NCBI GenBank assembly: GCA_030272155.1
Contig: CP126205.1
Coordinates: 732,501-796,500 of the forward strand
Origin: Tetradesmus obliquus
Taxonomy: Eukaryota > Chlorophyta > Chlorophyceae > Sphaeropleales > Scenedesmaceae
Direction: 5' to 3'
Length of the DNA stretch: 64,000 nt
The notes below the pieces were generated by a model. It saw only the letters and a list, made by a program, of their open reading frames with translations, had not been told where the DNA came from and searched no databases. Of the stretch, positions 1 to 64,000 are shown piece by piece (position 1 is the first letter of the stretch; every line of letters begins with the position of its first letter). The position numbers and the translations under genes are program-made.

Positions 1-270
1 GAGCTGCACCTGGCCTGCCTGGCAGCAGCAGCCACAGCGGCAGTGCAAACGGCAGCACGGCGGCTGGTGCTGCAGCAGCAGCAGCGATAGCAGGCGCACC
101 ACAAGCAGCAGCAGCAGCAGCAGCAGCAGCTGGCCCGGCAGAGTCTGTTGTTGAGACGCTGTGGAGCTATGATGGGCAGGCGATGCAGGCGCTGATGGCG
201 ACTGCTGTGGCGGGCATGTGCTGGCCTGATGCGCCCTCTGCTGGCAAATGCACCACCATATGCAGGTGAG

Positions 271-306
<36 letters not shown>

Positions 307-558
307 AGTGTGCTGTGCTTGTATGTGATCTGCACTTATGCTTGGGGCTGCTGTGCTGCCATGCTTCGCTCTTCTGCTGCATATGTGTGGCATGTGCTCT
401 GCATCTGGCAATCAGAAGGTCATGCCGTGATGCTTAATGTTCCACCTACTGGCAGCCGTGGCTTTGCTGCTGGCCTTACCGGAACTGTGCAATTGAACAA
501 TTGCATCCAGTTGCCTCAAACACAAGGGGCTGTGGGCCTGGTGCGGACAAGTCCTTCT

Positions 559-594
<36 letters not shown>

Positions 595-1991
595 AGGTGT
601 GTTGCCGCGCTGGCTGAGAGCAGCCACCCTGAGCTGGAGCTGCTCGTGCTGCCTGACATGCTGCGCAGCGCCATGCTGTCCATAGTGCAGGTGGGTTGCA
701 AGACCTGCTTATGTTTTTGAATTGTTTGAAGGTTGCTAGGGGTGTGTTGGGCTGGATGGCTGCTGGTGCTGCCAGACATGCTGCGCAGCGCCGTGCTGTC
801 CATAGCGCAGGTGCGTGAGGAAGTTGCTGTTTTGATGTGTGTTGGCAACAGCTGGTGGGTCAGCAGTATGCAGAGTTGCTGCTCCGCAGCGTGATGCTGT
901 CAGCAGGGCAGGTGCAAGCGGAAAGGCGCTGAGTACGTAGATGCTGTCCTAGTCTGCGTTGTTGAAATGCATTTATTGCTTGAAGCATGCAGCGAGGGGC
1001 CGTGCTGGTGCTGCCTGACATGCTGCGCAGCGCCATGCTGTCCAAAGTGCAGGTGCGTGGGAATTTGTATCATGGTTACAGTGCTGTCATGGTGTGTTGG
1101 TCATGTAGCTGAGGCGAGCTGCTGGTGCTGCCCGCATGCTGCGCATCGCCAGCCATGCTGTCAATAGTGCAGGTAGGCGGGAAGGAGAGCTGACGCGACA
1201 CAGCGTCCTACGTCCGTGGTTTGTCGGGGTGTGTGTAGCATGCTGTGAAGTAGCCTGAAGAGAGATGCACCTGCAGTATCATAGTATGCATGTGTACTGC
1301 TTGTGCTTTGATACCTGTCTTGCTGCTGCTGCTGCTGCTTGCACATGCCTTGCTGCTACCCGCCAGGTGTCGTCCATCACGATTCAGCCTGAGGTGATGC
1401 ACCTGCTGCGGCAGCTGCTGGTGACCTGGCTGCCACGCAGTGAGCCCATGCGCCAGGTGCTGCTGGCGCTGCCACACGTCAACCCGCAGGTAAGGCTGCG
1501 ATTAAGTTTAGTGGGCTCCCAGCTGCTCTGACTCGTTTTAGGTGATGTGTGCACACAGCATGCACACAGCATGCACACAGCATGCACACAGCATGCACAC
1601 AGCATGCTCTGTGAACCGCATGCACGGCAGTGGGATGAAGCTGGTGTTGCAGCTGCATGTGCATGAACCTGTGGTGCAGCTGTGCCCCCAGCTGCACAGC
1701 CAACGTGCCGCTGCTGTGCACCACTAACGTGCCATCCCGCCTGTGTTTGTTCAACAGGTGCTGGCCTCTTTTCAGGAACAGCTGCTGGCCCAAAACAGCG
1801 AAAAGGACCAGCGCTCACTGATCAAGCAGCTGCTAGCAGAGGCAGGCGGGGAGCAGGCCCGCACAGTGCTAAGTGCCATCAGCAAGGTGCCAGTGGCAAA
1901 CGTAGCAGAGCCCAAGCCCAAGCAGCAGCAGCAGCGCAGCGAAGCGGATGAAGTGCGGTGGGACTGGTCTGAAGCTGGCATCGCGCTGTGA
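1..1991 (+). CDS. XPO5: Exportin-5/HASTY-like nuclear export receptor, C-terminal part
   Basis: This is the 3' end of a gene that begins before the window. Exons are 1-265, 597-690, 1367-1489 and 1758-1991 (stop TGA), and all phases match. Exon 1 has an Ala/Ser-rich stretch and then a WPDAPSAGKCTTICR segment. The last exon reads QNSEKDQRSLIKQLL, followed by a helix ending SKVPVANVAEP. From memory of the family, this order matches the C-terminus of plant HASTY/exportin-5, where a WPD..RK.T.FCR segment precedes a conserved tail. Exportin-5 family members are Ran-GTP-dependent HEAT-repeat receptors that carry small RNAs and proteins out of the nucleus. The protein ends in a short acidic/Trp tail (RWDWSEAGIAL). 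The intron after the second exon contains four decayed echoes of that exon's end. The family call is fairly secure; choosing exportin-5 over another exportin is less so. Confidence 0.68.
761..1178 (+). repeat. Four decayed tail copies of the XPO5 exon 597-690
   Basis: Segments at about 761-810, 876-911, 1001-1052 and 1119-1172 repeat the end of the upstream exon (LVLPDMLRSAMLSIVQ) together with a GT donor (gtgcgtg, gtgcaag, gtgcgtg, gtaggcg). They carry substitutions, frame changes and in one case loss of most of the unit. All lie downstream of the intact exon and inside its intron. Confidence 0.8.
1551..1605. repeat. 11-bp minisatellite, five units
   Basis: Five perfect head-to-tail copies of gcacacagcat lie in the intron before the last XPO5 exon. 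Nothing indicates a function. Confidence 0.9.
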
Positions 1992-2106
1992 AGCTCACAG
2001 TGCGAACTTCGCAGTGTTATGCTGTGGAGTTTGCCGTCTTTCTGCAGTGCCAGCTGCAAGCAGGCTGCTGTGGTACTTGCAGCTGAGCGCAGATATTCAC
2101 GAACCT

Positions 2107-2227
2107 CAGCGCCATCAGCAAGGTGCTGGTTGCAAACGTGACAGAGCCAAAGCCCAAGCAGCAGCAGCAGCGCAGCGAAGCGGATGAAGTGCGCTGGGAC
2201 TGGTCAGAGGCTGGCATAGCACTGTGA
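2107..2227 (+). repeat. XPO5: Duplicate of the XPO5 C-terminal tail with its own stop codon
   Basis: About 115 bp downstream of the stop codon lies a second copy of the last part of the terminal exon. It covers SAISKV through WSEAGIAL and a TGA at 2225-2227. It differs by a few substitutions (for example PVANVAEP becomes LVANVTEP) and its reading frame is intact. It probably lies in the 3' UTR, or it could serve as an alternative last exon. No splice acceptor is obvious just before it. Confidence 0.8.
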
Positions 2228-3048
2228 AGTTTTTTGGGCGGAGCTGTGGCGCTTGGAAGTTCACGGGTGCGCAGCACTACTCCTGTTGCATGCAGCTGCT
2301 ACATACAGCGACCCTTGGCATGCCTCATCACTGCTGGCTGCAAACCAGGGCTGCACAACAGGCACATGTGTGCAGGGGTGAGTCAGTGCTCTGCTATGCA
2401 GCACTGCCCTGGCGGGCAGAAAACAGGGCTGCAGCACCACGTTGCATGCTTGTCTGCTGTGGTGCGTATACGGTCGTCGTTGTGTGCTGGAGAATCTGCG
2501 CCTCTAGCTGCTGGTGATTGGGTTGATGCGTTTGGTGGCTGAATGGAACTGCAGCTTGCTGGCAGCAGCAGCCTGAAGGCTGTACTCGTCCAGCGCCACC
2601 CTGCAACAAGCCTTTGAGCTACTCGGAGCGTACTGTTCCTTGTTATCAGTCAAAGTTTTTGTGTTTCTCAACGTGGCAGCACGAAACCTGCTGGTTGCAC
2701 ATCACGGTCGCACATGTGGGCCGCTTTGCAGAGTTGCTAGCAGCGGTCTCTGTTGAGAACAAGAGTAAACGCACCATGTTCTACTCGGAACAACAACAAA
2801 AGCAATATGATGCGCTACAGACCCCGATTTAGCAGTGACGTTACATGGAATGACATGTGCCGGCCACCCTTCCGCAGTGCTCCGCAACGACACGTATGAT
2901 GTCAATGGTTGTCTGCATGCAAAGTTCAACGCGTCTGGACAGCAGCAACGCAGCCATCGCACACCTGAACGCATCCATCAGGCCCAGCTGCTTGCACAAC
3001 TGCTGCTGCTGCCAGTCATACATGCGTCCAAGCAGAAACTAGACGGGC
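2228..3048. other. Intergenic region between XPO5 and DDX27
   Basis: No supported gene was seen. It contains the 3' flank of XPO5 and the presumed promoter and 5' UTR of the helicase gene. Short CAG/CTG runs occur, and no TATA box is convincing. Confidence 0.5.
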
Positions 3049-3837
3049 ATGGCAGCAGAGGACTTCAATCCGGGATTTGCGTTTGATGCTGGCGACTTTG
3101 AGGCCCCAGCTCAGGCACCATGGGAGTTTGGAGGTGCGGCAAAGCCTGGCTGCAGCACACCAAGGCCATCACCAGGTCACCAGGCAGCAGCCAGCACACA
3201 TACCATAGCAATACCAGCAAGTTTACAACCATGCATATGTGAAGCAGTCGAGTTAAAGCTGTTCAAAGGCAGCCTTGAAGATGTGCTGCTGCAGAAACAA
3301 TTGTTTCATACAGCTGCGCTGAAGGACCGCCAGCAGCCAGCCAGCGCAGCCATAACAGCAATTTGACAGTACAACAAGCACATATTCAACAATCTCTGGC
3401 CCTTGTTCACGCAGTTTGTAAGCTGTGCTGCTGCCATTGTCTGTGAATTATAGGTGCGCTGAAGATGGCGCTGAAGGACCGGCAGCAGCCAGCCAGCACG
3501 ATTGATGACAAGATCAACAAGAGGCTACAGGACAGGCAGCAGAAGCAGCAGCAGAAGCAGCAGGCCCGCAAAGGCGCACAGGTGCGGGTGGCTGCGGCAA
3601 CGGCACTGCTGGCGACACCAAACTGCAAGTATTGTTTATGTGTGCGCGTGCTGGTCACATTACCTGGGAGCAGCTGGTATGATGTGTGTGCTGCTGCTGC
3701 AGCTTGCAAGTGCTTTTACTGCACATTCGTCAAGCCTAGCCCAGCCGGGAGGCACTAGGTTAGTTCCTGCAGTGGGCTTGCAGCAACCTGGAATGCTGTG
3801 CATTGCCGCACATGCCTGCTGTGCTGCCTAGTATCTG

Positions 3838-3872
<35 letters not shown>

Positions 3873-6800
3873 GCATCTGTGGAACTTGCATCTGCAGGCT
3901 GCAGGAAAGAAACGAGCACGGGAAGAGAGCTCTGAAGATGAGGATGACAGTGAAGCTGGCGACAGTGATGACGATGATGACGATGCAGCAGGCAGCAGCG
4001 AAGAGTCAGACCAGCCACTGCCTGGTGAGAGCGGATGCAACAGCAACTGCTGCTGTAGCTGCTGCTGCTGCTGCTGTTGTTGTAGTGGTGGAGGTACATC
4101 AGCTGGTGTGATGCTGCAAGTCAGCGCAGATCATCTGGACTTCTGTTTGTGCAAGCCATGCTCACAGCAACAGCAACAGCTGTGGCACAGCAAGAGTTGG
4201 CTGTTAGCGTGGCTGTGCAAGCAAAGCGGTTTGCACTCGTGCGTCGTGCCATCGGCAGAGCGTGGTTGCATAATCGTCGGGGTCGGCATGCCTCTTCAGC
4301 TCGAGGCTCACCGAACACCAAAGAATGACTGTTATGCTTGTGCAGCGGACTGTTGACATAATACCAGAGGATTGCAGAGCTCGTGTGCTGTTGCTGTGCT
4401 GCTGGACTTCACTTGATGCTTGCATATTGCTGTCTGGCTGCTGAAACTGCTGCTGCTGCTGCTGTTGTGCTACTTTGCGCTTGCAGGGGAGTTGGACAGT
4501 GATGAAGGTGACAGTGAACTAGACGATGAAGATGAGTCAGAAGATGCAGACAAACCAGCAGCAGCAGCCGGCAAAAAGGGCAAGCAGCAGCAGCAGCAAA
4601 AGCAGGCGCCACAAAGTGCGGCAGCCGCAGCAGCGGCGCGGCGAGCGGCAGCAGCAGCAGCTGTGGCGGCCTCTGGACAAGCGAATGGCAAGGCAGCTGC
4701 AGGTGGCAGCAGAAAGCCAGGTGCAGCTGGTGATGGAAGTGAAGAGCAGCCCAGCAGCAGTGAAGGGGATCAAAGTGACGACGATGAACAGCAGCAGCAA
4801 GAGGACAGTGAAGCAGAAGATGCAGATGAGCAGCAACAGCAAAAGCAGCGGCAGCGGCCGGACAAACAAGCAGCAGAAAACGGCAAGGCGGGCGATTATT
4901 CCAAGGCAGGGTTTTACGCAGAGACGCAGCGAGGGTTTAAGAAGCAGGACGTCAGCTTCCAAGACCTGAACCTGTCACGGCCGCTGCTGCGGGCAGTGTC
5001 TGCGCTCGGCTACACACACCCTACACCCATCCAGGTGCGCAGGCGTATGATCAGTACTGCGGTGATCATGCTTGACAGGCAGCTCGAAGCATATGTGCAC
5101 GTGCATGCCTGTACTCAAGCCCAGAATCTAATTGCTGCTGTGCTCTTTGGCTGCCTGCATGCTGCTAGCACTGGCTGGCCGTGACGTCTGTGTGTGACAT
5201 ACATGCATACATATCCACGCTGTTGTCTGTTGCTGCTGCTGCTGCTGCTGCTGCACATTCTTTGTATGCCGGCTGCCTGCATTCCCCTTGCACCACCTGG
5301 GCGTGACATCTGTGGCAGTGCCATGACAGGCAGCGGCAAGACGGCAGCCTTTGCGCTTGCATGCATTCACCCAACTTCTAAACCTGATTGCTGCTGCTGT
5401 ACTCTGCAGGCTGCCTGCATCCCTCTGGCTTTGGCTGGGCGTGACATCTGTGGCAGTGCCATGACAGGCAGCGGCAAGACAGCTGCCTTTGCGCTTGCAT
5501 GCATTCACCCAACTCCTAAACCTTATCGCTGCTGCTGTGTGCTGTGCAGGCTGCATGCATTCCTCTCGCTCTGGCTGGAAGAACATCTGCGGCAGCGCCA
5601 TGACCAGCTGTATGCAGCTTATGTGCGCATGCATGCCTGTACCTACATCCAACACCCGATTGCTGCTGCTCTCCGCAGGCTGCCTGCATTCCTCTCGCTC
5701 TGGCTGGGCGTGACATCTGTGGCAGTGCCATGACAGGCAGCGGCAAGACAGCAGCCTTTGCGCTTGCATGCATTCGCCCCAATTCCTAAATATCATTGCT
5801 GCTGCTGTACTCTGCAGGCTGCCTGCATTCCTCTGGCTTTGGCTGGGCGTGACATCTGCGGCAGCGCAATGACAGGCAGCGGCAAGTTGGCCGCGTTTGT
5901 GCTAGCATGCATGGACTCAAATCCAACACCTGATTGCTGCTGCTGTGCTCTGCAGGCTGCCTGCATCCCTCTGGCTTTGGCTGGCCGTGACATCTGCGGC
6001 AGTGCCATGAAACATGCCTATGCAACACTCATGTCGATATATATCTGGCTTGCTGCTGCCCATCTTGTCTGCGTGCAGGCTGCCTGCATTCCTCTGGCGC
6101 TGGCTGGCCGTGACATCTGTGGCAGTGCCATGACAAGCAGCGGCAAGACAGCAGCCTTTGCGCATGCATGAATACATGTACTCAAATTCAACACTTGATT
6201 GCTGCTGCTGTACTCTGCAGGCTGCCTGCATTCCTCTGGCTCTAGCTGGGCGTGACATCTGCGGCAGTGCCATGACAGGCAGCGGCAAGACGGCAGCCTT
6301 TGCGCTGCCGATCCTGGAGCGGCTGCTGTACAGGCCCCGCCAGGTGGCTGCCACGTATGTGCTGATCCTGGCACCCACACGCGAGCTGGCAGCACAGGTG
6401 CGGCATGTGAAGTACTTGTTGTGGTTTGTATGCGCATCATGCAGGTTCTTTGTTGCTGCGTAAGGCATCTTTGTGCATGCGCTGGTTTGCTTATATAGCA
6501 ATATGACTGGCAGCAAAGGCCTCTAGGGAAGGCCGCTTTTGCGCTGCCCATCCTGGAGCGGCTCCTGTACAGGCCCCGGCAGGTGGCTGCCACGTATGTG
6601 CTGATCCTGGCACCCACACGCGAGCTGGCAGCACAGGTGCGGCATTCGCTGGTGAACAGCGCCTACATGGGATGGATCATAAGATGGCTTACATGTAGGC
6701 GAATCAAGCATATTGCGTGCTGTGGGGTTAGGCGCTGCTGAAGCCTCATAAGGGCTGGCAGCATGAAGCCTCTGGGCCTTGCAGCCTTTGCGCTGCCGAT

Positions 6801-8919
6801 CCTGGAGCGGCTGCTGTACAGGCCGCGCCAGGTGGCAGCAACATACGTGCTGATCCTGGCACCCACACGCAAGCTGGCGGCACTGGTGCGGGGTGGTGCT
6901 TGCGAGTACTGATTGTCTTGTATTCTTGTTGTGTGCCAATGTGTGCATGTGCGTGTTGGGCTGACCTTGGTGTGGCAGGACAAGGCCTGCTGCACGTTGC
7001 GGTGGATGTCTGTTTTGTGTGGACGCCGAACAGCTGTCAGGTTGCGCCTCTGAAGCGTCTGCTGTACAGGCCCCGCCAGGTGGCAGCGACATACGTGCTG
7101 ACACTGGCACCCACGCGCGAGCTGGCGGCACAGGTGCGGCACATCATGCTGATTAATACTCTTGCCTGTGCTATTTGTGTCGCATGTGCTTGTTGTTATT
7201 TCTGCACGATGGCTTGGTGAAAGATGTCTGCTGGAGTACAGGCAAGACATCGCTATATATATGCTTCCCTGCCTGCGCTGCTGCTGCTGCTGCCCACAGA
7301 TCCACAGCATGGTGCAGAAGCTGGTGCAGTTCACAGACATCGACGCAGCACTCATAGCGGGAGGCCTCTTGATAACAATGCAAATTCAAACATTGGTCGG
7401 CTGTGTTGAATGTGCTTGTCACACACTACCGCTGCTTGTTTGTTTTGCAGATCCACAGCATGGTGCAGAAGCTGGCGCAGTTTACGGACATCGACGCAGC
7501 ACTCATCGTTGGAGGCCTCTCCCTGACAGCACAAGCAGCAGCGCTGCGCGCCGGGCCCTGCATTGTGGTGGCCACCCCGGGGCGTGTTATTGACCACGTT
7601 CGTAACAGCCAGGGATTTGGGCTGGAGGATCTGTCAGTGCTGGTGCTGGACGAGGCTGATCGGCTGCTGGAGATGGGGTTCAAGGAGGAGGTGAGCTGCG
7701 GTTTAGGAACTGCGGTTTTATGCAGATAGCAACAGCCAGGGCTTTGGGCTGAGGATCTGTCAGTGCTGGTGCTGGATCAGGCGGATCGGCTGCTGGAGAT
7801 GGGGTTTCAGGAGGAGGTGAGATGGGTTTGAAGGGGGTCTGTGGTTTTCTGTGCAGCTGGGGAATCCTAAGGTTACTTGCTGGTGCTGGATCAGGCCGAG
7901 CAGCTGCTGGATATGTGCATTGCAGAAGACGCGTGTTCAAGCATTGAGGGGTGAGAAGTTTGCTATTGACCATGCCCGTAACAGCCAGGGTTTTGGGCTG
8001 GAGGATCTGTCAGTGCTGGTGCTGGATGAAGCTGATCGGCTGCTGAAGATGGGGTTCAAACAGGAGGTGAGAATCCAGGGTTTAGGGACCATGTTGTCTG
8101 TGCAGTTTGCAAGCCCGCAGATAAAGTGCTGTTGCTGGACGAGGCTGAACAGCTGCTGGAGATTGGGTTCAAGGAGGAACACCCTGGGAGTGCATAATGA
8201 AACTTGATTTTGTCAGCAAAAGTATGCTTGCTGGGATTGAGCCCAGCACTACATGCCTGTCCCACACCTGACTCTCTTGCTGCCTTGTCACCCGCCCTCA
8301 TACCAACAAAACCCCACGCTACCAAAACACACAGCTGCGTGAGATCCTGCGCATGGCGCCCAAGCAGCGCCAGACGCTGCTGTTCTCTGCCACCTTCAAC
8401 GACGACGTGGCTGGGCTGGTGGCGCTGTCCCTCAAGCAGCCGGTCAGGCTGGCAGCAGACGCAGCGGCAGCAGCACCGTCAACGCTATCGCAGGAGGTGA
8501 GCGCTGGCGCTGGCCATCTGCTGTCCCTGATTGATGTCAAGAGTGCAGTGCTGCAGCTTCAGAAACCACATATGATATGGCGGCTGGTATGTGTTGTGGG
8601 TTTGGGTGGGGCAGCAGTTGTGACAGTCGCTTAGTGTCGGAGCGATGACGTGGCGGGGCTGGTGGCCCTGTCACTGAAGCAGCCGGTGCGCCTGGCAGCT
8701 GATGCCGCAGCAGCAGCACCCTCGACGCTGTTGCAGGAGGTGAGGGCGCGGCTTGATGTGTAGGGGATGTTCACAGGTGCAGCTGCAGTGCAGCGTTGCA
8801 ATGCTGGGATACAAGATGGCTTGTGCCGTATGCTTGCTATGCCATAATATCTGGGAGGTTCAGCAGCAGCTGCAGCCGCAGGTGTGGGACGCAACCCTTT
8901 GTCGACGCTGACGTGAATC

Positions 8920-8950
<31 letters not shown>

Positions 8951-9057
8951 AGATCGTGCGGCTCAAGGGCTCAGCCGCCACTGAGAAGGAGGCAGCGCTG
9001 CTGGCGCTGGCCAGCAGGAGCTTCAGCAGCGGCCGCACCATCGTGTTCTGCAAGTGG

Positions 9058-9089
<32 letters not shown>

Positions 9090-12000
9090 TTGATGCACAT
9101 GACAGCATCACCTGTAAGATTTGGCGCAGCTGCGCTCATGTGTCTAAACAGTCAATAGCTGTGCTCTGCAAGTGCTGACACTGGGAGTGCACCTGCTGCT
9201 GCTGTGTGCTGCCTGCTGCCACATCAATTACCTGCAGGACGAAGCAGCGCGCTCATCGCCTCAAGCTGCTGTTTGGGCTATGCAAGCTGCCACCAGCAGG
9301 TGAGACCACAGTGTGCACGGCTGTTTGTTGCAAATCTGCAACACAACAGGGTGGCTGCAACAACAGTGCGCCGCAACTTGCTAGCATGTGCATGCACATG
9401 CTTCTATGTCTAATCATGCATGTTGCTCCTGCACTGGCTTGGCAGCTGAGCTGCGCGGCAAAATGACAACGTGACTTGACGCGGGTCGCACACCTCGAGG
9501 CACATTCAACCCCCCGATCCCTCCCCACCGCTTGTCCAACCACTACACTTTGACCTGTTTCAATCTGCCGTTCCCTCTGCTGCGCAGCTGAGGCACGGCG
9601 ACATGACGCAGGCGGCGCGCTTGGAGTTGCAACAATTACCTGCACAGCCGGCTGCTGGGGAATTAACACTGGTGTTGTGTGTGGTTGCACTGATTTTGTG
9701 TTGTTGCAGCCGAGCTGCACGGCGACATGACGCAGGCGGCGCGCCTTGAGTCGCTGGAGCGCTTCCGGCGTGGCGAGGTGGCTTACCTGCTGGCAACAGA
9801 TGTGGCAGCGCGCGGCCTGGACATCCTGGGCGTGCAGGTGGGTAATTTCAGCAGCAGGCTTGGCTTGTGTTTTAAGGTTTTGGAGCTAGGGTGGATGTGT
9901 CAGGCGTGGCGAGGTGGCCTACCTGCTGGCGACAGACGTGGCAGCGCGTGGTCTGGACATCCTGGGCGTACAGGTGGGGCTCAAGCAACATGGGTTTGTG
10001 GGGATGAGGTGTAAGGCATTGTCGCCAGGATGCTTGGGTCAGGTGGCCAGGTGGCTTGCCTGCTGGGCACTCTACTTTGACGCACCCAGCACGCTTGAGA
10101 CGCACCTGCACTCCCGCGGTTGCTGCTGCTGCTGCTGGTGCTGATGTTGCTGCTGTACATGGTACTGACACATGCCTGCATGCTGCTGCTGCCGCCTGCA
10201 TCAACAGATGGTGCTCAACTTTGATGCTCCCCGCACCCTGAAAACCTACCTGCACTGCATCTGGCCCACGCGCTGCTGCTGCTCCATGCTGCTGTCATCT
10301 CACCCTCACCCTGCTTCTTGTATTATTGTTCACTCGCAGGTGGTGCTGAACTTGGATGCGCCTCGTACGCTGGACACCTACCTGCACCGCATCCGGCCCA
10401 CGCGCCGCTGCTGCTCCATGCTGCTGTGCATGTGTAAGATATTCTGCTGAAGTTCTTTGGTTCATTTGCAGGTGGTGCTGAACTTTGACGCGCCCCGCAC
10501 GCTTGAGACCTACCTGCACCGCATCGGCCGCACAGCACGTGCCGGGGAGAGTGGCGTTGCCGTGAGCCTGATCAGTGATGAGGACAGGGCCCTGCTGAAA
10601 GATGTGGTGAAGAAGGGGCGCGTGACACTGAAGCAGCGCGTGGTGCCACCACAGGTGAGGTCTTTGTCTTTGTCTTTGGTTGTATGTACAGCGTACTCCA
10701 GCCAGTCTCCTTGCTTTGTGGGCAGCGGTGGTGTGTGTGTCTTGTTCCAGTAGCTTACTGTTGCTATCCGATGTGGATATTGGTGGGGTGGCTGTGAGCC
10801 TCACCACTGTCAGCGGCTCTCACTCTACTGCACTGCTGCTGCTGCTGCTGCAGGCGATGGCGCGCTGGCAGGCCACCATAGAGGCAGCCGAGCCTGACGT
10901 TGAGCGTGTGCTGGCTGAGGAGCACGAGGAGGCGGCCATCCGCAGAGCAGAGATGGAGGCAAACAAGGCGGCGGTGCGTTGTGAAAGCTGTTCACTTTTT
11001 TTGCTGCAGCCTGATTGTTTGGAATATTAGTATTTCCTGCAATGACAGGTGTTTTCCTGCAATGACAGGTGTACTGCATGCTGTGTGTGAATTTCCTGCA
11101 TGCTGTGTATGAACGTAACTGCATGTGCCAGCCAGATGCGTCAAGTGCCAGGTGCTGGCAAGGTTTGGTAAGGGCATTGTAAGTGTTATGTGGGGTGCTG
11201 GCTGAGGAGCATGAGGAGGCGGCCATCCGCAGGGCAGAGATGGGGGCAAACAAGGCAGCGGTGCGTTTGCTGCGCACTTCAGATCATGTTGCAGTCTGTT
11301 TTGTTGCCGGGGGTCTATCATGATTGTTTGGTGCGGTCAAGATGATGCTCCAGTGCTCAACGCGTCTGTGCTTTCAGCACAGGTGATTTTTGCTGCCGCC
11401 TTGGAATGACACGGCTTATTCCACAACCCCTGCTTCAACTGCTGCTGCTGCTTTCCTTGTCACCATTGCAGAACATGCTGGAGCACGAGGATGAGATCTA
11501 CAGCAGGCCAGCGCGCACCTGGTTCCAGACGGAAAAGCAGAAGAAGGAGGCAGCGGCAGCAGCAGCGGCAGCAGCGGAAGGCCGCACAGTGCTGGAGGAC
11601 GCTGCAGGTGGGCGCCTACTGCTGCTGATCTTAGCCTCTTTTGGTTGCTAAACAGCAAGCAGCTTGTTGTTTTCTGTGGCGGCCAGTTCTGCAGGCTGGC
11701 AGTGATAGCTTTGCGCGTGCAGGCATGCCGTTGTTTCGCAGGTTCTGCTGTGCGTGTCATCCTGTGCTGTACAAATGCTGGGCCACCAAGCAGCTCGACA
11801 AGGCAGCAGCCATACATCCACGCGTTTTGTCAGACACAGCCATATTGATATTCGATTTTCGACTGTTGCAGGCGCCAACACGCCAGCCGGCAGAGCTGCG
11901 AAGAAGCTGGCCAAGTCAGCAGCTAAGCAGGACAAGAAGAACGCACGGCTCAAGGAGCAGCGTGCTGCAGAGGCAGCAGCAGGCGGCAAAAAGGCAGTGC

Positions 12001-12571
12001 CAGCGCTGCAGGCTGAGACCGAGGCTTTCAGCAAGGCCATTAAGGGAGTGAAGAGCAGGGCACGGGCGCTAATGCAGCAGCAGGGGCTGACGGCTAAGGT
12101 GGCGCAGAAGATTGCGGCAAAGGCGGTCACAGGTGGGTGGGGTGACTGGGTTGGTTGCGTGGGTCGTTTGGTGTTTGGTCTGTGAGAGGCAACACAGAGA
12201 AGATGTGCAAATTATCAAAATCCCATGTTGATGGCTGTGCGCTGTGTTATGGGGGCTGATGCCGCTTGCTTGGCTGACTGGCAGTCCTGACGATATCCCT
12301 GTGTTGCTGATGTGCGCTCTTTGTAGGCGTGAGCACCAGCCGAGAGAAGAAGAAGCGGAAGACAGGCGCGGGCCTCTTCTCAGGGGACGGCATCAGCAAA
12401 GCAGATGATGGCGCTGCTGCAGGGCCCGGCAGCAAGGGCAGCAGCAGTAGCAAGGGCGGCAAGGATGGCAAGGCCAAGAGCAGCCTGAGCAAGTCTGAGC
12501 TCAACAAAGTGAAGCGCGGCGGCAAGGGCAAGTCCTCGTTCAAGAGCAAGAAGAAGTTCAAGCGCAGGTAG
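3049..12571 (+). CDS. DDX27: DEAD-box ATP-dependent RNA helicase, DDX27/Drs1 type
   Basis: A complete gene of 900 aa. Exons: 3049-3133, 3454-3581, 3898-4024, 4487-5034, 6221-6397, 7451-7690, 8335-8496, 8953-9053, 9238-9299, 9710-9837, 10472-10654, 10854-10973, 11472-11607, 11872-12132, 12327-12571. They sum to 2,703 bases with compatible phases. The N-terminus (NPGFAFD) and long acidic, Gln/Ala-rich leader are typical of Drs1/DDX27. The Q motif ends near residue 296 (HPTPIQ). Walker A is AMTGSGKT (about 313-320), motif Ia PTRELA (348-353), Ib TPGR (397-400), II DEAD (422-425), III SAT (453-455) and [12 protein letters not shown] (from about 602). The tail is Lys-rich and basic (KKKFKRR). DDX27/Drs1 acts in the nucleolus in 60S subunit and 27S/32S pre-rRNA processing. 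Most introns are packed with decayed copies of adjacent exons. The start is the first ATG in frame with the conserved leader. Confidence 0.93.
3313..3346 (+). repeat. Head copy of DDX27 exon 2
   Basis: The segment [10 protein letters not shown] is repeated 140 bp upstream of the intact exon 2 (3454-3581). It then diverges, with AAITAI replacing TIDDKI. Confidence 0.75.
5140..6175 (+). repeat. Array of about eight head copies of the DDX27 Walker-A exon
   Basis: Upstream of the intact exon 6221-6397 lie copies beginning at about 5150 (very decayed), 5268, 5409, 5549, 5678, 5817, 5955 and 6079. Spacing is 124-141 bp. Each starts after a CTGCAG or TGTGCAG acceptor and reads [18 protein letters not shown]. 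Several continue through [10 protein letters not shown] and then run into a shared intronic segment containing gcatgcat instead of the rest of the exon. Decay is visible: SGKL at 5817, TSSGKT at 6079, and truncations at 5549 and 5955. Copies 5268, 5409 and 5678 keep a perfect Walker A. Confidence 0.93.
6525..7136 (+). repeat. Three tail copies of the DDX27 motif I/Ia exon
   Basis: Segments at about 6528-6639, 6778-6891 and 7043-7134 repeat the exon end ([19 protein letters not shown] through APTRELAAQ), each followed by GTGCGG as at the real donor. The second copy has PTRKLAAL. The third has lost the start of the unit and has LTLAPTREL. Spacing is about 245-255 bp. Confidence 0.9.
7295..7374 (+). 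repeat. Head copy of DDX27 exon 6
   Basis: After a CTGCCCACAG acceptor the segment [18 protein letters not shown] repeats the start of exon 7451-7690, then breaks off after GGL. It lies 150 bp upstream of the intact exon. Confidence 0.9.
7728..8182 (+). repeat. Four tail copies of the DEAD-motif exon
   Basis: Copies at about 7728-7816, 7879-7930, 7970-8068 and 8126-8180 repeat the end of exon 7451-7690. The DEAD box reads DQAD in the first, DQAE in the second, DEAD in the third and DEAE in the fourth. The first and third keep a GTGAGA donor. All lie downstream of the intact exon. Confidence 0.9.
8639..8745 (+). repeat. Tail copy of DDX27 exon 7
   Basis: It repeats [20 protein letters not shown] and the following Ala run through LLQE, with a GTGAGG donor, about 145 bp downstream of exon 8335-8496. 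Confidence 0.9.
9583..9635 (+). repeat. Head copy of DDX27 exon 10
   Basis: After a CTGCGCAG acceptor the coding start ([11 protein letters not shown]) of exon 9710-9837 is repeated, with a frame-breaking change near the acceptor. It lies upstream of the intact exon. Confidence 0.85.
9901..9976 (+). repeat. Tail copy of DDX27 exon 10
   Basis: It repeats [19 protein letters not shown] through LGVQ, with silent differences and a GTGGGG donor, downstream of exon 9710-9837. Confidence 0.88.
10070..10430 (+). repeat. Three head copies of the motif VI exon of DDX27
   Basis: Copies at about 10070-10130, 10208-10285 and 10338-10427 repeat [14 protein letters not shown]. In the last two, IGRTAR has become IWPTRC or IRPTRR followed by CTG-rich intronic sequence. 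All are upstream of the intact exon 10472-10654. Confidence 0.88.
11193..11268 (+). repeat. Tail copy of DDX27 exon 12
   Basis: It repeats [16 protein letters not shown] and GANKAA with a GTGCGT donor, about 220 bp downstream of exon 10854-10973. Confidence 0.88.
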
Positions 12572-13068
12572 TGAGGCAGCAGCAGCAAGATCGATGAGGT
12601 TTTTGGAGAGCATCGGAGTAGGTGCTGAAGTGCACAGGAAGGCTGCTGCTGCATATGCAGGACTACGGATGCCACGCTCATGCTGGCAGGCCGCCGGCTG
12701 CTGGCAAGGCAGCTACCTGCATCCATTGCAAGCTTTACCGCTCTTGTGGGGCGTGTAACTTGTGCGAAACCTGTGTAACTTGATCAAGTGAACAGTAACA
12801 GCTGCAGCTATACCATCGTGATGGCCGGGCACTGGCAGTTCCCACTCTAGGGTTTCAAAAGTGAATTGTTCAGCCCATCGCCCTAGTCGCTGATACGATT
12901 GAACTTTTGTTTGATGTTTAGGATTGTTGATTCTCAGAGGGCGTCACTGGCATATGATACGAGCCTTTACTTCAGACTAGGAAGCAGCACACTCGCCGTG
13001 CGTCGTCATTACACCAAAGGAGTATGTAACGTGCTTGAATCTCTTATACCAACCTACCACAAGGAAGG
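12572..13068. other. DDX27 3' UTR and MORN3 promoter region
   Basis: No gene was seen. The DDX27 3' UTR probably ends soon after the TGTAA signals at 12754-12780. The remainder upstream of 13069 should contain the MORN3 promoter, and I recognise no specific element in it. Confidence 0.5.
12753..12782 (+). terminator. Probable poly(A) signals of DDX27
   Basis: Two TGTAA pentamers, the usual poly(A) signal of chlorophycean algae, lie about 180-210 bp after the DDX27 stop codon, within gtgtaacttg repeats. Confidence 0.5.
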
Positions 13069-15315
13069 ATGTCGGAGGGCGAGGCCTCAACATCATCAGC
13101 TGCTGCCCCACAGCAGCAGCAGAAGCAGACTCTGTGGCAGATGCGAAACACAAAGGTAGGCAATCAAGCCAGTTTTTGTTGACAGTGAACAACACTTCTG
13201 CATCATCCTCATGCGTTTCTCTGTGATTTGCTGCACTTGGCCACCAGCACAGGCCCAGAAAGAGGGGCCGCACGCAACAGTGTATCTTGTGTCTGGAGAG
13301 CAGTACAAAGGCGACTTTCATGACAACAAGCGCCATGGTGTGTGTGCACCTGCCAGTGCACTGCTTGTATATGTAGTTGCTTTCAGCAGAGCACTACCGC
13401 AGTTGCTATCGGCGGTTGAGCAGCGCATGTCATTACCTGCGTATTGGTGAACACCAGCCTGCAGCATTTGCACAGATGGACGCCAGCTGCTGCGCTTTCT
13501 GCAGGAACAGCAGCAGCTGACAGCAAGTCATGCACCTTCAGCAGCTTGGCAGCAGGTGCAGTGCTTTAGCTGGACAGCAATGCCTGCTGCTGTGTACGCC
13601 CAGTGCGCTACCCAGCACACAGTAGCAGTGCGCAGACCATGATTACTTTTACTGCAAGCAGTAACGCATATTCAGTGCCTGACTGTTATCCACCTGTATC
13701 CTGCAACAGGCAAAGGCGTGGTGACATACAAAAATGGAGACAAGTATGAGGGGGACTGGCGTGACGGGGTGAGGCATGGCAACGGCACACCGTGGGTGTT
13801 CAAGGGCGGCAAATACCACGTGCGCTACTCGGGAGAGTGGGTCAATGACCTGCCGCAGGTGCGACAGCAGTGACATTATGCTGCTGTTGTTTGTACTCAG
13901 ACAAACGTTGGCTGTTGCAGCAGCTGCAGATGAATAGGCTTGTGCAGTTCCTGCAGCATGACAACAGACAGCAGCAGCAGCAGCAGCAGCCGGTGGCCAA
14001 CTGGGCAGAAAGACAGTTGAGACAGCATGCAGGCAGGCAGTAACCTTGGAGCAGCTGCTAGTCGCTCAAGTGCAGTGGTGCCTGCTGCCTGGCTTAGGTG
14101 CTGTGTACCTGCAGCCGCGGCTGCTTGTTGTGCAAGCAGCAAGCAGGGGCTAGCAGGCGTAAGCAGCAGACCTTGCAGCTGGTGGCGCAATAAAAACAAC
14201 ACCCCTTGTGCTTGCACCTGTGCAGGGTTCAGGGCTGTACTATGACAATGCGGGCAACAGCTATGATGGGGAGTGGCAGGCAGGCTTGAGGCATGGCAGG
14301 GGCCGCTCAGTGACTGGAGGCAGGCCTGTTGATGGCTTTGGTGGCGATGTGTATGAGGGCAGCTGGGAGCATGATGTGAAGTGAGTGGCTCAGCAGCTGC
14401 TCTGCAGGGATGGCTTGCAGGACACATAATGTTCAGCCCAATCGGCTGCCTTCCTGCTGTGCGACAGGTCAGGCTGTGCAGCAGCTGCCTTTGTGTGGGT
14501 TGCTGCTTCGGCTGCTGTCAACTCAAGTGTGCTGGCCAAGGCCTGGCAGCGGCTTATATTAGGATGCATGTTGCAACGAATTGCCAGGCTGCAGGGGATT
14601 TGATGTCCTGAACGGCTGCTGCTGTTGTTCCTGCTGCTGCAGGCATGGCACTGGCACACTCATGCTGGCCAATGGGGACATGTATGGTGAGTGCAGCTAC
14701 AGATGCAACTGCCTGGCATGTGTAACAGCAGACTGCACTGCACAGCAACATGCTGCAGCATGATTGACGCTGCAGCTGTAGCTGCCGGGTGCCCGGCTCA
14801 ATGACTCTGGCCATAGTATACGTCGGTGATGAAGACGTGTGCTGTGCTGATGGTGCTGCTGCCAACTGTTTTGCTGCTGCAGAGGGCCAGTGGGCGCATG
14901 ACCTGAAGCATGGCCAGGGCACATTCTTCTACATGAGCAGGGGGCGGCGGTGAGTGGCAGTGTACACTGTTTTGCAGCCACTGCAGTTGCGGACAGCAGG
15001 AGCACATCAGCTGCATGTAATGCAGAGTACAGCAACTTGGATGGTGAGTTCACCAAACGGTGTTAGCAGAATCACCAGCTGCACAGCAGTTGACTTCATG
15101 TCGCTAACACCATGCACTGCTGCTTGGCTGCTTGTATCCTCTCACTCCCCAGGTATGACGGCATCTGGCAGGAGGGTGTTGTGAAGTGCGGCAGCTATTC
15201 AGAGGTGCAGCCAGCGCCGCCAGGGGCGCCCGGGGCGCTGCCCTGCATAGAGCTGTGCAGCCCTGCAGGGGTGCTGCAGGAGGGGGCAGCAGCGGCACTG
15301 GGCCTGGCAGCATGA
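13069..15315 (+). CDS. MORN3: MORN repeat protein, MORN3 orthologue
   Basis: A complete 249-aa protein. Exons are 13069-13155, 13253-13337, 13710-13858, 14226-14380, 14643-14686, 14883-14949 and 15153-15315. They sum to 750 bases with compatible phases. Seven MORN units are visible: YKGDFHDNKRHG, YEGDWRDGVRHG, YSGEWVNDLPQG, YDGEWQAGLRHG, YEGSWEHDVKHG, YEGQWAHDLKHG and YDGIWQEGVVKCG. The start (LWQMRNTKAQKEG) and the end (KCGSY, a Pro-rich stretch, then GVLQEG) match the layout of animal MORN3, including the switch to a Cys-containing last repeat. MORN repeats are membrane- or scaffold-associated. MORN3 is linked to cilia and sperm in animals, so a flagellar or basal-body role is an inference here. 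Compared with neighbouring genes its introns show few exon echoes. Confidence 0.88.
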
Positions 15316-16092
15316 GGGGAGGCAGAGTCATGTATGCAGCAAATTGTAGTTGTGGGCCTGCAGCTTCCTTTGGAGACCCAAACGATCACTTTGTAAGGTC
15401 GTCGGTGCATGTACCTTGCAGGTTTGCATGCGGCGCTGCGGCACAGCACTTTGATGTACAGCACTGTTGTTCAGCTGCAGTAACTGGCACGTGGCAACTC
15501 CACAGCATGTTTGGCCAACGTACACCCGGTGTTCTCTGAAAGCAACCGTGTAATTTTGTTTTGCGCCAACACCGTGAAATGTCAGGCAGTCCACAACCTC
15601 TGGGTTCAGCAGCGGTCACTGCTGCGTAGGATGTCAGGTGCCACCTGCAGTGCAGAGGAAAGCGGCAAAATGAGCAGACTTCCAGCATGCACAGCTAGCA
15701 CGCACAGATTGTTAGTGGATACCATCATCTTCCTGATCATTATCTGCCGAATCTGATTTGATTGCGATCGCCACAGCAAGCAGACCGACGAAAAGAGGGC
15801 CCTGCCTGACACTGCCAAACCGACACAAGCCTTAACTCCTTCTTGGCACCGATGGCATTCAAATTAATGGAAATGATGCACTAAATGTTATCTGTTGCAT
15901 TGCGGGCGTTGATGTATGCAGAAGAACGCAGCTCACTGACAGAACTCCTGGCTGCAGTTGACCGCAGTATACCCAGTGACAACGGTTGTACCGGGGCCTC
16001 GTGCACCGCTTCACGCTTTCAAAACGTGCCACAGCTTTGTTTCAAACTTAGTGCTGCGGCGGTGACATGTCAAAGTGCCACGGTCCGCTGCC
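15316..16092. other. MORN3 3' flank and intergenic sequence
   Basis: No gene is supported. A TGTAA signal at 15549-15553, about 235 bp after the MORN3 stop, is a plausible poly(A) signal. The rest is relatively repeat-poor. Confidence 0.5.
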
Positions 16093-16452
16093 ATGACATC
16101 CAACAGCAACAGCAGCAGTCGCACCATGGAGTGCAGCTACCTCCCCAACAGCATATTGGAGCTGCCCTGCGTCCTCTGCCACCCGGCCCTGCCTAACACC
16201 TTGGAGATGACAGCCAAGCTTCTTGCCACCAGCAAAGCAGTAGCAGCGGCGGCAAGCAGTGCCCGCAGCAGTCAGCTGCAGAAGCTGCAGTACAGCATGA
16301 CAAGCAGCAGCAAGGCCCAGCAGGTGGCAGCCTGGCTTGTCAAACATAAAGACCTGCTGCAGAACGTGAGCACCTTGCAGCTGCGACTAGACCGGACAGC
16401 CATAGAGAGCAGCTGCAGGCTAGCTGACTTGAGCGTGTGGGGTGTGCTGACC
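16093..16452 (+). CDS. F-box/LRR-like protein fragment
   Basis: An open frame from the ATG at 16093 reads LPNSILELPCVL near its start. It then has an Ala/Ser-rich helix and a segment WLVKHKDLLQNVSTLQLRLD. This arrangement resembles the start of large algal F-box-like/LRR families: an F-box-like helix, then WL..H...L..L.L. After about 16452 the frame enters CTG repeats and continues antisense to the last exon of the channel gene, so the reading beyond is unlikely to be real. It could be a short gene, the first exon of a truncated one, or a relic. The family assignment is tentative. Confidence 0.4.
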
Positions 16453-16603
16453 AGTACGTTATCCGTTCCTGCGGCAATGCCGCAGCTGTTGCTGCTGCTG
16501 CTGCTGCTGCTGAAGTTCCTGCAGCAATGCCGCAGCTGCTGCTGCTGCCACTGCAATTCCTGCGGCAATGCCACAGCTGCTGCTGCTGCCACACCCGCTG
16601 CTA

Positions 16604-17336
16604 CTACTGCTGCTTTGCCAGCAGTGCCAGCAGCAGCTCCTTGACCAGCCCAATCTCGCCCTGCAGCCCTTCCACCTTTGTGGCCAGCTCAGCCACTGCT
16701 GCTGCGCTGTTGCCTGCCACTGCCTCCAGCTGCTGGTTCATGCCTGCCACTGACGAGGACAGCTGCGGGCAGGGAGAGAGCACAGGCAGAAGCAGTCAGC
16801 ATAATATGCAAAAGGAAGGTGATGTCGACGGAGCATTGCAATGTATGCGTACTATGTGGTACAGGTCATGCCGCTGCTGCTTCATGCCTGCCACTGACGA
16901 CGACAGCTGCGGGCAAAGGGCAGGTGCATGCAGCCAGCAACACCAGCAACAGGAGTGCCTGCTCAATGATGTGCACAGGAGGATGCAGTTGTATGTATGC
17001 TGTGTGGTTGCCGGCTATCGACGGCTGCAGCGCATGGCACAGCATATGAGCGTGGTGCATGCTGCAGTGTAGCATTAGCCAGGACAACAATGTACACTGC
17101 ACTTCTCCATTGGCAACTGCTTGCTGCCCAAATAAGCAAACTTACATCCTGCATTTGACATGTTAGCACACGCATTGCAGAGGCTGCACCTCTGCAGCTC
17201 CAACCAGCTTCCCGCCCTCACCTGCCCTATCTCCTGCTGGATCTTTGCAGCAGCAGCTCCACCACCCCCATCATGTGACGCCCTGCCTCCCCCTAGAGCT
17301 GCTGCTCCTACAGCAGCCTGGCCATGACTGGAACCA

Positions 17337-17372
<36 letters not shown>

Positions 17373-20300
17373 GTGCTGCCATGCCATGCGCCTAACTGCC
17401 CTGGTGCAGCTGCTGACGAAGCAACTGGCACTCCCTGCCGCATCTGCTGCTGCCCAGGCCCTGACCAGGGCCCTCCAGGCAGCTGCTGGTTGTGCTGCTG
17501 CTGCTGCTGCTGCTGGCAGTAGCTCTGGTAGGCCGCGCTGCTGCCTGCCGCAGCTGCAAACGCTGCGGCATCGGATCCTGCGGATGGCAGCAGGTGTGGC
17601 TGCAGCAGCGGCTGCTCAGGCAGCCGCTCTTTGATGAAGTGCTTCAGCTTGCGCAGCTTGGTGTGTATGTCGCGGCGCCTGAAGGGGTCTGCGCGGGCTG
17701 CTTGGGGGATGAGGATGTGCACGTATGGCAGCAGCACCCTACACAGGCAGCGCGTACAGGAGCATGTAAGAGAGGGATGCCCTAGCACCTTCGCTATGCT
17801 GCTGGGAGAGCAGAAGCATGCACCACAGCATGCAAACCGCACACACACTTAGTGATGACAACATATGTTTTGAAAATACTGCTGCTCTGGCTCCCGTCCC
17901 ACCTGCTGTTGAGGTCCTGCACCACTGCATCGGTCAGCGTGGACTCAATTTCATCAATGATGAGCGCCTTGTTGCGCAGCATCTGGTCGGCCTCGCTCTC
18001 CTTGACGGTGCCGTATCTGTGTGAAGCAGTTGCACACAACACAGGATAGCAAGTTATTGCAGGCGCACGTCCCGATGCAGCATGTCTTGGTGGCAGCAAG
18101 GCAGCAAACATTGTAAAGGTTTAGCTGCTGGGCAGTTGCAAGCTGGATGCAGCAGCAGCTGGCTTGCTATACCATATGATCGCCCTGCAGCACCTGTGCC
18201 GTGATCTCACCATTGTATCACCGGAAAGGGCTGCAGGCACACACTGTAGACCCACCATAACACACCAAGGCTGGTCTAGTCATTGAGCGACACCACCAGC
18301 TTCAGCGGCAACTGTCCACAACTGCACACGAACACCCAGCTCGCCTCAGCCACACTGCAACAGCGGTGCTACTCACGTCTCGTCAACGATGGCGATGAGC
18401 AGGTTGACGAGCACGATCAGCAGCAGCAGCGCATACACACACGCCAGGATGACCGCTAGGCGGCTGGCCACCTGCAGCAGTCGCAGCAACCAGGCAACAA
18501 CAGCACTGAATGATCAATGTTGCGTGCCCAGTCATGCTTTGTACAAGGGATCAAGTATTGATGTCCTGCGTTCAAAGCGTGATTGCTTGTTGCAAGGCAT
18601 ATTGGATGAGGAGGGGTGCTGCGCTGATGCAGACGGCGGCTTGCCAGTTGTTAAGTACAGCCCAGTGCATCTATGCAGCGAGATGTGGAAAAATGCTCAC
18701 CGTGTTGACGTTCATGATGGTCTTGAGCGTGGAGAACTGCACGTCGCCAAACATGATGGTGAAGAGCTGCATCATGCTGTCCTCCAGCGAGCCAAACACC
18801 TACAGCGCAGCAGAGCAGCAATGCATAGTGAGTCATAATCACTTACAGCGACTGGATGAGCTTGTCCAGGGTGCATGTGACACGGCCCTGGCCCACAGCT
18901 TAAAACATGCAGGAAGATAAACTGAAGCTAGCATGGACGCTTATTCCAAGGGAAGCGTAAATACATCACATACGACTGCATCTGTGCACATCCCAAACCG
19001 GCCTGTACAGCGCCCCATCAAACTGGTGGACCTGATGCACACATGCAGTCATACACAAATGCCATAACAGCGCGAGCCGGTCTGGCGCACCTGGCCCTTG
19101 TCCACGGCCACCTGCCTGCTGCACATCAGGCTGATGCGGTTGACCTTGCTGCTGCTGGATGCAGGGCTCATGAGCACGCTGAAGGTGAACCCGTGCAGCC
19201 AAAAAATCAACAGCCAGCTATCTACACGTGCCGATGCACATGTGCAGCAACCAAAATTCACAAGCAAGCTCCCAACTAGCTGGAGCTGGCGCACTTGACT
19301 GCCAAGAGCCTTGAACACTGCAATGAAAGCGCATGAAACAGGCACAGATCACACACCTGGCCCTCGTCCACTGCCACCTGCCATGAGGCTTATGACATTC
19401 ACTTTGCTGCTGCTGGCGGGGCTCATCAGCACGCTGAAGGTGAGCCCGTGCAGCCACAAACAACCAACCAGCCATGTGCACGCGAAGGCGCACACAAGTA
19501 CAGCTGCAGCAGCCAAAGCTTCAATTAAGCAAAACAAGCCTCCAGCCAGTCGAAGCTGCTGCACTTGGCTTCAAAAGCCTTGCAAAACTGCAAAACAAGC
19601 GTGCAAGACAACTGCGCACCTGGCCCTCGTCCACCGCCACCTGCCGGCTGCCCATCAAGCTGATCAGGTTCACTTTGCTGCTGCTGGCGGGGCTCATCAG
19701 CACGCTGAAGGTGAGCCCGAAGCTGATGAGCAGGAAGAGCAGCATCATGAAGAAGTAGCGCATGTCGCGGATCACGATGAGCACCATGCGCAGCAGCGCA
19801 CCGATCTGATCCAGCGCCTGCAGTTTCGGCACCAGCAGCAGCAAACAATGCTGTCAAACAGTTATCGAGCCAGGAGGGTTGGGGCGGTGTGAGCGCTGCG
19901 ATGAAGGCTGCACATATCACATACGGTTGTAGAGCTGGGCCGCAGGGGTTGCGGAAGCATAGCAACAGAGAGGGCAAACACGGCATGCCATCCACGCTGG
20001 CTTTGCTGACAGCCACCGTCCTGCGCTTCCAATCCAACTGGCTGCTTTTGGTTTGGCCAGCCCCTCACCATGCAGAAGTACAGCGAGCGCAGGCACAGCA
20101 GCAGCACCTCCAGCGCCACCAGCACCACAAACAGCTGGTGGTTCAGCCTGCGGGGTCGGGCCAGCAGCAGCACAGAGTACGCGCAGCGCGGCGGCATCAG
20201 CGCAGCGCAAGGGGCGCTAAAAACAGGGCAAGCGCTCACCCACACTCACATCACATAACACGCCTTCTTTATTACATAGCTGCCGATGCTATCTGAAGGT

Positions 20301-20829
20301 GGTGCATATCATCTGATTTTGCATTGTAATTGCAAGCAAACTGTGTAGCAGACCCCAAGATGTCCTGTGTGTAAGCAGCAGAGTACTGGTGTTTTCCATG
20401 TCTGCCTCGCCCAGCTCCCCATGATACGACTCTGCAAGTTCAGGTGAGAGATGCTGCTGGCAGCTAGACTGCTGGCGTCACTGCGCGCACCTGCTGATGT
20501 GCAGCAGGAAGAGCATGGCTATGATTATGCAGCTGGCCATGTCCATGTAGTTCCAGGGCGAGTTGAAGTAGTCGCGCCCGTACGTGACGATCTGCTTCAG
20601 CTCGTCAGCAGCCTGGCACAGCAGCAGCAGCAGCAGAAGAAGAAGAAGACCACGAGCAAGAAAGTGGGTAGTCGCGCCCACACGTCACGATCTGCTTCAG
20701 CTCATCCGCAGCCTGGCGCAGCAGCAGTAGCGGCGGCGGCGGCAGCAGCAGCAGCAGAACAGGTGAAATCTTGCGCCTGTACGTCACGATCTGCTTCACC
20801 TCGTCAGCAGCCTACAGCAGTAGCAGCTG

Positions 20830-20870
<41 letters not shown>

Positions 20871-23800
20871 CACATTATTGGATACTCGCGTCCGTGCGTC
20901 ATACCCAAGCTTCCTTTGCCAGCAGCAAGCCAAGCGCATCCAAGCAGCTCGCCAGCAACACAGCACCGTGATCGCATGTGTAATGTATTTGAAACAGGAC
21001 GGAAGAGTAGTACCCACCTGCCCGAACATCATGATCATGAGGAACAGCTCCAGCACCAGTGCTGCCCTGCCCTGCGGGTGCGCCAGCAGCTGCGCAGTCG
21101 TCCAGCTGGGGTCGTTGCCGTACACCGCCACGCCCATGTAGGCCATGAACAGCGTGAGGAAGGCAAAGAACTGCACAAACTGCAGCAACACAAAAGGCAA
21201 CAGTTGTGGATATTCAGCGTCTGCCGTACACCGCCACGCCCATGTAGGCCATGAACAGCGCCAGGAACGCGAAGAACTGCACAAACTGCGGATGCAGTAG
21301 GAGCAGCGGACAGCAAAAGGCAGCAGATGCAGTGGCGGATGTTTGAAAGCAGCGTGAGGAACGCAAAGAACTGCACAACTGCGGAGCCAGCAAACCAGTA
21401 TGCACAAGATTTTGAAGATGACTGGTTGCAGTACACCGCCACGCCCGTGTGGGCCATGACCAGCGTCAGAGATGCAAAGAACTGCACAAACAGCGGCCAG
21501 CAACACAAGGTGCACATATGCGTGGATTTCAGTGGCCGATGTACACCGCAAACTCATGCACACATGCAAGGCGGCATTACACGGCGAACTGGTGAGTGAG
21601 CGCTACAGCAGACGCCGTATTGCTGCTGTGGTGCGGGTGTCTGAACCGTGCAGCACTCAGGCGAAGGCAAGCAAGTAAGCAGCACTCAGCCAGTGAGTGG
21701 CTGAGTGAGCTTGCTAGCTAGCTTGCTACCTAGCTGGCTGGCTGCCGCACCTGCATCAGCAGGAAGGCGCGTGCGAAGGACTCCCACTTGACGTTGATGA
21801 TAGCGCGCACCAACTCCTTGCCATACAGGTCTGGTGCAGCAGCAGCAGCAGCAGCAGTAGTAGCAGCAGCATTGTCGGCGTTATGAGCAACACACTCAAC
21901 AATGCCGCAATGTGCAGCAGCGTTGCTGCGGTGTTGCTGAGGTGGCTTGGTGTGCTGCGCCGGGCCTCAATTTCGCAGCACAGTTGCACCCATGCTTGCG
22001 ACAGATATGCAGGTGGCCAGCCTCCACCCAATAATACCTTATCATGCATTGTTCTGTAAGGTGGCGTCTGATGTCTTGCCAAGGTGCATGCTTTGTCACA
22101 TGTGTCTGATGTCTTGCCAAGGTGCATGCTTTGTTACATGTGTCTGATGTCTTGCCAAGGTGCATGCTTTGTTACATGTGTCTGATGTCTTGCCAAGGTG
22201 CATGCTTTGTTACATGTGTCTGATGTCTTGCCAAGGTGCATGCTTTGTTACATGTGTCTGATGTCTTGCCAAGGTGCATGCTTTGTTACATGTGGGCCCA
22301 GTGCCCATCCTCACCCGCGTCAACGTTTGCTGACACCAGCTGCCGCAGCAGGTTGCCCTTGCTGCCGCTGCGGATCTCAGCAGCACACGCCACCGGCACC
22401 AGCTGGCTGCGCGCAGACACCTGCACGCGGTTCCTGCAGGCAGCAACAAACCCAGCGCATACAGCCGTCAGCTATTGTACACAGCTGGATGTATGCAGAG
22501 TGCATAGAGCCAGAGCACGCGGGCAACGGGCACCAGCTGGCTGCGCGCACACCTGCACCTGCACGCGGCTCCTGCACAGCAGCAACAAATCCAGCATGCA
22601 CTGCTGTTAGCTTCTATATACTGCGGGATGCATGCAAAGACCAGCAGATTCCACTGAGATCATTTCAGCACGTTGTTGCGCAGGCAGGTGCACTTCTGCA
22701 CTTACTGCACGCCAGCCAGCAGCACCGCTGCATGCATGCGTGGTGCCCAAAGCGCGTGTGGCACAACCACAACGGATGGCTGCAGCAGCAGCCCAAACAA
22801 TCCTACCTTGCCCCCAAGCTCTGTGTGGCCCAGATCCACAGCCACCACGCGCCCAAGTGCCGCAGCCCCCACAGCGCCGGCCACATCAGCAGCGCCACGA
22901 TGCCCTCAACACTCAGCATTACCACCCAACTGGACCCCAGGCTTTGAGTGGCCCAGATCCACAGCCACCACGCAGCCCCACATGCCGGCCACATCAGCAG
23001 CACGCACCTTGATGACCAAGCATTCTTCACCCACCTGGCGCCAAGGCTCTGCATTGCCCAGATCCACAGCTACTACGCGCCCAAGTGATGCAGCCCAAGG
23101 CATGCTATAACAACTGACACGAGCTCATGACAGCCATACATCGTCCTGTACCCACCTGGCACCCAAGCTCTGCGTGGCCCAGATCCACAGCCACCATGCG
23201 CCCACGTGCCGCAGCCCCCACAGCGCTGGCCAGATCAGCAGCGCCACGATGCTGTCCCACAGAACCATAGCCACCACGCGCCAGAACACACAGCCCAGCG
23301 CAATGCTGCCAATCATTATTTACTGACGGATGCATGACACACCGCGCACAGCTTGCTGCACCGGCACAACCCTTCCCCATACAAACAAACAAAACAATCC
23401 TTACCTAGCACCCAGGCTTTGAGTGGCCCATATCCACAGCCACCACGCGCCTACATGCCGCAGCCCCCACAGCGCCGGCCACATCAGCAGCGCCACAATG
23501 CTGTCACGCCAGCTGGCGCGCTTGATGAGCACGTCTAACGCATCAAGTAGTGGCTGCTGCCCGCTGGTGGCGCTGGCCCACAGGCTGCCCGGGTGGCCGT
23601 GCTGCAAGCAGAGACAAAGACAAGAACAATGGGGCAAGTAAGCAGTTGAAGGCGTCAAGCAGCGGCTGCTGCCCAACTGTGGTGCTGGCCCACAGGCTGC
23701 CGGGGTGGCCGTGCTGCATCGAACAAGGGAGCAGCAGCAGGGAGGTGCGGTGCGGTGGATGATCAGCAGCAAGGGCATGCACAGCATGCACTGCCGAGCA

Positions 23801-26610
23801 CATGTGCGGGTTCTCGATGTTGTGGCAATTGAATGTATGCAAGTTCAAAGATAACCAGACTTTGTCAGATCAAGGGGTGCGAGATGTGTGTAAGTAGGCA
23901 GTATTGGTAATCAAACCAACCTTCTAGTAAGCAGTTACAATGCAAGTAGGTAAATTAGTACCCAACAGCGGCTCACCGCGGAGCACTTGTACAATATCTT
24001 GGTGTTGTGTGTCAGCAGGGAGTCCACCTCCACCTCGCCCAGGTCGATCATGGGCAGGTGCTTCAGCAGCCGCCGGCACGCGCGCTTGTGCTGCAGATGC
24101 AATGGCACCAGCAGCAGGCAGTTCAGCAGCGACAATTGAAGCAAGCAATCATCAAGCTCCAGTAATGTAATGATGCAGATCATGCCCAGCAAGACAATGG
24201 CAATCACACCAACCAGCCGTACCTGTGGGTCGTGAATGAGCGCCTGCAGCGCCTCGTACATGTGCCCCACCACGCTGGCCTTGCTGAAGCATCACACAAC
24301 AGCACCACACCAGGACGGAAAGTGCCTGGATGAATTATGTTTGCTCACCTGTGGGTCGTGTATGAGTGCCTGCAGCGCCTCGTACATGTGCCCCCCCCAC
24401 GCTGGCCTTGCTGAAGCATCACACAACAGCACCAGAAGCAACAGGAGGCTCTTTGTCCAACTGATGTTCGTGCTCACCTGCGGGTCATGTATGAGCGCCT
24501 GCAGCGCCTCGTACATGTGCCCCACCACGCTGGCCTTGCTGAAGCGCCCCTCCAGCAGCGCGTCAACCACCAGCCGCACACACGCCGCCTGCTGGCTGGC
24601 CATGGCCAGCTGCAGAAAGAGAAGCAGTGGAAGCAGCAGGGCAGCAGCAGCAGCAGTGTCAGTGTTGTGAAACACGAATGGCATGCAGGAGTAGGCCACC
24701 ACCAGCCGCACACACGCCGCCTGCTGGCTGGCCATGGCCAGCTGTGGAACGAAAGAAAGCAACCATAGTAGCGGCGGCAGTAGAAGCAGAGTCAGCAGGG
24801 TGTACTGGCAAAGAACAGTGAAATAGCCACCACCCTGTTAGGTGTCGGTGAGAAAGAGCGTCCACCACCAGCAGCACACAGGCCGCCTGCTGGCTGGCCA
24901 TGGCCGTCTGAATAGATGGTAAAAGACACGAGGCGCAGCAGCGGCAGCAGCAGCATTAGAAGCTGTATCAGCGCTGTACGCAATGCCATGAATGACACGC
25001 AGGCGTGAGCCACCACTCTGCGACATGTCATTATGTATGCACATGCACACTGACGGCTCCTACTGGCAGGACCCACACATGTACAAGATGCATGACACGC
25101 ATATTCATCTATTCGTATTATGCACGCAGGGCCACTGCCCAACCTGCAGCAGGTCTTCCTTGCGGCTGCGCGACTTGTGTGTCGCCTTCACGCGCCCGCC
25201 AGCCTGCGCCACCTCCATGGACTTGCGCGGCTGCATGGACAGCTGTGGCTGCGGCGGCTGGCCAGCCTTACTGCTGCGCTCCCTGCAAGCAGCAAAGACA
25301 CACAGCACAGCAAACAGCATATTTGGGCATCAGGCTGCATCGACAGCTGCGGCTGCGGCGGCTGGACAGGCTTGCTGCCACGCTCCCTGCAAGCAGATGG
25401 AGAGTATGATTTTTGCTGGCACTTTCTGTGCTGGGTTGCGGCAACTCTCACACACTCACATGCTAGCAGTTGTTTAACATGAACAAAGCACTCTGTCACT
25501 GTGAAATCAGGGCCCTGACTTCCAGCTGACCCACTCCAACCGACCCACTCCAAGATGAAGCGCCACTTGGACGACCCCAGCACGCCAGAGCCAGCCGCAT
25601 GTGTGCAATACCAGATCCTCACTGCGGATTGCCGCATTGCAGACCTCTCTGTGCTGGGTTGCTGCAATTACGTCCCACTTAAATACCACAACAGTCACTT
25701 TACTTCACAAGGCAAACTGCTCACCTCCAGCTGACCCACTCAAAGATGAAGCGCCGCTTTTAGGACCCCAGCACGCCCGAGCCAGCCACATGTGTGCAAT
25801 ACCAGATCCTCACTGCAGATTGCCGCATTGCAGACCTCTCTGTGATGGGTTGATGCTACTTCCCACTCCAATACTACGAGAGTCACTTGACTACAAACAG
25901 TGCTCACCTCCAGCTGACCCAGTCAAAGATGAAGCGCCGCTTTGAAGACCCCAGCACGCCCGAGCCAGCCGCCGACTTGCCCAGCGAGGCATTCGACAAG
26001 CCACTGTTAATCTTCAGCAGCTGCGACCCATCCACGGCCTGCAATCCATTCGCACCGCCCTGCCCTGCTGCCTCCCGATCCTCCCTATCAGATGCTGCAA
26101 AAGAGCAGCGGCTCGTGCTGCCTAAGCTGCGCCTGCTGGTGCCAAAAGTACCAAAGTACTGCAGCAGCAGCTCGCGCGTGGATCGCCTGCGGGAGGCCTG
26201 CGGGGTGAGCGGCCCGCCGCCTTCTGGCAGGCCTGCTGCTGCAACTGCTGCTGCATTTGCCACATTGTCAGCAGCGGTGAGTTGCGCAGCTGCTGCGGAG
26301 AGCACGGCCGCATTGTTGTTGCTGCTGCTGCTGTTGTTGTTGCCGTCCGCGCCAGCCGCCTCCTTGCCGCTGCCACCTGGGCTGCTCAACAACAGCCCGC
26401 TTGCCTTATATGCGCTGTATCGCTGAGCCATGCTTGCACCATCAGATAGAGAGCGCTGCCGCATGGCATGTGCAATCGCCAGAGGTGCATCGCTATCATC
26501 TGGGCTGGAGCCGTCGCCTGCTGCGCCGCCGGTAGTGCCTGCTGCACCAGATGTGGCTCTGCGGTTGCCGCTTAGGAAAGATACCAGCCGCCTGCCTAGC
26601 GGCTGCTGCC

Positions 26611-26644
<34 letters not shown>

Positions 26645-29600
26645 TTCGCTGCTGGCTTGCTTGAGCGGGCTGCCGTGCAGCTGCTGCTGCGACGGCGAGT
26701 CCGGCTGCTGCTGGTTAAAGCCCACAAACGACCCGCTGCCCTGCTGCTGTAATGCTGTCAGGCGCAGCTTCGCGCTGCTACCTGCGCGGCTGCCGTCGCC
26801 GCTGCCGCTGCCACCGCCGCTGCTGCGGCACTGCAAGGGGCTGCTGCTGTTGGGTCCCAGCTGTGCCGCAAAGCTCAAGCTGAGTGGGGCGCTTGATCTG
26901 CTTAGTGGCATGCCGCCGCCGCTGGTGTCGTCATTGTCATTTCCGCCAAATGACATGTCACAACGCGGGCTGCTCGGCGCGCTGAGCGTGCCGGTGACAG
27001 TGGCTGCCGCAGCACTGACTGCTGCCATCGTCGCTGCTGCTGCTGCCGCGATAGCGTCCTTTGCAGCGTCCTTGCGTGACCGCAACTTTTGCAGCTTTGC
27101 AGGGCTCCCCGGGCTCTGCGGCTCCTCATCATGGCTGCATGTTTCATGCAGCGTATCTAGTGCTGCTGGTGCCCTTGCATTGCGTGATGTGGCTGGGCTC
27201 AGTAGCCGAGTGGGTGACATGCTGCTGGGGGTGAGTGCAGGAGAGCGAGCAGCAGGGCTGCTTGCAGGGTCTGAACCTGATGCTGCTGATGGATCTGAGT
27301 CATCGCCTGGATCATTAGTAGCAGTAGTACCAGCTTGCCGTGGTGCTGGTGCAGCGACTGTCGAGGCGTCGCCGGTCGTCCTGCGCTGCTGCTGCTGCTG
27401 CTGCTGCTGCGGCTTGGGTTTGAAGGCCATGACTGTGCGCAAATCCGCCACACTGTTAGCCCAGCGTCTGTTTCGAACCAAGCCCTCCAGCTCATCTCCT
27501 CCAGCACTGCTGCTCATCTGCGACTGCCCCAGCTGCTGCTGCTGCTGCTGCTTCTTCATGCTGTCCCTGGTGCCCCTCCTAGAGCCCGGCAGGCCGCCAA
27601 TCATGGATGCATCCCCCTGGCGGTCATGTGGATGTATTACATAATCCTCTGCCATCCCCATCGCATACAGCCCTAATTGTGACTGCTGCTGTGATTGTGC
27701 TGCTGTGAGTGGCTGCTGCTGGCCGGGGAAGTAGCTGCGCCGGCTGAGCAGGCTCTGCTGCGAGTCGGACTTGGGCAGCGACGGCTGCGGGCTGGCAAAG
27801 ACAGGCCCAATGTGCAACTGCAGGGTTGTAGCAGGAGCAGCAGCATAGCAGCAGCAACGCAGTGGCGGCATTAGAACCAGCTGATGGTGGCGTACCAATA
27901 TCATGCAACACATGCTGAACAGTACAAGTGGTCCAAGCCTGCTTATGTGCCACTTTGAATGGTATTCAGGTTGCTGTGTCTGTCTTGTCACAGCTCACCC
28001 GCCATGCCATCCTCTACAAAAGCGGCAGCAGCAGGCTGAGCATTGCTGCAGTATCAGCATGCCACTTTGCACACATCACTCACCAGCCATCCCATCTTCT
28101 CAAACAGTGGCAGCAGCAGGCTCAGCACCGCCACGTTGCCGTCTGCCGCTGCCAGCATCACCAGCAGCTGCAGCACACAGCCGTCCTGCAGAGCGCCCTG
28201 CTGCAGGTGCCAGCTCAGCGCGGCCTCGAGCTTGTGCACCTGAGGGTAAGCATGCAGCAACACAGCAACAGTTGGCTTAGCTTGGGACTGTTTTTGCCTC
28301 GGTGTCCCATAGTTTGCTGCCTTGCTGCTGCAGGTGCCAGCTCAGCGCGGCCTCAAGCTTGTGCACCTGAGGGACAGCATGCAGCAGTACTCAGCTCAGG
28401 CGACATTTCCATCTCAATCCAGTAGCCTTTGTCATGTCTGAAAATACACAGCCTGGCAGGCGTGTGCTGTTGGAATGGAGTGTGGCGCAGGCAGAGAGTT
28501 GCATGTATTGCCTCCCTGATGCTGTCAGCAGTGACACCTGGCTGCAGCTATTGTCACCCCTAGTTGCTGCAGCTCACCTTGTTATTCTTCTTGCAGTTGT
28601 AGTACAAGCCCCTGAAAGCAGCGCTGTACAACTTGGCAATGCTGTGGTCCGCCTGCAGCAGCGACACCGCGCCATCGTAGCCACACGCCACCACGCTGCT
28701 GCTGCTGCCGTCGCTGCCGCAGCCGCTGCTGCTGAAGCTGCTGCTGCTGCCGCCTGATCTGCTCCAGCTCACGCAGCTGACAGGGCCCTCGTGCGCCTGT
28801 GCTGCTGTTATGAGGCAGCTCTGCGGCACATCCCAGCTGCTGATCACGCCTGACGCGTCGCCCACAGCCAGCAGCGTGGCCGCTGCAGTAAGGCAGCAGC
28901 AGAAGCAGCAGCAGTTGCAGCAGCAGAAACAGGAACGCGGTCAGATTAAACGCAGCACCGCCAGCAGTTGCAGCCACATCGGCAACAGGCGGCCTGCAAT
29001 CAACAGGCAATACCAGCAGGCAGCAAGCACTGTACTTGCAAGCGTTCTGCTCGTTGCATCGTACAGCATGAGCACAGGATGGTTGCCGCCAGCGCAACTG
29101 TGTTGAACGCCACAGAGCGCACCGCTGCTGTGTGCAGCGTGATGACAACAGCGGCTGCAATGAGGTTTGTTTGTTGCATCATACAGTATGAGTAAAGCAG
29201 CACAGCAAGGCTGCAGCCAGCGCACCTGTGTTGAATGCCACTGAGCGCACTGCAACCGTGTGCAGCGAGATGACTGCCAGCTTGAAGCCGGTGAGGTGGC
29301 TCCACACAGCACGAGCACAGCATGAAGCCACACAGCAGCATGAAGCCACACAGCAGAAGGACAGCATGACTGCAGCCAGCTCACCTGTGTTGAACGCCAC
29401 TGAGCGCACCGCTGCTGTGTGCAGCGTGATGACTGCCAGCTTGAACCCGGTGAGGTGGCTCCACACAATCACGCGGCCATCCAGCGCACCAGACACGACA
29501 GTGGCTCCGTCGTCGGCAAAGTCGACTGCAGTGACCTCCGTGGTGTGAATCTGGTAACGTGTCTGCGTGAGTTCAAGGCAAGCAAGCACAACAGAAGCAC

Positions 29601-32600
29601 AGCCTCATTGCTCTTTAAACTTTCAACAAAGCAGAGCAGCACCACAGGTCGCTCCCTATGGCTGCGGGCCTAGCCCTGCCTGTGATGCTGCCATACAGCG
29701 GCTCGAACCACTGCAGCACTACTCCATCCATCACACTGCCACCATGGCAGAGCAGCACCACACAGCACTCACCATGGCTTGTCCGTCTTCTCTCCCTCCG
29801 TTTGATCACTGCCAGCCAGCCGGCAACACAACAGCAGCAGGCGCCCAGCACCAAGAAACGCTAACACAGCAGAGCAACACCACGCATCGCTCACCCTGGC
29901 TTGGTTCGGCTCCTCTCCCTCCATGTTGACCACCGCTAGCCAGCCAGCCATCAACACACCAGCAGCAGCAGATGCCTTGCGCTCTTAGCTTGCTACATAT
30001 GGCAAAGTAAGACCACCACCCATTGCTTACCATGGCCTGGTCCGGCTCCTCTCCCTCCATGTTGACCACCGCCAGCCAGCCAGCCAGCCAACAGAGCATC
30101 ATAGGCTTACGCCCTAAGATTACCAAGTGTGGCAAAGCAAGACCATCGCAGTTTGCTCACCATGGCTTGAACCGGCTCCTCGCCCTCAATCTTGAATACC
30201 GCCAGCCATCCAACCAGCAGCATAACTATGCGCGCGAAGACTGCTAGTACAGCAGAGCAGCCTATTCATTGCCCTGCTCACCATGGCTTGGTCCGGCTCC
30301 TCCCCCTCCATGTTGGCCACATGCAGCCATCCAACCAGCGCTAGATGCAGCATATACTTTGTGCGCCAAGAATGCTGATACAGCAGAGCAGGACCACGCA
30401 TTGCTCACCATGGCTTGGTCCGGCTCCTCGCCCTCCTTGTTCACCACCGCCAGCCAGCCGGCAACACAACAGCAGGATGCGTCTTGCGCTCAAGAACGGC
30501 TAGAATAGCAGAGCAGTGCAGCAGGTCTCTCACCATGGCTTGATCAGGCTCCTCTCCCTCCATGTTGACCACTGCCAGCCATCCGGCAGCGGAGCCCACA
30601 GCCAGCCGCGCATGCACGCCGCCAGCCCACGCGCAGCATGACAGCGGCGTGTCTGGCGTAGTCAGCACCTGCAATGGCAAGCGCGGCATGCATACATGCT
30701 CAGTGCATATAAGTGCATGCACAACCAGCTGATAAGGGCAGCAGCTGGTCCTGCTTCAGCCCAGGCGCAGCACGACAGCGGCGTGTCTGGCGTGGTTAGC
30801 ACCTGCAATGGCAAGAGCGGCATGCACAAATGTTCAGTGCATATAAGTGCACACACAAGCAGCCAAGAAGTGCAGCAGCTGGTCCTGTTTCAGGCCAGGC
30901 GCAGCACGACAGCGGCGCGTCTGGCGTGGGCAGCACCTGCAAAGGCAGGAGCAGCAAGCATGCTGTTGTTGTGAGTCGCGGATGTAGCTAAAACACGTGC
31001 CAGTTGCTGCGCCAACGCCCTCTGCTCCCCTTGTCCCGTCAAACTTGTCACGCCCTGCGTAAACTCTGCGCATTCACATCATACACAGCCATAAACTGCA
31101 GCAGCTACTCACGCCCCTGCCTGCCACCCGTTCTCTCCCGCCCACCTTGAAGGGGTTCTCGCAGTGCCACAGCCACCCCTCCGGCCCAATCGCTGCCGCA
31201 GCCGCCGACAGCGCCGCCGCACCCGCCGCCCCTGCCAGCCCTGCTGCTGCTGCTCCCAGCGGTGCCCCGCTGGGCCGAGTCGTGCTGGGTCTTCCGTCCG
31301 AGCCAATGTCCCTGCTGCCGCCGCGCGGGCTTGCTATGATGCTAGGGGCGCGGCTTTCCGCTGAAGATACTGAGCCCTGTGACACGCGCCGGCCCATGTG
31401 ATCATAGCTGGCGGCGTGCAGCTCGTTGTCGTCTGCTGCTTCTGTGATGCCTGCTGGGCGCACTGAGGGGTCGTACTCCCACAGCCTGTTTGTGTGTGTT
31501 GGGGTGGGATTAGGCAGCACAATGAGTGGAAGCGGCAGGGGTGTGGAGTTCAACGCAAGTGCATGTACAGCAGAGCGCAGGGTTGCATGACAGCTGATGA
31601 TGCAGCTGTACTTGGCATGCGATTCAACACAAGGGCAACATGCGCACTTTAGATCTGACACTGCGCAAACACGGCAGGGCTTCCATGACCTGTTCAGTCA
31701 AGCATTGCATCTGCTGTACTGTTGTGCCAGGTGGCTGCTGACACCGCCAATCCTGCTGCTGCTGCTGCTGCTGCTCTGCTGCTGCTCTGCTGCTGCAGGC
31801 GCCAGGCCACTCACCACAGCACGCCGACTTGGTGCTGCTTCTTATCACAGCCCACCAGGGCCACCCGCCCCAGCTGGCTGTTCACACTCAGCGCTGACAC
31901 CAGCATGTCCATCTTTGCTGACACAGCTATTGGTGAGTCGCAGCCTGCAGCATCAGCACCTGCTGCTGCTGCAGGAGGTACTGGTGCAGCCAAATCGACT
32001 GCAGATGCTGTAGCTGTTGCGGTGGCTGTCGCTGCTGCCGCAGCGGCTGCTGAGTTGCAGCTGATAGCGGTCACTGCGCCGTCTCGCCGAGCAGCTGCCA
32101 GGAAGCCATTGCTGAAGCTGCAGTAGGCAAAGCCGCTGCCAAAGCAGATGCTGGTCTGTGCAGCCACACCATCGCCAGGCAGCAGCACTGACACCTTTCC
32201 CGCATGGTCAGCACACAGCACTGCCTCCTGCTGTCCAACTTCTGACCCTGGACGCATTAGCGGGGAGCTGCTGTTTCCGCCGCTGTCGCGCAGCTGCCTC
32301 TGCAGGACAGGTGCACATGCCAGCAGGCGCGTGCCCTGCTCTGCTACTGCTGTCCGCTGCAGCAGCGGGTGGCGCGGCACGGCTGAGGCCTTAGGACTGC
32401 TGCAGCTGGCGCCGAGGATCGCTGCGGCTGCAGCTGCTGCTGAGCCTGCCCTGTCTGCTGCTGCGGGTCCAGCAGCGAGTGCGCCCTGCAGGTGATTCTG
32501 GCTGAACCTGCGGCTGCGTGGTGGCCCAGTGTTGAGGCGTATGGGCACCCTGAGCCTGTGCTGGTTGCTGAGCAGCACCACGTCCAGCACACACAGCAGG

Positions 32601-32635
32601 CTGTCCAGGCCTTGCAGGATAAGCAAGCAATCAAG

Positions 32636-32668
<33 letters not shown>

Positions 32669-34632
32669 AAGCAGGCAGGCCAGCAGGCAGGCAAATGTGA
32701 GGACTACAGGAATCAAAATGAAGTCAACCAGCCGCCCTGCACCTGCCATCAGCAACAGCCACATGCTGCACATGCCTGTGCATCATCTCATGACGGACCT
32801 GTGCTCCTGCTGCCCCAAACTGCGCCTAAAAAAAGTCCATGCAGGTGCATCTCCTGCTGCATTGGCGGCAGCCTGTCTGCCAATCTTACCATACTGCTAT
32901 CATGTGCGCATGGCGTGACACAGCAGGGCATGGACAAAGCTCAGACAAAACCGCCGGCAGCAGCAACCCACCCACTGTCACAATGTGCCTGCCGTCAGGG
33001 CTCCAGCAGCAGCCCCTGATGGGCTTGAAGTGCTCATGCACACACAGCACGCAGCTGCCGCTGGCCACATCCCACAGCACCAGCCTCGCATCCTCTGCAG
33101 CACTCAGCAGCTTGCTGCCATCTGGTGACAGCGCGCAGCAGCGCACTTTGTAGCCGTCCTGGTGCCACGCCGGCAGCTGCTGCAGCTCCGTAGCTCCATG
33201 CGGCATCAGGTACACCTTGCCTGAGCGGCTGCCGACTGCTAGCCAGCTTCCATCGCGTGATAGGTCTAGGCAGGAGACCTGCTCGCCCTTCGGCAGCTGC
33301 AGCAGCGCAGACAGCTGCACAGGCGCTGCTGGCTTGTCTGCTGCATCTGCAGCAGCCTTGCTACCCTTGCTGTCCTGTCCTGCAAGCTGCGCAGCATCTG
33401 CTGCTGCGTTGTCGTCTGCATCAGGGCAGAATCCTGCAAGATCCCACAGCAGTACATTTCCATCGTTGCCGCCTGTCGCTGCCCACAAGCCATCTGCTGA
33501 TACGCAGCAGGCCTTCACCATGCTGCTCTTGCTGTGGCCTGGTAGGGTGAAGCGCCTTATGACTGGCTCTGCTGTTGGGCCTCCTGGCTGAGTGATATGC
33601 CACAGGAAGGTTTGGCCCTCCCTGCCACCGCTGACCACTATGCTGCCATCGTCTGACACCACGCAGCACCGCACTGCAGGACAGGGGATTGAGTGGAGAG
33701 CAGCAGTCAGTGAGCATACAGCCGTCTTGACCATGCTGTGGTGACATCATGACATCTGCAGCTCAAACTGGACTGCTGCTGGATCACCTCATTGCTGCCT
33801 GCGGTTTGCCACTCGGCTACTGTCCTGTAAGCCTGCCAGCAGCTGCTGGGTCATGCCGATTAGTGACCACGCCTGAATGCAAAGCTGGCTCCCTATCTTC
33901 AGTGCACCATGCGTGTTGCTTGCTGCTGCTTGCTGCTCACCTTCTGCGGTTGGTCCCTCTAGAAAGGCAAACTTGTTGCAGGAGCACAGCTGCAGCTCGA
34001 TAGCTGGGGCCATGGGGTCTCCATACACAGCTACATGGCTCAAGCTGGGGTTGAAGGCATTGCTGCACCTGCGGGGCCCCTTGCTCTGCTGGCTCACTAG
34101 CATGCCGTGTGCAGTGTCATAGCAGTTGATGCTGTTGACGCTGGTGCTGCAGATGACTGTGTTGGGCAGCAGCGCATGGTAGCAGCAGCTGACGCAGCTC
34201 GTGCCACTTGTGGTGAGGCGCAGCGCTTCGTATGCATGCTCCAAGTGATCTCCGCAGAGCCTTGCCACTTTCTCGCTTGTGACCTGACCGCCATCTGCAG
34301 AGACATGGGGCCAGCAGCAGCATGATGAGCTGGGTGTGAGTCCCTGTGAGAGCTGCTGCATGTGCTTGCTGCACTGCTGCTGCAGGAAAGCCGCGGCGAA
34401 GCGCATGTAGCTGGTGCAGCTGCTGTTGCATCACTACTGTATGAGATCCTCTTGCCAGCCGGGACTGTTTGTCTGGCAACAGCAAAGCTGTGTAGTTCAC
34501 ATGCAGCTGCAGCTGCAGCTGCAGCGTCTGCTGCCTGCTTCGCTCACCTCCATTCAAGCGCTGCAAGCGATTGTTGCTGAGCACAGCATCCACTGTGCTG
34601 CGCTGCCTGGTGTTCCTGGCGCTGGCACGCAT
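16604..34632 (-). CDS. WD40-repeat protein fused to a TRP-like six-helix cation channel
   Basis: A complete 2,428-aa gene of 25 exons. Exons: 34632-34548, 34294-33941, 33673-32972, 32610-31815, 31485-31146, 30668-30534, 29562-29385, 28882-28578, 28239-28084, 27817-25908, 25282-25144, 24609-24478, 24090-23977, 23601-23405, 22433-22315, 21830-21751, 21179-21018, 20612-20491, 20147-20069, 19817-19620, 18799-18701, 18471-18377, 18016-17903, 17738-17222, 16762-16604. They sum to 7,287 bases, and every phase fits. Residues 1 to about 1000 hold WD40 blades (for example NDGNVLLWDL, EDARLVLWDV, LDGRVIVWSH). Then comes a 640-aa low-complexity exon and a helical region. Membrane helices follow from about 1820, with FFAFLTLFMAYMGVAVYG, SPWNYMDMASCIIIAMLF, LFVVLVALEVLLLCLRSLYF and MMLLFLLISFGLTFSVL. 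Next are a pore loop with LFTIMFGD and an S6 ending VNLLIAIVDETYGTVKE. The tail has poly-Q and ends in a probable coiled coil. The TRP/polycystin-type call rests on S3, the pore and S6. Confidence 0.87.
16878..16916 (-). repeat. Head copy of the channel's last exon
   Basis: It repeats the acceptor and first codons (LSSSVAGMK) of exon 16762-16604, upstream of it on the minus strand, and then diverges. Confidence 0.7.
19083..19462 (-). repeat. Two tail copies of the channel S5 exon
   Basis: Copies at about 19200-19083 and 19460-19360 repeat the exon end (TFSVLMSPASSSKVN through VAVDEGQ) and its GTGYGC-type donor. Both are downstream of the intact exon 19817-19620 on the minus strand. The middle copy has a frameshift after ISLM, and the other has an extra Ser and several substitutions. 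Confidence 0.9.
20667..20815 (-). repeat. Two head copies of the channel S3 exon
   Basis: Segments at about 20720-20667 and 20815-20771 repeat ADELKQIVT(C/Y)GR upstream of the intact exon 20612-20491. They diverge before the membrane segment and are separated by CAG-rich DNA. Confidence 0.85.
21222..21497 (-). repeat. Three head copies of the channel helix exon 21179-21018
   Basis: Copies at about 21290-21222, 21378-21338 and 21495-21430 repeat FVQFFAFLTLFMAYMGVAVY. Changes such as FASLTLVMAHTGVAV are present, and the middle copy is truncated. All are upstream of the intact exon on the minus strand. Confidence 0.9.
22065..22292. repeat. 38-bp minisatellite, six units
   Basis: Six near-perfect head-to-tail copies of a 38-bp unit (starting gtgtctgatgtcttgccaag) fill much of the intron between channel exons 22433-22315 and 21830-21751. 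The first unit differs at a few positions. There are no spacers, so it is not a CRISPR array. Confidence 0.92.
22521..22580 (-). repeat. Head copy of channel exon 22433-22315
   Basis: It repeats the acceptor region and the codons for VRASQLVPVA-like sequence in decayed form, upstream of the intact exon on the minus strand. Confidence 0.7.
22806..23292 (-). repeat. Four tail copies of the WWLWIW helix exon
   Basis: Copies at about 23270-23150, 23085-23030, 23005-22930 and 22905-22806 repeat GAWWLWIWATQSLG and its donor, downstream of intact exon 23601-23405. Some also include the preceding SIVALLMWPALWGLRH. The outermost copies begin at different points, so the duplicated units differed in length. 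Confidence 0.9.
23645..23725 (-). repeat. Head copy of exon 23601-23405
   Basis: HGHPGSLWAST-like sequence with an acceptor repeats the start of the exon, upstream on the minus strand. It ends near DAFN. Confidence 0.88.
24221..24420 (-). repeat. Two tail copies of channel exon 24609-24478
   Basis: Copies at about 24420-24350 and 24290-24231 repeat HMYEALQALIHDPQ with a GT donor, downstream of the intact exon. One contains an extra C in a C-run, which breaks the frame. Confidence 0.9.
24695..24910 (-). repeat. Two head copies of channel exon 24609-24478
   Basis: Copies at about 24745-24695 and 24910-24855 repeat AMASQQAACVRLVVD with changes (PVCCWWW in the farther copy), upstream of the intact exon on the minus strand. 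Confidence 0.88.
25336..25398 (-). repeat. Head copy of channel exon 25282-25144
   Basis: RERGSKPVQPPQPQLSMQP repeats the exon start (RERSSKAGQPPQPQLSMQP) with its TTGCAG acceptor, upstream on the minus strand. Confidence 0.88.
25515..25830 (-). repeat. Two tail copies of the large low-complexity channel exon
   Basis: Copies near 25785-25724 and 25595-25520 repeat the exon end (GVLGSSKRRFIFDWVSW) and the first part of the intron. A roughly 185-bp unit that includes intronic sequence is repeated. One copy has a premature stop. Confidence 0.9.
26602..26643 (-). repeat. Coding CAG repeat (poly-Gln) in the channel linker
   Basis: A (CAG)n run with a few interruptions encodes a poly-Q stretch inside exon 27817-25908. 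A second coding poly-Q run lies at 17339-17371 in the C-terminal exon. Confidence 0.85.
28328..28374 (-). repeat. Head copy of channel exon 28239-28084
   Basis: VHKLEAALSWHLQQ with a CCCTCAG acceptor is repeated almost unchanged, upstream of the intact exon. Confidence 0.88.
29096..29312 (-). repeat. Two tail copies of the WD40 exon 29562-29385
   Basis: Copies at about 29312-29225 and 29160-29098 repeat LHTAAVRSVAFNT with the GGTG donor and part of the intron, downstream of the intact exon. The nearer copy also retains GFKLAVI. Confidence 0.9.
29764..30480 (-). repeat. Array of six tail copies of WD40 exon 30668-30534
   Basis: Copies end at about 29767, 29890, 30025, 30157, 30279 and 30405, against the real donor at 30533. 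Spacing is 122-136 bp. Each encodes a version of GWLAVVNMEGEEPDQAM followed by a GT donor. Divergence increases irregularly (for example IQDEGEEPVQAM at 30157). With the exon itself this makes seven tails. Confidence 0.92.
30738..30948 (-). repeat. Two head copies of WD40 exon 30668-30534
   Basis: Copies at about 30815-30740 and 30945-30885 repeat VLTTPDTPLSCCAWA with a CATTGCAG-like acceptor, upstream of the intact exon. The farther one is more diverged. Confidence 0.9.
32635..32670. repeat. Tetranucleotide (GCAG)n repeat
   Basis: About nine GCAG/GGCA units lie in the channel intron between exons 33673-32972 and 32610-31815, followed by degenerate units to about 32695. Confidence 0.9.
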
Positions 34633-35223
34633 GCCTGCACTGCAGCTGATGCTGCTTGAATGCCTAGTACTGATTATACATTAAGTGGCCTTGAGGGCAC
34701 TCCACAAGCAGAACTTTGCATGCAGCTGTTGCTGCTGTGCTGCTGCTGCTTCTCCTCCTGTTGCACTTCGTGATGCCAGTGCCAAACGCGTGTTGTACTG
34801 CAATTAGTACCAAGTACCACGAACAGGGCCTTGTTGATTCACAGCTTGAGGGCCATCGCCCACGTTGATCAGTAGGCGCCCATGCCTCAAAGCTTGACCT
34901 GTCACCCAAATGACCACACCCCGCGATTTATAGTACTTAGATCGTATTATGAATAAGCAAGTCGGATGCAGCATATAGTTATAAGCAGCTCTAGACGAGC
35001 TTCAGAGGTTTGAATCTTGTCATGTGGCTGGGTGACACGAGCTGTAGTCAAGCAAGAGGCAGGATCGGACAGGCCTTGTTTAACAGGGTTTCACGATCGT
35101 TTCGAGGACGACTCGTACGTGCTGGGCACGGCACAAGCACTACTACAACAACCCTACTTGGTCTGCTGAAGCTACACTGTCGGCGCCTATCTAGGGTGTG
35201 CATCCAGGCAACGCCCAGGAAAC
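34633..35223. promoter_or_regulatory. Divergent intergenic region between channel and SGNH genes
   Basis: The two genes start 590 bp apart on opposite strands, so both promoters must lie here. The AT-richest part is about 34910-34990. I see no convincing TATA box or named motif. CTG/CAG runs near 34500-34750 belong to the 5' region of the channel gene. Confidence 0.5.
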
Positions 35224-36630
35224 ATGGCGCAGCAGAAGCCTCTAGTTCTGTGCGTTGGAGACTCGCAGACTGATGGCACAGCAGGTGTGCAAGGCACCAT
35301 GTACTCAGCACACTTTGGGAAGCAGCAGCTACCCAACTGCAAGGCTGGGCTCACAGGCCTCTCGTTGTGGGCAATTACCCGTTTACAAACTACTGTTGCG
35401 TACTGATTGCTGTACTGCCAAACTGCAGGCAGCAGCTTTGTGCAGCGGTTAGCCAAGGCCAACCCTCACCTGCAGTTTCGCGCCTGTGGGGTGAATGGCA
35501 TGCCATCAGAGAGCATGACAAAGCGCATGCCGCAGCTGCTTCGCCGCTACTTAAACCCTGCTGCAGTGCTCATCATGGCTGGCAGCAATGACTGCTTGGA
35601 GCAGCAGTGTTGGTCGCTGAGCATATTCTACCGCCTAGGGTTCTGGATCACCAGGCCCGCTACGCAAGAAGTGTTTGTTGAGAACATGTCTCGCATGGTG
35701 GACACTGTGCAGCGCACGTGCCCCAAAGCCAAGGTGCGGCCGTAAAAGCAACATGCCGCCTGTGTAAGGAATGATTACATTGTAGTGCATGGGCACGGCT
35801 TGTCCAAGCAGCCGTTGCAGTCATGCTGCGCACAGCACATGCTGCATGCTGTGTACACATCTGCCACAGCTGACAGCTGTCAAGCACACAGCTGTTGTGC
35901 ACCTGCACTTCCATGCACCATTTCTTACAGCCATGCAGTGAAGGTCCGTGTTTGCTGCTGCCGCTGCTGCTGCTTCATACCCTGCAACAGGTGGTGGTGC
36001 TGACGTGCCCACCCCTCAGCGAGCAGCCACACAACGCCGCCTTCCAGCGCACTACAGAGTACAACGCAGCACTGCAGCAGCACCTGCGCAGCCACCACCC
36101 TGGTGCTGCTGTGGCTGATGTGCACACTGCATTTGTGCAGTTCCTGCAGAAGCATGCAGCGCGCAGCAAGCAGCTGCAGATGCCGGTGGTGAGGTGGGTG
36201 CAGGCGGCGGCTTGCTCGTGCAGTGTGTGCTGCATGCTGCTTTGCTGGGGAGACGCATACAGCTCTGCCATCAACATGTTCCGGACATGTGTACAGCGCT
36301 CTCGGATGACACGCCTGCACATATGTCTGCTGTGCAGGTTCAAGGTGCTGAGCTGTGTCATCTGGCACCCCACTGCACCTGCACGCACCTCTGTACAGCT
36401 GCCTCAATCACACAGCCTGCGCATCTGTCTGCTGCGCAGGTTTAAACGTGCTGAGCTGTGTCATCTGGCAGCCCACTGCAGTGCTGCAGCACTACCTGCT
36501 GCGCAGGAGCTGGGACGAGATCTCGCGCCTCAGGGGCCTGCAGCTGCTGACAGACAACGTGCACATCAATGACACGGCCGCGCAGCTGGTGGCTCAGACG
36601 GTGCAGCCGTTCCTGCAGGGCGTAGAGTGA
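35224..36630 (+). CDS. SGNH/GDSL-type esterase/lipase-like hydrolase
   Basis: Exons are 35224-35284, 35429-35733, 35991-36193 and about 36440-36630. Block I is LCVGDSQTDG, where the GDS Ser is the expected nucleophile. The block II Gly is in FRACGVNG, block III is AGSNDC (GxND) and block V is TDNVHIN (DxxH). All four blocks and their order support an SGNH hydrolase of about 247 aa, normally acting on acyl or acetyl esters; the substrate is unknown. No signal peptide is seen. The last junction is awkward. The usual acceptor at 36440 puts the frame out by one, while an internal AG at 36455 restores it (total 744 bases). A head copy at 36340-36385 would join in frame but does not continue correctly. 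This may be a recent mutation, an alternative acceptor or a sequence error. Confidence 0.75.
36335..36390 (+). repeat. Head copy of the SGNH last exon
   Basis: RFKVLSCVIWHPTA with a TGTGCAG acceptor repeats the start of exon 4. It lies 100 bp upstream and is in phase with exon 3, whereas the downstream copy has one extra base. Confidence 0.85.
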
Positions 36631-37708
36631 AGTGCTGCTACTGTTGATGCAGATTCAAGGTTGCGCCAATACGTCATAAGCTGGGCCAGGGATTGGAATA
36701 AGTCACGAAACGGTTTCATCACATGCTCGTCGACAGTCGTTTGTTTGCATTGCAAAGTAGTTGTGGGTTCATGAATGCGGTGATCTGTGGCACTGTGTCT
36801 CGTCGACTGTACCACGCAACAGTACACCTGGTCCGCTTTGTTTGGTGTGCAGGGCTGGCATGTTGTTTCCTGCGGGACATAGGGTGGACTGCTGCTGCTG
36901 GTGATGCAGGGCCAGGGGCTGGGGTTACTAATAGATCGCCCAGATGTTTGAGGTGGACTCCTTCAAGCTCTGACTAGCTGCATCTCAGCTGGTTGCATCA
37001 ATGCAATGGCCTGCTTGATGTGTCTGAGGCTTTCAAATGCCTGCTATTTGTTTGGCTGTTCAGCCAGAATACGATGCTGCACGAGCTTGCATGGATTTAC
37101 GTCTGTGCAGCATGAGCTCAGCTTTGGTGCTGAATTGAGGCGAAATGGTTTCAGTATGTTGCAGTGTGTTGCTAATTATGTATGTCTGCAGGCCTCTAGT
37201 ATTATATTGGCACCTGGTGTGTGGAATCTGCTGCAATTTATGTCTCTCTGCTGTGCCGCATCAGCAGCCGGTCAGTACCTGCCAGCTGTTTGTGCATGTG
37301 GATTGGCAAAGTCAATGCCATGGGCATGTGTACACACCTTGGGTCCAGGGCTGTGCTGATGAAAATGATCCAAATCAATATGTACATCGGATGCGTTGAA
37401 CAGCAGTAGTTGTGGATCTCAGCATCAAATGCTGGGAAAGCACAGCAAGGAATATGCACCTGCCAGGCTGCCTGCCAGCTTCAGCTGCACCACTGGCAAG
37501 GGACATGACAGCAACTCGTCCAGCGCTGCTTGCCAGCCACTGCCAGCCACGTTGGACTGCTTGATGAACCACAGACAGCCTACTTTAATGGCTGCTTCAC
37601 CTGAGTAACGTTAGAACAAGTGACAGTGCCTGTTGGACTGCTGCTGGTGCTGCTGTCCAGGAGCGCTTATTGCAGAAGCTCACCGGCTCAAATGCTTACA
37701 CTAACAAG
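36631..37708. other. Intergenic region upstream of the transposase relic
   Basis: No gene is supported. It contains the left member of a diverged direct repeat (36740-36865) and otherwise unremarkable sequence. It may belong partly to the mobile element. Confidence 0.45.
36740..36865 (+). repeat. Left copy of a diverged direct repeat flanking the transposase relic
   Basis: It shares gtttgcattgcaa, gcactgtgt, gtacacctgg and gtgtgcagggctggcatgtt in the same order with 38954-39081. The spacing is about 2.2 kb. Confidence 0.55.
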
Positions 37709-38067
37709 ATGGCTAAAAAGATGGTAACAGTTTCTGACCAGCAAGCTAAGCGTTACGCTGCTCTTGCTGCCCTCAAGGCACACAAGTACGATGTAGGACG
37801 TGCTGCCAAAGCCCTCGGGTACACGCGTCGGTTCGTGAAGGCGCAGCTGGACACCTACAAAAATCGAGGAAACGTTGATGCTTTGCCACGTCCAGGCCGG
37901 CCTAAGCTGCTCAATGCAGCACAGATAGAAGCAGCAGCAGAGCAAGTACTGCAGCAGCAGTCTGTGGCAAAAGCAGCAGCAGTTCTGAAGGAACAAGGCA
38001 CCATAGCAAGCAGCATAAGCACTAAGACAATCACCAGGGCAGTCAAGACTGCTGTGCACTCGGCGGC

Positions 38068-38099
<32 letters not shown>

Positions 38100-38847
38100 T
38101 GGCCAAAGCAAGTAGCACAACCAAGCAACAGCGTGTGGCCAGCAGGCAGCATCATGGCAGTGATAGCAGCACTGCCATTGATGGCACCTATCTCGCCCTC
38201 AGCTCCAGCCAGGGCCGGCGCAAGAAGTGGGTCAGGAAGGTCACCAAGCCAGCTGGGGGAAAGATCACCAAGCCAGCCAAGAAGGTCACCAAGCCAGCTG
38301 CCAGTAAGGCCAAGAAGAGCCGGCAGCTGCACCTCTGGAACAGCATCTCCATGTCTGGTGTGGCCCGTCTCGTCCGCGTTACAGGCAGCAGCAGCCTCCC
38401 CAAGAAGTGCCTCGAGCACTGAAGGAAGGCACATGCGTTTGTGCTGCACAGCGGCGCGGGCGCAGAGGAGTTTCAGGAGCTGCTGGGGCAGGAGTTGCAG
38501 CCACAGGCGCAGCAGCTGTTCAGCACAGCCAGCATGCAGGAGTGAGCATTTCTGCTGGATGGTGTCAGTGCGCACAGGGCTCTTGCCACCATGCCCGTTA
38601 TCACCTCCAGCGGCATACACAGCACTGGTTGCCCAAATCCTTGGACCTCAACCCCATTGAGAACACATGGGCTTGGCTCAAGCAGCAGCTGTATTTGAAG
38701 CAGTACGCCAGCCTGCAGGCGATGTGGCAGGTAGCGGAGGCCATGTGGGCGGTTATGCTGGTGGTTAGTGGTCACAGCTTGGTGAACAGCATTACTACCA
38801 GGACGGCCATTGGCATCCTGCGCGAGCGTTGTCACACTGGCCACTGA
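37709..38847 (+). pseudogene. Tc1/mariner-type transposase relic
   Basis: The first open part (from the ATG at 37709) has an HTH of the Tc1/mariner/IS630 kind, with KYDVGRAAKALGYTRRFVKA followed by RPGRPKLL. A poly-Q and Lys-rich insert follows, then LHLWNSISMSGVARLV, resembling the catalytic-core start. The stop at 38420-38422 ends that frame. A second block in another frame, near 38552-38580, reads FLLDGVSAHRA, like the middle Asp block (D..AH). A third block in another frame reads LPKSLDLNPIENTWAWLK (about 38626-38680), the diagnostic DLNPIE motif with the last catalytic acid. At least two frame changes and a stop separate the blocks, so the copy is presumably inactive. I could not identify terminal inverted repeats. 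Confidence 0.78.
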
Positions 38848-38953
38848 TAAGGCAGTGATGAGTAGTGTGTGTCCAAGGTTGATGTGTTTGTGGCGGCGGC
38901 AGCGCAGCGCTTGTGTTCTAGGGTTCTGGGGCAAACATTACAGTCTTGTTGGA

Positions 38954-39081
38954 TGTGTTTGCATTGCAATAGCTTCTAGTGGTCTGGTGTGCAAGTATTT
39001 CTTGCACTGTGTGAGTTTGTCATGTTTGATGCGATGTACACCTGGGGTTTACTTCCTTGCGTGTGCAGGGCTGGCATGTTT
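38954..39081 (+). repeat. Right copy of the diverged direct repeat
   Basis: It matches 36740-36865 in ordered short blocks. It could be a terminal or subterminal repeat of the element, or a duplicated UTR. Confidence 0.55.
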
Positions 39082-39840
39082 CGCCATACTATTCTACACA
39101 AACTGTATCCGTTGATGTGCTGGTCCCTTGCATCCAGTTGCATTGCCCCTCAAGGAAGCAAAGTTTGCACCAGCTGGTATGTTTATGCACAGAGGCCATG
39201 CAAGGTCTGCACTCACCTTTTCTTGGACAGCTTGCTGTGCAGAAGCTTGGTGGGCTTTTCACCCAAATGAGGCTGTTGGAAAGCATGTCTAGCTGTGACC
39301 AGGCATGCATTTGCTCACGGTCCGCACTTTGTTGATGGCGTTGGGAGGCTCTGACAGTCCTCATTGCAACATGCACGCGCGCCTGCTGATATGCTTGTTG
39401 ATTCGTGACTCAGCACTTGCAAGCGTTTTTGCGATGTATGTGACGAAACCTAAGTGCTGGTGTTGCGGACGATGCCTCGCTGGTCCGTGACAGCGCAGTC
39501 TCAGGGTACTAAGCAGCCGTGATGATGTGATGCTGATCGACATCAAGCACTGTTCCAGTGACGTATCTTGTGTGAAATCAGTCATCTGCGCACAGCAGCA
39601 TATTAAGATCGCTCGCGGCCTTGCTCAACACACCACCTTGGACACGCACAGCTGTACAGCTTGCGCTTTGTCTGCCCCAGCAGGTCGTTTGCCTGCGAAA
39701 CTCTCCAACAACGACTGTCGAACCCCTGATTTCTATCTGGCGACTGGATCACAGCGATCTGAGACTGCACCTGAAAGAGCAGCAGCAGGAGTTGTTAGCA
39801 GGCTACTGCAACAGGGCCTGGCAACTGCACTAGTGTTGCG
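39082..39840. other. Intergenic or undetermined 5' region of the unknown gene
   Basis: No reliable exon was found. A segment near 39740-39830 (RLDHSDLRLHLKEQQQEL) looks protein-like and could be an upstream exon of the next gene. I cannot place its splice sites. Confidence 0.35.
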
Positions 39841-40717
39841 ATGCGACCGGCTCAGCGTGCTAGGCAAGCAGAGGATGCAGCAAGCAAACTCAGCAGCCTG
39901 GTGCGCAGCCCTCAAGTGGCGCAGCTGCTGCAGCAACCTGTGCCTGCGCAACCAACAGCAGCACAGCGGGCAGTACTGGCCAGCTGCAGCAGCAGGCTAG
40001 ATCTGCTGTACAGGGCCATGCCCGCAAGCCTTAGCAGCAGCAGCTCAGGCACAGCTCTTTTGTGCAGATGCTCAGACGCGCACTAGGCCAGCAGCCAACC
40101 CACAGTGCAGGGGTACTGCTGGCGTGGCTGCAGCAGCAGCCGCAGCAGTTGGCTACTGCTCTGCAGGGCGTTCCCAGCATTGGTGTGCAGCCTGGCACGA
40201 CGGAAGCAGTTTGGTGCATTGGCATGCAGGCGGTGGCCAGGCTTGCTGAGCTACTGCTTGATCGCTGCGCGGCAAAGAGCAGCAGCTGCACAGCGACTGT
40301 CGCTGAGCTCACAGTGAACATGACACAGCAGTTGCTGCAGTCAGGTGATGCATTTGCTGCTGCTGATTGTTATGGATGCGGTTTCAGCTGGCGCGCGGTA
40401 CACCGCTGCTTTGTGCTTGATAATCATGTAGAGCCGCAGAAGTGTCCAGCTGTCATGGTAAAGGGCTGGGCATTTGAACAGGCTTCAGCAACTCGCCCAA
40501 CCAGCTGAAGTGGAAGGAATGCAGGCTAGAGTAAAACACAGCACAACACGGTTAAGTTCAGCTGTTAGTAACCGCTTTCGCCAAGGCCTCTGCAGTTGGC
40601 GCTGCTTGCACTGCTTCAACAGTTTCACCTGCGACACTCCATGCAGGGTCAGCTTGGTGCTAGCAGGGAAAGAGGGGCTTCAACAACACCAGGTAAGTAT
40701 GTTGGCTGCTGCTGCAA

Positions 40718-40768
<51 letters not shown>

Positions 40769-42756
40769 GGTCTGCAGGTGTGCTTAGCGGCTGGACGGAG
40801 CTTGCAAAGCTGCTGCTGCAGCAGCGGCAGCAGCAGCCCTCCAGCAGATGTGAAGGTGACTGGTGGGCGCTGCTGAGATTGTTTGAGGTCATGCACACGC
40901 TGTTCGACCTGTGGTCTGGGGCAGTGCCATATGTGCCATCACACGCGACACTATGGTAGCTGCGGCGCTACAGCTGCTGCAGCAGCTGCATTGCTACGGC
41001 AGGCTTCTAGCACCAGGCTCAGCAGCAGCAGCAGCAGCAGCGGCAGGCTCAGCAGCAGCAGAAGCAGCAGCAACAGATCGCAGCGGCCGTGAAGAGGTGT
41101 GGTCAGCGTACAACATGGTGCAGCTGGTTAGCGGAGATTTTGTCTACCAGCTGGGCCGGCTGTTTATGCAGCAGCAGTTAGACTCAGGAGCAGCAGGTGA
41201 GGTCAACAGCTTGCTCTGCGAGCCTGCAGTGGCACAGCTGCTGCTGCAGCTGCTGGCAGTGGACACCGCCGTGCTGCACCAGCAGCACAGTGACGAGCAG
41301 CAGCAGATGCCGACTGAGAACAGCAAGCAGCAGCTGCGTGCAGACCTGCTGCCCATCCCTGCCTTCCACCAGCATCAGGACATGCTGCAGCTGCTGCCAG
41401 GTGGCCAAGCATTTCTGGATACAGCAGGTCAGTTGGTGGCCGCTGCTTTTGGCAGCGGCAGGCCTGACACACAGCACTCCTGCATTGAACAGGCTCATAT
41501 GTTTGGGGTTGTGCTTGAGGTCATGCTAGATCCATCTTTCATGTCGCAGCAGAGCAACTTGGCAGCAGATGGCAGCAGTGGCCTGCTACAGTCGGCAGCT
41601 GCTGTGCAGCTGGTGCTGGAGCTACAGCTGCTGGCGGCAGGGGCTGTGCAGCGGCAGCGGCAGCAGCCACGGCAGCAGCCACAACAGCAGCATGCAAATG
41701 TAACACACTTGGAGTCCCCCGTTCAGTTGCTGCTGACCAGCAATGCACTGCACCACGGGCAGCTGAGAGCAGTCCTGCAGGGCGGCAGCAGCTGCCTACC
41801 GCCCGAGTTGCTGCAGCAGGCTGGGCTGCAGCTGCTGCAGGCGCTCGCGGCACCGCTGCAGCAGCTGCAGCTGGCTGCGAGTGACGACCCCTGGAGGACT
41901 GTTGCAGCTGAGGCTGTGGAAGGGACGGAAGCTGGCTCCATCAGCCGGCAGTTGCTGGCGCTCAAAGCTGCTGCGTCAGGGCTTCCGTTGCCGGAGCTGG
42001 TGCACGCGGGATGCGGTGAGCTCATCATGTGCTGCAAGCTAGAGCGTTATTTGGCGAGTGGCGTGATGGTCAAGTCACGCCTGGGGCTCGCCGATTGATC
42101 AGCTAGCTGCATGCGCCTTGCGCCATCGTGGTAGTGCAGCAACGTGCCTTGTGCCTGGCTCCTGTGAATCTCAAGCCGGCAGCGTGCCACGCCTTCACAG
42201 ATAAGGCGGCTGGTTGCATAGGGGCATATTTGTTTGCCACATGGCCCCACTGCAGCAGTGTATGCTTTGATGGAATGCCTGGAGAGTCGACACTGAACTC
42301 ACACCTGCAAATCCTGCTGTCGCTTCTCCGGTTTGCACAGACTTGGAAGCCTCAACTTTGTGCAGCCTGGCAGCAGCACACCCAGAGGCCTTCACAGCCT
42401 TGCTTGATTGCTTCCTGCGCTCGCCAATGCTGCAGGCAGCAGACATGCTAGCAGCAGTTGAGGGCTTTGCCAGTCAAACTGTAACAGTATTCTGCTGGCT
42501 GGCCTTGCTTACCTTAACCACACCACATGATATGAAAGAAGCTACGATCCTGCTGCCATGTCAGCACGTGCTGCGCATATGGTGCTCTGGTGTACATATG
42601 GTTCTTTGAAGTGTTGTGCTGTTTGGCGCTCAGGCTGGTTTGCAAAGCGCAGGGCAGGTGCGGGACCTTTGCTGTGCACTTTTAAATGCCTCCATACAAT
42701 GCATAGCATCGCAGTTGGTGCGGATGGTAAAAAGACAGGCCTGTGTGATGCAATGA
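39841..42756 (+). CDS. Unrecognised large Leu/Gln/Ala-rich protein, probably helical repeat
   Basis: Several blocks are clearly coding. They are 39841-~40040, 40068-40344, 40596-40692, 40778-~40940, ~40944-42014, 42341-42480 and 42658-42756 (TGA). The splices 40692/40778, 42014/42341 and 42480/42658 have good GT-AG sites and compatible phases. The blocks encode amphipathic Leu-rich helices (for example LLRLFEVMHTLFDLW, VVLEVMLDPSF, VRDLCCALLNASIQCIASQL), as in HEAT or exportin-like solenoids. I do not recognise the family. Around 40911-40959 the frame shifts by one with no intron visible, and the join 40344/40596 is also unresolved, so an exon may be missing. The gene may be damaged or the sequence may contain an error. 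Confidence 0.5.
40722..40767. repeat. (CTG)n microsatellite just upstream of a splice acceptor
   Basis: About 15 CTG units end ten bases before the CTGCAG acceptor at 40777, so the repeat forms the pyrimidine-rich tract of that intron. Confidence 0.9.
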
Positions 42757-43174
42757 CGTGTTTTGAGCTGGCAGCAACAGCTGTCATGTTTGCAGAACCC
42801 TAGACTGACAACAGCAACACAGCTCAACCACATCCAGTTGATTTATTTGCTGGGAAGACCTCGACAGTAAACATATCGCAGCCATACGCTGAAAGCTGCT
42901 CATTGTTGTTCACGCCTGTTGCGGTCGAGGAGCAGCAGCAGCAGCAGTAGCAGCACTACTGTCAGAGCATCAACGTATACCTTTACCCGTGTCTGCGTTT
43001 TCAAAACTCATCTAGCTTTCCATACATATTGCGTGTGTGGTTGCCTGGCCTGCTGAAGGCTGTTCTGGAGCACCGGTGTGCCTGCCGGCACCCAGTCGGC
43101 AAAAGTCAGGCAGCCAGCCTGATCATCAACTACCAGGTCATATTACATACTTAGCATACACATAGTCGTCTAGC
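42757..43174. other. Intergenic region upstream of BOP1
   Basis: No gene was seen. It should include the 3' end of the unknown gene and the BOP1 promoter. A short CAG run lies at about 42930-42955. Confidence 0.5.
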
Positions 43175-45924
43175 ATGCCCAAGCGGCCGAAGGCTCAGGC
43201 AGTCCAGCCTGAGCCAGCACCGCAGTCAAGCAGCGAAGAGGAGCAGGACGAGCAGCCACTCGGCGAGGAGCTGGACCTTTCTAGCGAAGAAGAGTTTGCA
43301 GACGATGAGGGAGCCAGCGAAGAGGGCGAAGAGGAAGAGCAGTCAGAGGATGATGATGAAGCAGCAGCAGAGGATGGGGCAGATGAGGACATCAGGCAGG
43401 CTATAGCAGAATACTACGAGGCAGCAAGCGAGCAGCAGCGGCCAGCAGACGCCACTGGAAATGGTGTGCCTGCTGAAACTTCAGGCAGGGAGCACGAGTG
43501 AGTGGCCTGCTGAGCAGTGGCGGCCATGGCGGCAGCAGCATCTGCAGAGGCAGCAGCAGCAGCAGCAACGTCACCTGGCATGTGCATGACCAGCTGCTGC
43601 AACTTCCACAATGTTATGCAAGACACAGCACTATTATTTCACATTGAACATAGCCGTGTAGCAATCATGGTCATTCTGCACACTAAAGCTTCGAAGTATT
43701 GCACAGCATCACAATCCCCACATTCCCTTGCAGCTTCTGCACCTCACCTTGCATGTGCTGCACTTGCACACCACACCACAATAAACCCAAACACATCACA
43801 CTTTCCGCCTCACACCTAACCACATGCCACACATCACACTTTTGCCTGCAGGAGCAGCGGGCGGCCGCTGGACCCCGGCAGTGACTCCTCTGAGGATGAG
43901 CGGCCCAGCAGGAACACAAGTGAGCAGCAGCAGCAGCGGCGGCAGCAGCGACGGCAGCAGCATTGAGCTGCAGGGCGGATGATAAGCAGCAGCAGCAGCA
44001 GGCAGCAGCTGTTGGATGCATGGCGGCTCAATGTCAGCAATCAGGCAGATATATATCTGTACATGACAGGATGAAGCGGCTGGGCAGGCTGCGGCTGTGG
44101 ACACGCAACTGATTGCACACAAGCTTCTGGCAGCTTACTTGTGTACAGCAGTGGCACAGCATGCTAAGGTGCTGCAGCAGCGCTGTGGGCTTGCTAGGAA
44201 GCCTGCTGTTCTGTGTTGATCTGGTGTTTAAAAAGGTTGTGCGATGTATGCTGCAGCCACTGCTCACAGATGCTGCCTGCTGCTGCTGCTGCTGCTGCTG
44301 CGTGCAGTTGGTGACGTGCCACTGGTGTGGTACAAGGACGAGGACCACATAGGCTACGACGGGCAGGCAAGCTGTTCTCAGGCAGCATGTGTGTCAGGGT
44401 GCTGATGTTGATGATTGATTTGACCTGGAGTTTGAATGGGCAGCAGCTGTGTGCTGTGACTGGTGCAACCATCATAAGGCAACGCAAGTCTGGAACAGAA
44501 GCAATGGTAACAGCAACAATCAATGCCATAACTCAGCCGGCAAACATTGCAGCCATGCTGGGTTGACGCAGATCACATTCCAGCTGCGTGCGAAGGAAGA
44601 TGACCATCACAGAAACTGAACGCAGCTGTATTCCCTGTGCTGGCAGCAGGCCAATTGCAGTTGTTTTCCCTCTTTCTCACTTTGCCGCCGTCGCTGCTGC
44701 TGCTGCTGCTGCTGCTGTCCCCGCAGGGTGCCAAGATTGGCAAGAGCCAGCGTGGCGACAAGCTGGAGCAGCTGCTGGCGCGCAACGACAGCAGCAAGGC
44801 GCTGCGCACCATCTATGACGCCTACAATGACGAGGACATCGTGCTGAGCAAGGAGGAGCTGCGCATGATCATGCGGATACGCAAGGGCCAGTTCCCACAC
44901 GTGGAGGTGCGGCGCTGTTCTTTTTGGGGGTGGTTGCGGCAGCGGGAGCGAAGTGTCGCTGCGCTGCTGCGCGTCTCTGTAGGGAAATCGTAGCTTTGAT
45001 GAGCTCTGCTGTGCTGCCGTACACTGCCACTGCTTGCCCTGTGTGAAGTTACACCCGAATAGCAGCATTTCCCTTCATCCAAATTGCTGCAGCTGAGCAG
45101 TATGGTTACTGCTGCTGGTGTCGTGTATCACCCAGACCAGCCATACACAGCAGCAGCTGATTCAACCAACCCACCTTCACCCCACATACTGTCACACAGG
45201 TCAACCCATACGAGCCGTACCGGGACTACTTCAGTGGTGACGTGGAACCCACGCCCATCATCATCAAAACACACGCATTCACCTGATGCCTGAGCTGTGC
45301 TGTTGCTGCTGCTGCTGCTGCCACACAGGTCAACCCGTATGAGCCGTACCTGGATTACTTCAGCGGTGACGTGGACCCCACGCCCATCATCAACGCGCCT
45401 GAGCCCAAGCGCCGCTTCATCCCTTCAAAGCACGAGGAGGCCAAGTGAGTGGCAAGGCTGTGGGTCAATTGGAGACCGACGGCTAGTGTGTATTTTGCGC
45501 CAGTCAAGAATTGCTCCATGATCCTCCTGTTGTTCCTCAGATTGTGGTTGTTCTGAAGCTGCTGCTGCTGCTGCTGTGCCTGTAATGCAACAGGATTGTG
45601 AAGCTGGTGCGTGCTATTCGCAAGGGGTGGATCAAGACTGGCAAGGCCAAGCGCGCGCAGCAGCAGCAGCCGCAGGTGTACCTGCTCTGGGGCGATGACG
45701 ACCAGGTGGGTGGTTGTCTGTGTATGTTTCGTCCACCTCCTGTTGCAGCAGCAGCTGCTGCTCTGCAGCAGCAGCTGCCACCAGCACGTGCGTCTGGCAT
45801 GAGATGCTGCTTGCCAAGTGCATAACGTGCACACAGAGTAACAACAAAGCACTGATCTTTTCTGCAACTGCTGCTATGCAGCATGATGATCTTGACTCTT
45901 AACCTTCCCTCCCTCGCTCCCCCA

Positions 45925-45955
<31 letters not shown>

Positions 45956-48900
45956 CAGGCTGACAGCGCCAAGACAGGCAGCCACCTCACCTACATCCCC
46001 CCTGCCAAGCCCAAGCTGCCAGGCCACGAGGAGAGCTACAACCCGCCCAAGGAGTACGTGCCCACAGGTGCGGCGCAGCCTTTTTAAACCATTGGTGGAC
46101 GCAATGTGCTTGTGGTTGTAAAGTAAGGTATGCAGCTGTTGCTGGCCATGAGAAGGGTTACAACCCTCCCAAGGAGTACGTGCCCACAGGTGCGATGAAG
46201 TGCTTGTGTAGCAAGCTGTTACAAAGCTCATTGACAGGAAGCTTGTGGAGTGATGCATCACTCCTTTGTCGACCCGATGCTGTGCTAGCTTGGCAGCTGC
46301 TGCTTAAGCAAGTGCTATTAAATTTGCATTCACATCACTTCAAGGCGACACGCCTCTCTTGCATTTTACAATTGGCACACCTTAAATTACACTCTGTTCC
46401 CTACACCGCACTGCACTGCAGAGGAGGAGAGAGCCGGCTATGTTCCCTGTTTTTCGGCTGCCTCTCACACTTCCTGGCCTCACTGCTCTCACACTTCATG
46501 CACCTGGCCTCACTCTTGTTGCGCACACTTTGTTTTCTGAAGAGGAGGAGAAGGCCGGCTGGCAGCTGCTGCCGCTTGACGAGCAGCCCAGCTATGCCTT
46601 TGACTGCCTCTCACACTTCCTGGCCGCACTGCTCTCACACTTCCTGCACCTGGTCACACTCAATGTATGCACATCACACTTTTTCCTTCCTGCAGAGGAG
46701 GAGAAGGCCGGCTGGGAGCTGCTGCCGCCTGAGGAGCGGCCCGGCTACGTGCCGCAGGCCTTTGAATGCCTGCGCCACGTGCCGCTGTACGCCAACTTCA
46801 TCAAAGAGCGCTTCGAGCGCTGCCTGGACCTATACCTGTGCCCAAGGTGTGTGTTATAACGCTGTAGTTATGTTTGATCTTTCAACCATGATTTGCTGCA
46901 CATATGGCCGTTTGGCGCCGGCTTCACAAGCTGTGCTTCGAGCTCTGCCTGGGGGCCTGCCGCATCAGCAGTGTGTTTGGTTGTGTTTCTTTGACAGGCT
47001 GGTGTTGGTGTGCTGCTGCCTGGGTGGGTTGGCAGCAAGGTTTGAGAGCGCTCACTGCTGCCACGTCAGTTCGGGTATTGTTGCTGTTGCTCGCAATGTG
47101 CAAGTCCTCACAATCAGCTCACCACCGCTGCCTGCTATCAACTGCCGCCTCCTGCTGCTCCCTGTGCTGCACACAGGGTCCGCAAGAAGCGCATGTTCAT
47201 CGACCCCAAAACCCTGGTGCCCAAGCTGCCTAAACCCCAGGACCTGCAGCCCTTCCCGCAAACCCTGGCGCTGCGCTTCAGCGGCCACACCAGCCGCGTG
47301 CGCTGCATCGCGCCACACCCCAGCGGCCAGTGGCTGGCTTCGGGCTCTGATGATGGCACAGTACGGCTCTGGGAGGTGGCAACAGGCAGATGCAGCGCAA
47401 AGTGGACTCTAGGAGAGCCCATTATGAGTGTGGGCTGGTGCCCCAATGCGGCGCTGCAGTTGCTGGGTGCTGCTGTGGGGAAGCGGCTGGTGCTGCTGCT
47501 GTCGGGGCTGGGAGGGGAGGAGGTGGAGGCGGCTGCACGCGCTGCCTGCAAGGTGGGTTGGTTATCTTTGCATGAGTAGCTGATGCTGCAATGAATAATG
47601 AAGGCTGAATGACTGGTAGCTACATCTCACTGGGGAGGGGTGGAGGCGGCTGCACGCGCCGCGTGCAAGGTGGGTGCTGGGACAGCCTTACCCCGTTGTT
47701 CTTTGTGCGATTGTGTGCTGCCTCTTCTGCTGTATGGATGTTTGGGGTGAGGGGCACAAGGATGTGTGGGCTTGGAAAGAAGGTTGTGGCGGCTGCACGC
47801 GCTGCCTGCAAGGTGGGTGCTGCACTGCAGAGGGTGCTGCTGGACTGTCCGCTGCTGCCTCTCCTGCTGTATGGGATCATCAACATTGCGGAGTGATTGA
47901 CTGGTAGCAATGTGCCGCTGCAAATGCTGCTGCTGCTGCTGTGTGGGGGTGAGGGGCACAAGGCTAGCCTGCCAGGGCTGCCCCAGGTTTCAAGTGACAA
48001 CAATAACAATTTGCTGATGATTCGCTGCCGTCCTGCCCACCCCGTGCTGCTGCCATCATGCAGGTGCCTGCTGCAGCTGCAGCAGGCGGCGAGCAGCAGC
48101 AGCAGCAGCTGGCACGCTGGGAGTCGCGGCCAGATGGTGGACTGGAGCTGCACACGCAGCACCCGGTGCGGCAGATCACATGGCACGCGCGCGGCGACTA
48201 CTTTGCGTCAGTAGCACCTACAGGCGCAACACAGGTGGGTTCTGCGGAAGTTGTTGAAATGCAGAGGCGTTGACGCCTGCAGAACGGCGTGCCAGCAGGA
48301 AAGCCGCACTCAGCAGCACTGTGGACCTCAGGCTGTGGCTGCCTGTTTGTTGCGTGGATGCGGCTGTTGCATGGTATTTGTGGTGTATTTGAAATGGTTG
48401 CTGCTGCTGCCTGTGATGAGTACCCACTTTGGCTGTGGTTCAGACCTGCCGGGGTAGTAGCCGTGCAGCTGCTGACAAAAAAGTGACAGCGAGACAATTG
48501 TCTCTGCGCCTGAGGCTTCGTGTGCAGCTTTGTTTTGGTCCCTTGATTGTGGCTATGCTTGTGCTACAATGTGATTTGCAAGCTGGTGTGTATGTGTGCA
48601 TTGTGTGCACTGGGCGAATGTTGGTCATGCTACAGCAGCTGCATTGATATTCAGGCGTCCTGTTGTGCAGGCACGTTTGCAACAACAGCAGGAGCTATGC
48701 GCAGCACGTAGATCTCTGTGTGTGCGTGCCTGTGTGTCTGTCCTGTGGATTGAGACCTGGTCATTGTGCAACAGCTGTTGCATCGCCCGTGATGAGCACC
48801 CACTTTGGCTGTGGTTCAGACCTGCCGGGGTAGTAGCCGCGCAGCTGCTGACAAAAAGTGATTGTTGATCCCAGATTGACACCTGAGGCGATGATGGTTT

Positions 48901-50530
48901 CCCGTTTGTTGTCGTGAGCAACTTCTCTTTGTCAGGATGTACTCTTTACAACATGACATAACGCTTGTCGCCCAAGCATATATTTTGTTATTTGTCTGCA
49001 TCTGATGTAGGGTTTTCCAGCTGATTTTTCTGTCGCCATCCTGTTCAGCAGTGTATCATAGCATGTGGTGGCCGTGCTGGTGCTCTAGCTGTCCTGTCAG
49101 AAAAGCCACAATGTATTCCGCAAGAACCGCAAGGGGCCTTCTGACCTGCTCCCTGCTGCAACTGCATTGATGCAGGCGGTGCTGGTGCACCAGCTGTCGC
49201 GGCACAGCACGCAGAACCCCTTCCGCAAGAACCGCGGGCGCGTGCAGCGCGTGGCCTTCCACCCGCTGAAGCCTTTCTTCTTCGTGGCCACGCAGAACGC
49301 GGTTCGAATCTACAACCTGGCAAAGCAGGTGAGGTCTTTTTCTGCACACTAGATAGTTACCGATGTGCTTGGGCGCCCTCCGTCTCCTTGGCCATGCAGC
49401 ATAAAGTGCGCATCTACAACCTCGCAAAGCGGGTCGGATTCTAGCAATTCTGTCATTATTACATCGCAAACCAGCAATTGAGCTGGAGACTGTTCATACA
49501 TGCAGGCGCTGGCCAAATCGCTGCCTGCGGGCAGCGTCGTGGTCAGCCACAGATAACCATATATGCAGCTAGCTGACTCAGCATGTCTCCTTGTTTCTGC
49601 TGTTGTGTGCAGGCCCTGGCCAAGAAGCTGCTGGGTGGCAGCGGCGTGATCGGCTGCAGTGGATTGTTTATGATTAGCACGCGGCTGACTTAGTGTGTTT
49701 CCTTATTCCTTGCTGCTGTGCAGGCGCTGGCCAAGAAGCTGCTTGGGGGCAGCGGCGTGATCAGCGCCATGGCGGTGCACCCCAGCGGCGATCACGTCAT
49801 CGTGGGCTCCGAGGACAAGCGCCTGGCATGGTGTGTTATTTATGTTGTTATGTTGTTACTTTGTTACTTTGTGATGTTGACGTATGTATACATGCAGCAG
49901 TATCGTAGGGCTCAGCTCACGTGCTTGCACCATGTCAGTTCGGGCAGCAAGGATAAGCGCCTGGCATGGTAACGGCAGTGTGTACAGCAGTACAGCAGAT
50001 CACAGCAGTCGCAAAGCAGTACATCAGCAAATGAGCTTGGGTGCCTTCGTCGCTGCTTCTCGAACCTGCAAGATTTTCAGTCCGCCACTGGAGGAAGTTA
50101 GCCGCAATCCGCTGGCTTGCAATGCTGTCTTTGTCATACAAGTATTGCAACTGCTCGCTGTGAGTTGCGCACCTGAATCTCACCGTGAATCAAATGTGCT
50201 CATCGAAAATTTTTTTCTCGCAGGTACGACCTGGACCTGTCCACGTCACCATACAAGGCGCTGCGCTACCACAGCTACGCCGTGCGCGGCGCAGCCTTCC
50301 ACAGCACCTACCCGCTCTTTGCCAGCAGCAGCGATGATGGCACAGCACATGTCTTCCATGGCAGGGTGTATGCAGACCTGATGACCAACCCGCTAATCGT
50401 GCCTGTCAAGATCCTGCGGGGACACAAGGTGGTGGACTCGGCTGGTGTGCTGGATTGCGCGTTCCACCCCACACAGCCGTGGCTCTTCACTGCGGGGGCT
50501 GACGGGGATGTGCTGCTGTTCTGCAACTAG
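43175..50530 (+). CDS. BOP1: Ribosome biogenesis protein BOP1/Erb1
   Basis: A complete 743-aa protein, about the length of human BOP1. Exons: 43175-43497, 43852-43919, 44308-44366, 44727-44906, 45329-45444, 45594-45705, 45959-46067, 46696-46846, 47177-47552, 48064-48234, 49176-49328, 49724-49830, 50224-50530. They sum to 2,232 bases with matching phases. An acidic N-terminus is followed by the BOP1NT signature ([53 protein letters not shown]). The C-terminal WD40 propeller begins at [16 protein letters not shown] and includes [16 protein letters not shown]. The protein ends in [12 protein letters not shown]1/Erb1 forms the PeBoW complex with PES1 and WDR12, which is needed for 27S/32S pre-rRNA processing and 60S assembly in the nucleolus. 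The intron after exon 44308-44366 has a GC donor (cag|gcaagc). Exon echoes occur in most later introns. Confidence 0.95.
45188..45275 (+). repeat. Head copy of BOP1 exon 45329-45444
   Basis: [20 protein letters not shown] with a CACACAG acceptor repeats the exon start, upstream, then breaks down. Confidence 0.92.
46138..46195 (+). repeat. Tail copy of BOP1 exon 45959-46067
   Basis: [15 protein letters not shown] plus a GGTGCG donor repeats the exon end, 120 bp downstream. Confidence 0.92.
46410..46640 (+). repeat. Two head copies of BOP1 exon 46696-46846
   Basis: Copies near 46418-46450 (EEERAGYVP) and 46545-46610 ([20 protein letters not shown]) repeat the exon start. They are upstream of the intact exon and separated by TCACACTTCCTGGC-type intronic repeats. 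Confidence 0.88.
47630..47822 (+). repeat. Two tail copies of BOP1 exon 47177-47552
   Basis: Copies at about 47635-47680 and 47784-47820 repeat EAAARAACK with a GTGGGT donor, downstream of the intact exon. Confidence 0.88.
48398..48864. repeat. Intronic direct repeat in BOP1
   Basis: A segment of about 65 bp (gatgagtacccactttggct and onward through gccgggg and gctgctgacaaaaa) occurs at about 48415-48483 and again at 48792-48858. No exon is involved. Confidence 0.85.
49055..49112 (+). repeat. Head copy of BOP1 exon 49176-49328
   Basis: Decayed VAVLVL, then [10 protein letters not shown], repeats AVLVHQ and NPFRKNRGR upstream of the exon. It contains an in-frame stop. Confidence 0.75.
49393..49440 (+). 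repeat. Tail copy of BOP1 exon 49176-49328
   Basis: [11 protein letters not shown] repeats [10 protein letters not shown] downstream of the exon. Confidence 0.8.
49500..49672 (+). repeat. Two head copies of BOP1 exon 49724-49830
   Basis: Copies at about 49504-49552 ([14 protein letters not shown]) and 49615-49662 ([14 protein letters not shown]) with TGCAG acceptors lie upstream of the intact exon. Confidence 0.9.
49937..49976 (+). repeat. Tail copy of BOP1 exon 49724-49830
   Basis: GSKDKRLAW repeats GSEDKRLAW downstream, but the donor GT has become TAA. Confidence 0.85.
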
Positions 50531-52402
50531 CGTGGTTGCACTGTGTGTCATGTGGTGGTGTTGAAGGCTGTCCTGCTGGGGGAAAGGTTGCAGTGGCTGC
50601 TGCAGCAGCAGGCATGCAGTTACGCTGCAGGTGCAGCATGATGTGTGGCCTGCTGCTGCGTGTGGCGATGTTGATGCTTGTCAATCGCACAGCACACATT
50701 GCAGGCGGCATGCGCAGCCAGCTGCCTGCTTCGCAGTGCTTGCTGGGGATGCCGTGCAGTGGCTAAGCGGCGGAGGGCTGCTGTACGTGTAGTCAGGACG
50801 AGGGGCTGCTTGCCATAGTGCAGCTTGCCAGCGCGCTAGAGTCACTGGCCACATCCTGTGGATAGCTGATGTAGTGGTTGCCCAATGAGCCTGTCATTGG
50901 CTCGAAAACGGGCTGTGCCTTTGTCGTGTGTTTGCGTGGGGATGCCGGCTGTGCATGACCGCATCTCTGCTTGCTACTGCTGTCGACAGTGGGGGTGAAG
51001 CTGTCGGTGATCCGCGGTGGTATGCTGAGTTGCTGAAGCTTGGTGCTGGGCCTTGCACTATCTTGCACCATCTTGCACTGTGTCATGTGCTGCGCAGCTG
51101 TGGAGGCCATTTGCCCCATCGCAGCAGCAAGCTCCTGCAAACTGCATGCAGCTGACTGTTGTGCGCCAGTACTGTCCAGGCCAGTACTGTCCAGGCATAA
51201 GCACGACTTTTGACAGGAGATGAGTCATGTTGGTGCCACCAGTTGTTTCATGGCGTTGCAGCTGCCTTTGTGCACCCCTCTGCGGTCTGCAGGCGTATGT
51301 TGCTACGCTTGATGCTGGCATCTCTACACGGAGTGCAGCATGCTCTCTGGTCTCGAGACCTTGCTGCCAGATGTCTGTTTCTAGTGCCGGCAAAGTACGC
51401 AAGTGCTTGCCAATTGTAACAGCACGTTGCTGCCTTTCTGTGCTGCACATTGTACAGCTGTAGCCCTAGGCCTGCTCATGCAAGCACAGTGCTGAAACTC
51501 CACCAACTAGCCCTTGCGTGCTTGGATTGTGATCTGCAACGTACGATGTGTACAGCCCCTGAATCACCCCGGTTGCTGGCGTTGGTGCAGGTGGGATGCA
51601 AGCACTTGAAACAACCCAGGGGCTTGGCATGCAGTTCATCACCCTGCCATGCACTTACACAGTAATCTGCACAGGCGGGTGACCTATGGCACAGCAGCAG
51701 TGTGCAGTGTATAAGCTGCTTCTCATGCACAGTCCACACAAGATGCTTCTCGTCCGCAAGCAGTGAGTAAACCAAGCAGCAGTGATTGCATCCTAGTTGC
51801 CAACGCCACTGCAACTGCGCTCACCATGCCGTGCACATCATACTACATTGGACAACAGTAATGCTGGGCCCGATTCTTGACGCTGACCTATCACGTGTGT
51901 GCAATCCACAGCCACCAGCAATCAGAGCCAGGCAGCAAGCGAAGCAAGCGTAAGGCAATCACAGCCTGAACAACAGCCACAGTTCCCCTACGAGCTCAGC
52001 AGAGGTCAATGCCACCCAGGAACTGTATGTAATCAAAGCGTAAACGTAACGTAACAAAACCGCCAGCAACAAGTAGCCGAGCTGCTGCCAACAAAGTAGT
52101 GGCCATCACCGCCCAAACATCAAGTGGCTGCAACATGGGTAGCACCCAATGCTACTCAGCATAGCATAGCCCCACATGGCACTTAAAGCCTATCAGTTCA
52201 TCACAGCAACGCACTGAAACGATGCTACACAGCGGTTTTCATCTGTTGATGCCAGGATGCAGCCACCAGACAACAGTAACCGCTCGTCACAGAACATCAG
52301 CTCGTCACATAACATTAGCGACTATTGTGCAGGCAACAGAACGCCCAGCTGATCACAGCAACGATATTTCAGCTCATTGACTCAACATCTGTTCTGTATG
52401 TT

Positions 52403-52439
<37 letters not shown>
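52403..52439. repeat. (CAG)n microsatellite
   Basis: Twelve perfect CAG units in intergenic DNA. Confidence 0.95.
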
Positions 52440-52440
<1 letters not shown>

Positions 52441-52727
52441 TGCGGTACCACATCATGATCGGTGGTTTCCAATGCTGCAGCAGACTCTGCTCGGAGCCAG
52501 CATGCAGTCATAACCAGCACATGCAGTCTGCACCACGCCCGCAGTTCCGATCACCCTGTGAATCACCACATTGATCACCTGCAACAATCAGTCCTTTATT
52601 CATCCATCCCAACAAGGCTTTGCCCCGCCCAGTGTGTCCCAGATGATATGTCCCGCATCTTATGTCCTGTGTGATGACGTGTCCCATCTGGCGTGTCCCG
52701 GTCACTGCTGCACGGTTGTTGCAGCCG

Positions 52728-52775
52728 ACGCTGATGTCGGCCCACTCCTTCAGCAGACGCTGTCACAGCTGCCTC
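52728..52775 (-). repeat. Copy of the terminal exon end, in the 3' flank
   Basis: It repeats the region around EWTNIGGG(C) in decayed form, downstream of the stop codon, like the duplicated XPO5 tail. Confidence 0.65.
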
Positions 52776-52840
52776 GTTCAATGTGTCCCATCCGAAGCGT
52801 CCCATCTGAAGCGTCCCATCTGGTGTGTCCCATGTGCAGC

Positions 52841-54462
52841 TCAGTTGTAGCAGCCGCCGCCGATGTTGGTCCACTCGCCGTTGACACACTTAGAGTAGTA
52901 GCCTCCCTTGTAGCCACTGCCGCAGCTGGCCTCGCAGCGCGTGTTGTGCTTCACAGAGCTGCGAGGGCAGTATCAGCAGCAGCAGCAGCAGCAGCAGCAG
53001 TATCAGCAACGTGTTGTGCTTCACGGAGCTGCAGGCTCTGCAGCAGCATACATGCAACACCAGTTGGCCAGGTTTCAGGTCAAGGTTGCTATGAACAGCA
53101 GCACAGCTGTTACGTGTGTTCTGGCGTTGGCAACAAGCGTCATGCCAGGGCTCATGTCATGCATGCAAAGCGTATAATGGTAGCTGTAGCAACACTGCAA
53201 TGTGTCAGTTGCCGGCAGCTGACACAAGGTCTGACCTGAGTCAGTTCTGCTGCAAGCTGGCAGGCTAGTGGTACCATCACCCAGCCAACTACCGCAGCCA
53301 TTGATGTCTGTCATAACTTGACGATCCATTTAACGGTTCCGTGCATACCTGGGGCAGTATGACAGGCACTTCTTGCCGCAGTTCTTGGCCCAGGTCCTGC
53401 ACAGCAGCAGAAAGACAGCGGAAGCAGCACTGTGGCCAATCTTGAGCAGCCAGCCATCCGTTGCTGCAGCTTAATACCGACATTGAAACGCTTGTTGGTG
53501 CAGCTGAGGCTGTCATACTGTGTTGCAGACGCCCACCTGCAGTTGTAGCAGAAGCCGCACTATCCACAGTCAACCGCAGCTGTAATGCAAACTGCATGTA
53601 TGCGCTGCTAGTGCACAGTGCAGCAGCCCACCTGGACTTGTAGCAGATGCCGCTGCCACCGCAATTGCGCTTCCACTTGCCCCACCCATGGCCCGCCCCG
53701 CCCCAGCAGGACGGCTTGCCGCCAGGGTAGCCATAGCAGGCTGCGCCAGCAGCAGCAGCAGCAGCAGCAGCAACAGGGGGTTTCTACCAATGGACATATA
53801 AAACGCTATGCGCAGTCACACTGTTGCCCATAATGAGCCAGCTCCATTTTCACCCAGCAGCTCAAAAACATGCAGCAGGAAAACATTCACCACAGGCGTG
53901 CATGCAACTGCCCATCAATTGGCACGTCACTGAGCAAACAAAGCACATTTGTCTATCTAGCTCCAGCCCCAGCAGCAGCAGCAGCTCCCGTTTGGAGGGA
54001 TCCTTGTAAGGCACGCAGCCGCCCATGACTTGCGTCCAGCTGCCTTCGCCGACGCACATGTCACACTCAGCTCCAAGAAAAAACATACACCATTACTGCA
54101 AGCACACCCAACCCACTGCTGCTAAACTCAGCCATAAACACGCAACTCCGCTTCAAATCCCAACACCAGGCAGCAGCAACAGCAGCTCACGCTTTGCCGG
54201 CTCCTTGTATGGCACGCAGCCGCCCCGCACTTGCGTCCAGCTGCCGTCACCAGCACACGTCACAGTGGGCTCGCAGGGGTGTGCATAGAACCCTGGCTGG
54301 CAGGCTGCACTGCAGATGCGCTGGGAGTGGTAGCCATATCCGCTGCTGTAGCACTTCCAGCCGCTGGTGTTAGGGGGGTCAGGGATATCTGGGTAGCCGC
54401 TGCTGCAGTCGGGGCTGTTGGCGGGCTCGCAGGATCCGTCGACTGCCGACCACTTGCCTGCA

Positions 54463-54510
<48 letters not shown>

Positions 54511-56128
54511 GGCGTAAGTCAGGACGGTGCTTTACTTTAGAGATAACTGAAGTATGCGCTGCTGTAGCACTTCCAGCCACTGGTGTTAGGGGGGTTGGGG
54601 ATGTTAGGGTAGCTGCTGCTGCAGTCAGGGGTGTAGGCGGGCTTGCAGGAGCCGTCAACCGCTGACCACTTGCCTGCAGCAGACAGTGCATGGTGATCGC
54701 AGCAGGAGCCTGTCACGGCAACTTGCAAAGCAACTGCAAGCTCTGCACTGCTGCAGCGCCCACCTGTGCTCCAATCGCAGGTGCTTCATGGCTCCGTGTC
54801 ATTGCCGTTGCTGCTGACAAAAGAGGCAGCCAAAACTTGCCAAGAAGTGGGGACAACTTGGCCACACATGCACTGCTGCAGCGCCCACCTGTGTTCCAGT
54901 CGCACATGCTTGATGGCTCCCTGTCGTTGCCGTTGCTGCTGACACATAATATGGCCAATGCAGACACGAAGTGAACAGCTTGGGCCACAAATGCCCGAAC
55001 AACAGCCATATTGCAGCGCTGCAGGGCTTACCTGTGTTCCAGTCGCAGGTGCTGCTTGGCTCCGTGTCATTGCCGTTGCTGCTGACGTAGCCTGAGCAGC
55101 AGGTGGCCAGGCAGGTGGTGGTCACACCGGGGCCCAGGCCCGTGGTGTAGCACCTGCGGGCAGCAGCAGCAGCAGCAGCAGCAATACAAAGTGCTTAGCA
55201 GTAGATACGTAGCCTAAGCAGCAGGTGGCAGGGCAGGTGGTGGTCACACCGGGGCCTAGGCCCGTGGTGTAGCACCTTGCAAAGCAACGGTGGCGGCGGC
55301 GGCAGCAGCAGGAGCAGCAGCATAACATGGTTTCAGCAACAAAACACATGCTGTTGTTCAGGCAGGGGGTGGTGCTTTGGTACACCGTAACTACACTTAC
55401 ATACAGTTGCCCACCTCTTGCTGGACCATCCCAGGGAGTGGTTGGGTGCTGAGTAAGAGGGGCAGCCCTGGCAGGCTTGGTGCTGGGGCAGCTGGGGCAG
55501 CTGGCACATGGAACTACAGCTAATGACACCACCTGCAACTGCGCACACCTACTCACAACTACGTATCATCATCAACCGTACTACAACCACACACCTCTTG
55601 CTGGACCATTCCAGGGGAGTTCTGGGGTGCCGCATATGAAGGGTTTCCCTGGCAGGGTTGGTGCTGGGGCAGCTGGGGCAGCCGGGGCAATAAGACATGC
55701 AACTACAGCTCCTCACAACTACATACAACCTCACACACAACTACACACAAGTTATGTGGGGCGTCAACACAAAATACAACTGATGTAACGATGCATCACA
55801 CACCTCTTGCTGGACCATCCCAGGGAGTTGTCTGGTGCCGCATACCACCAAAGGGTAGCCCTGGCAGGGGTTGCTGCTGGGGCAGCTGGGGCATACAACC
55901 ACATCAATTCACAACAACACAACTGCGAGGGAGAACAACTACTCACAACTATGCAGCATCAATTGCGGTACAGCCACGCACCTCTTGCTGGACCATCCCA
56001 GGGAGTTCTGTGGTGCTGCATATGAGGGGTAGCCCTGGCAGGGGTTGCTGCTGGGGCAGCTGGGGCAGTCAGGGCCGGCACGCACACAGGAGCCGGACAC
56101 ATCCGTCCAACCGCCTGGAGGGTGGCAC

Positions 56129-56174
<46 letters not shown>

Positions 56175-56697
56175 TGTGGTTGTCAATCAGCTGTAGCATC
56201 AGCATCAGTGTTGCTTTGCGCTGCTGACAGAGTGCTTGCATTGGCACAGGATCCGTTTCGTGATAACTTGCGTCACCATACCCTGAAGACCAGGTTGCAC
56301 ATGCATACCATCTACAACGGTGCCAGGACCCACATGCAACTTCTTCTCTCTTTTTTGCCTCAACATGCTGTCTTTTTCACAAGTGGTGTTGTGTGATGCG
56401 CGTGGCGAGAACAGAGCATTTGCACAGCCCGCATCACCCCCGCTCCCTGCCTCACCTGTGGCTGTGTCACACGTGGCAATCGGCACGCCGCCAGGGCCCT
56501 GCAGAGCAAAGAAAACCAAACATGACAGGTATGTTTTATACTTCATTTCAGCACCCTGTCACATCACGTCTTCAACTGCTTTGTATCAGCTCTTCCAACA
56601 CCTGCCCCCCTGCATGTAGCAGTCGTTGCAGTAGGCCTGACAGGTGTAGTTGCTTGCGGGTCAAGTGCTGCACAGCACAGCACAATTCATGCTGCTG

Positions 56698-56741
<44 letters not shown>

Positions 56742-57226
56742 TCACTTCACTCCCACCTGCACGTAGCTGCTTTTGCAGTAGGCCTAGCAGGTGTAGCTGC
56801 CATCAGGCGTCTCATCGCACCACGCGCCACTCCACCCCACACTGCTATCATGCACTATTGTTGCACTCCACCTAAACCCTGTTTCTACGATTGACGTGGT
56901 TCCATTTGCATGTTAGAGCATCCGGTGACGGGCTCATCTGGCAAAAAACAACCCACAAACAAACTCAACTCCAAGGATCAACAGCAATCCCTCTTACCTG
57001 CACATATCCGCTCTTGCAGTAGGCCTGGCAGGTGTACTTCCCATCAGGCGTCTCATCACACCACGCGCCACTCCACCCCAGACTGCCACTGCCTGGCTGG
57101 CAAGGGGGTGTGATGGAGCACATGTTCTCCACAGTCTCACATGATCCGGTTACTGGGCCCCACTTGCCAGTGCTGCCGGAGCAGACGATCTTTGGGATGT
57201 TGACGCGCGGGTCGTAGCCAGAGGTG

Positions 57227-57269
<43 letters not shown>

Positions 57270-57707
57270 TGTTCAGGAAGTGCACACGTATGTTGTTGGG
57301 CAGATGCGACTCCCAGGCTGGGGTGCATTATGTATTGTCTGATGGCAGCAGCAAGAGCAGAGAAGGCAATGTCCCGGCTTGCCGCCAGCTCTGCAGCTAC
57401 ACGGCTGCCTGCGCCAGGGGGTCAAACGGCAAAAATGTTGGAGGCCGCAACATCTGCCGCCTGCACTTACAAGTTGCGGAGGAGCTAGCTGTTACCCAGC
57501 AGTGCCGCTGTGACGCTAAGCCCGGGTCAGCAAGCATACAGGTGACTCACATGGGGCCCGATATGTTGACCTGATATCATTATACTGCCTCGCTCTTTCA
57601 ATGTAACTATTCATCATCAGGTGACTCACATGGGGCCACGCACTCGTAGTTGCCATTGAAGGTGTAGCAGTTGTTGTCCGACCAGCCCACCGAACCTGTG
57701 AAAGAGC

Positions 57708-57774
<67 letters not shown>

Positions 57775-58062
57775 TAAGTTTGTGATTACATGGTCAATGA
57801 AAGCAGCCTGATGTTCAGGGCGGTCACAGCGCGCATCGAAAAAGCAGGCTCGTAGCAACATCCAGTGTTCAAACCCAGGGGGCTCGGGGCAGCTAGCTGG
57901 GCACAGTCAGGCAGGACTAGAGCAGACTATTGCCAACGCAACACCCTCACCTGAAGGATCAGGGTAGCTGGGCAGCGTCAGGCAGGACTCTGGCACATGC
58001 GGCTGCGCCAGCGCAGCAGCAGCGCCGCACAGCAGCAGCGCCAGCACAGACAGGACCCTCAT
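52841..58062 (-). CDS. Secreted cysteine-rich protein with sushi-like repeats
   Basis: A complete 415-aa protein. Exons are 58062-57951, 57695-57630, 57227-56998, 56498-56456, 56114-55982, 55153-55032, 54457-54191, 53740-53632, 53396-53349 and 52958-52841. They sum to 1,248 bases with compatible phases. It starts with a signal peptide (MRVLSVLALLLCG, then AAAALAQ). At least four modules have the sushi/CCP pattern C..G.W....G.C: GKWGPVTGSC, GGWTDVSGSC, GKWSAVDGSC and GDGSWTQVRGGC. Later come Trp/Gly/Cys-rich segments (GHGWGKWKRNCGG, TWAKNCGKKC) and a terminal CEASCGSGYKGGYYSKC. The many Cys imply disulfides formed in the ER, and a cell-surface or extracellular role is an inference. I cannot name an orthologue. 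Nearly every intron holds echoes of its flanking exons. The start is the only ATG giving a signal peptide. Confidence 0.82.
53005..53045 (-). repeat. Head copy of the Cys-rich protein's last exon
   Basis: SVKHNT-like codons with a CTGCAG acceptor are repeated upstream of exon 52958-52841. Confidence 0.75.
53526..53572 (-). repeat. Tail copy of exon 53740-53632
   Basis: The end of the exon (CGGSGICYKSR region) and its donor recur in decayed form, downstream of the exon on the minus strand. Confidence 0.7.
53978..54078 (-). repeat. Tail copy of exon 54457-54191
   Basis: CVGEGSWTQVMGGCVPYKDP repeats CAGDGSWTQVRGGCVPYKEP with the following donor region, downstream of the exon. Confidence 0.92.
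54464..54504. repeat. (CAG)n microsatellite
   Basis: About 13 CAG units. On the minus strand they lead directly into the CTGCAG acceptor of exon 54457-54191. Confidence 0.93.
54548..54682 (-). repeat. Head copy of exon 54457-54191
   Basis: GKWSAVDGSCKPAYTPDC through SGWKCYSS, with its CTGCAG acceptor, repeats the exon start in an intact frame, upstream on the minus strand. Confidence 0.92.
54760..54948 (-). repeat. Two tail copies of exon 55153-55032
   Basis: Copies at about 54948-54888 and 54822-54764 repeat SSNGND(T/R)EPSS.CDWNT with a GGTG donor, downstream of the exon. They differ at several codons. Confidence 0.92.
55203..55280 (-). repeat. Head copy of exon 55153-55032
   Basis: CYTTGLGPGVTTTCPATCC repeats the exon start with a TTGCAAG acceptor region, upstream on the minus strand. 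Confidence 0.92.
55413..55890 (-). repeat. Three tail copies of exon 56114-55982
   Basis: Copies at about 55890-55800, 55690-55595 and 55512-55415 repeat APAAPA/CPSCPS-like codons through SLGWSSKR and the GTG donor. They are spaced about 180-205 bp apart, downstream of the exon. Confidence 0.92.
56135..56173. repeat. (CAG)n microsatellite
   Basis: Thirteen CAG units just upstream (minus strand) of the acceptor of exon 56114-55982. Confidence 0.93.
56598..56860 (-). repeat. Two tail copies of exon 57227-56998
   Basis: Copies at about 56850-56757 and 56660-56600 repeat WSGAWCDETPDG.YTC.AYC with donor, downstream of the exon. The farther copy is shorter and more changed. A (CTG)n run (56701-56740) separates them. 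Confidence 0.9.
57575..57629. other. Intron segment with a copy of the CACATGGGGCC donor region
   Basis: The sequence aggtgactcacatggggcc at the end of exon 57695-57630 recurs at about 57538-57560, downstream of it on the minus strand, as a short tail echo. Confidence 0.7.
57711..57774. repeat. Long (CAG)n microsatellite
   Basis: About 21 units with a few CAA interruptions, in the first intron of the Cys-rich gene, leading into its acceptor on the minus strand. Confidence 0.95.
57862..57922 (-). repeat. Tail copy of the signal-peptide exon
   Basis: The region encoding CLTLPSYPDP is repeated in decayed form, immediately downstream (minus strand) of exon 58062-57951. Confidence 0.7.
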
Positions 58063-58228
58063 GGTGACGGGGTGTGAGGTGCAGGTGCTCACACAATGCC
58101 CTGCAGCAGCAGCAGTTCAGAAGCATCTAGGGGTAAGCAAACGATGTGTGAGTTTGGCAGGGCCCAGCAAACTGAGTGGAGGAGTATTACCACTGCACAC
58201 TGGTGTCAGGGCCAGCCTGCTGTGGCAG

Positions 58229-58285
<57 letters not shown>

Positions 58286-59855
58286 ATGGTATTGCAATGC
58301 CTGGTGACAGTTCCAGCTTGTGCAACGCAGCTGCGAAGCACGGTTCGCTGAGATGTTCCGCCGTTGTTTGATTACGTGGCTGTGTACCACGATCCATCAC
58401 AGCAGTGCTACCGACGGGTGTACCCCCCGACAGTACAGCTGGCTTCAAGATAGCAGAGAACCGACACGGTTTAACGCGATGCCAAAACACTGTTGTAAAT
58501 TTCGTCTAAATATAAGGGGCATCAGCTTGCTCGATCGCGTGCTACAGCCGGTTGTGCCATGCTGCTGCGTACGCTGCCAGCTGCGACAACCTAGCGCCAC
58601 AGTACGAGATCTGCGCTGAAAAACATGCCTACATCTGATTGTTGATTGTAGTGCGACTACCAGCGAGCTCAATGGGCTCAATTGCGTCGGGTACGCACCA
58701 GGATGAAGTTCAGCTCGTGTCAGTCTGCAGCTCCGATAAGCTTCTCCGTAGGTTGATTGAAAGTACAAAGTTAAGTCACGCTAACGGGCACCGCACGGCT
58801 GTCATAGCATGGCAGCGCGACCACTACTGTCATCTGCTGGTTACACATCTCGCCAGCGGGTTTTGGTCGCTTTCAATCTCAACACTGCAACACAGCTGAG
58901 TTTCCTTATTCATGTTGTGCAAGGTGATTGGTTACGTCAACGCGCAACAGCCAAAGTGGTCCAGACGGGTGTTGCTGAGGGCCCAGTGCAGCTGTGACAA
59001 GCAGACAGGTCACTGCCTACAGGCTAGGTTTCTCAGTGGCTGCCAACGGCGGCAACATAAAGAATTGCAGGTAACACACATTGCAGTAGCACAATGCAAT
59101 GCTGCACCAAGACGGGAAGTCAACACGTACTCCTATGCTCATTTTACCAGTTGCAGGGCGGAGTGCAGAGGTCGACAGAGATCACAGAGCACGCAAGAAC
59201 ACGCAATACCCCTATCAAATCCTTGGACAATCAAGAGCCACGCTGGCAGCAGAAAGAAGACGCAGCTGTTGTCTCTGCTGCATCCGCTGCTGCCTCTGCT
59301 GCCCCCAATACAAAGCCACACATCAGCGCCGACTGCACATGCTGCTGCAGCAGCGCGGCGCAACATCCTTCCAGGCACGGAGCTCTCCCCTGCTGCAAAA
59401 CTGGCTGTGCAAGACACAGCATCCACATCAGCTGGACGCACGCCAACTGTGCTTCCTGCAAAGCGCAGGCCAGCTTGCAGGAACTGCTGAATCCAAGCAC
59501 TGCTGGTGGGCTGGCAGCCATCTCTCTTTTTTGACATGTGGACAGACGCTAGTGCAGCAATGCGCACCATGCAAGCTATGCCCAGCACACCCAGCACACT
59601 GTAAAAGGACGAACATGCAGTAGATGCATGGGTAAGCACCTTCAACACTGTGTCCGCAACACGGCACCCTCATGAACACCAGCCACATACCAGCACGGCA
59701 CACAACACTCGACCATTTCTACACTCCCACCTCCCTAAATCCCAACAAGTCACTCCACATAATGCTTGGCACGCAGCTCTGTCATCCCAGCACTCACGCC
59801 CTGTCGCTCCGCCGTCATCCCCCGCGGGGCGTAATCCCGCGTCCGGATTACGCCC
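58063..59855. other. Region between the Cys-rich gene start and the PDIA6 stop
   Basis: No gene is supported. It should hold the promoter of the Cys-rich gene (near 58063-58500) and the PDIA6 3' UTR. A 17-unit CTG run lies at 58231-58282. Confidence 0.5.
58231..58282. repeat. (CTG)n microsatellite, 17 units
   Basis: A perfect CTG run about 170 bp upstream of the start codon of the Cys-rich gene, probably in its 5' UTR or promoter. Confidence 0.97.
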
Positions 59856-60047
59856 TCACAGCTCCTTGTCGTCATCGCCCATGATGTCATCCAGTGAGAA
59901 CTCATCCTCCACCTGTACTGCTGCATCCTGGCCGTCCCAAGCCTCAGTGGTTTCAAGTGGGGCCAGCTTGCCGTTGGCAACTGGCGCAACAGGCTCGTAG
60001 CGCAGGTTGCGCACAAACTCCTTGAGGGCGGGGCCCGCAAAGGCACT

Positions 60048-60081
<34 letters not shown>

Positions 60082-62501
60082 AGATCAGCTTAAGGGTTGG
60101 TGCCAGCCGCGCCACTGGAGCCACGGGTTCGTAGCGCAGGTTGCGCACAAACTCCTTGATGGAAGGGCCAGCCAAGGCACTGCAACAGCAGCCGCTCAGC
60201 AAACAACACAATATGCGGCAATCGCGTGCACCACAGACACGCCAAACACGCCAAACACACCAGACTGCTTACATGCAACATGCGAACCCTCTGTCAACGT
60301 CAGACAACGCAGCACCAGCAGCAGCAGCATCACTGCCACCGTCACCTCCTCATGGTTGAGTACTTCAGGTCAGCCGGCTTCAGCGCCACGAGTGCAGGGT
60401 AGCCAAAGCCGCCACAGCACGCACCACACCAAACACCACAGTACCAAACAACAAGACAAAAGAACACGGAGAACCACCATCACCTCCTCATTGTTGAGTA
60501 CTTCAGGTCAGCCGGCTTCAACGCCACGAGTGCAGGGTAGCCAAAGCCGCCACAGCACACAGCACACAGCAGGCCAACACGGGCGCTCAAAGCACCAAAC
60601 ACAAAGCACCAAACACAACACAACTCAAGAAGAACCTTACCTCCTCATTGTGGAGTACTTCAGGTCTGCAGGCTTGAGTGCCACAAGCGCCGGGTAGCCA
60701 AAGCCTCCCACACCCAGTGCCTCCTCAAGCGCGGGCTGCTTGCCGCCCTCCACCCACAGGTAGCTCCAGTTCCTGCAAGCAAGCAGTTTGCATAAGGTTG
60801 CGATGTGTGTCATTTTGACCGACGTGTTTAAGTGGATTATAGTATTGACATCTGTCAAGGATGGCGGGCTGCTTGCCGCCCTCCACCGCAGGTAGCTACA
60901 ATTCCTGCAAACAAACAGTATGACTTGTTGTTGTCACCTAAATGCTTGTGCTTAGTACCCAGGTCGTGGTGCTCATCGCCTGTCCACCAAGCAATGTGCA
61001 TCACAACACGCCCACCTGTCCTTGTAGTCAGCGGCCAGGCCCTTGAGCGCGTCGATGTACTCGTTGCGCCCTGCTGCCTTGCTGTCCAGGATGTTGGGCA
61101 GGAAGCCGATGAAGCAAAGCTGCGCGGGCGCGGTCTGCAACATCAAACAGCATGGAACGGCAGCAGCAGCAGCAGCAGCAGGCAGGTGGTCAAGTGTTGG
61201 GCAAGAAGCCGATGAAGCACAGCTGCGCGGGCGCGGTCTGCCAAACGGCGTTAAGCAGCAGCAGCGAAAACAGCAGCAGCAGCAGCAGCAGCAGCGTCAG
61301 GCAGGCAGTTACACCAGGAGGAAGTGGATGAAGCACAGCTGCGCAAGCGGCGCCTGGAGAGCAGCAAGGCAGCACATGGCTGCAGCAAGGGCAGCACGCA
61401 GCACATTCAGCAACTAACGCTGGTCTGCAGTGCGCATGCGCTCAACCAGCCACCTGCTATCATGCCGGCGTCAAGCCTGGGTGAGACTGCAGGTGCATGC
61501 AGGTCCTCTATGAGCTGAATGCACTGCCTGTCCAGCTGCAGCACGCTGCTCCCCTTCTCCATGCCGGGATCGCTCACGCCGAGGCACGCACATGCACTGC
61601 CTGCTGCCCTTGCTGCGCTGCCTGCTGCACTCTTCACAAGCTAAACAAACAGCAGATCAACCAGAACAGTCTCTATGCGCTGCACGCTCACATTCTCCAT
61701 GCTGGGGGCAGCTAGCAACAGTCTGATCAAACATGTGCGCTGAACAGGCTGGTCAACTGCAACAAAATGTTACGGTAGAGGACACTGCTCACCTTCTCCA
61801 TGCCGGGATCGCTCACGCCGAGGCACTCCGTCTCAAACACGGCCTCGTCGTGCAGCTCGCGCACCTGACGCAGCAGCAGCAGCAGCAGCAGGCCGAGGAC
61901 TGAGCAAGCGAGATCCAAGGCACACACAATCGTCACGATGCAGAGACACAGCCCAACAGCAGCATTGCAGGCTCACCACACTCGCATGCAGCCCAACAGG
62001 CATGCATGATCCTTGACAACACCAGCGGCCATGCTGCCACGCAAATCACACACACATGTGCATTCTGCCCCTGAAACAGTCACCTCACGCGGCTTGGCGT
62101 TAACGCTCCAGGCCTTGCTTGCAGCCGCCACAATGCTGCCGCTGTCCCTGCCGCCCTGTCACAGACACCAAGCCTGGCCACACCAGCCCTGGCCACACCA
62201 ACTTTGAAAGCAACCTCCCTCATCCACTCACCTCGCGCGGCTTGGCGTTGACGCTCCAGGCCTTGTTTGCAGCCGCCACGATGCTGCCGCTGTCCCTGCC
62301 GCCCTGGTAATCCTCCGGCCGCTGCTTGTTGGCGCCAAACACCTTGATGGTTGGGTAGCCCTGCACGCCGTACTGCCCGCAAGTTGACTGGTGCGCTGTG
62401 CAGTCCACGGCTCCAAATTTGACCTTGCCCTGCATGTCGCCTGCTGCGCTGATCCAGGCGGGCTTGAGCGCCTTGCAGTGACCACACCACGGCGCATAGA
62501 A
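59856..62501 (-). CDS. PDIA6: Protein disulfide isomerase, PDIA6/P5 type, C-terminal part
   Basis: Exons found are 62501-62232, 61864-61793, 61134-61016, 60772-60641 and 60045-59856 (783 bases, 260 aa). Earlier exons would lie beyond about 63500 but are replaced there by organellar DNA. The first exon encodes a thioredoxin fold with [14 protein letters not shown], the dithiol active site, and the cis-Pro region GYPTIKVFG. A non-catalytic domain follows, with LCFIGFLPNILDS and GGKQPALEEALGVGGFGYPA. The C-terminus reads WDGQDAAVQVEDEFSLDDI and ends DDDKEL, a variant of the KDEL retrieval signal. The order matches PDIA6/P5, an ER enzyme that forms and rearranges disulfides. A signal peptide and the first thioredoxin domain are missing, so the gene is truncated in this window. 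Confidence 0.87.
60096..60187 (-). repeat. Head copy of the PDIA6 last exon
   Basis: ALAGPSIKEFVRNLRYEPVAPV repeats AFAGPALKEFVRNLRYEPVAPV (first 20 residues comparable), upstream of the exon with its GTTGCAG acceptor, and then diverges. Confidence 0.9.
60340..60560 (-). repeat. Two tail copies of PDIA6 exon 60772-60641
   Basis: Copies at about 60556-60480 and 60412-60346 repeat FGYPALVALKPADLKYST with changes, and the donor region, downstream of the exon. Confidence 0.9.
60858..60910 (-). repeat. Head copy of PDIA6 exon 60772-60641
   Basis: NCSYLRWRAASS-like sequence repeats NWSYLWVEGGKQ after a TTGCAG acceptor, with one base lost so that the frame is broken. It lies upstream of the exon. 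Confidence 0.85.
61190..61358 (-). repeat. Two head copies of PDIA6 exon 61134-61016
   Basis: Copies at about 61245-61195 and 61355-61318 repeat TAPAQLCFIGFLPN and AQLCFI-like codons, upstream of the exon. The second is short and changed. Confidence 0.88.
61530..61600 (-). repeat. Tail copy of PDIA6 exon 61864-61793
   Basis: CLGVSDPGMEK and the donor region recur downstream of the exon (donor now GGGGAG). Confidence 0.9.
62078..62165 (-). repeat. Tail copy of the PDIA6 thioredoxin exon
   Basis: GRDSGSIVAAA.KAWSVNAKPRE repeats the end of exon 62501-62232 with its donor, downstream on the minus strand. Confidence 0.92.
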
Positions 62502-62571
62502 CTGCAAGACAAACACGGAGAAACAGTGCATGACGTGTCAGTTGTGTGTGTGTCTCAGGCTTGCTGGATTT

Positions 62572-63562
62572 GACCTTGCCTGAATGTCGCCGGCGGCGCT
62601 GATCCAGGCGGGCTTAGGCGCCTTGCCGCGGCCGCAACCCGGCGCGTAGAACTGCGAGAAAAGCGGAGAAACAGAGCATGGCGTGTCAGCTGTGTGCGTG
62701 TGTGTGTGCATGCTTGCCGAGTTTGACCCTGCCCTGCATGTCGCTTGCGGCGCTGATCCAGGCGGGCCTGAGCGCCTTGCAGTGGCCACACCAGGGCGCG
62801 TAGAACTGCGGGCAAAGAAAAGACAATGTAACAGTCCATGCGGCATGTCAGTGGTGTGTCTCAGGCTGCAGCGCCTTGCAGTGGCCGCACCACGGCACGT
62901 AGAACTGCAGGAAACACGGAAAAACAGAGCACGAAACGTCAGCGGTGTGTGTCAGGCTTGCTGGATGCGACCTTGCCCTGCATGTCGCCTGCTGCGGAGA
63001 TCCAGGCCTGCTTGAGCGCCTTGCAGTGGCCACACCACGGCGCGTAGAACTGCGAGAAAAGCAGAGAAACAGCATGGCGTGTCGGTTGTGCGTGTGTCTC
63101 AGGCTTGCTGGACGTGACCTTGCCCTGCATGTCGCCTGCTGCGAAGATCCAGGCGGGCTTGAGCGCCTTGCAGTGGCCGCACCACGGCGCGTAGAACTGC
63201 GAGAAAAGCAGAGAAACAGCATGGCGTGTCGGTTGTGCGTGTGTCTCAGGCTTGCTGGACGTGACCTTGCCCTGCATGTCGCCTGCTGCGGAGATCCAGG
63301 CGGGCTTGAGCGCCTTGCAGTGGCCGCACCACGGCGCGTAGAACTGCGAGAAAAGCAGAGAAACAGCATGGCGTGTCGGTTGTGCGTGTGTCTCAGGCTT
63401 GCTGGACGTGACCCTGCCCTGCACGTCGCCTGCGGCGCTGATCCAGGCGGGCTTGAGCGCCTTGCAATGGCCGCACCAGGGCGCGTAGAACTGTGGGCAG
63501 AAATGAGAAGATAAACATTGCATATGGTGTATCAGTGGTGAATCGCAGGCTTGAGCACCTTG
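62572..63562 (-). repeat. Array of seven head copies of the CGHC thioredoxin exon
   Basis: Copies ending near 62655, 62810, 62908, 63054, 63201, 63348 and 63495 lie upstream of the intact exon. Each begins after an AG acceptor and encodes [20 protein letters not shown]. The landmark gcgcgta falls at 63040, 63187, 63334 and 63481, an exact 147-bp period. Because 147 is 49 codons, one open frame of 194 codons runs through four copies (63523-62939), including the intronic parts. Older copies nearer the exon are decayed (PGCGRGKAPKP at 62655), and the copy ending near 62908 has only [13 protein letters not shown] last partial copy is cut at about 63562 by the organellar DNA. Confidence 0.93.
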
Positions 63563-63766
63563 CGTGAACTAACTTTAATAACTCTTAAAACGTGGAAGGT
63601 GAGGATCATTTTGCACATAACCCAAACTGTAAATATGCACACAAAAACTCATCCTTTCATTAGACTAATCTATTCCACATCCAAAGTAGCGCCATAATAA
63701 AAGTCCTGGCCTTTTTGTTTTTTAGAAAGAAAGGTTCAATAGAAGAGCAGGCAACAAAAATATTTA

Positions 63767-63828
63767 CCTTTGGTTCTATAGAACAAAAGGCAAGAAGGCA
63801 AAAAACCTTTTGTTCGTTAGAACAAAAG
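63767..63828. repeat. Two related hairpins in the mitochondrial-type segment
   Basis: 63767-63790 is a 10-bp stem (one mismatch) around tata. 63807-63828 is a perfect 9-bp stem (cttttgttc/gaacaaaag) around gtta. They share the same stem sequence, as mobile palindromes in algal mitochondrial genomes often do. Confidence 0.75.
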
Positions 63829-63851
63829 CGCGTTGCCCAATAAAAAATTAA

Positions 63852-64000
63852 ATGATCTCTATGGTATGGAATATGTGTAACGTTCGTGCAGATGCACCTA
63901 TGGCGTGGCAGAAATTGTTTCAAGACCCTGCAACGTCCAACATGGAAGGAATTGTAGACCTTCACGCAGATATTGCTTTTTTTATTGTAATTTTGGTTTT
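63852..64000 (+). CDS. cox2: Cytochrome c oxidase subunit 2, N-terminal part
   Basis: An ATG at 63852, preceded directly by an in-frame TAA, opens a frame that is still open at the window end (49 codons). It reads ADAPMAWQKLFQDPATSNME, then GIVDLHADIAFFIVILV. This is the diagnostic cox2 start: a WQ..FQDPA motif, ME-G-I-.-D/H-, then the first transmembrane helix. Cox2 carries the CuA centre of complex IV and is placed in the inner mitochondrial membrane. The base composition is unlike the rest of the window. If this is a nuclear copy it may be non-functional, and if it is an assembly join it is the native mitochondrial gene. Confidence 0.85.
   Translation, partial: MISMVWNMCNVRADAPMAWQKLFQDPATSNMEGIVDLHADIAFFIVILV

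What the first reader, a model, noticed from the sequence alone, without database searches (positions are those of the whole stretch)
741..63562. Splice-site echoes: exons surrounded by decaying partial copies that obey a polarity rule
In XPO5, DDX27, the WD40-channel gene, SGNH, BOP1, the Cys-rich gene and PDIA6 I found over 40 arrays or single copies of partial exons inside introns. Copies of an exon's 3' end with its donor are always downstream. Copies of an exon's 5' end with its acceptor are always upstream. No copy sits inside an open coding exon. This is what is expected if short tandem duplications arise everywhere, but only those spanning a splice junction survive because the extra copy is spliced out. 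The process would lengthen introns, create pseudo-splice sites and supply raw material for new or alternative exons.
Basis: partly seen in the sequence, partly recalled or inferred. Interest (0 to 1): 0.9.

Follow-up and report, generated by a model that had tools for sequence, protein, structure and literature searches.

The report
Exon-end copies stranded in neighbouring introns
In this alga-like genome many splice junctions are flanked by extra partial copies of the exon end, which lie in the neighbouring intron and are presumably removed by splicing; the exon-derived part of these copies is often far better preserved than the intron DNA copied with it, which simple duplication and decay does not explain.

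Summary
In the window, 81 intronic copies carry exactly one splice junction of a neighbouring exon: acceptor copies lie upstream 38:1, donor copies downstream 42:0. In 240 kb elsewhere in the genome the counts are 38:0 and 40:4. On exons checked by protein homology they are 26:0 and 14:0.

In 77 of 93 junctions the nearest copy lies about 131 nt away (sd 23), so these are short tandem duplications across a splice junction. The polarity follows almost automatically from that geometry. A survival filter is supported: all 7 arrays wholly inside coding sequence have shifts divisible by 3.

"Arise everywhere, then decay" is not enough. Intron-only arrays are rare: 11 against 106 exon-bearing (91%), where uniform placement predicts 39-64% exon-bearing. 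Exon parts differ mainly at third codon positions (63% against 43-44% simulated). The copied intron part is unrecognisable in 25% of copies at least 94% identical in the exon part (1-3% simulated). All 17 indels in single copies are frameshifts, so these are not standing coding exons.

Best reading: junction-spanning duplications that are spliced out, plus exchange with the exon or diverged alleles (inferred).

The parts
6221..6397 (+). source exon (motif I to TRELAAQ of the DEAD-box helicase) with copies on both sides
   Evidence: aligns to DEAD-box chains without large insertion; gene model
5150..6163 (+). eight upstream copies of acceptor + exon head (41-86 nt), TRF period 138 over most of the array
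6528..7133 (+). three downstream copies of exon tail + donor (84-109 nt)
7300..7369 (+). upstream head copy of exon 7451-7690
7731..8178 (+). four downstream copies of the tail of exon 7451-7690 (two of them labelled internal because the match stops before the donor)
8643..8739 (+). downstream tail copy of exon 8335-8496; 14 of 16 differences at codon position 3, no indel
9587..9973 (+). head copy (9587-9630) and tail copy (9900-9973) of exon 9710-9837, which lies between them
10208..10398 (+). two head copies of exon 10472-10654
11195..11260 (+). tail copy of exon 10854-10973
2105..2223 (+). tail copy (119 nt) of exon 1758-1987, beyond the last kept exon of that model; differences 1/1/11 by codon position
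30757..30936 (-). two head copies of exon 30534-30668
24223..24417 (-). two tail copies of exon 24478-24609
24698..24912 (-). two head copies of exon 24478-24609
21222..21492 (-). three head copies of exon 21018-21179
19091..19448 (-). two tail copies of exon 19620-19817
45200..45263 (+). head copy of BOP1 exon 45329-45444
46144..46189 (+). tail copy of BOP1 exon 45959-46067
46545..46594 (+). head copy of BOP1 exon 46696-46846
47632..47812 (+). two tail copies of BOP1 exon 47177-47552
49506..49654 (+). two head copies of BOP1 exon 49724-49830
54553..54673 (-). head copy (121 nt) of exon 54167-54457
62568..63490 (-). seven head copies of PDIA6 exon 62232-62501; TRF period 147 over most of the array
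62084..62158 (-). tail copy of PDIA6 exon 62232-62501
60346..60551 (-). two tail copies of PDIA6 exon 60641-60772
60864..60904 (-). head copy of PDIA6 exon 60641-60772
60111..60179 (-). head copy of PDIA6 exon 59860-60045

Best explanation
The arrays are short tandem duplications (unit about 130 nt) that cross a splice junction. Splicing from the first donor, or to the last acceptor, keeps the mRNA unchanged, so such a duplication only lengthens the intron. Later unit-by-unit expansion makes arrays of up to eight copies. Shown here: the tandem spacing, the one-sided placement, the single-copy protein in homologues, and frameshifting indels in the copies. Inferred: which splice sites are used (no RNA data), and that the exon-derived part does not simply decay. 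It behaves as if exon and copy first diverged while both were functional exon ends (mostly synonymous changes, good but often different donors, unconstrained intron flanks) and the copy decayed only afterwards. The likeliest reason is exchange: unequal crossing-over or gene conversion between intronic copy and exon, including copies taken from, or exons replaced by, diverged alleles.
For: Direct versus inverted repeats 110:1 in the window. Polarity. Nearest shift 131 +/- 23 nt in 77 of 93 junctions, with exon part and intron part anticorrelated at distances under 200 nt (-0.38 and -0.55). In multi-copy arrays the intron parts of neighbouring units are similar: 62 of 73 pairs at z>=3 against shuffles, a lax threshold, and 31 of 37 nearest units above the 95% level of unrelated introns. 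One copy of each segment suffices in homologues. Exonic shifts divisible by 3 in 7 of 7. For the second step: third-position share 327 of 517 mismatches in 93 nearest copies and 190 of 308 in 55 single copies, against 0.43-0.44 simulated. Intron flank lost in 25 of 93 copies, and in 25% of 24 copies with >=94% exon identity against 1-3% simulated. Among 17 tail copies without flank homology, 15 keep a donor scoring above the lower quartile of real donors although 11 have a different hexamer; among 8 head copies, 5 and 8. A two-phase simulation reproduces the codon pattern (.062/.050/.181; observed .055/.048/.178). Similarity to the exon falls little if at all with distance (nearest 0.915, farthest 0.904, P 0.08).
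Against: The two-phase simulation still predicts less flank loss (0.08-0.17) than seen (0.27), and closes the deficit of intron-only arrays only partly (0.47-0.64 exon-bearing against 0.91). The indel ratio (40 indels to 517 substitutions, recounted) is only slightly below the lowest simulated value (0.114), which rests on an assumed indel rate, so it hardly separates the models. For tail copies without flank homology at all distances, exon and intron parts are positively correlated (0.39). The four-gamete test for exchange among copies is inconclusive (10 of 54 incompatible pairs: P 0.003 under a coalescent tree, 0.85 under a star). Diverged alleles were never seen; only one assembly was at hand. 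A silent divergence of about 0.2 between alleles would be extreme. One copy (8643-8739) has a third-position difference of 0.42, too high for alleles.
Confidence: 0.45

Rival explanations
1. Plain version of the reader: tandem duplications arise uniformly, those not harming the mRNA persist, and every copy then decays neutrally.
For: Tandem geometry, frame filter in exons, no frame preference of shifts in introns, all 17 indels of single copies frameshifting, equal change at codon positions 1 and 2 in single copies (0.056, 0.057); truly young whole-unit duplications are few and not clearly junction-biased (2-3 junction, 1-2 intron, 1 intergenic).
Against: Simulations with the same detection steps fail on third-position share, flank loss and the share of intron-only arrays.
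Confidence: 0.2
2. The copies are or recently were functional alternative exon ends (mutually exclusive tails or heads) under coding and splicing selection.
For: Synonymous-rich differences, strong donors, copies such as 8643-8739 (1/1/14 by codon position, no indel) and 2105-2223 (1/1/11).
Against: No excess of a second splice site at the inner end: AG at 22 of 57 tail copies (23.2 expected), GT at 3 of 36 head copies (13.9 expected). Indels are frameshifting in 37 of 40. The structural homologues shown carry no such repeats in the helicase or BOP1.
Confidence: 0.13
3. A duplication mechanism tied to splice junctions or exon chromatin (for example nucleosome-sized units at exon edges) produces the arrays, rather than uniform duplication.
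For: 106 of 117 exon-bearing or intron-only arrays contain exon sequence (91%) against 39-64% expected, and two of the 11 intron-only arrays (in L029 and L030) overlap exon-derived copies; unit close to a nucleosome in size (nucleosome size recalled); more donors (57) than acceptors (36) carry copies.
Against: Very young whole-unit duplications show no clear junction bias, though numbers are tiny; much of the excess may be detectability.
Confidence: 0.12
4. Assembly artefact: both haplotypes of a heterozygous source were joined in tandem at diverged introns.
For: Allele-like differences with diverged intron flanks are what such an error would give.
Against: Arrays of up to eight copies, frameshifts and stops in copies, copy-copy divergence, near-identical young arrays, and no frame-breaking duplication among the 7 arrays inside exons.
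Confidence: 0.08

Closest known systems
[quoted passage not shown] 2011, seen in a reference list; review PMC3443670, passages read; Drosophila cases PMC2891723, passages read)
   Same: Short tandem duplication involving exon sequence that is rendered harmless by splicing.
   Different: Here an intron already exists and only grows, and most copies keep their own splice site followed by intron. The intron end beside the copied junction resembles the exon across the intron in only 9 of 87 cases above the 95% null (4.4 expected).
[quoted passage not shown] seen only in a reference list)
   Same: Duplication of gene-internal segments as a route to new intron sequence.
   Different: Here the repeats are partial exons, found at 93 of 912 junctions sampled, often in arrays.
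Introners, transposon-like intron donors (PMC9860276; abstract start in listings only)
   Same: Extra intron sequence across many genes.
   Different: The helicase array region matches itself and seven short places elsewhere, which as I read them lie in or near DEAD-family matches; the search skips simple repeats and very common words.
Tandemly duplicated, mutually exclusive exons (recalled)
   Same: Repeated exon sequence in adjacent introns.
   Different: Copies are mostly partial, without excess of a second splice site, and carry frameshifts.

Membership tests
Intron gain by tandem duplication (AGGT model) | New intron lies between two copies of an exonic segment; its start matches the downstream exon head and its end the upstream exon tail | tested here: not met
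   9 of 87 above the 95% null and 5 above the 99% null (4.4 and 0.9 expected), mean score -1.0 against -2.8; not met in general, a few cases may exist
Introner elements | Dispersed, similar copies in many introns | tested here: not met
   Helicase array region finds itself and seven short hits. Three regions tested; the search skips very common words
Mutually exclusive or cassette exons | Both splice sites present and frame kept | tested here: not met
   Inner ends show no excess of AG or GT; 17 of 17 indels in single copies are frameshifts. Single copies such as 8643-8739 remain open
Short tandem duplication / minisatellite-like array | Head-to-tail direct copies at regular spacing | tested here: met
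   TRF arrays at the named junctions with periods mostly 99-154 or multiples; nearest shift 131 nt, sd 23, in 77 of 93
Concerted evolution by exchange with the exon | Recombination among copies and exon | tested here: inconclusive
   Four-gamete test depends on the tree assumed; codon pattern and weak distance gradient fit

The most novel reading that the evidence does not exclude
Introns of this genome act as a running archive of their neighbouring exon: junction-spanning copies keep exchanging sequence with the functional exon or with other alleles of it, so they hold snapshots of past or alternative exon alleles while the intron DNA beside them turns over freely.
Probability: 0.3. Interest if true: 0.8.

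Novelty: new variant of a known kind. Interest (0 to 1): 0.62.

Why it matters
It is a frequent, directly visible route of intron growth: 23 of 109 donors and 19 of 109 acceptors in the window, and 34 and 17 of 347 in the rest of the sample. It misleads gene prediction, since 77 of 587 predicted exons here were such copies. It also gives paired exon-derived and intron-derived DNA of one duplication event, which makes selection, exchange and decay separable in a way ordinary introns do not allow.

Tried and rejected
Introner or transposon origin: not supported for the helicase array. Dispersed insertion of exon pieces: rejected by direct:inverted 110:1 and the tight shift. Standing coding exons: rejected for most copies. 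The view that homology stops exactly at the splice site, suggested by ungapped profiles, was dropped in its strict form, because gapped alignment finds similarity of the intron parts in most multi-copy arrays and in 22 of 53 single copies. L032 exon 8250-8466 looked like allele replacement (intron part identical over 60 nt, six third-position differences), but a later duplication of copy plus intron part explains it, so only single-copy junctions are used for age-matched claims. Base composition or CpG as cause of the third-position excess: not enough (111 private third-position changes against 66 expected); these may include snapshots of the exon, so they are not proof of selection. Exchange among copies by the four-gamete test: inconclusive. 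The breakpoint microhomology count is uninformative because the local alignment ends at a mismatch by construction. One search failed half-way and was rerun.

Species not identified (searches gave nothing).

Rows dropped: the polarity table leaves out matches on other kept exons. Sequence statistics use only polarity-conforming copies that align over at least 30 nt and reach within 12 nt of the junction (168 copies, 93 junctions). 12 of 137 arrays with both copies partly exonic, 7 wholly exonic and 1 intergenic are outside the 106:11 comparison. 60 stretches of 10 kb were asked for at first and 24 obtained, at round coordinates. Simulations model donor junctions only.

Full report
WHAT WAS EXAMINED. 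The window is 64 kb of contig 15 of a 104.7 Mb, 17-contig genome without relatives in the tool. No RNA data were available. Gene structures come from a two-strand gene finder that I trained on these sequences. For three genes they were checked against sequences of solved structures: the helicase, with each repeated segment used once, aligns to DEAD-box proteins without large insertions; BOP1, with the predicted repeats left in, aligns to BOP1 and Erb1 chains with a repeated stretch standing out as an insertion; PDIA6 aligns to a PDI-like 2-3 chain in two blocks, residues 14-119 and 145-285.

THE OBSERVATION. Self-comparison finds 110 direct repeats within 3 kb in the window against one inverted; all 14 random blocks (240 kb) have direct repeats too, 1.0-21.5 per 10 kb, while three of the eight DEAD loci have none. 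On exons of the homology-checked genes the counts are 26:0 and 14:0. Of 456 introns 57 donors and 36 acceptors carry at least one qualifying copy; in the window 23 and 19 of 109. The helicase exon 6221-6397 is the extreme: eight head copies upstream and three tail copies downstream.

GEOMETRY. The nearest copy lies under 200 nt away in 77 of 93 junctions, mean 131 nt, sd 23. Within that range the exon-derived part and the intron-derived rest are anticorrelated (-0.38 and -0.55), as for a unit of roughly fixed length falling across the junction; over all distances the tail class without flank homology shows +0.39 instead. This makes the polarity rule nearly automatic: a partial tandem duplication across a donor can leave its copy only downstream. 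Polarity therefore shows tandem origin rather than selection. Selection shows elsewhere: the seven arrays with both copies in coding sequence all have shifts divisible by three, whereas nearest intronic shifts are spread 32/31/30 over the three residues.

WHERE PLAIN DECAY FAILS. First, intron-only arrays should be the safest of all, yet there are 11 (two of them overlapping exon-derived copies) against 106 with an exon part, among 137 arrays. Placing 130-nt duplications uniformly on copy-free introns and passing them through the same detection gives 39-45% exon-bearing under neutral decay and 47-64% under the two-phase model, against 91% observed. Second, in 93 nearest copies the mismatch rates by codon position are 0.055, 0.048 and 0.178, with 327 of 517 mismatches at position three. 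A neutral simulation, in which the exon accepts mainly synonymous changes and the copy accepts everything, gives 43-44% at position three. Third, the intron part copied together with the exon part is unrecognisable in 25 of 93 cases, and in 25% of the 24 copies with at least 94% exon identity, where neutral simulation gives 1-3%. Among 17 tail copies of this kind, 15 have a donor above the lower quartile of real donors, although 11 have a different hexamer from their source; among 8 head copies 5 pass the same test. Indels do not help to separate the models: 40 to 517 substitutions against 0.114-0.249 simulated under assumed indel rates. They are frameshifting in 37 of 40, and in the 55 single-copy junctions in 17 of 17.

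READING. Differences between exon and copy look like differences between two functional exon ends followed by a short period of decay. A two-phase simulation with per-lineage silent divergence of 0.10-0.12 before, and up to 0.06-0.08 after, comes close to the codon pattern and brackets the indel rate (0.0062-0.0110 per base over all settings, observed 0.0072), but under-predicts flank loss. In single copies positions one and two are equal (0.056, 0.057), and third-position changes between AT and GC are of similar number in both directions (66 and 84), as for exchangeable alleles. Similarity to the exon falls little if at all with distance (0.915 nearest, 0.904 farthest, P 0.08). I therefore favour exchange with the exon, or with diverged alleles, on top of splicing-tolerated duplication. 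Exchange itself was not demonstrated: the four-gamete test is inconclusive, and no second haplotype was seen. At least one copy (8643-8739; 14 of 16 differences at position three, third-position difference 0.42, no indel) is too diverged for alleles and may be a functional alternative end.

ALTERNATIVES. An introner origin is not supported for the helicase array, whose DNA was found elsewhere only as seven short hits in or near DEAD-family matches. Cassette exons are unlikely because the inner ends of copies show no excess of AG or GT. The AGGT intron-gain model does not fit in general (9 of 87 above the 95% null), although five cases above the 99% null deserve a look. Assembly error from heterozygosity cannot be excluded without reads, but arrays of many copies, frameshifts in copies and the absence of frame-breaking exonic duplications speak against it. 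A duplication mechanism focused on splice junctions remains possible; the few very young whole-unit duplications do not show such a bias, but they are too few to decide.

LIMITS. The gene finder is my own and untested against transcripts. Only copies conforming to the polarity rule entered the sequence statistics. The simulations rest on assumed indel ratios (0.1-0.3) and on equal silent and intronic rates. If introns mutate much faster than exon-derived DNA lying within them, part of the argument falls. Eight answered searches of open papers showed no description of the pattern in their listings, which is a limited search.

Noticed in passing
window and sampled loci, gene models: An ordinary gene finder takes many of these copies as extra exons (77 of 587 predicted exons), so annotated proteins of such genomes may carry false internal repeats.
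   Followed up: partly
window 22066-22294: Minisatellite of six nearly identical 38-nt units inside an intron of the WD40-channel gene model, unlike the exon-derived arrays.
   Followed up: no
L011_L012 (C1:5000001-5020000): Tandem segmental repeat of one to several kb with 97-99% identity, listed among whole and far exon copies.
   Followed up: no
window 37589-38422 +: Open frame with a helix-turn-helix-like beginning and poly-Q, resembling a transposase-type DNA-binding protein by eye; not searched.
   Followed up: no
window 13117-15312 +: Exons with MORN-like repeats (YEGDW...GHGNG by eye) fused by the gene finder to the helicase gene; probably a separate gene.
   Followed up: no
G000:C15:797234-797382: Just beyond the window a 72% match to the PDIA6 array query, perhaps an exon or copy of another thioredoxin domain.
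   Followed up: no
window, many places: Very frequent CTG/CAG trinucleotide runs; by position they account for many of the dispersed hits.
   Followed up: no
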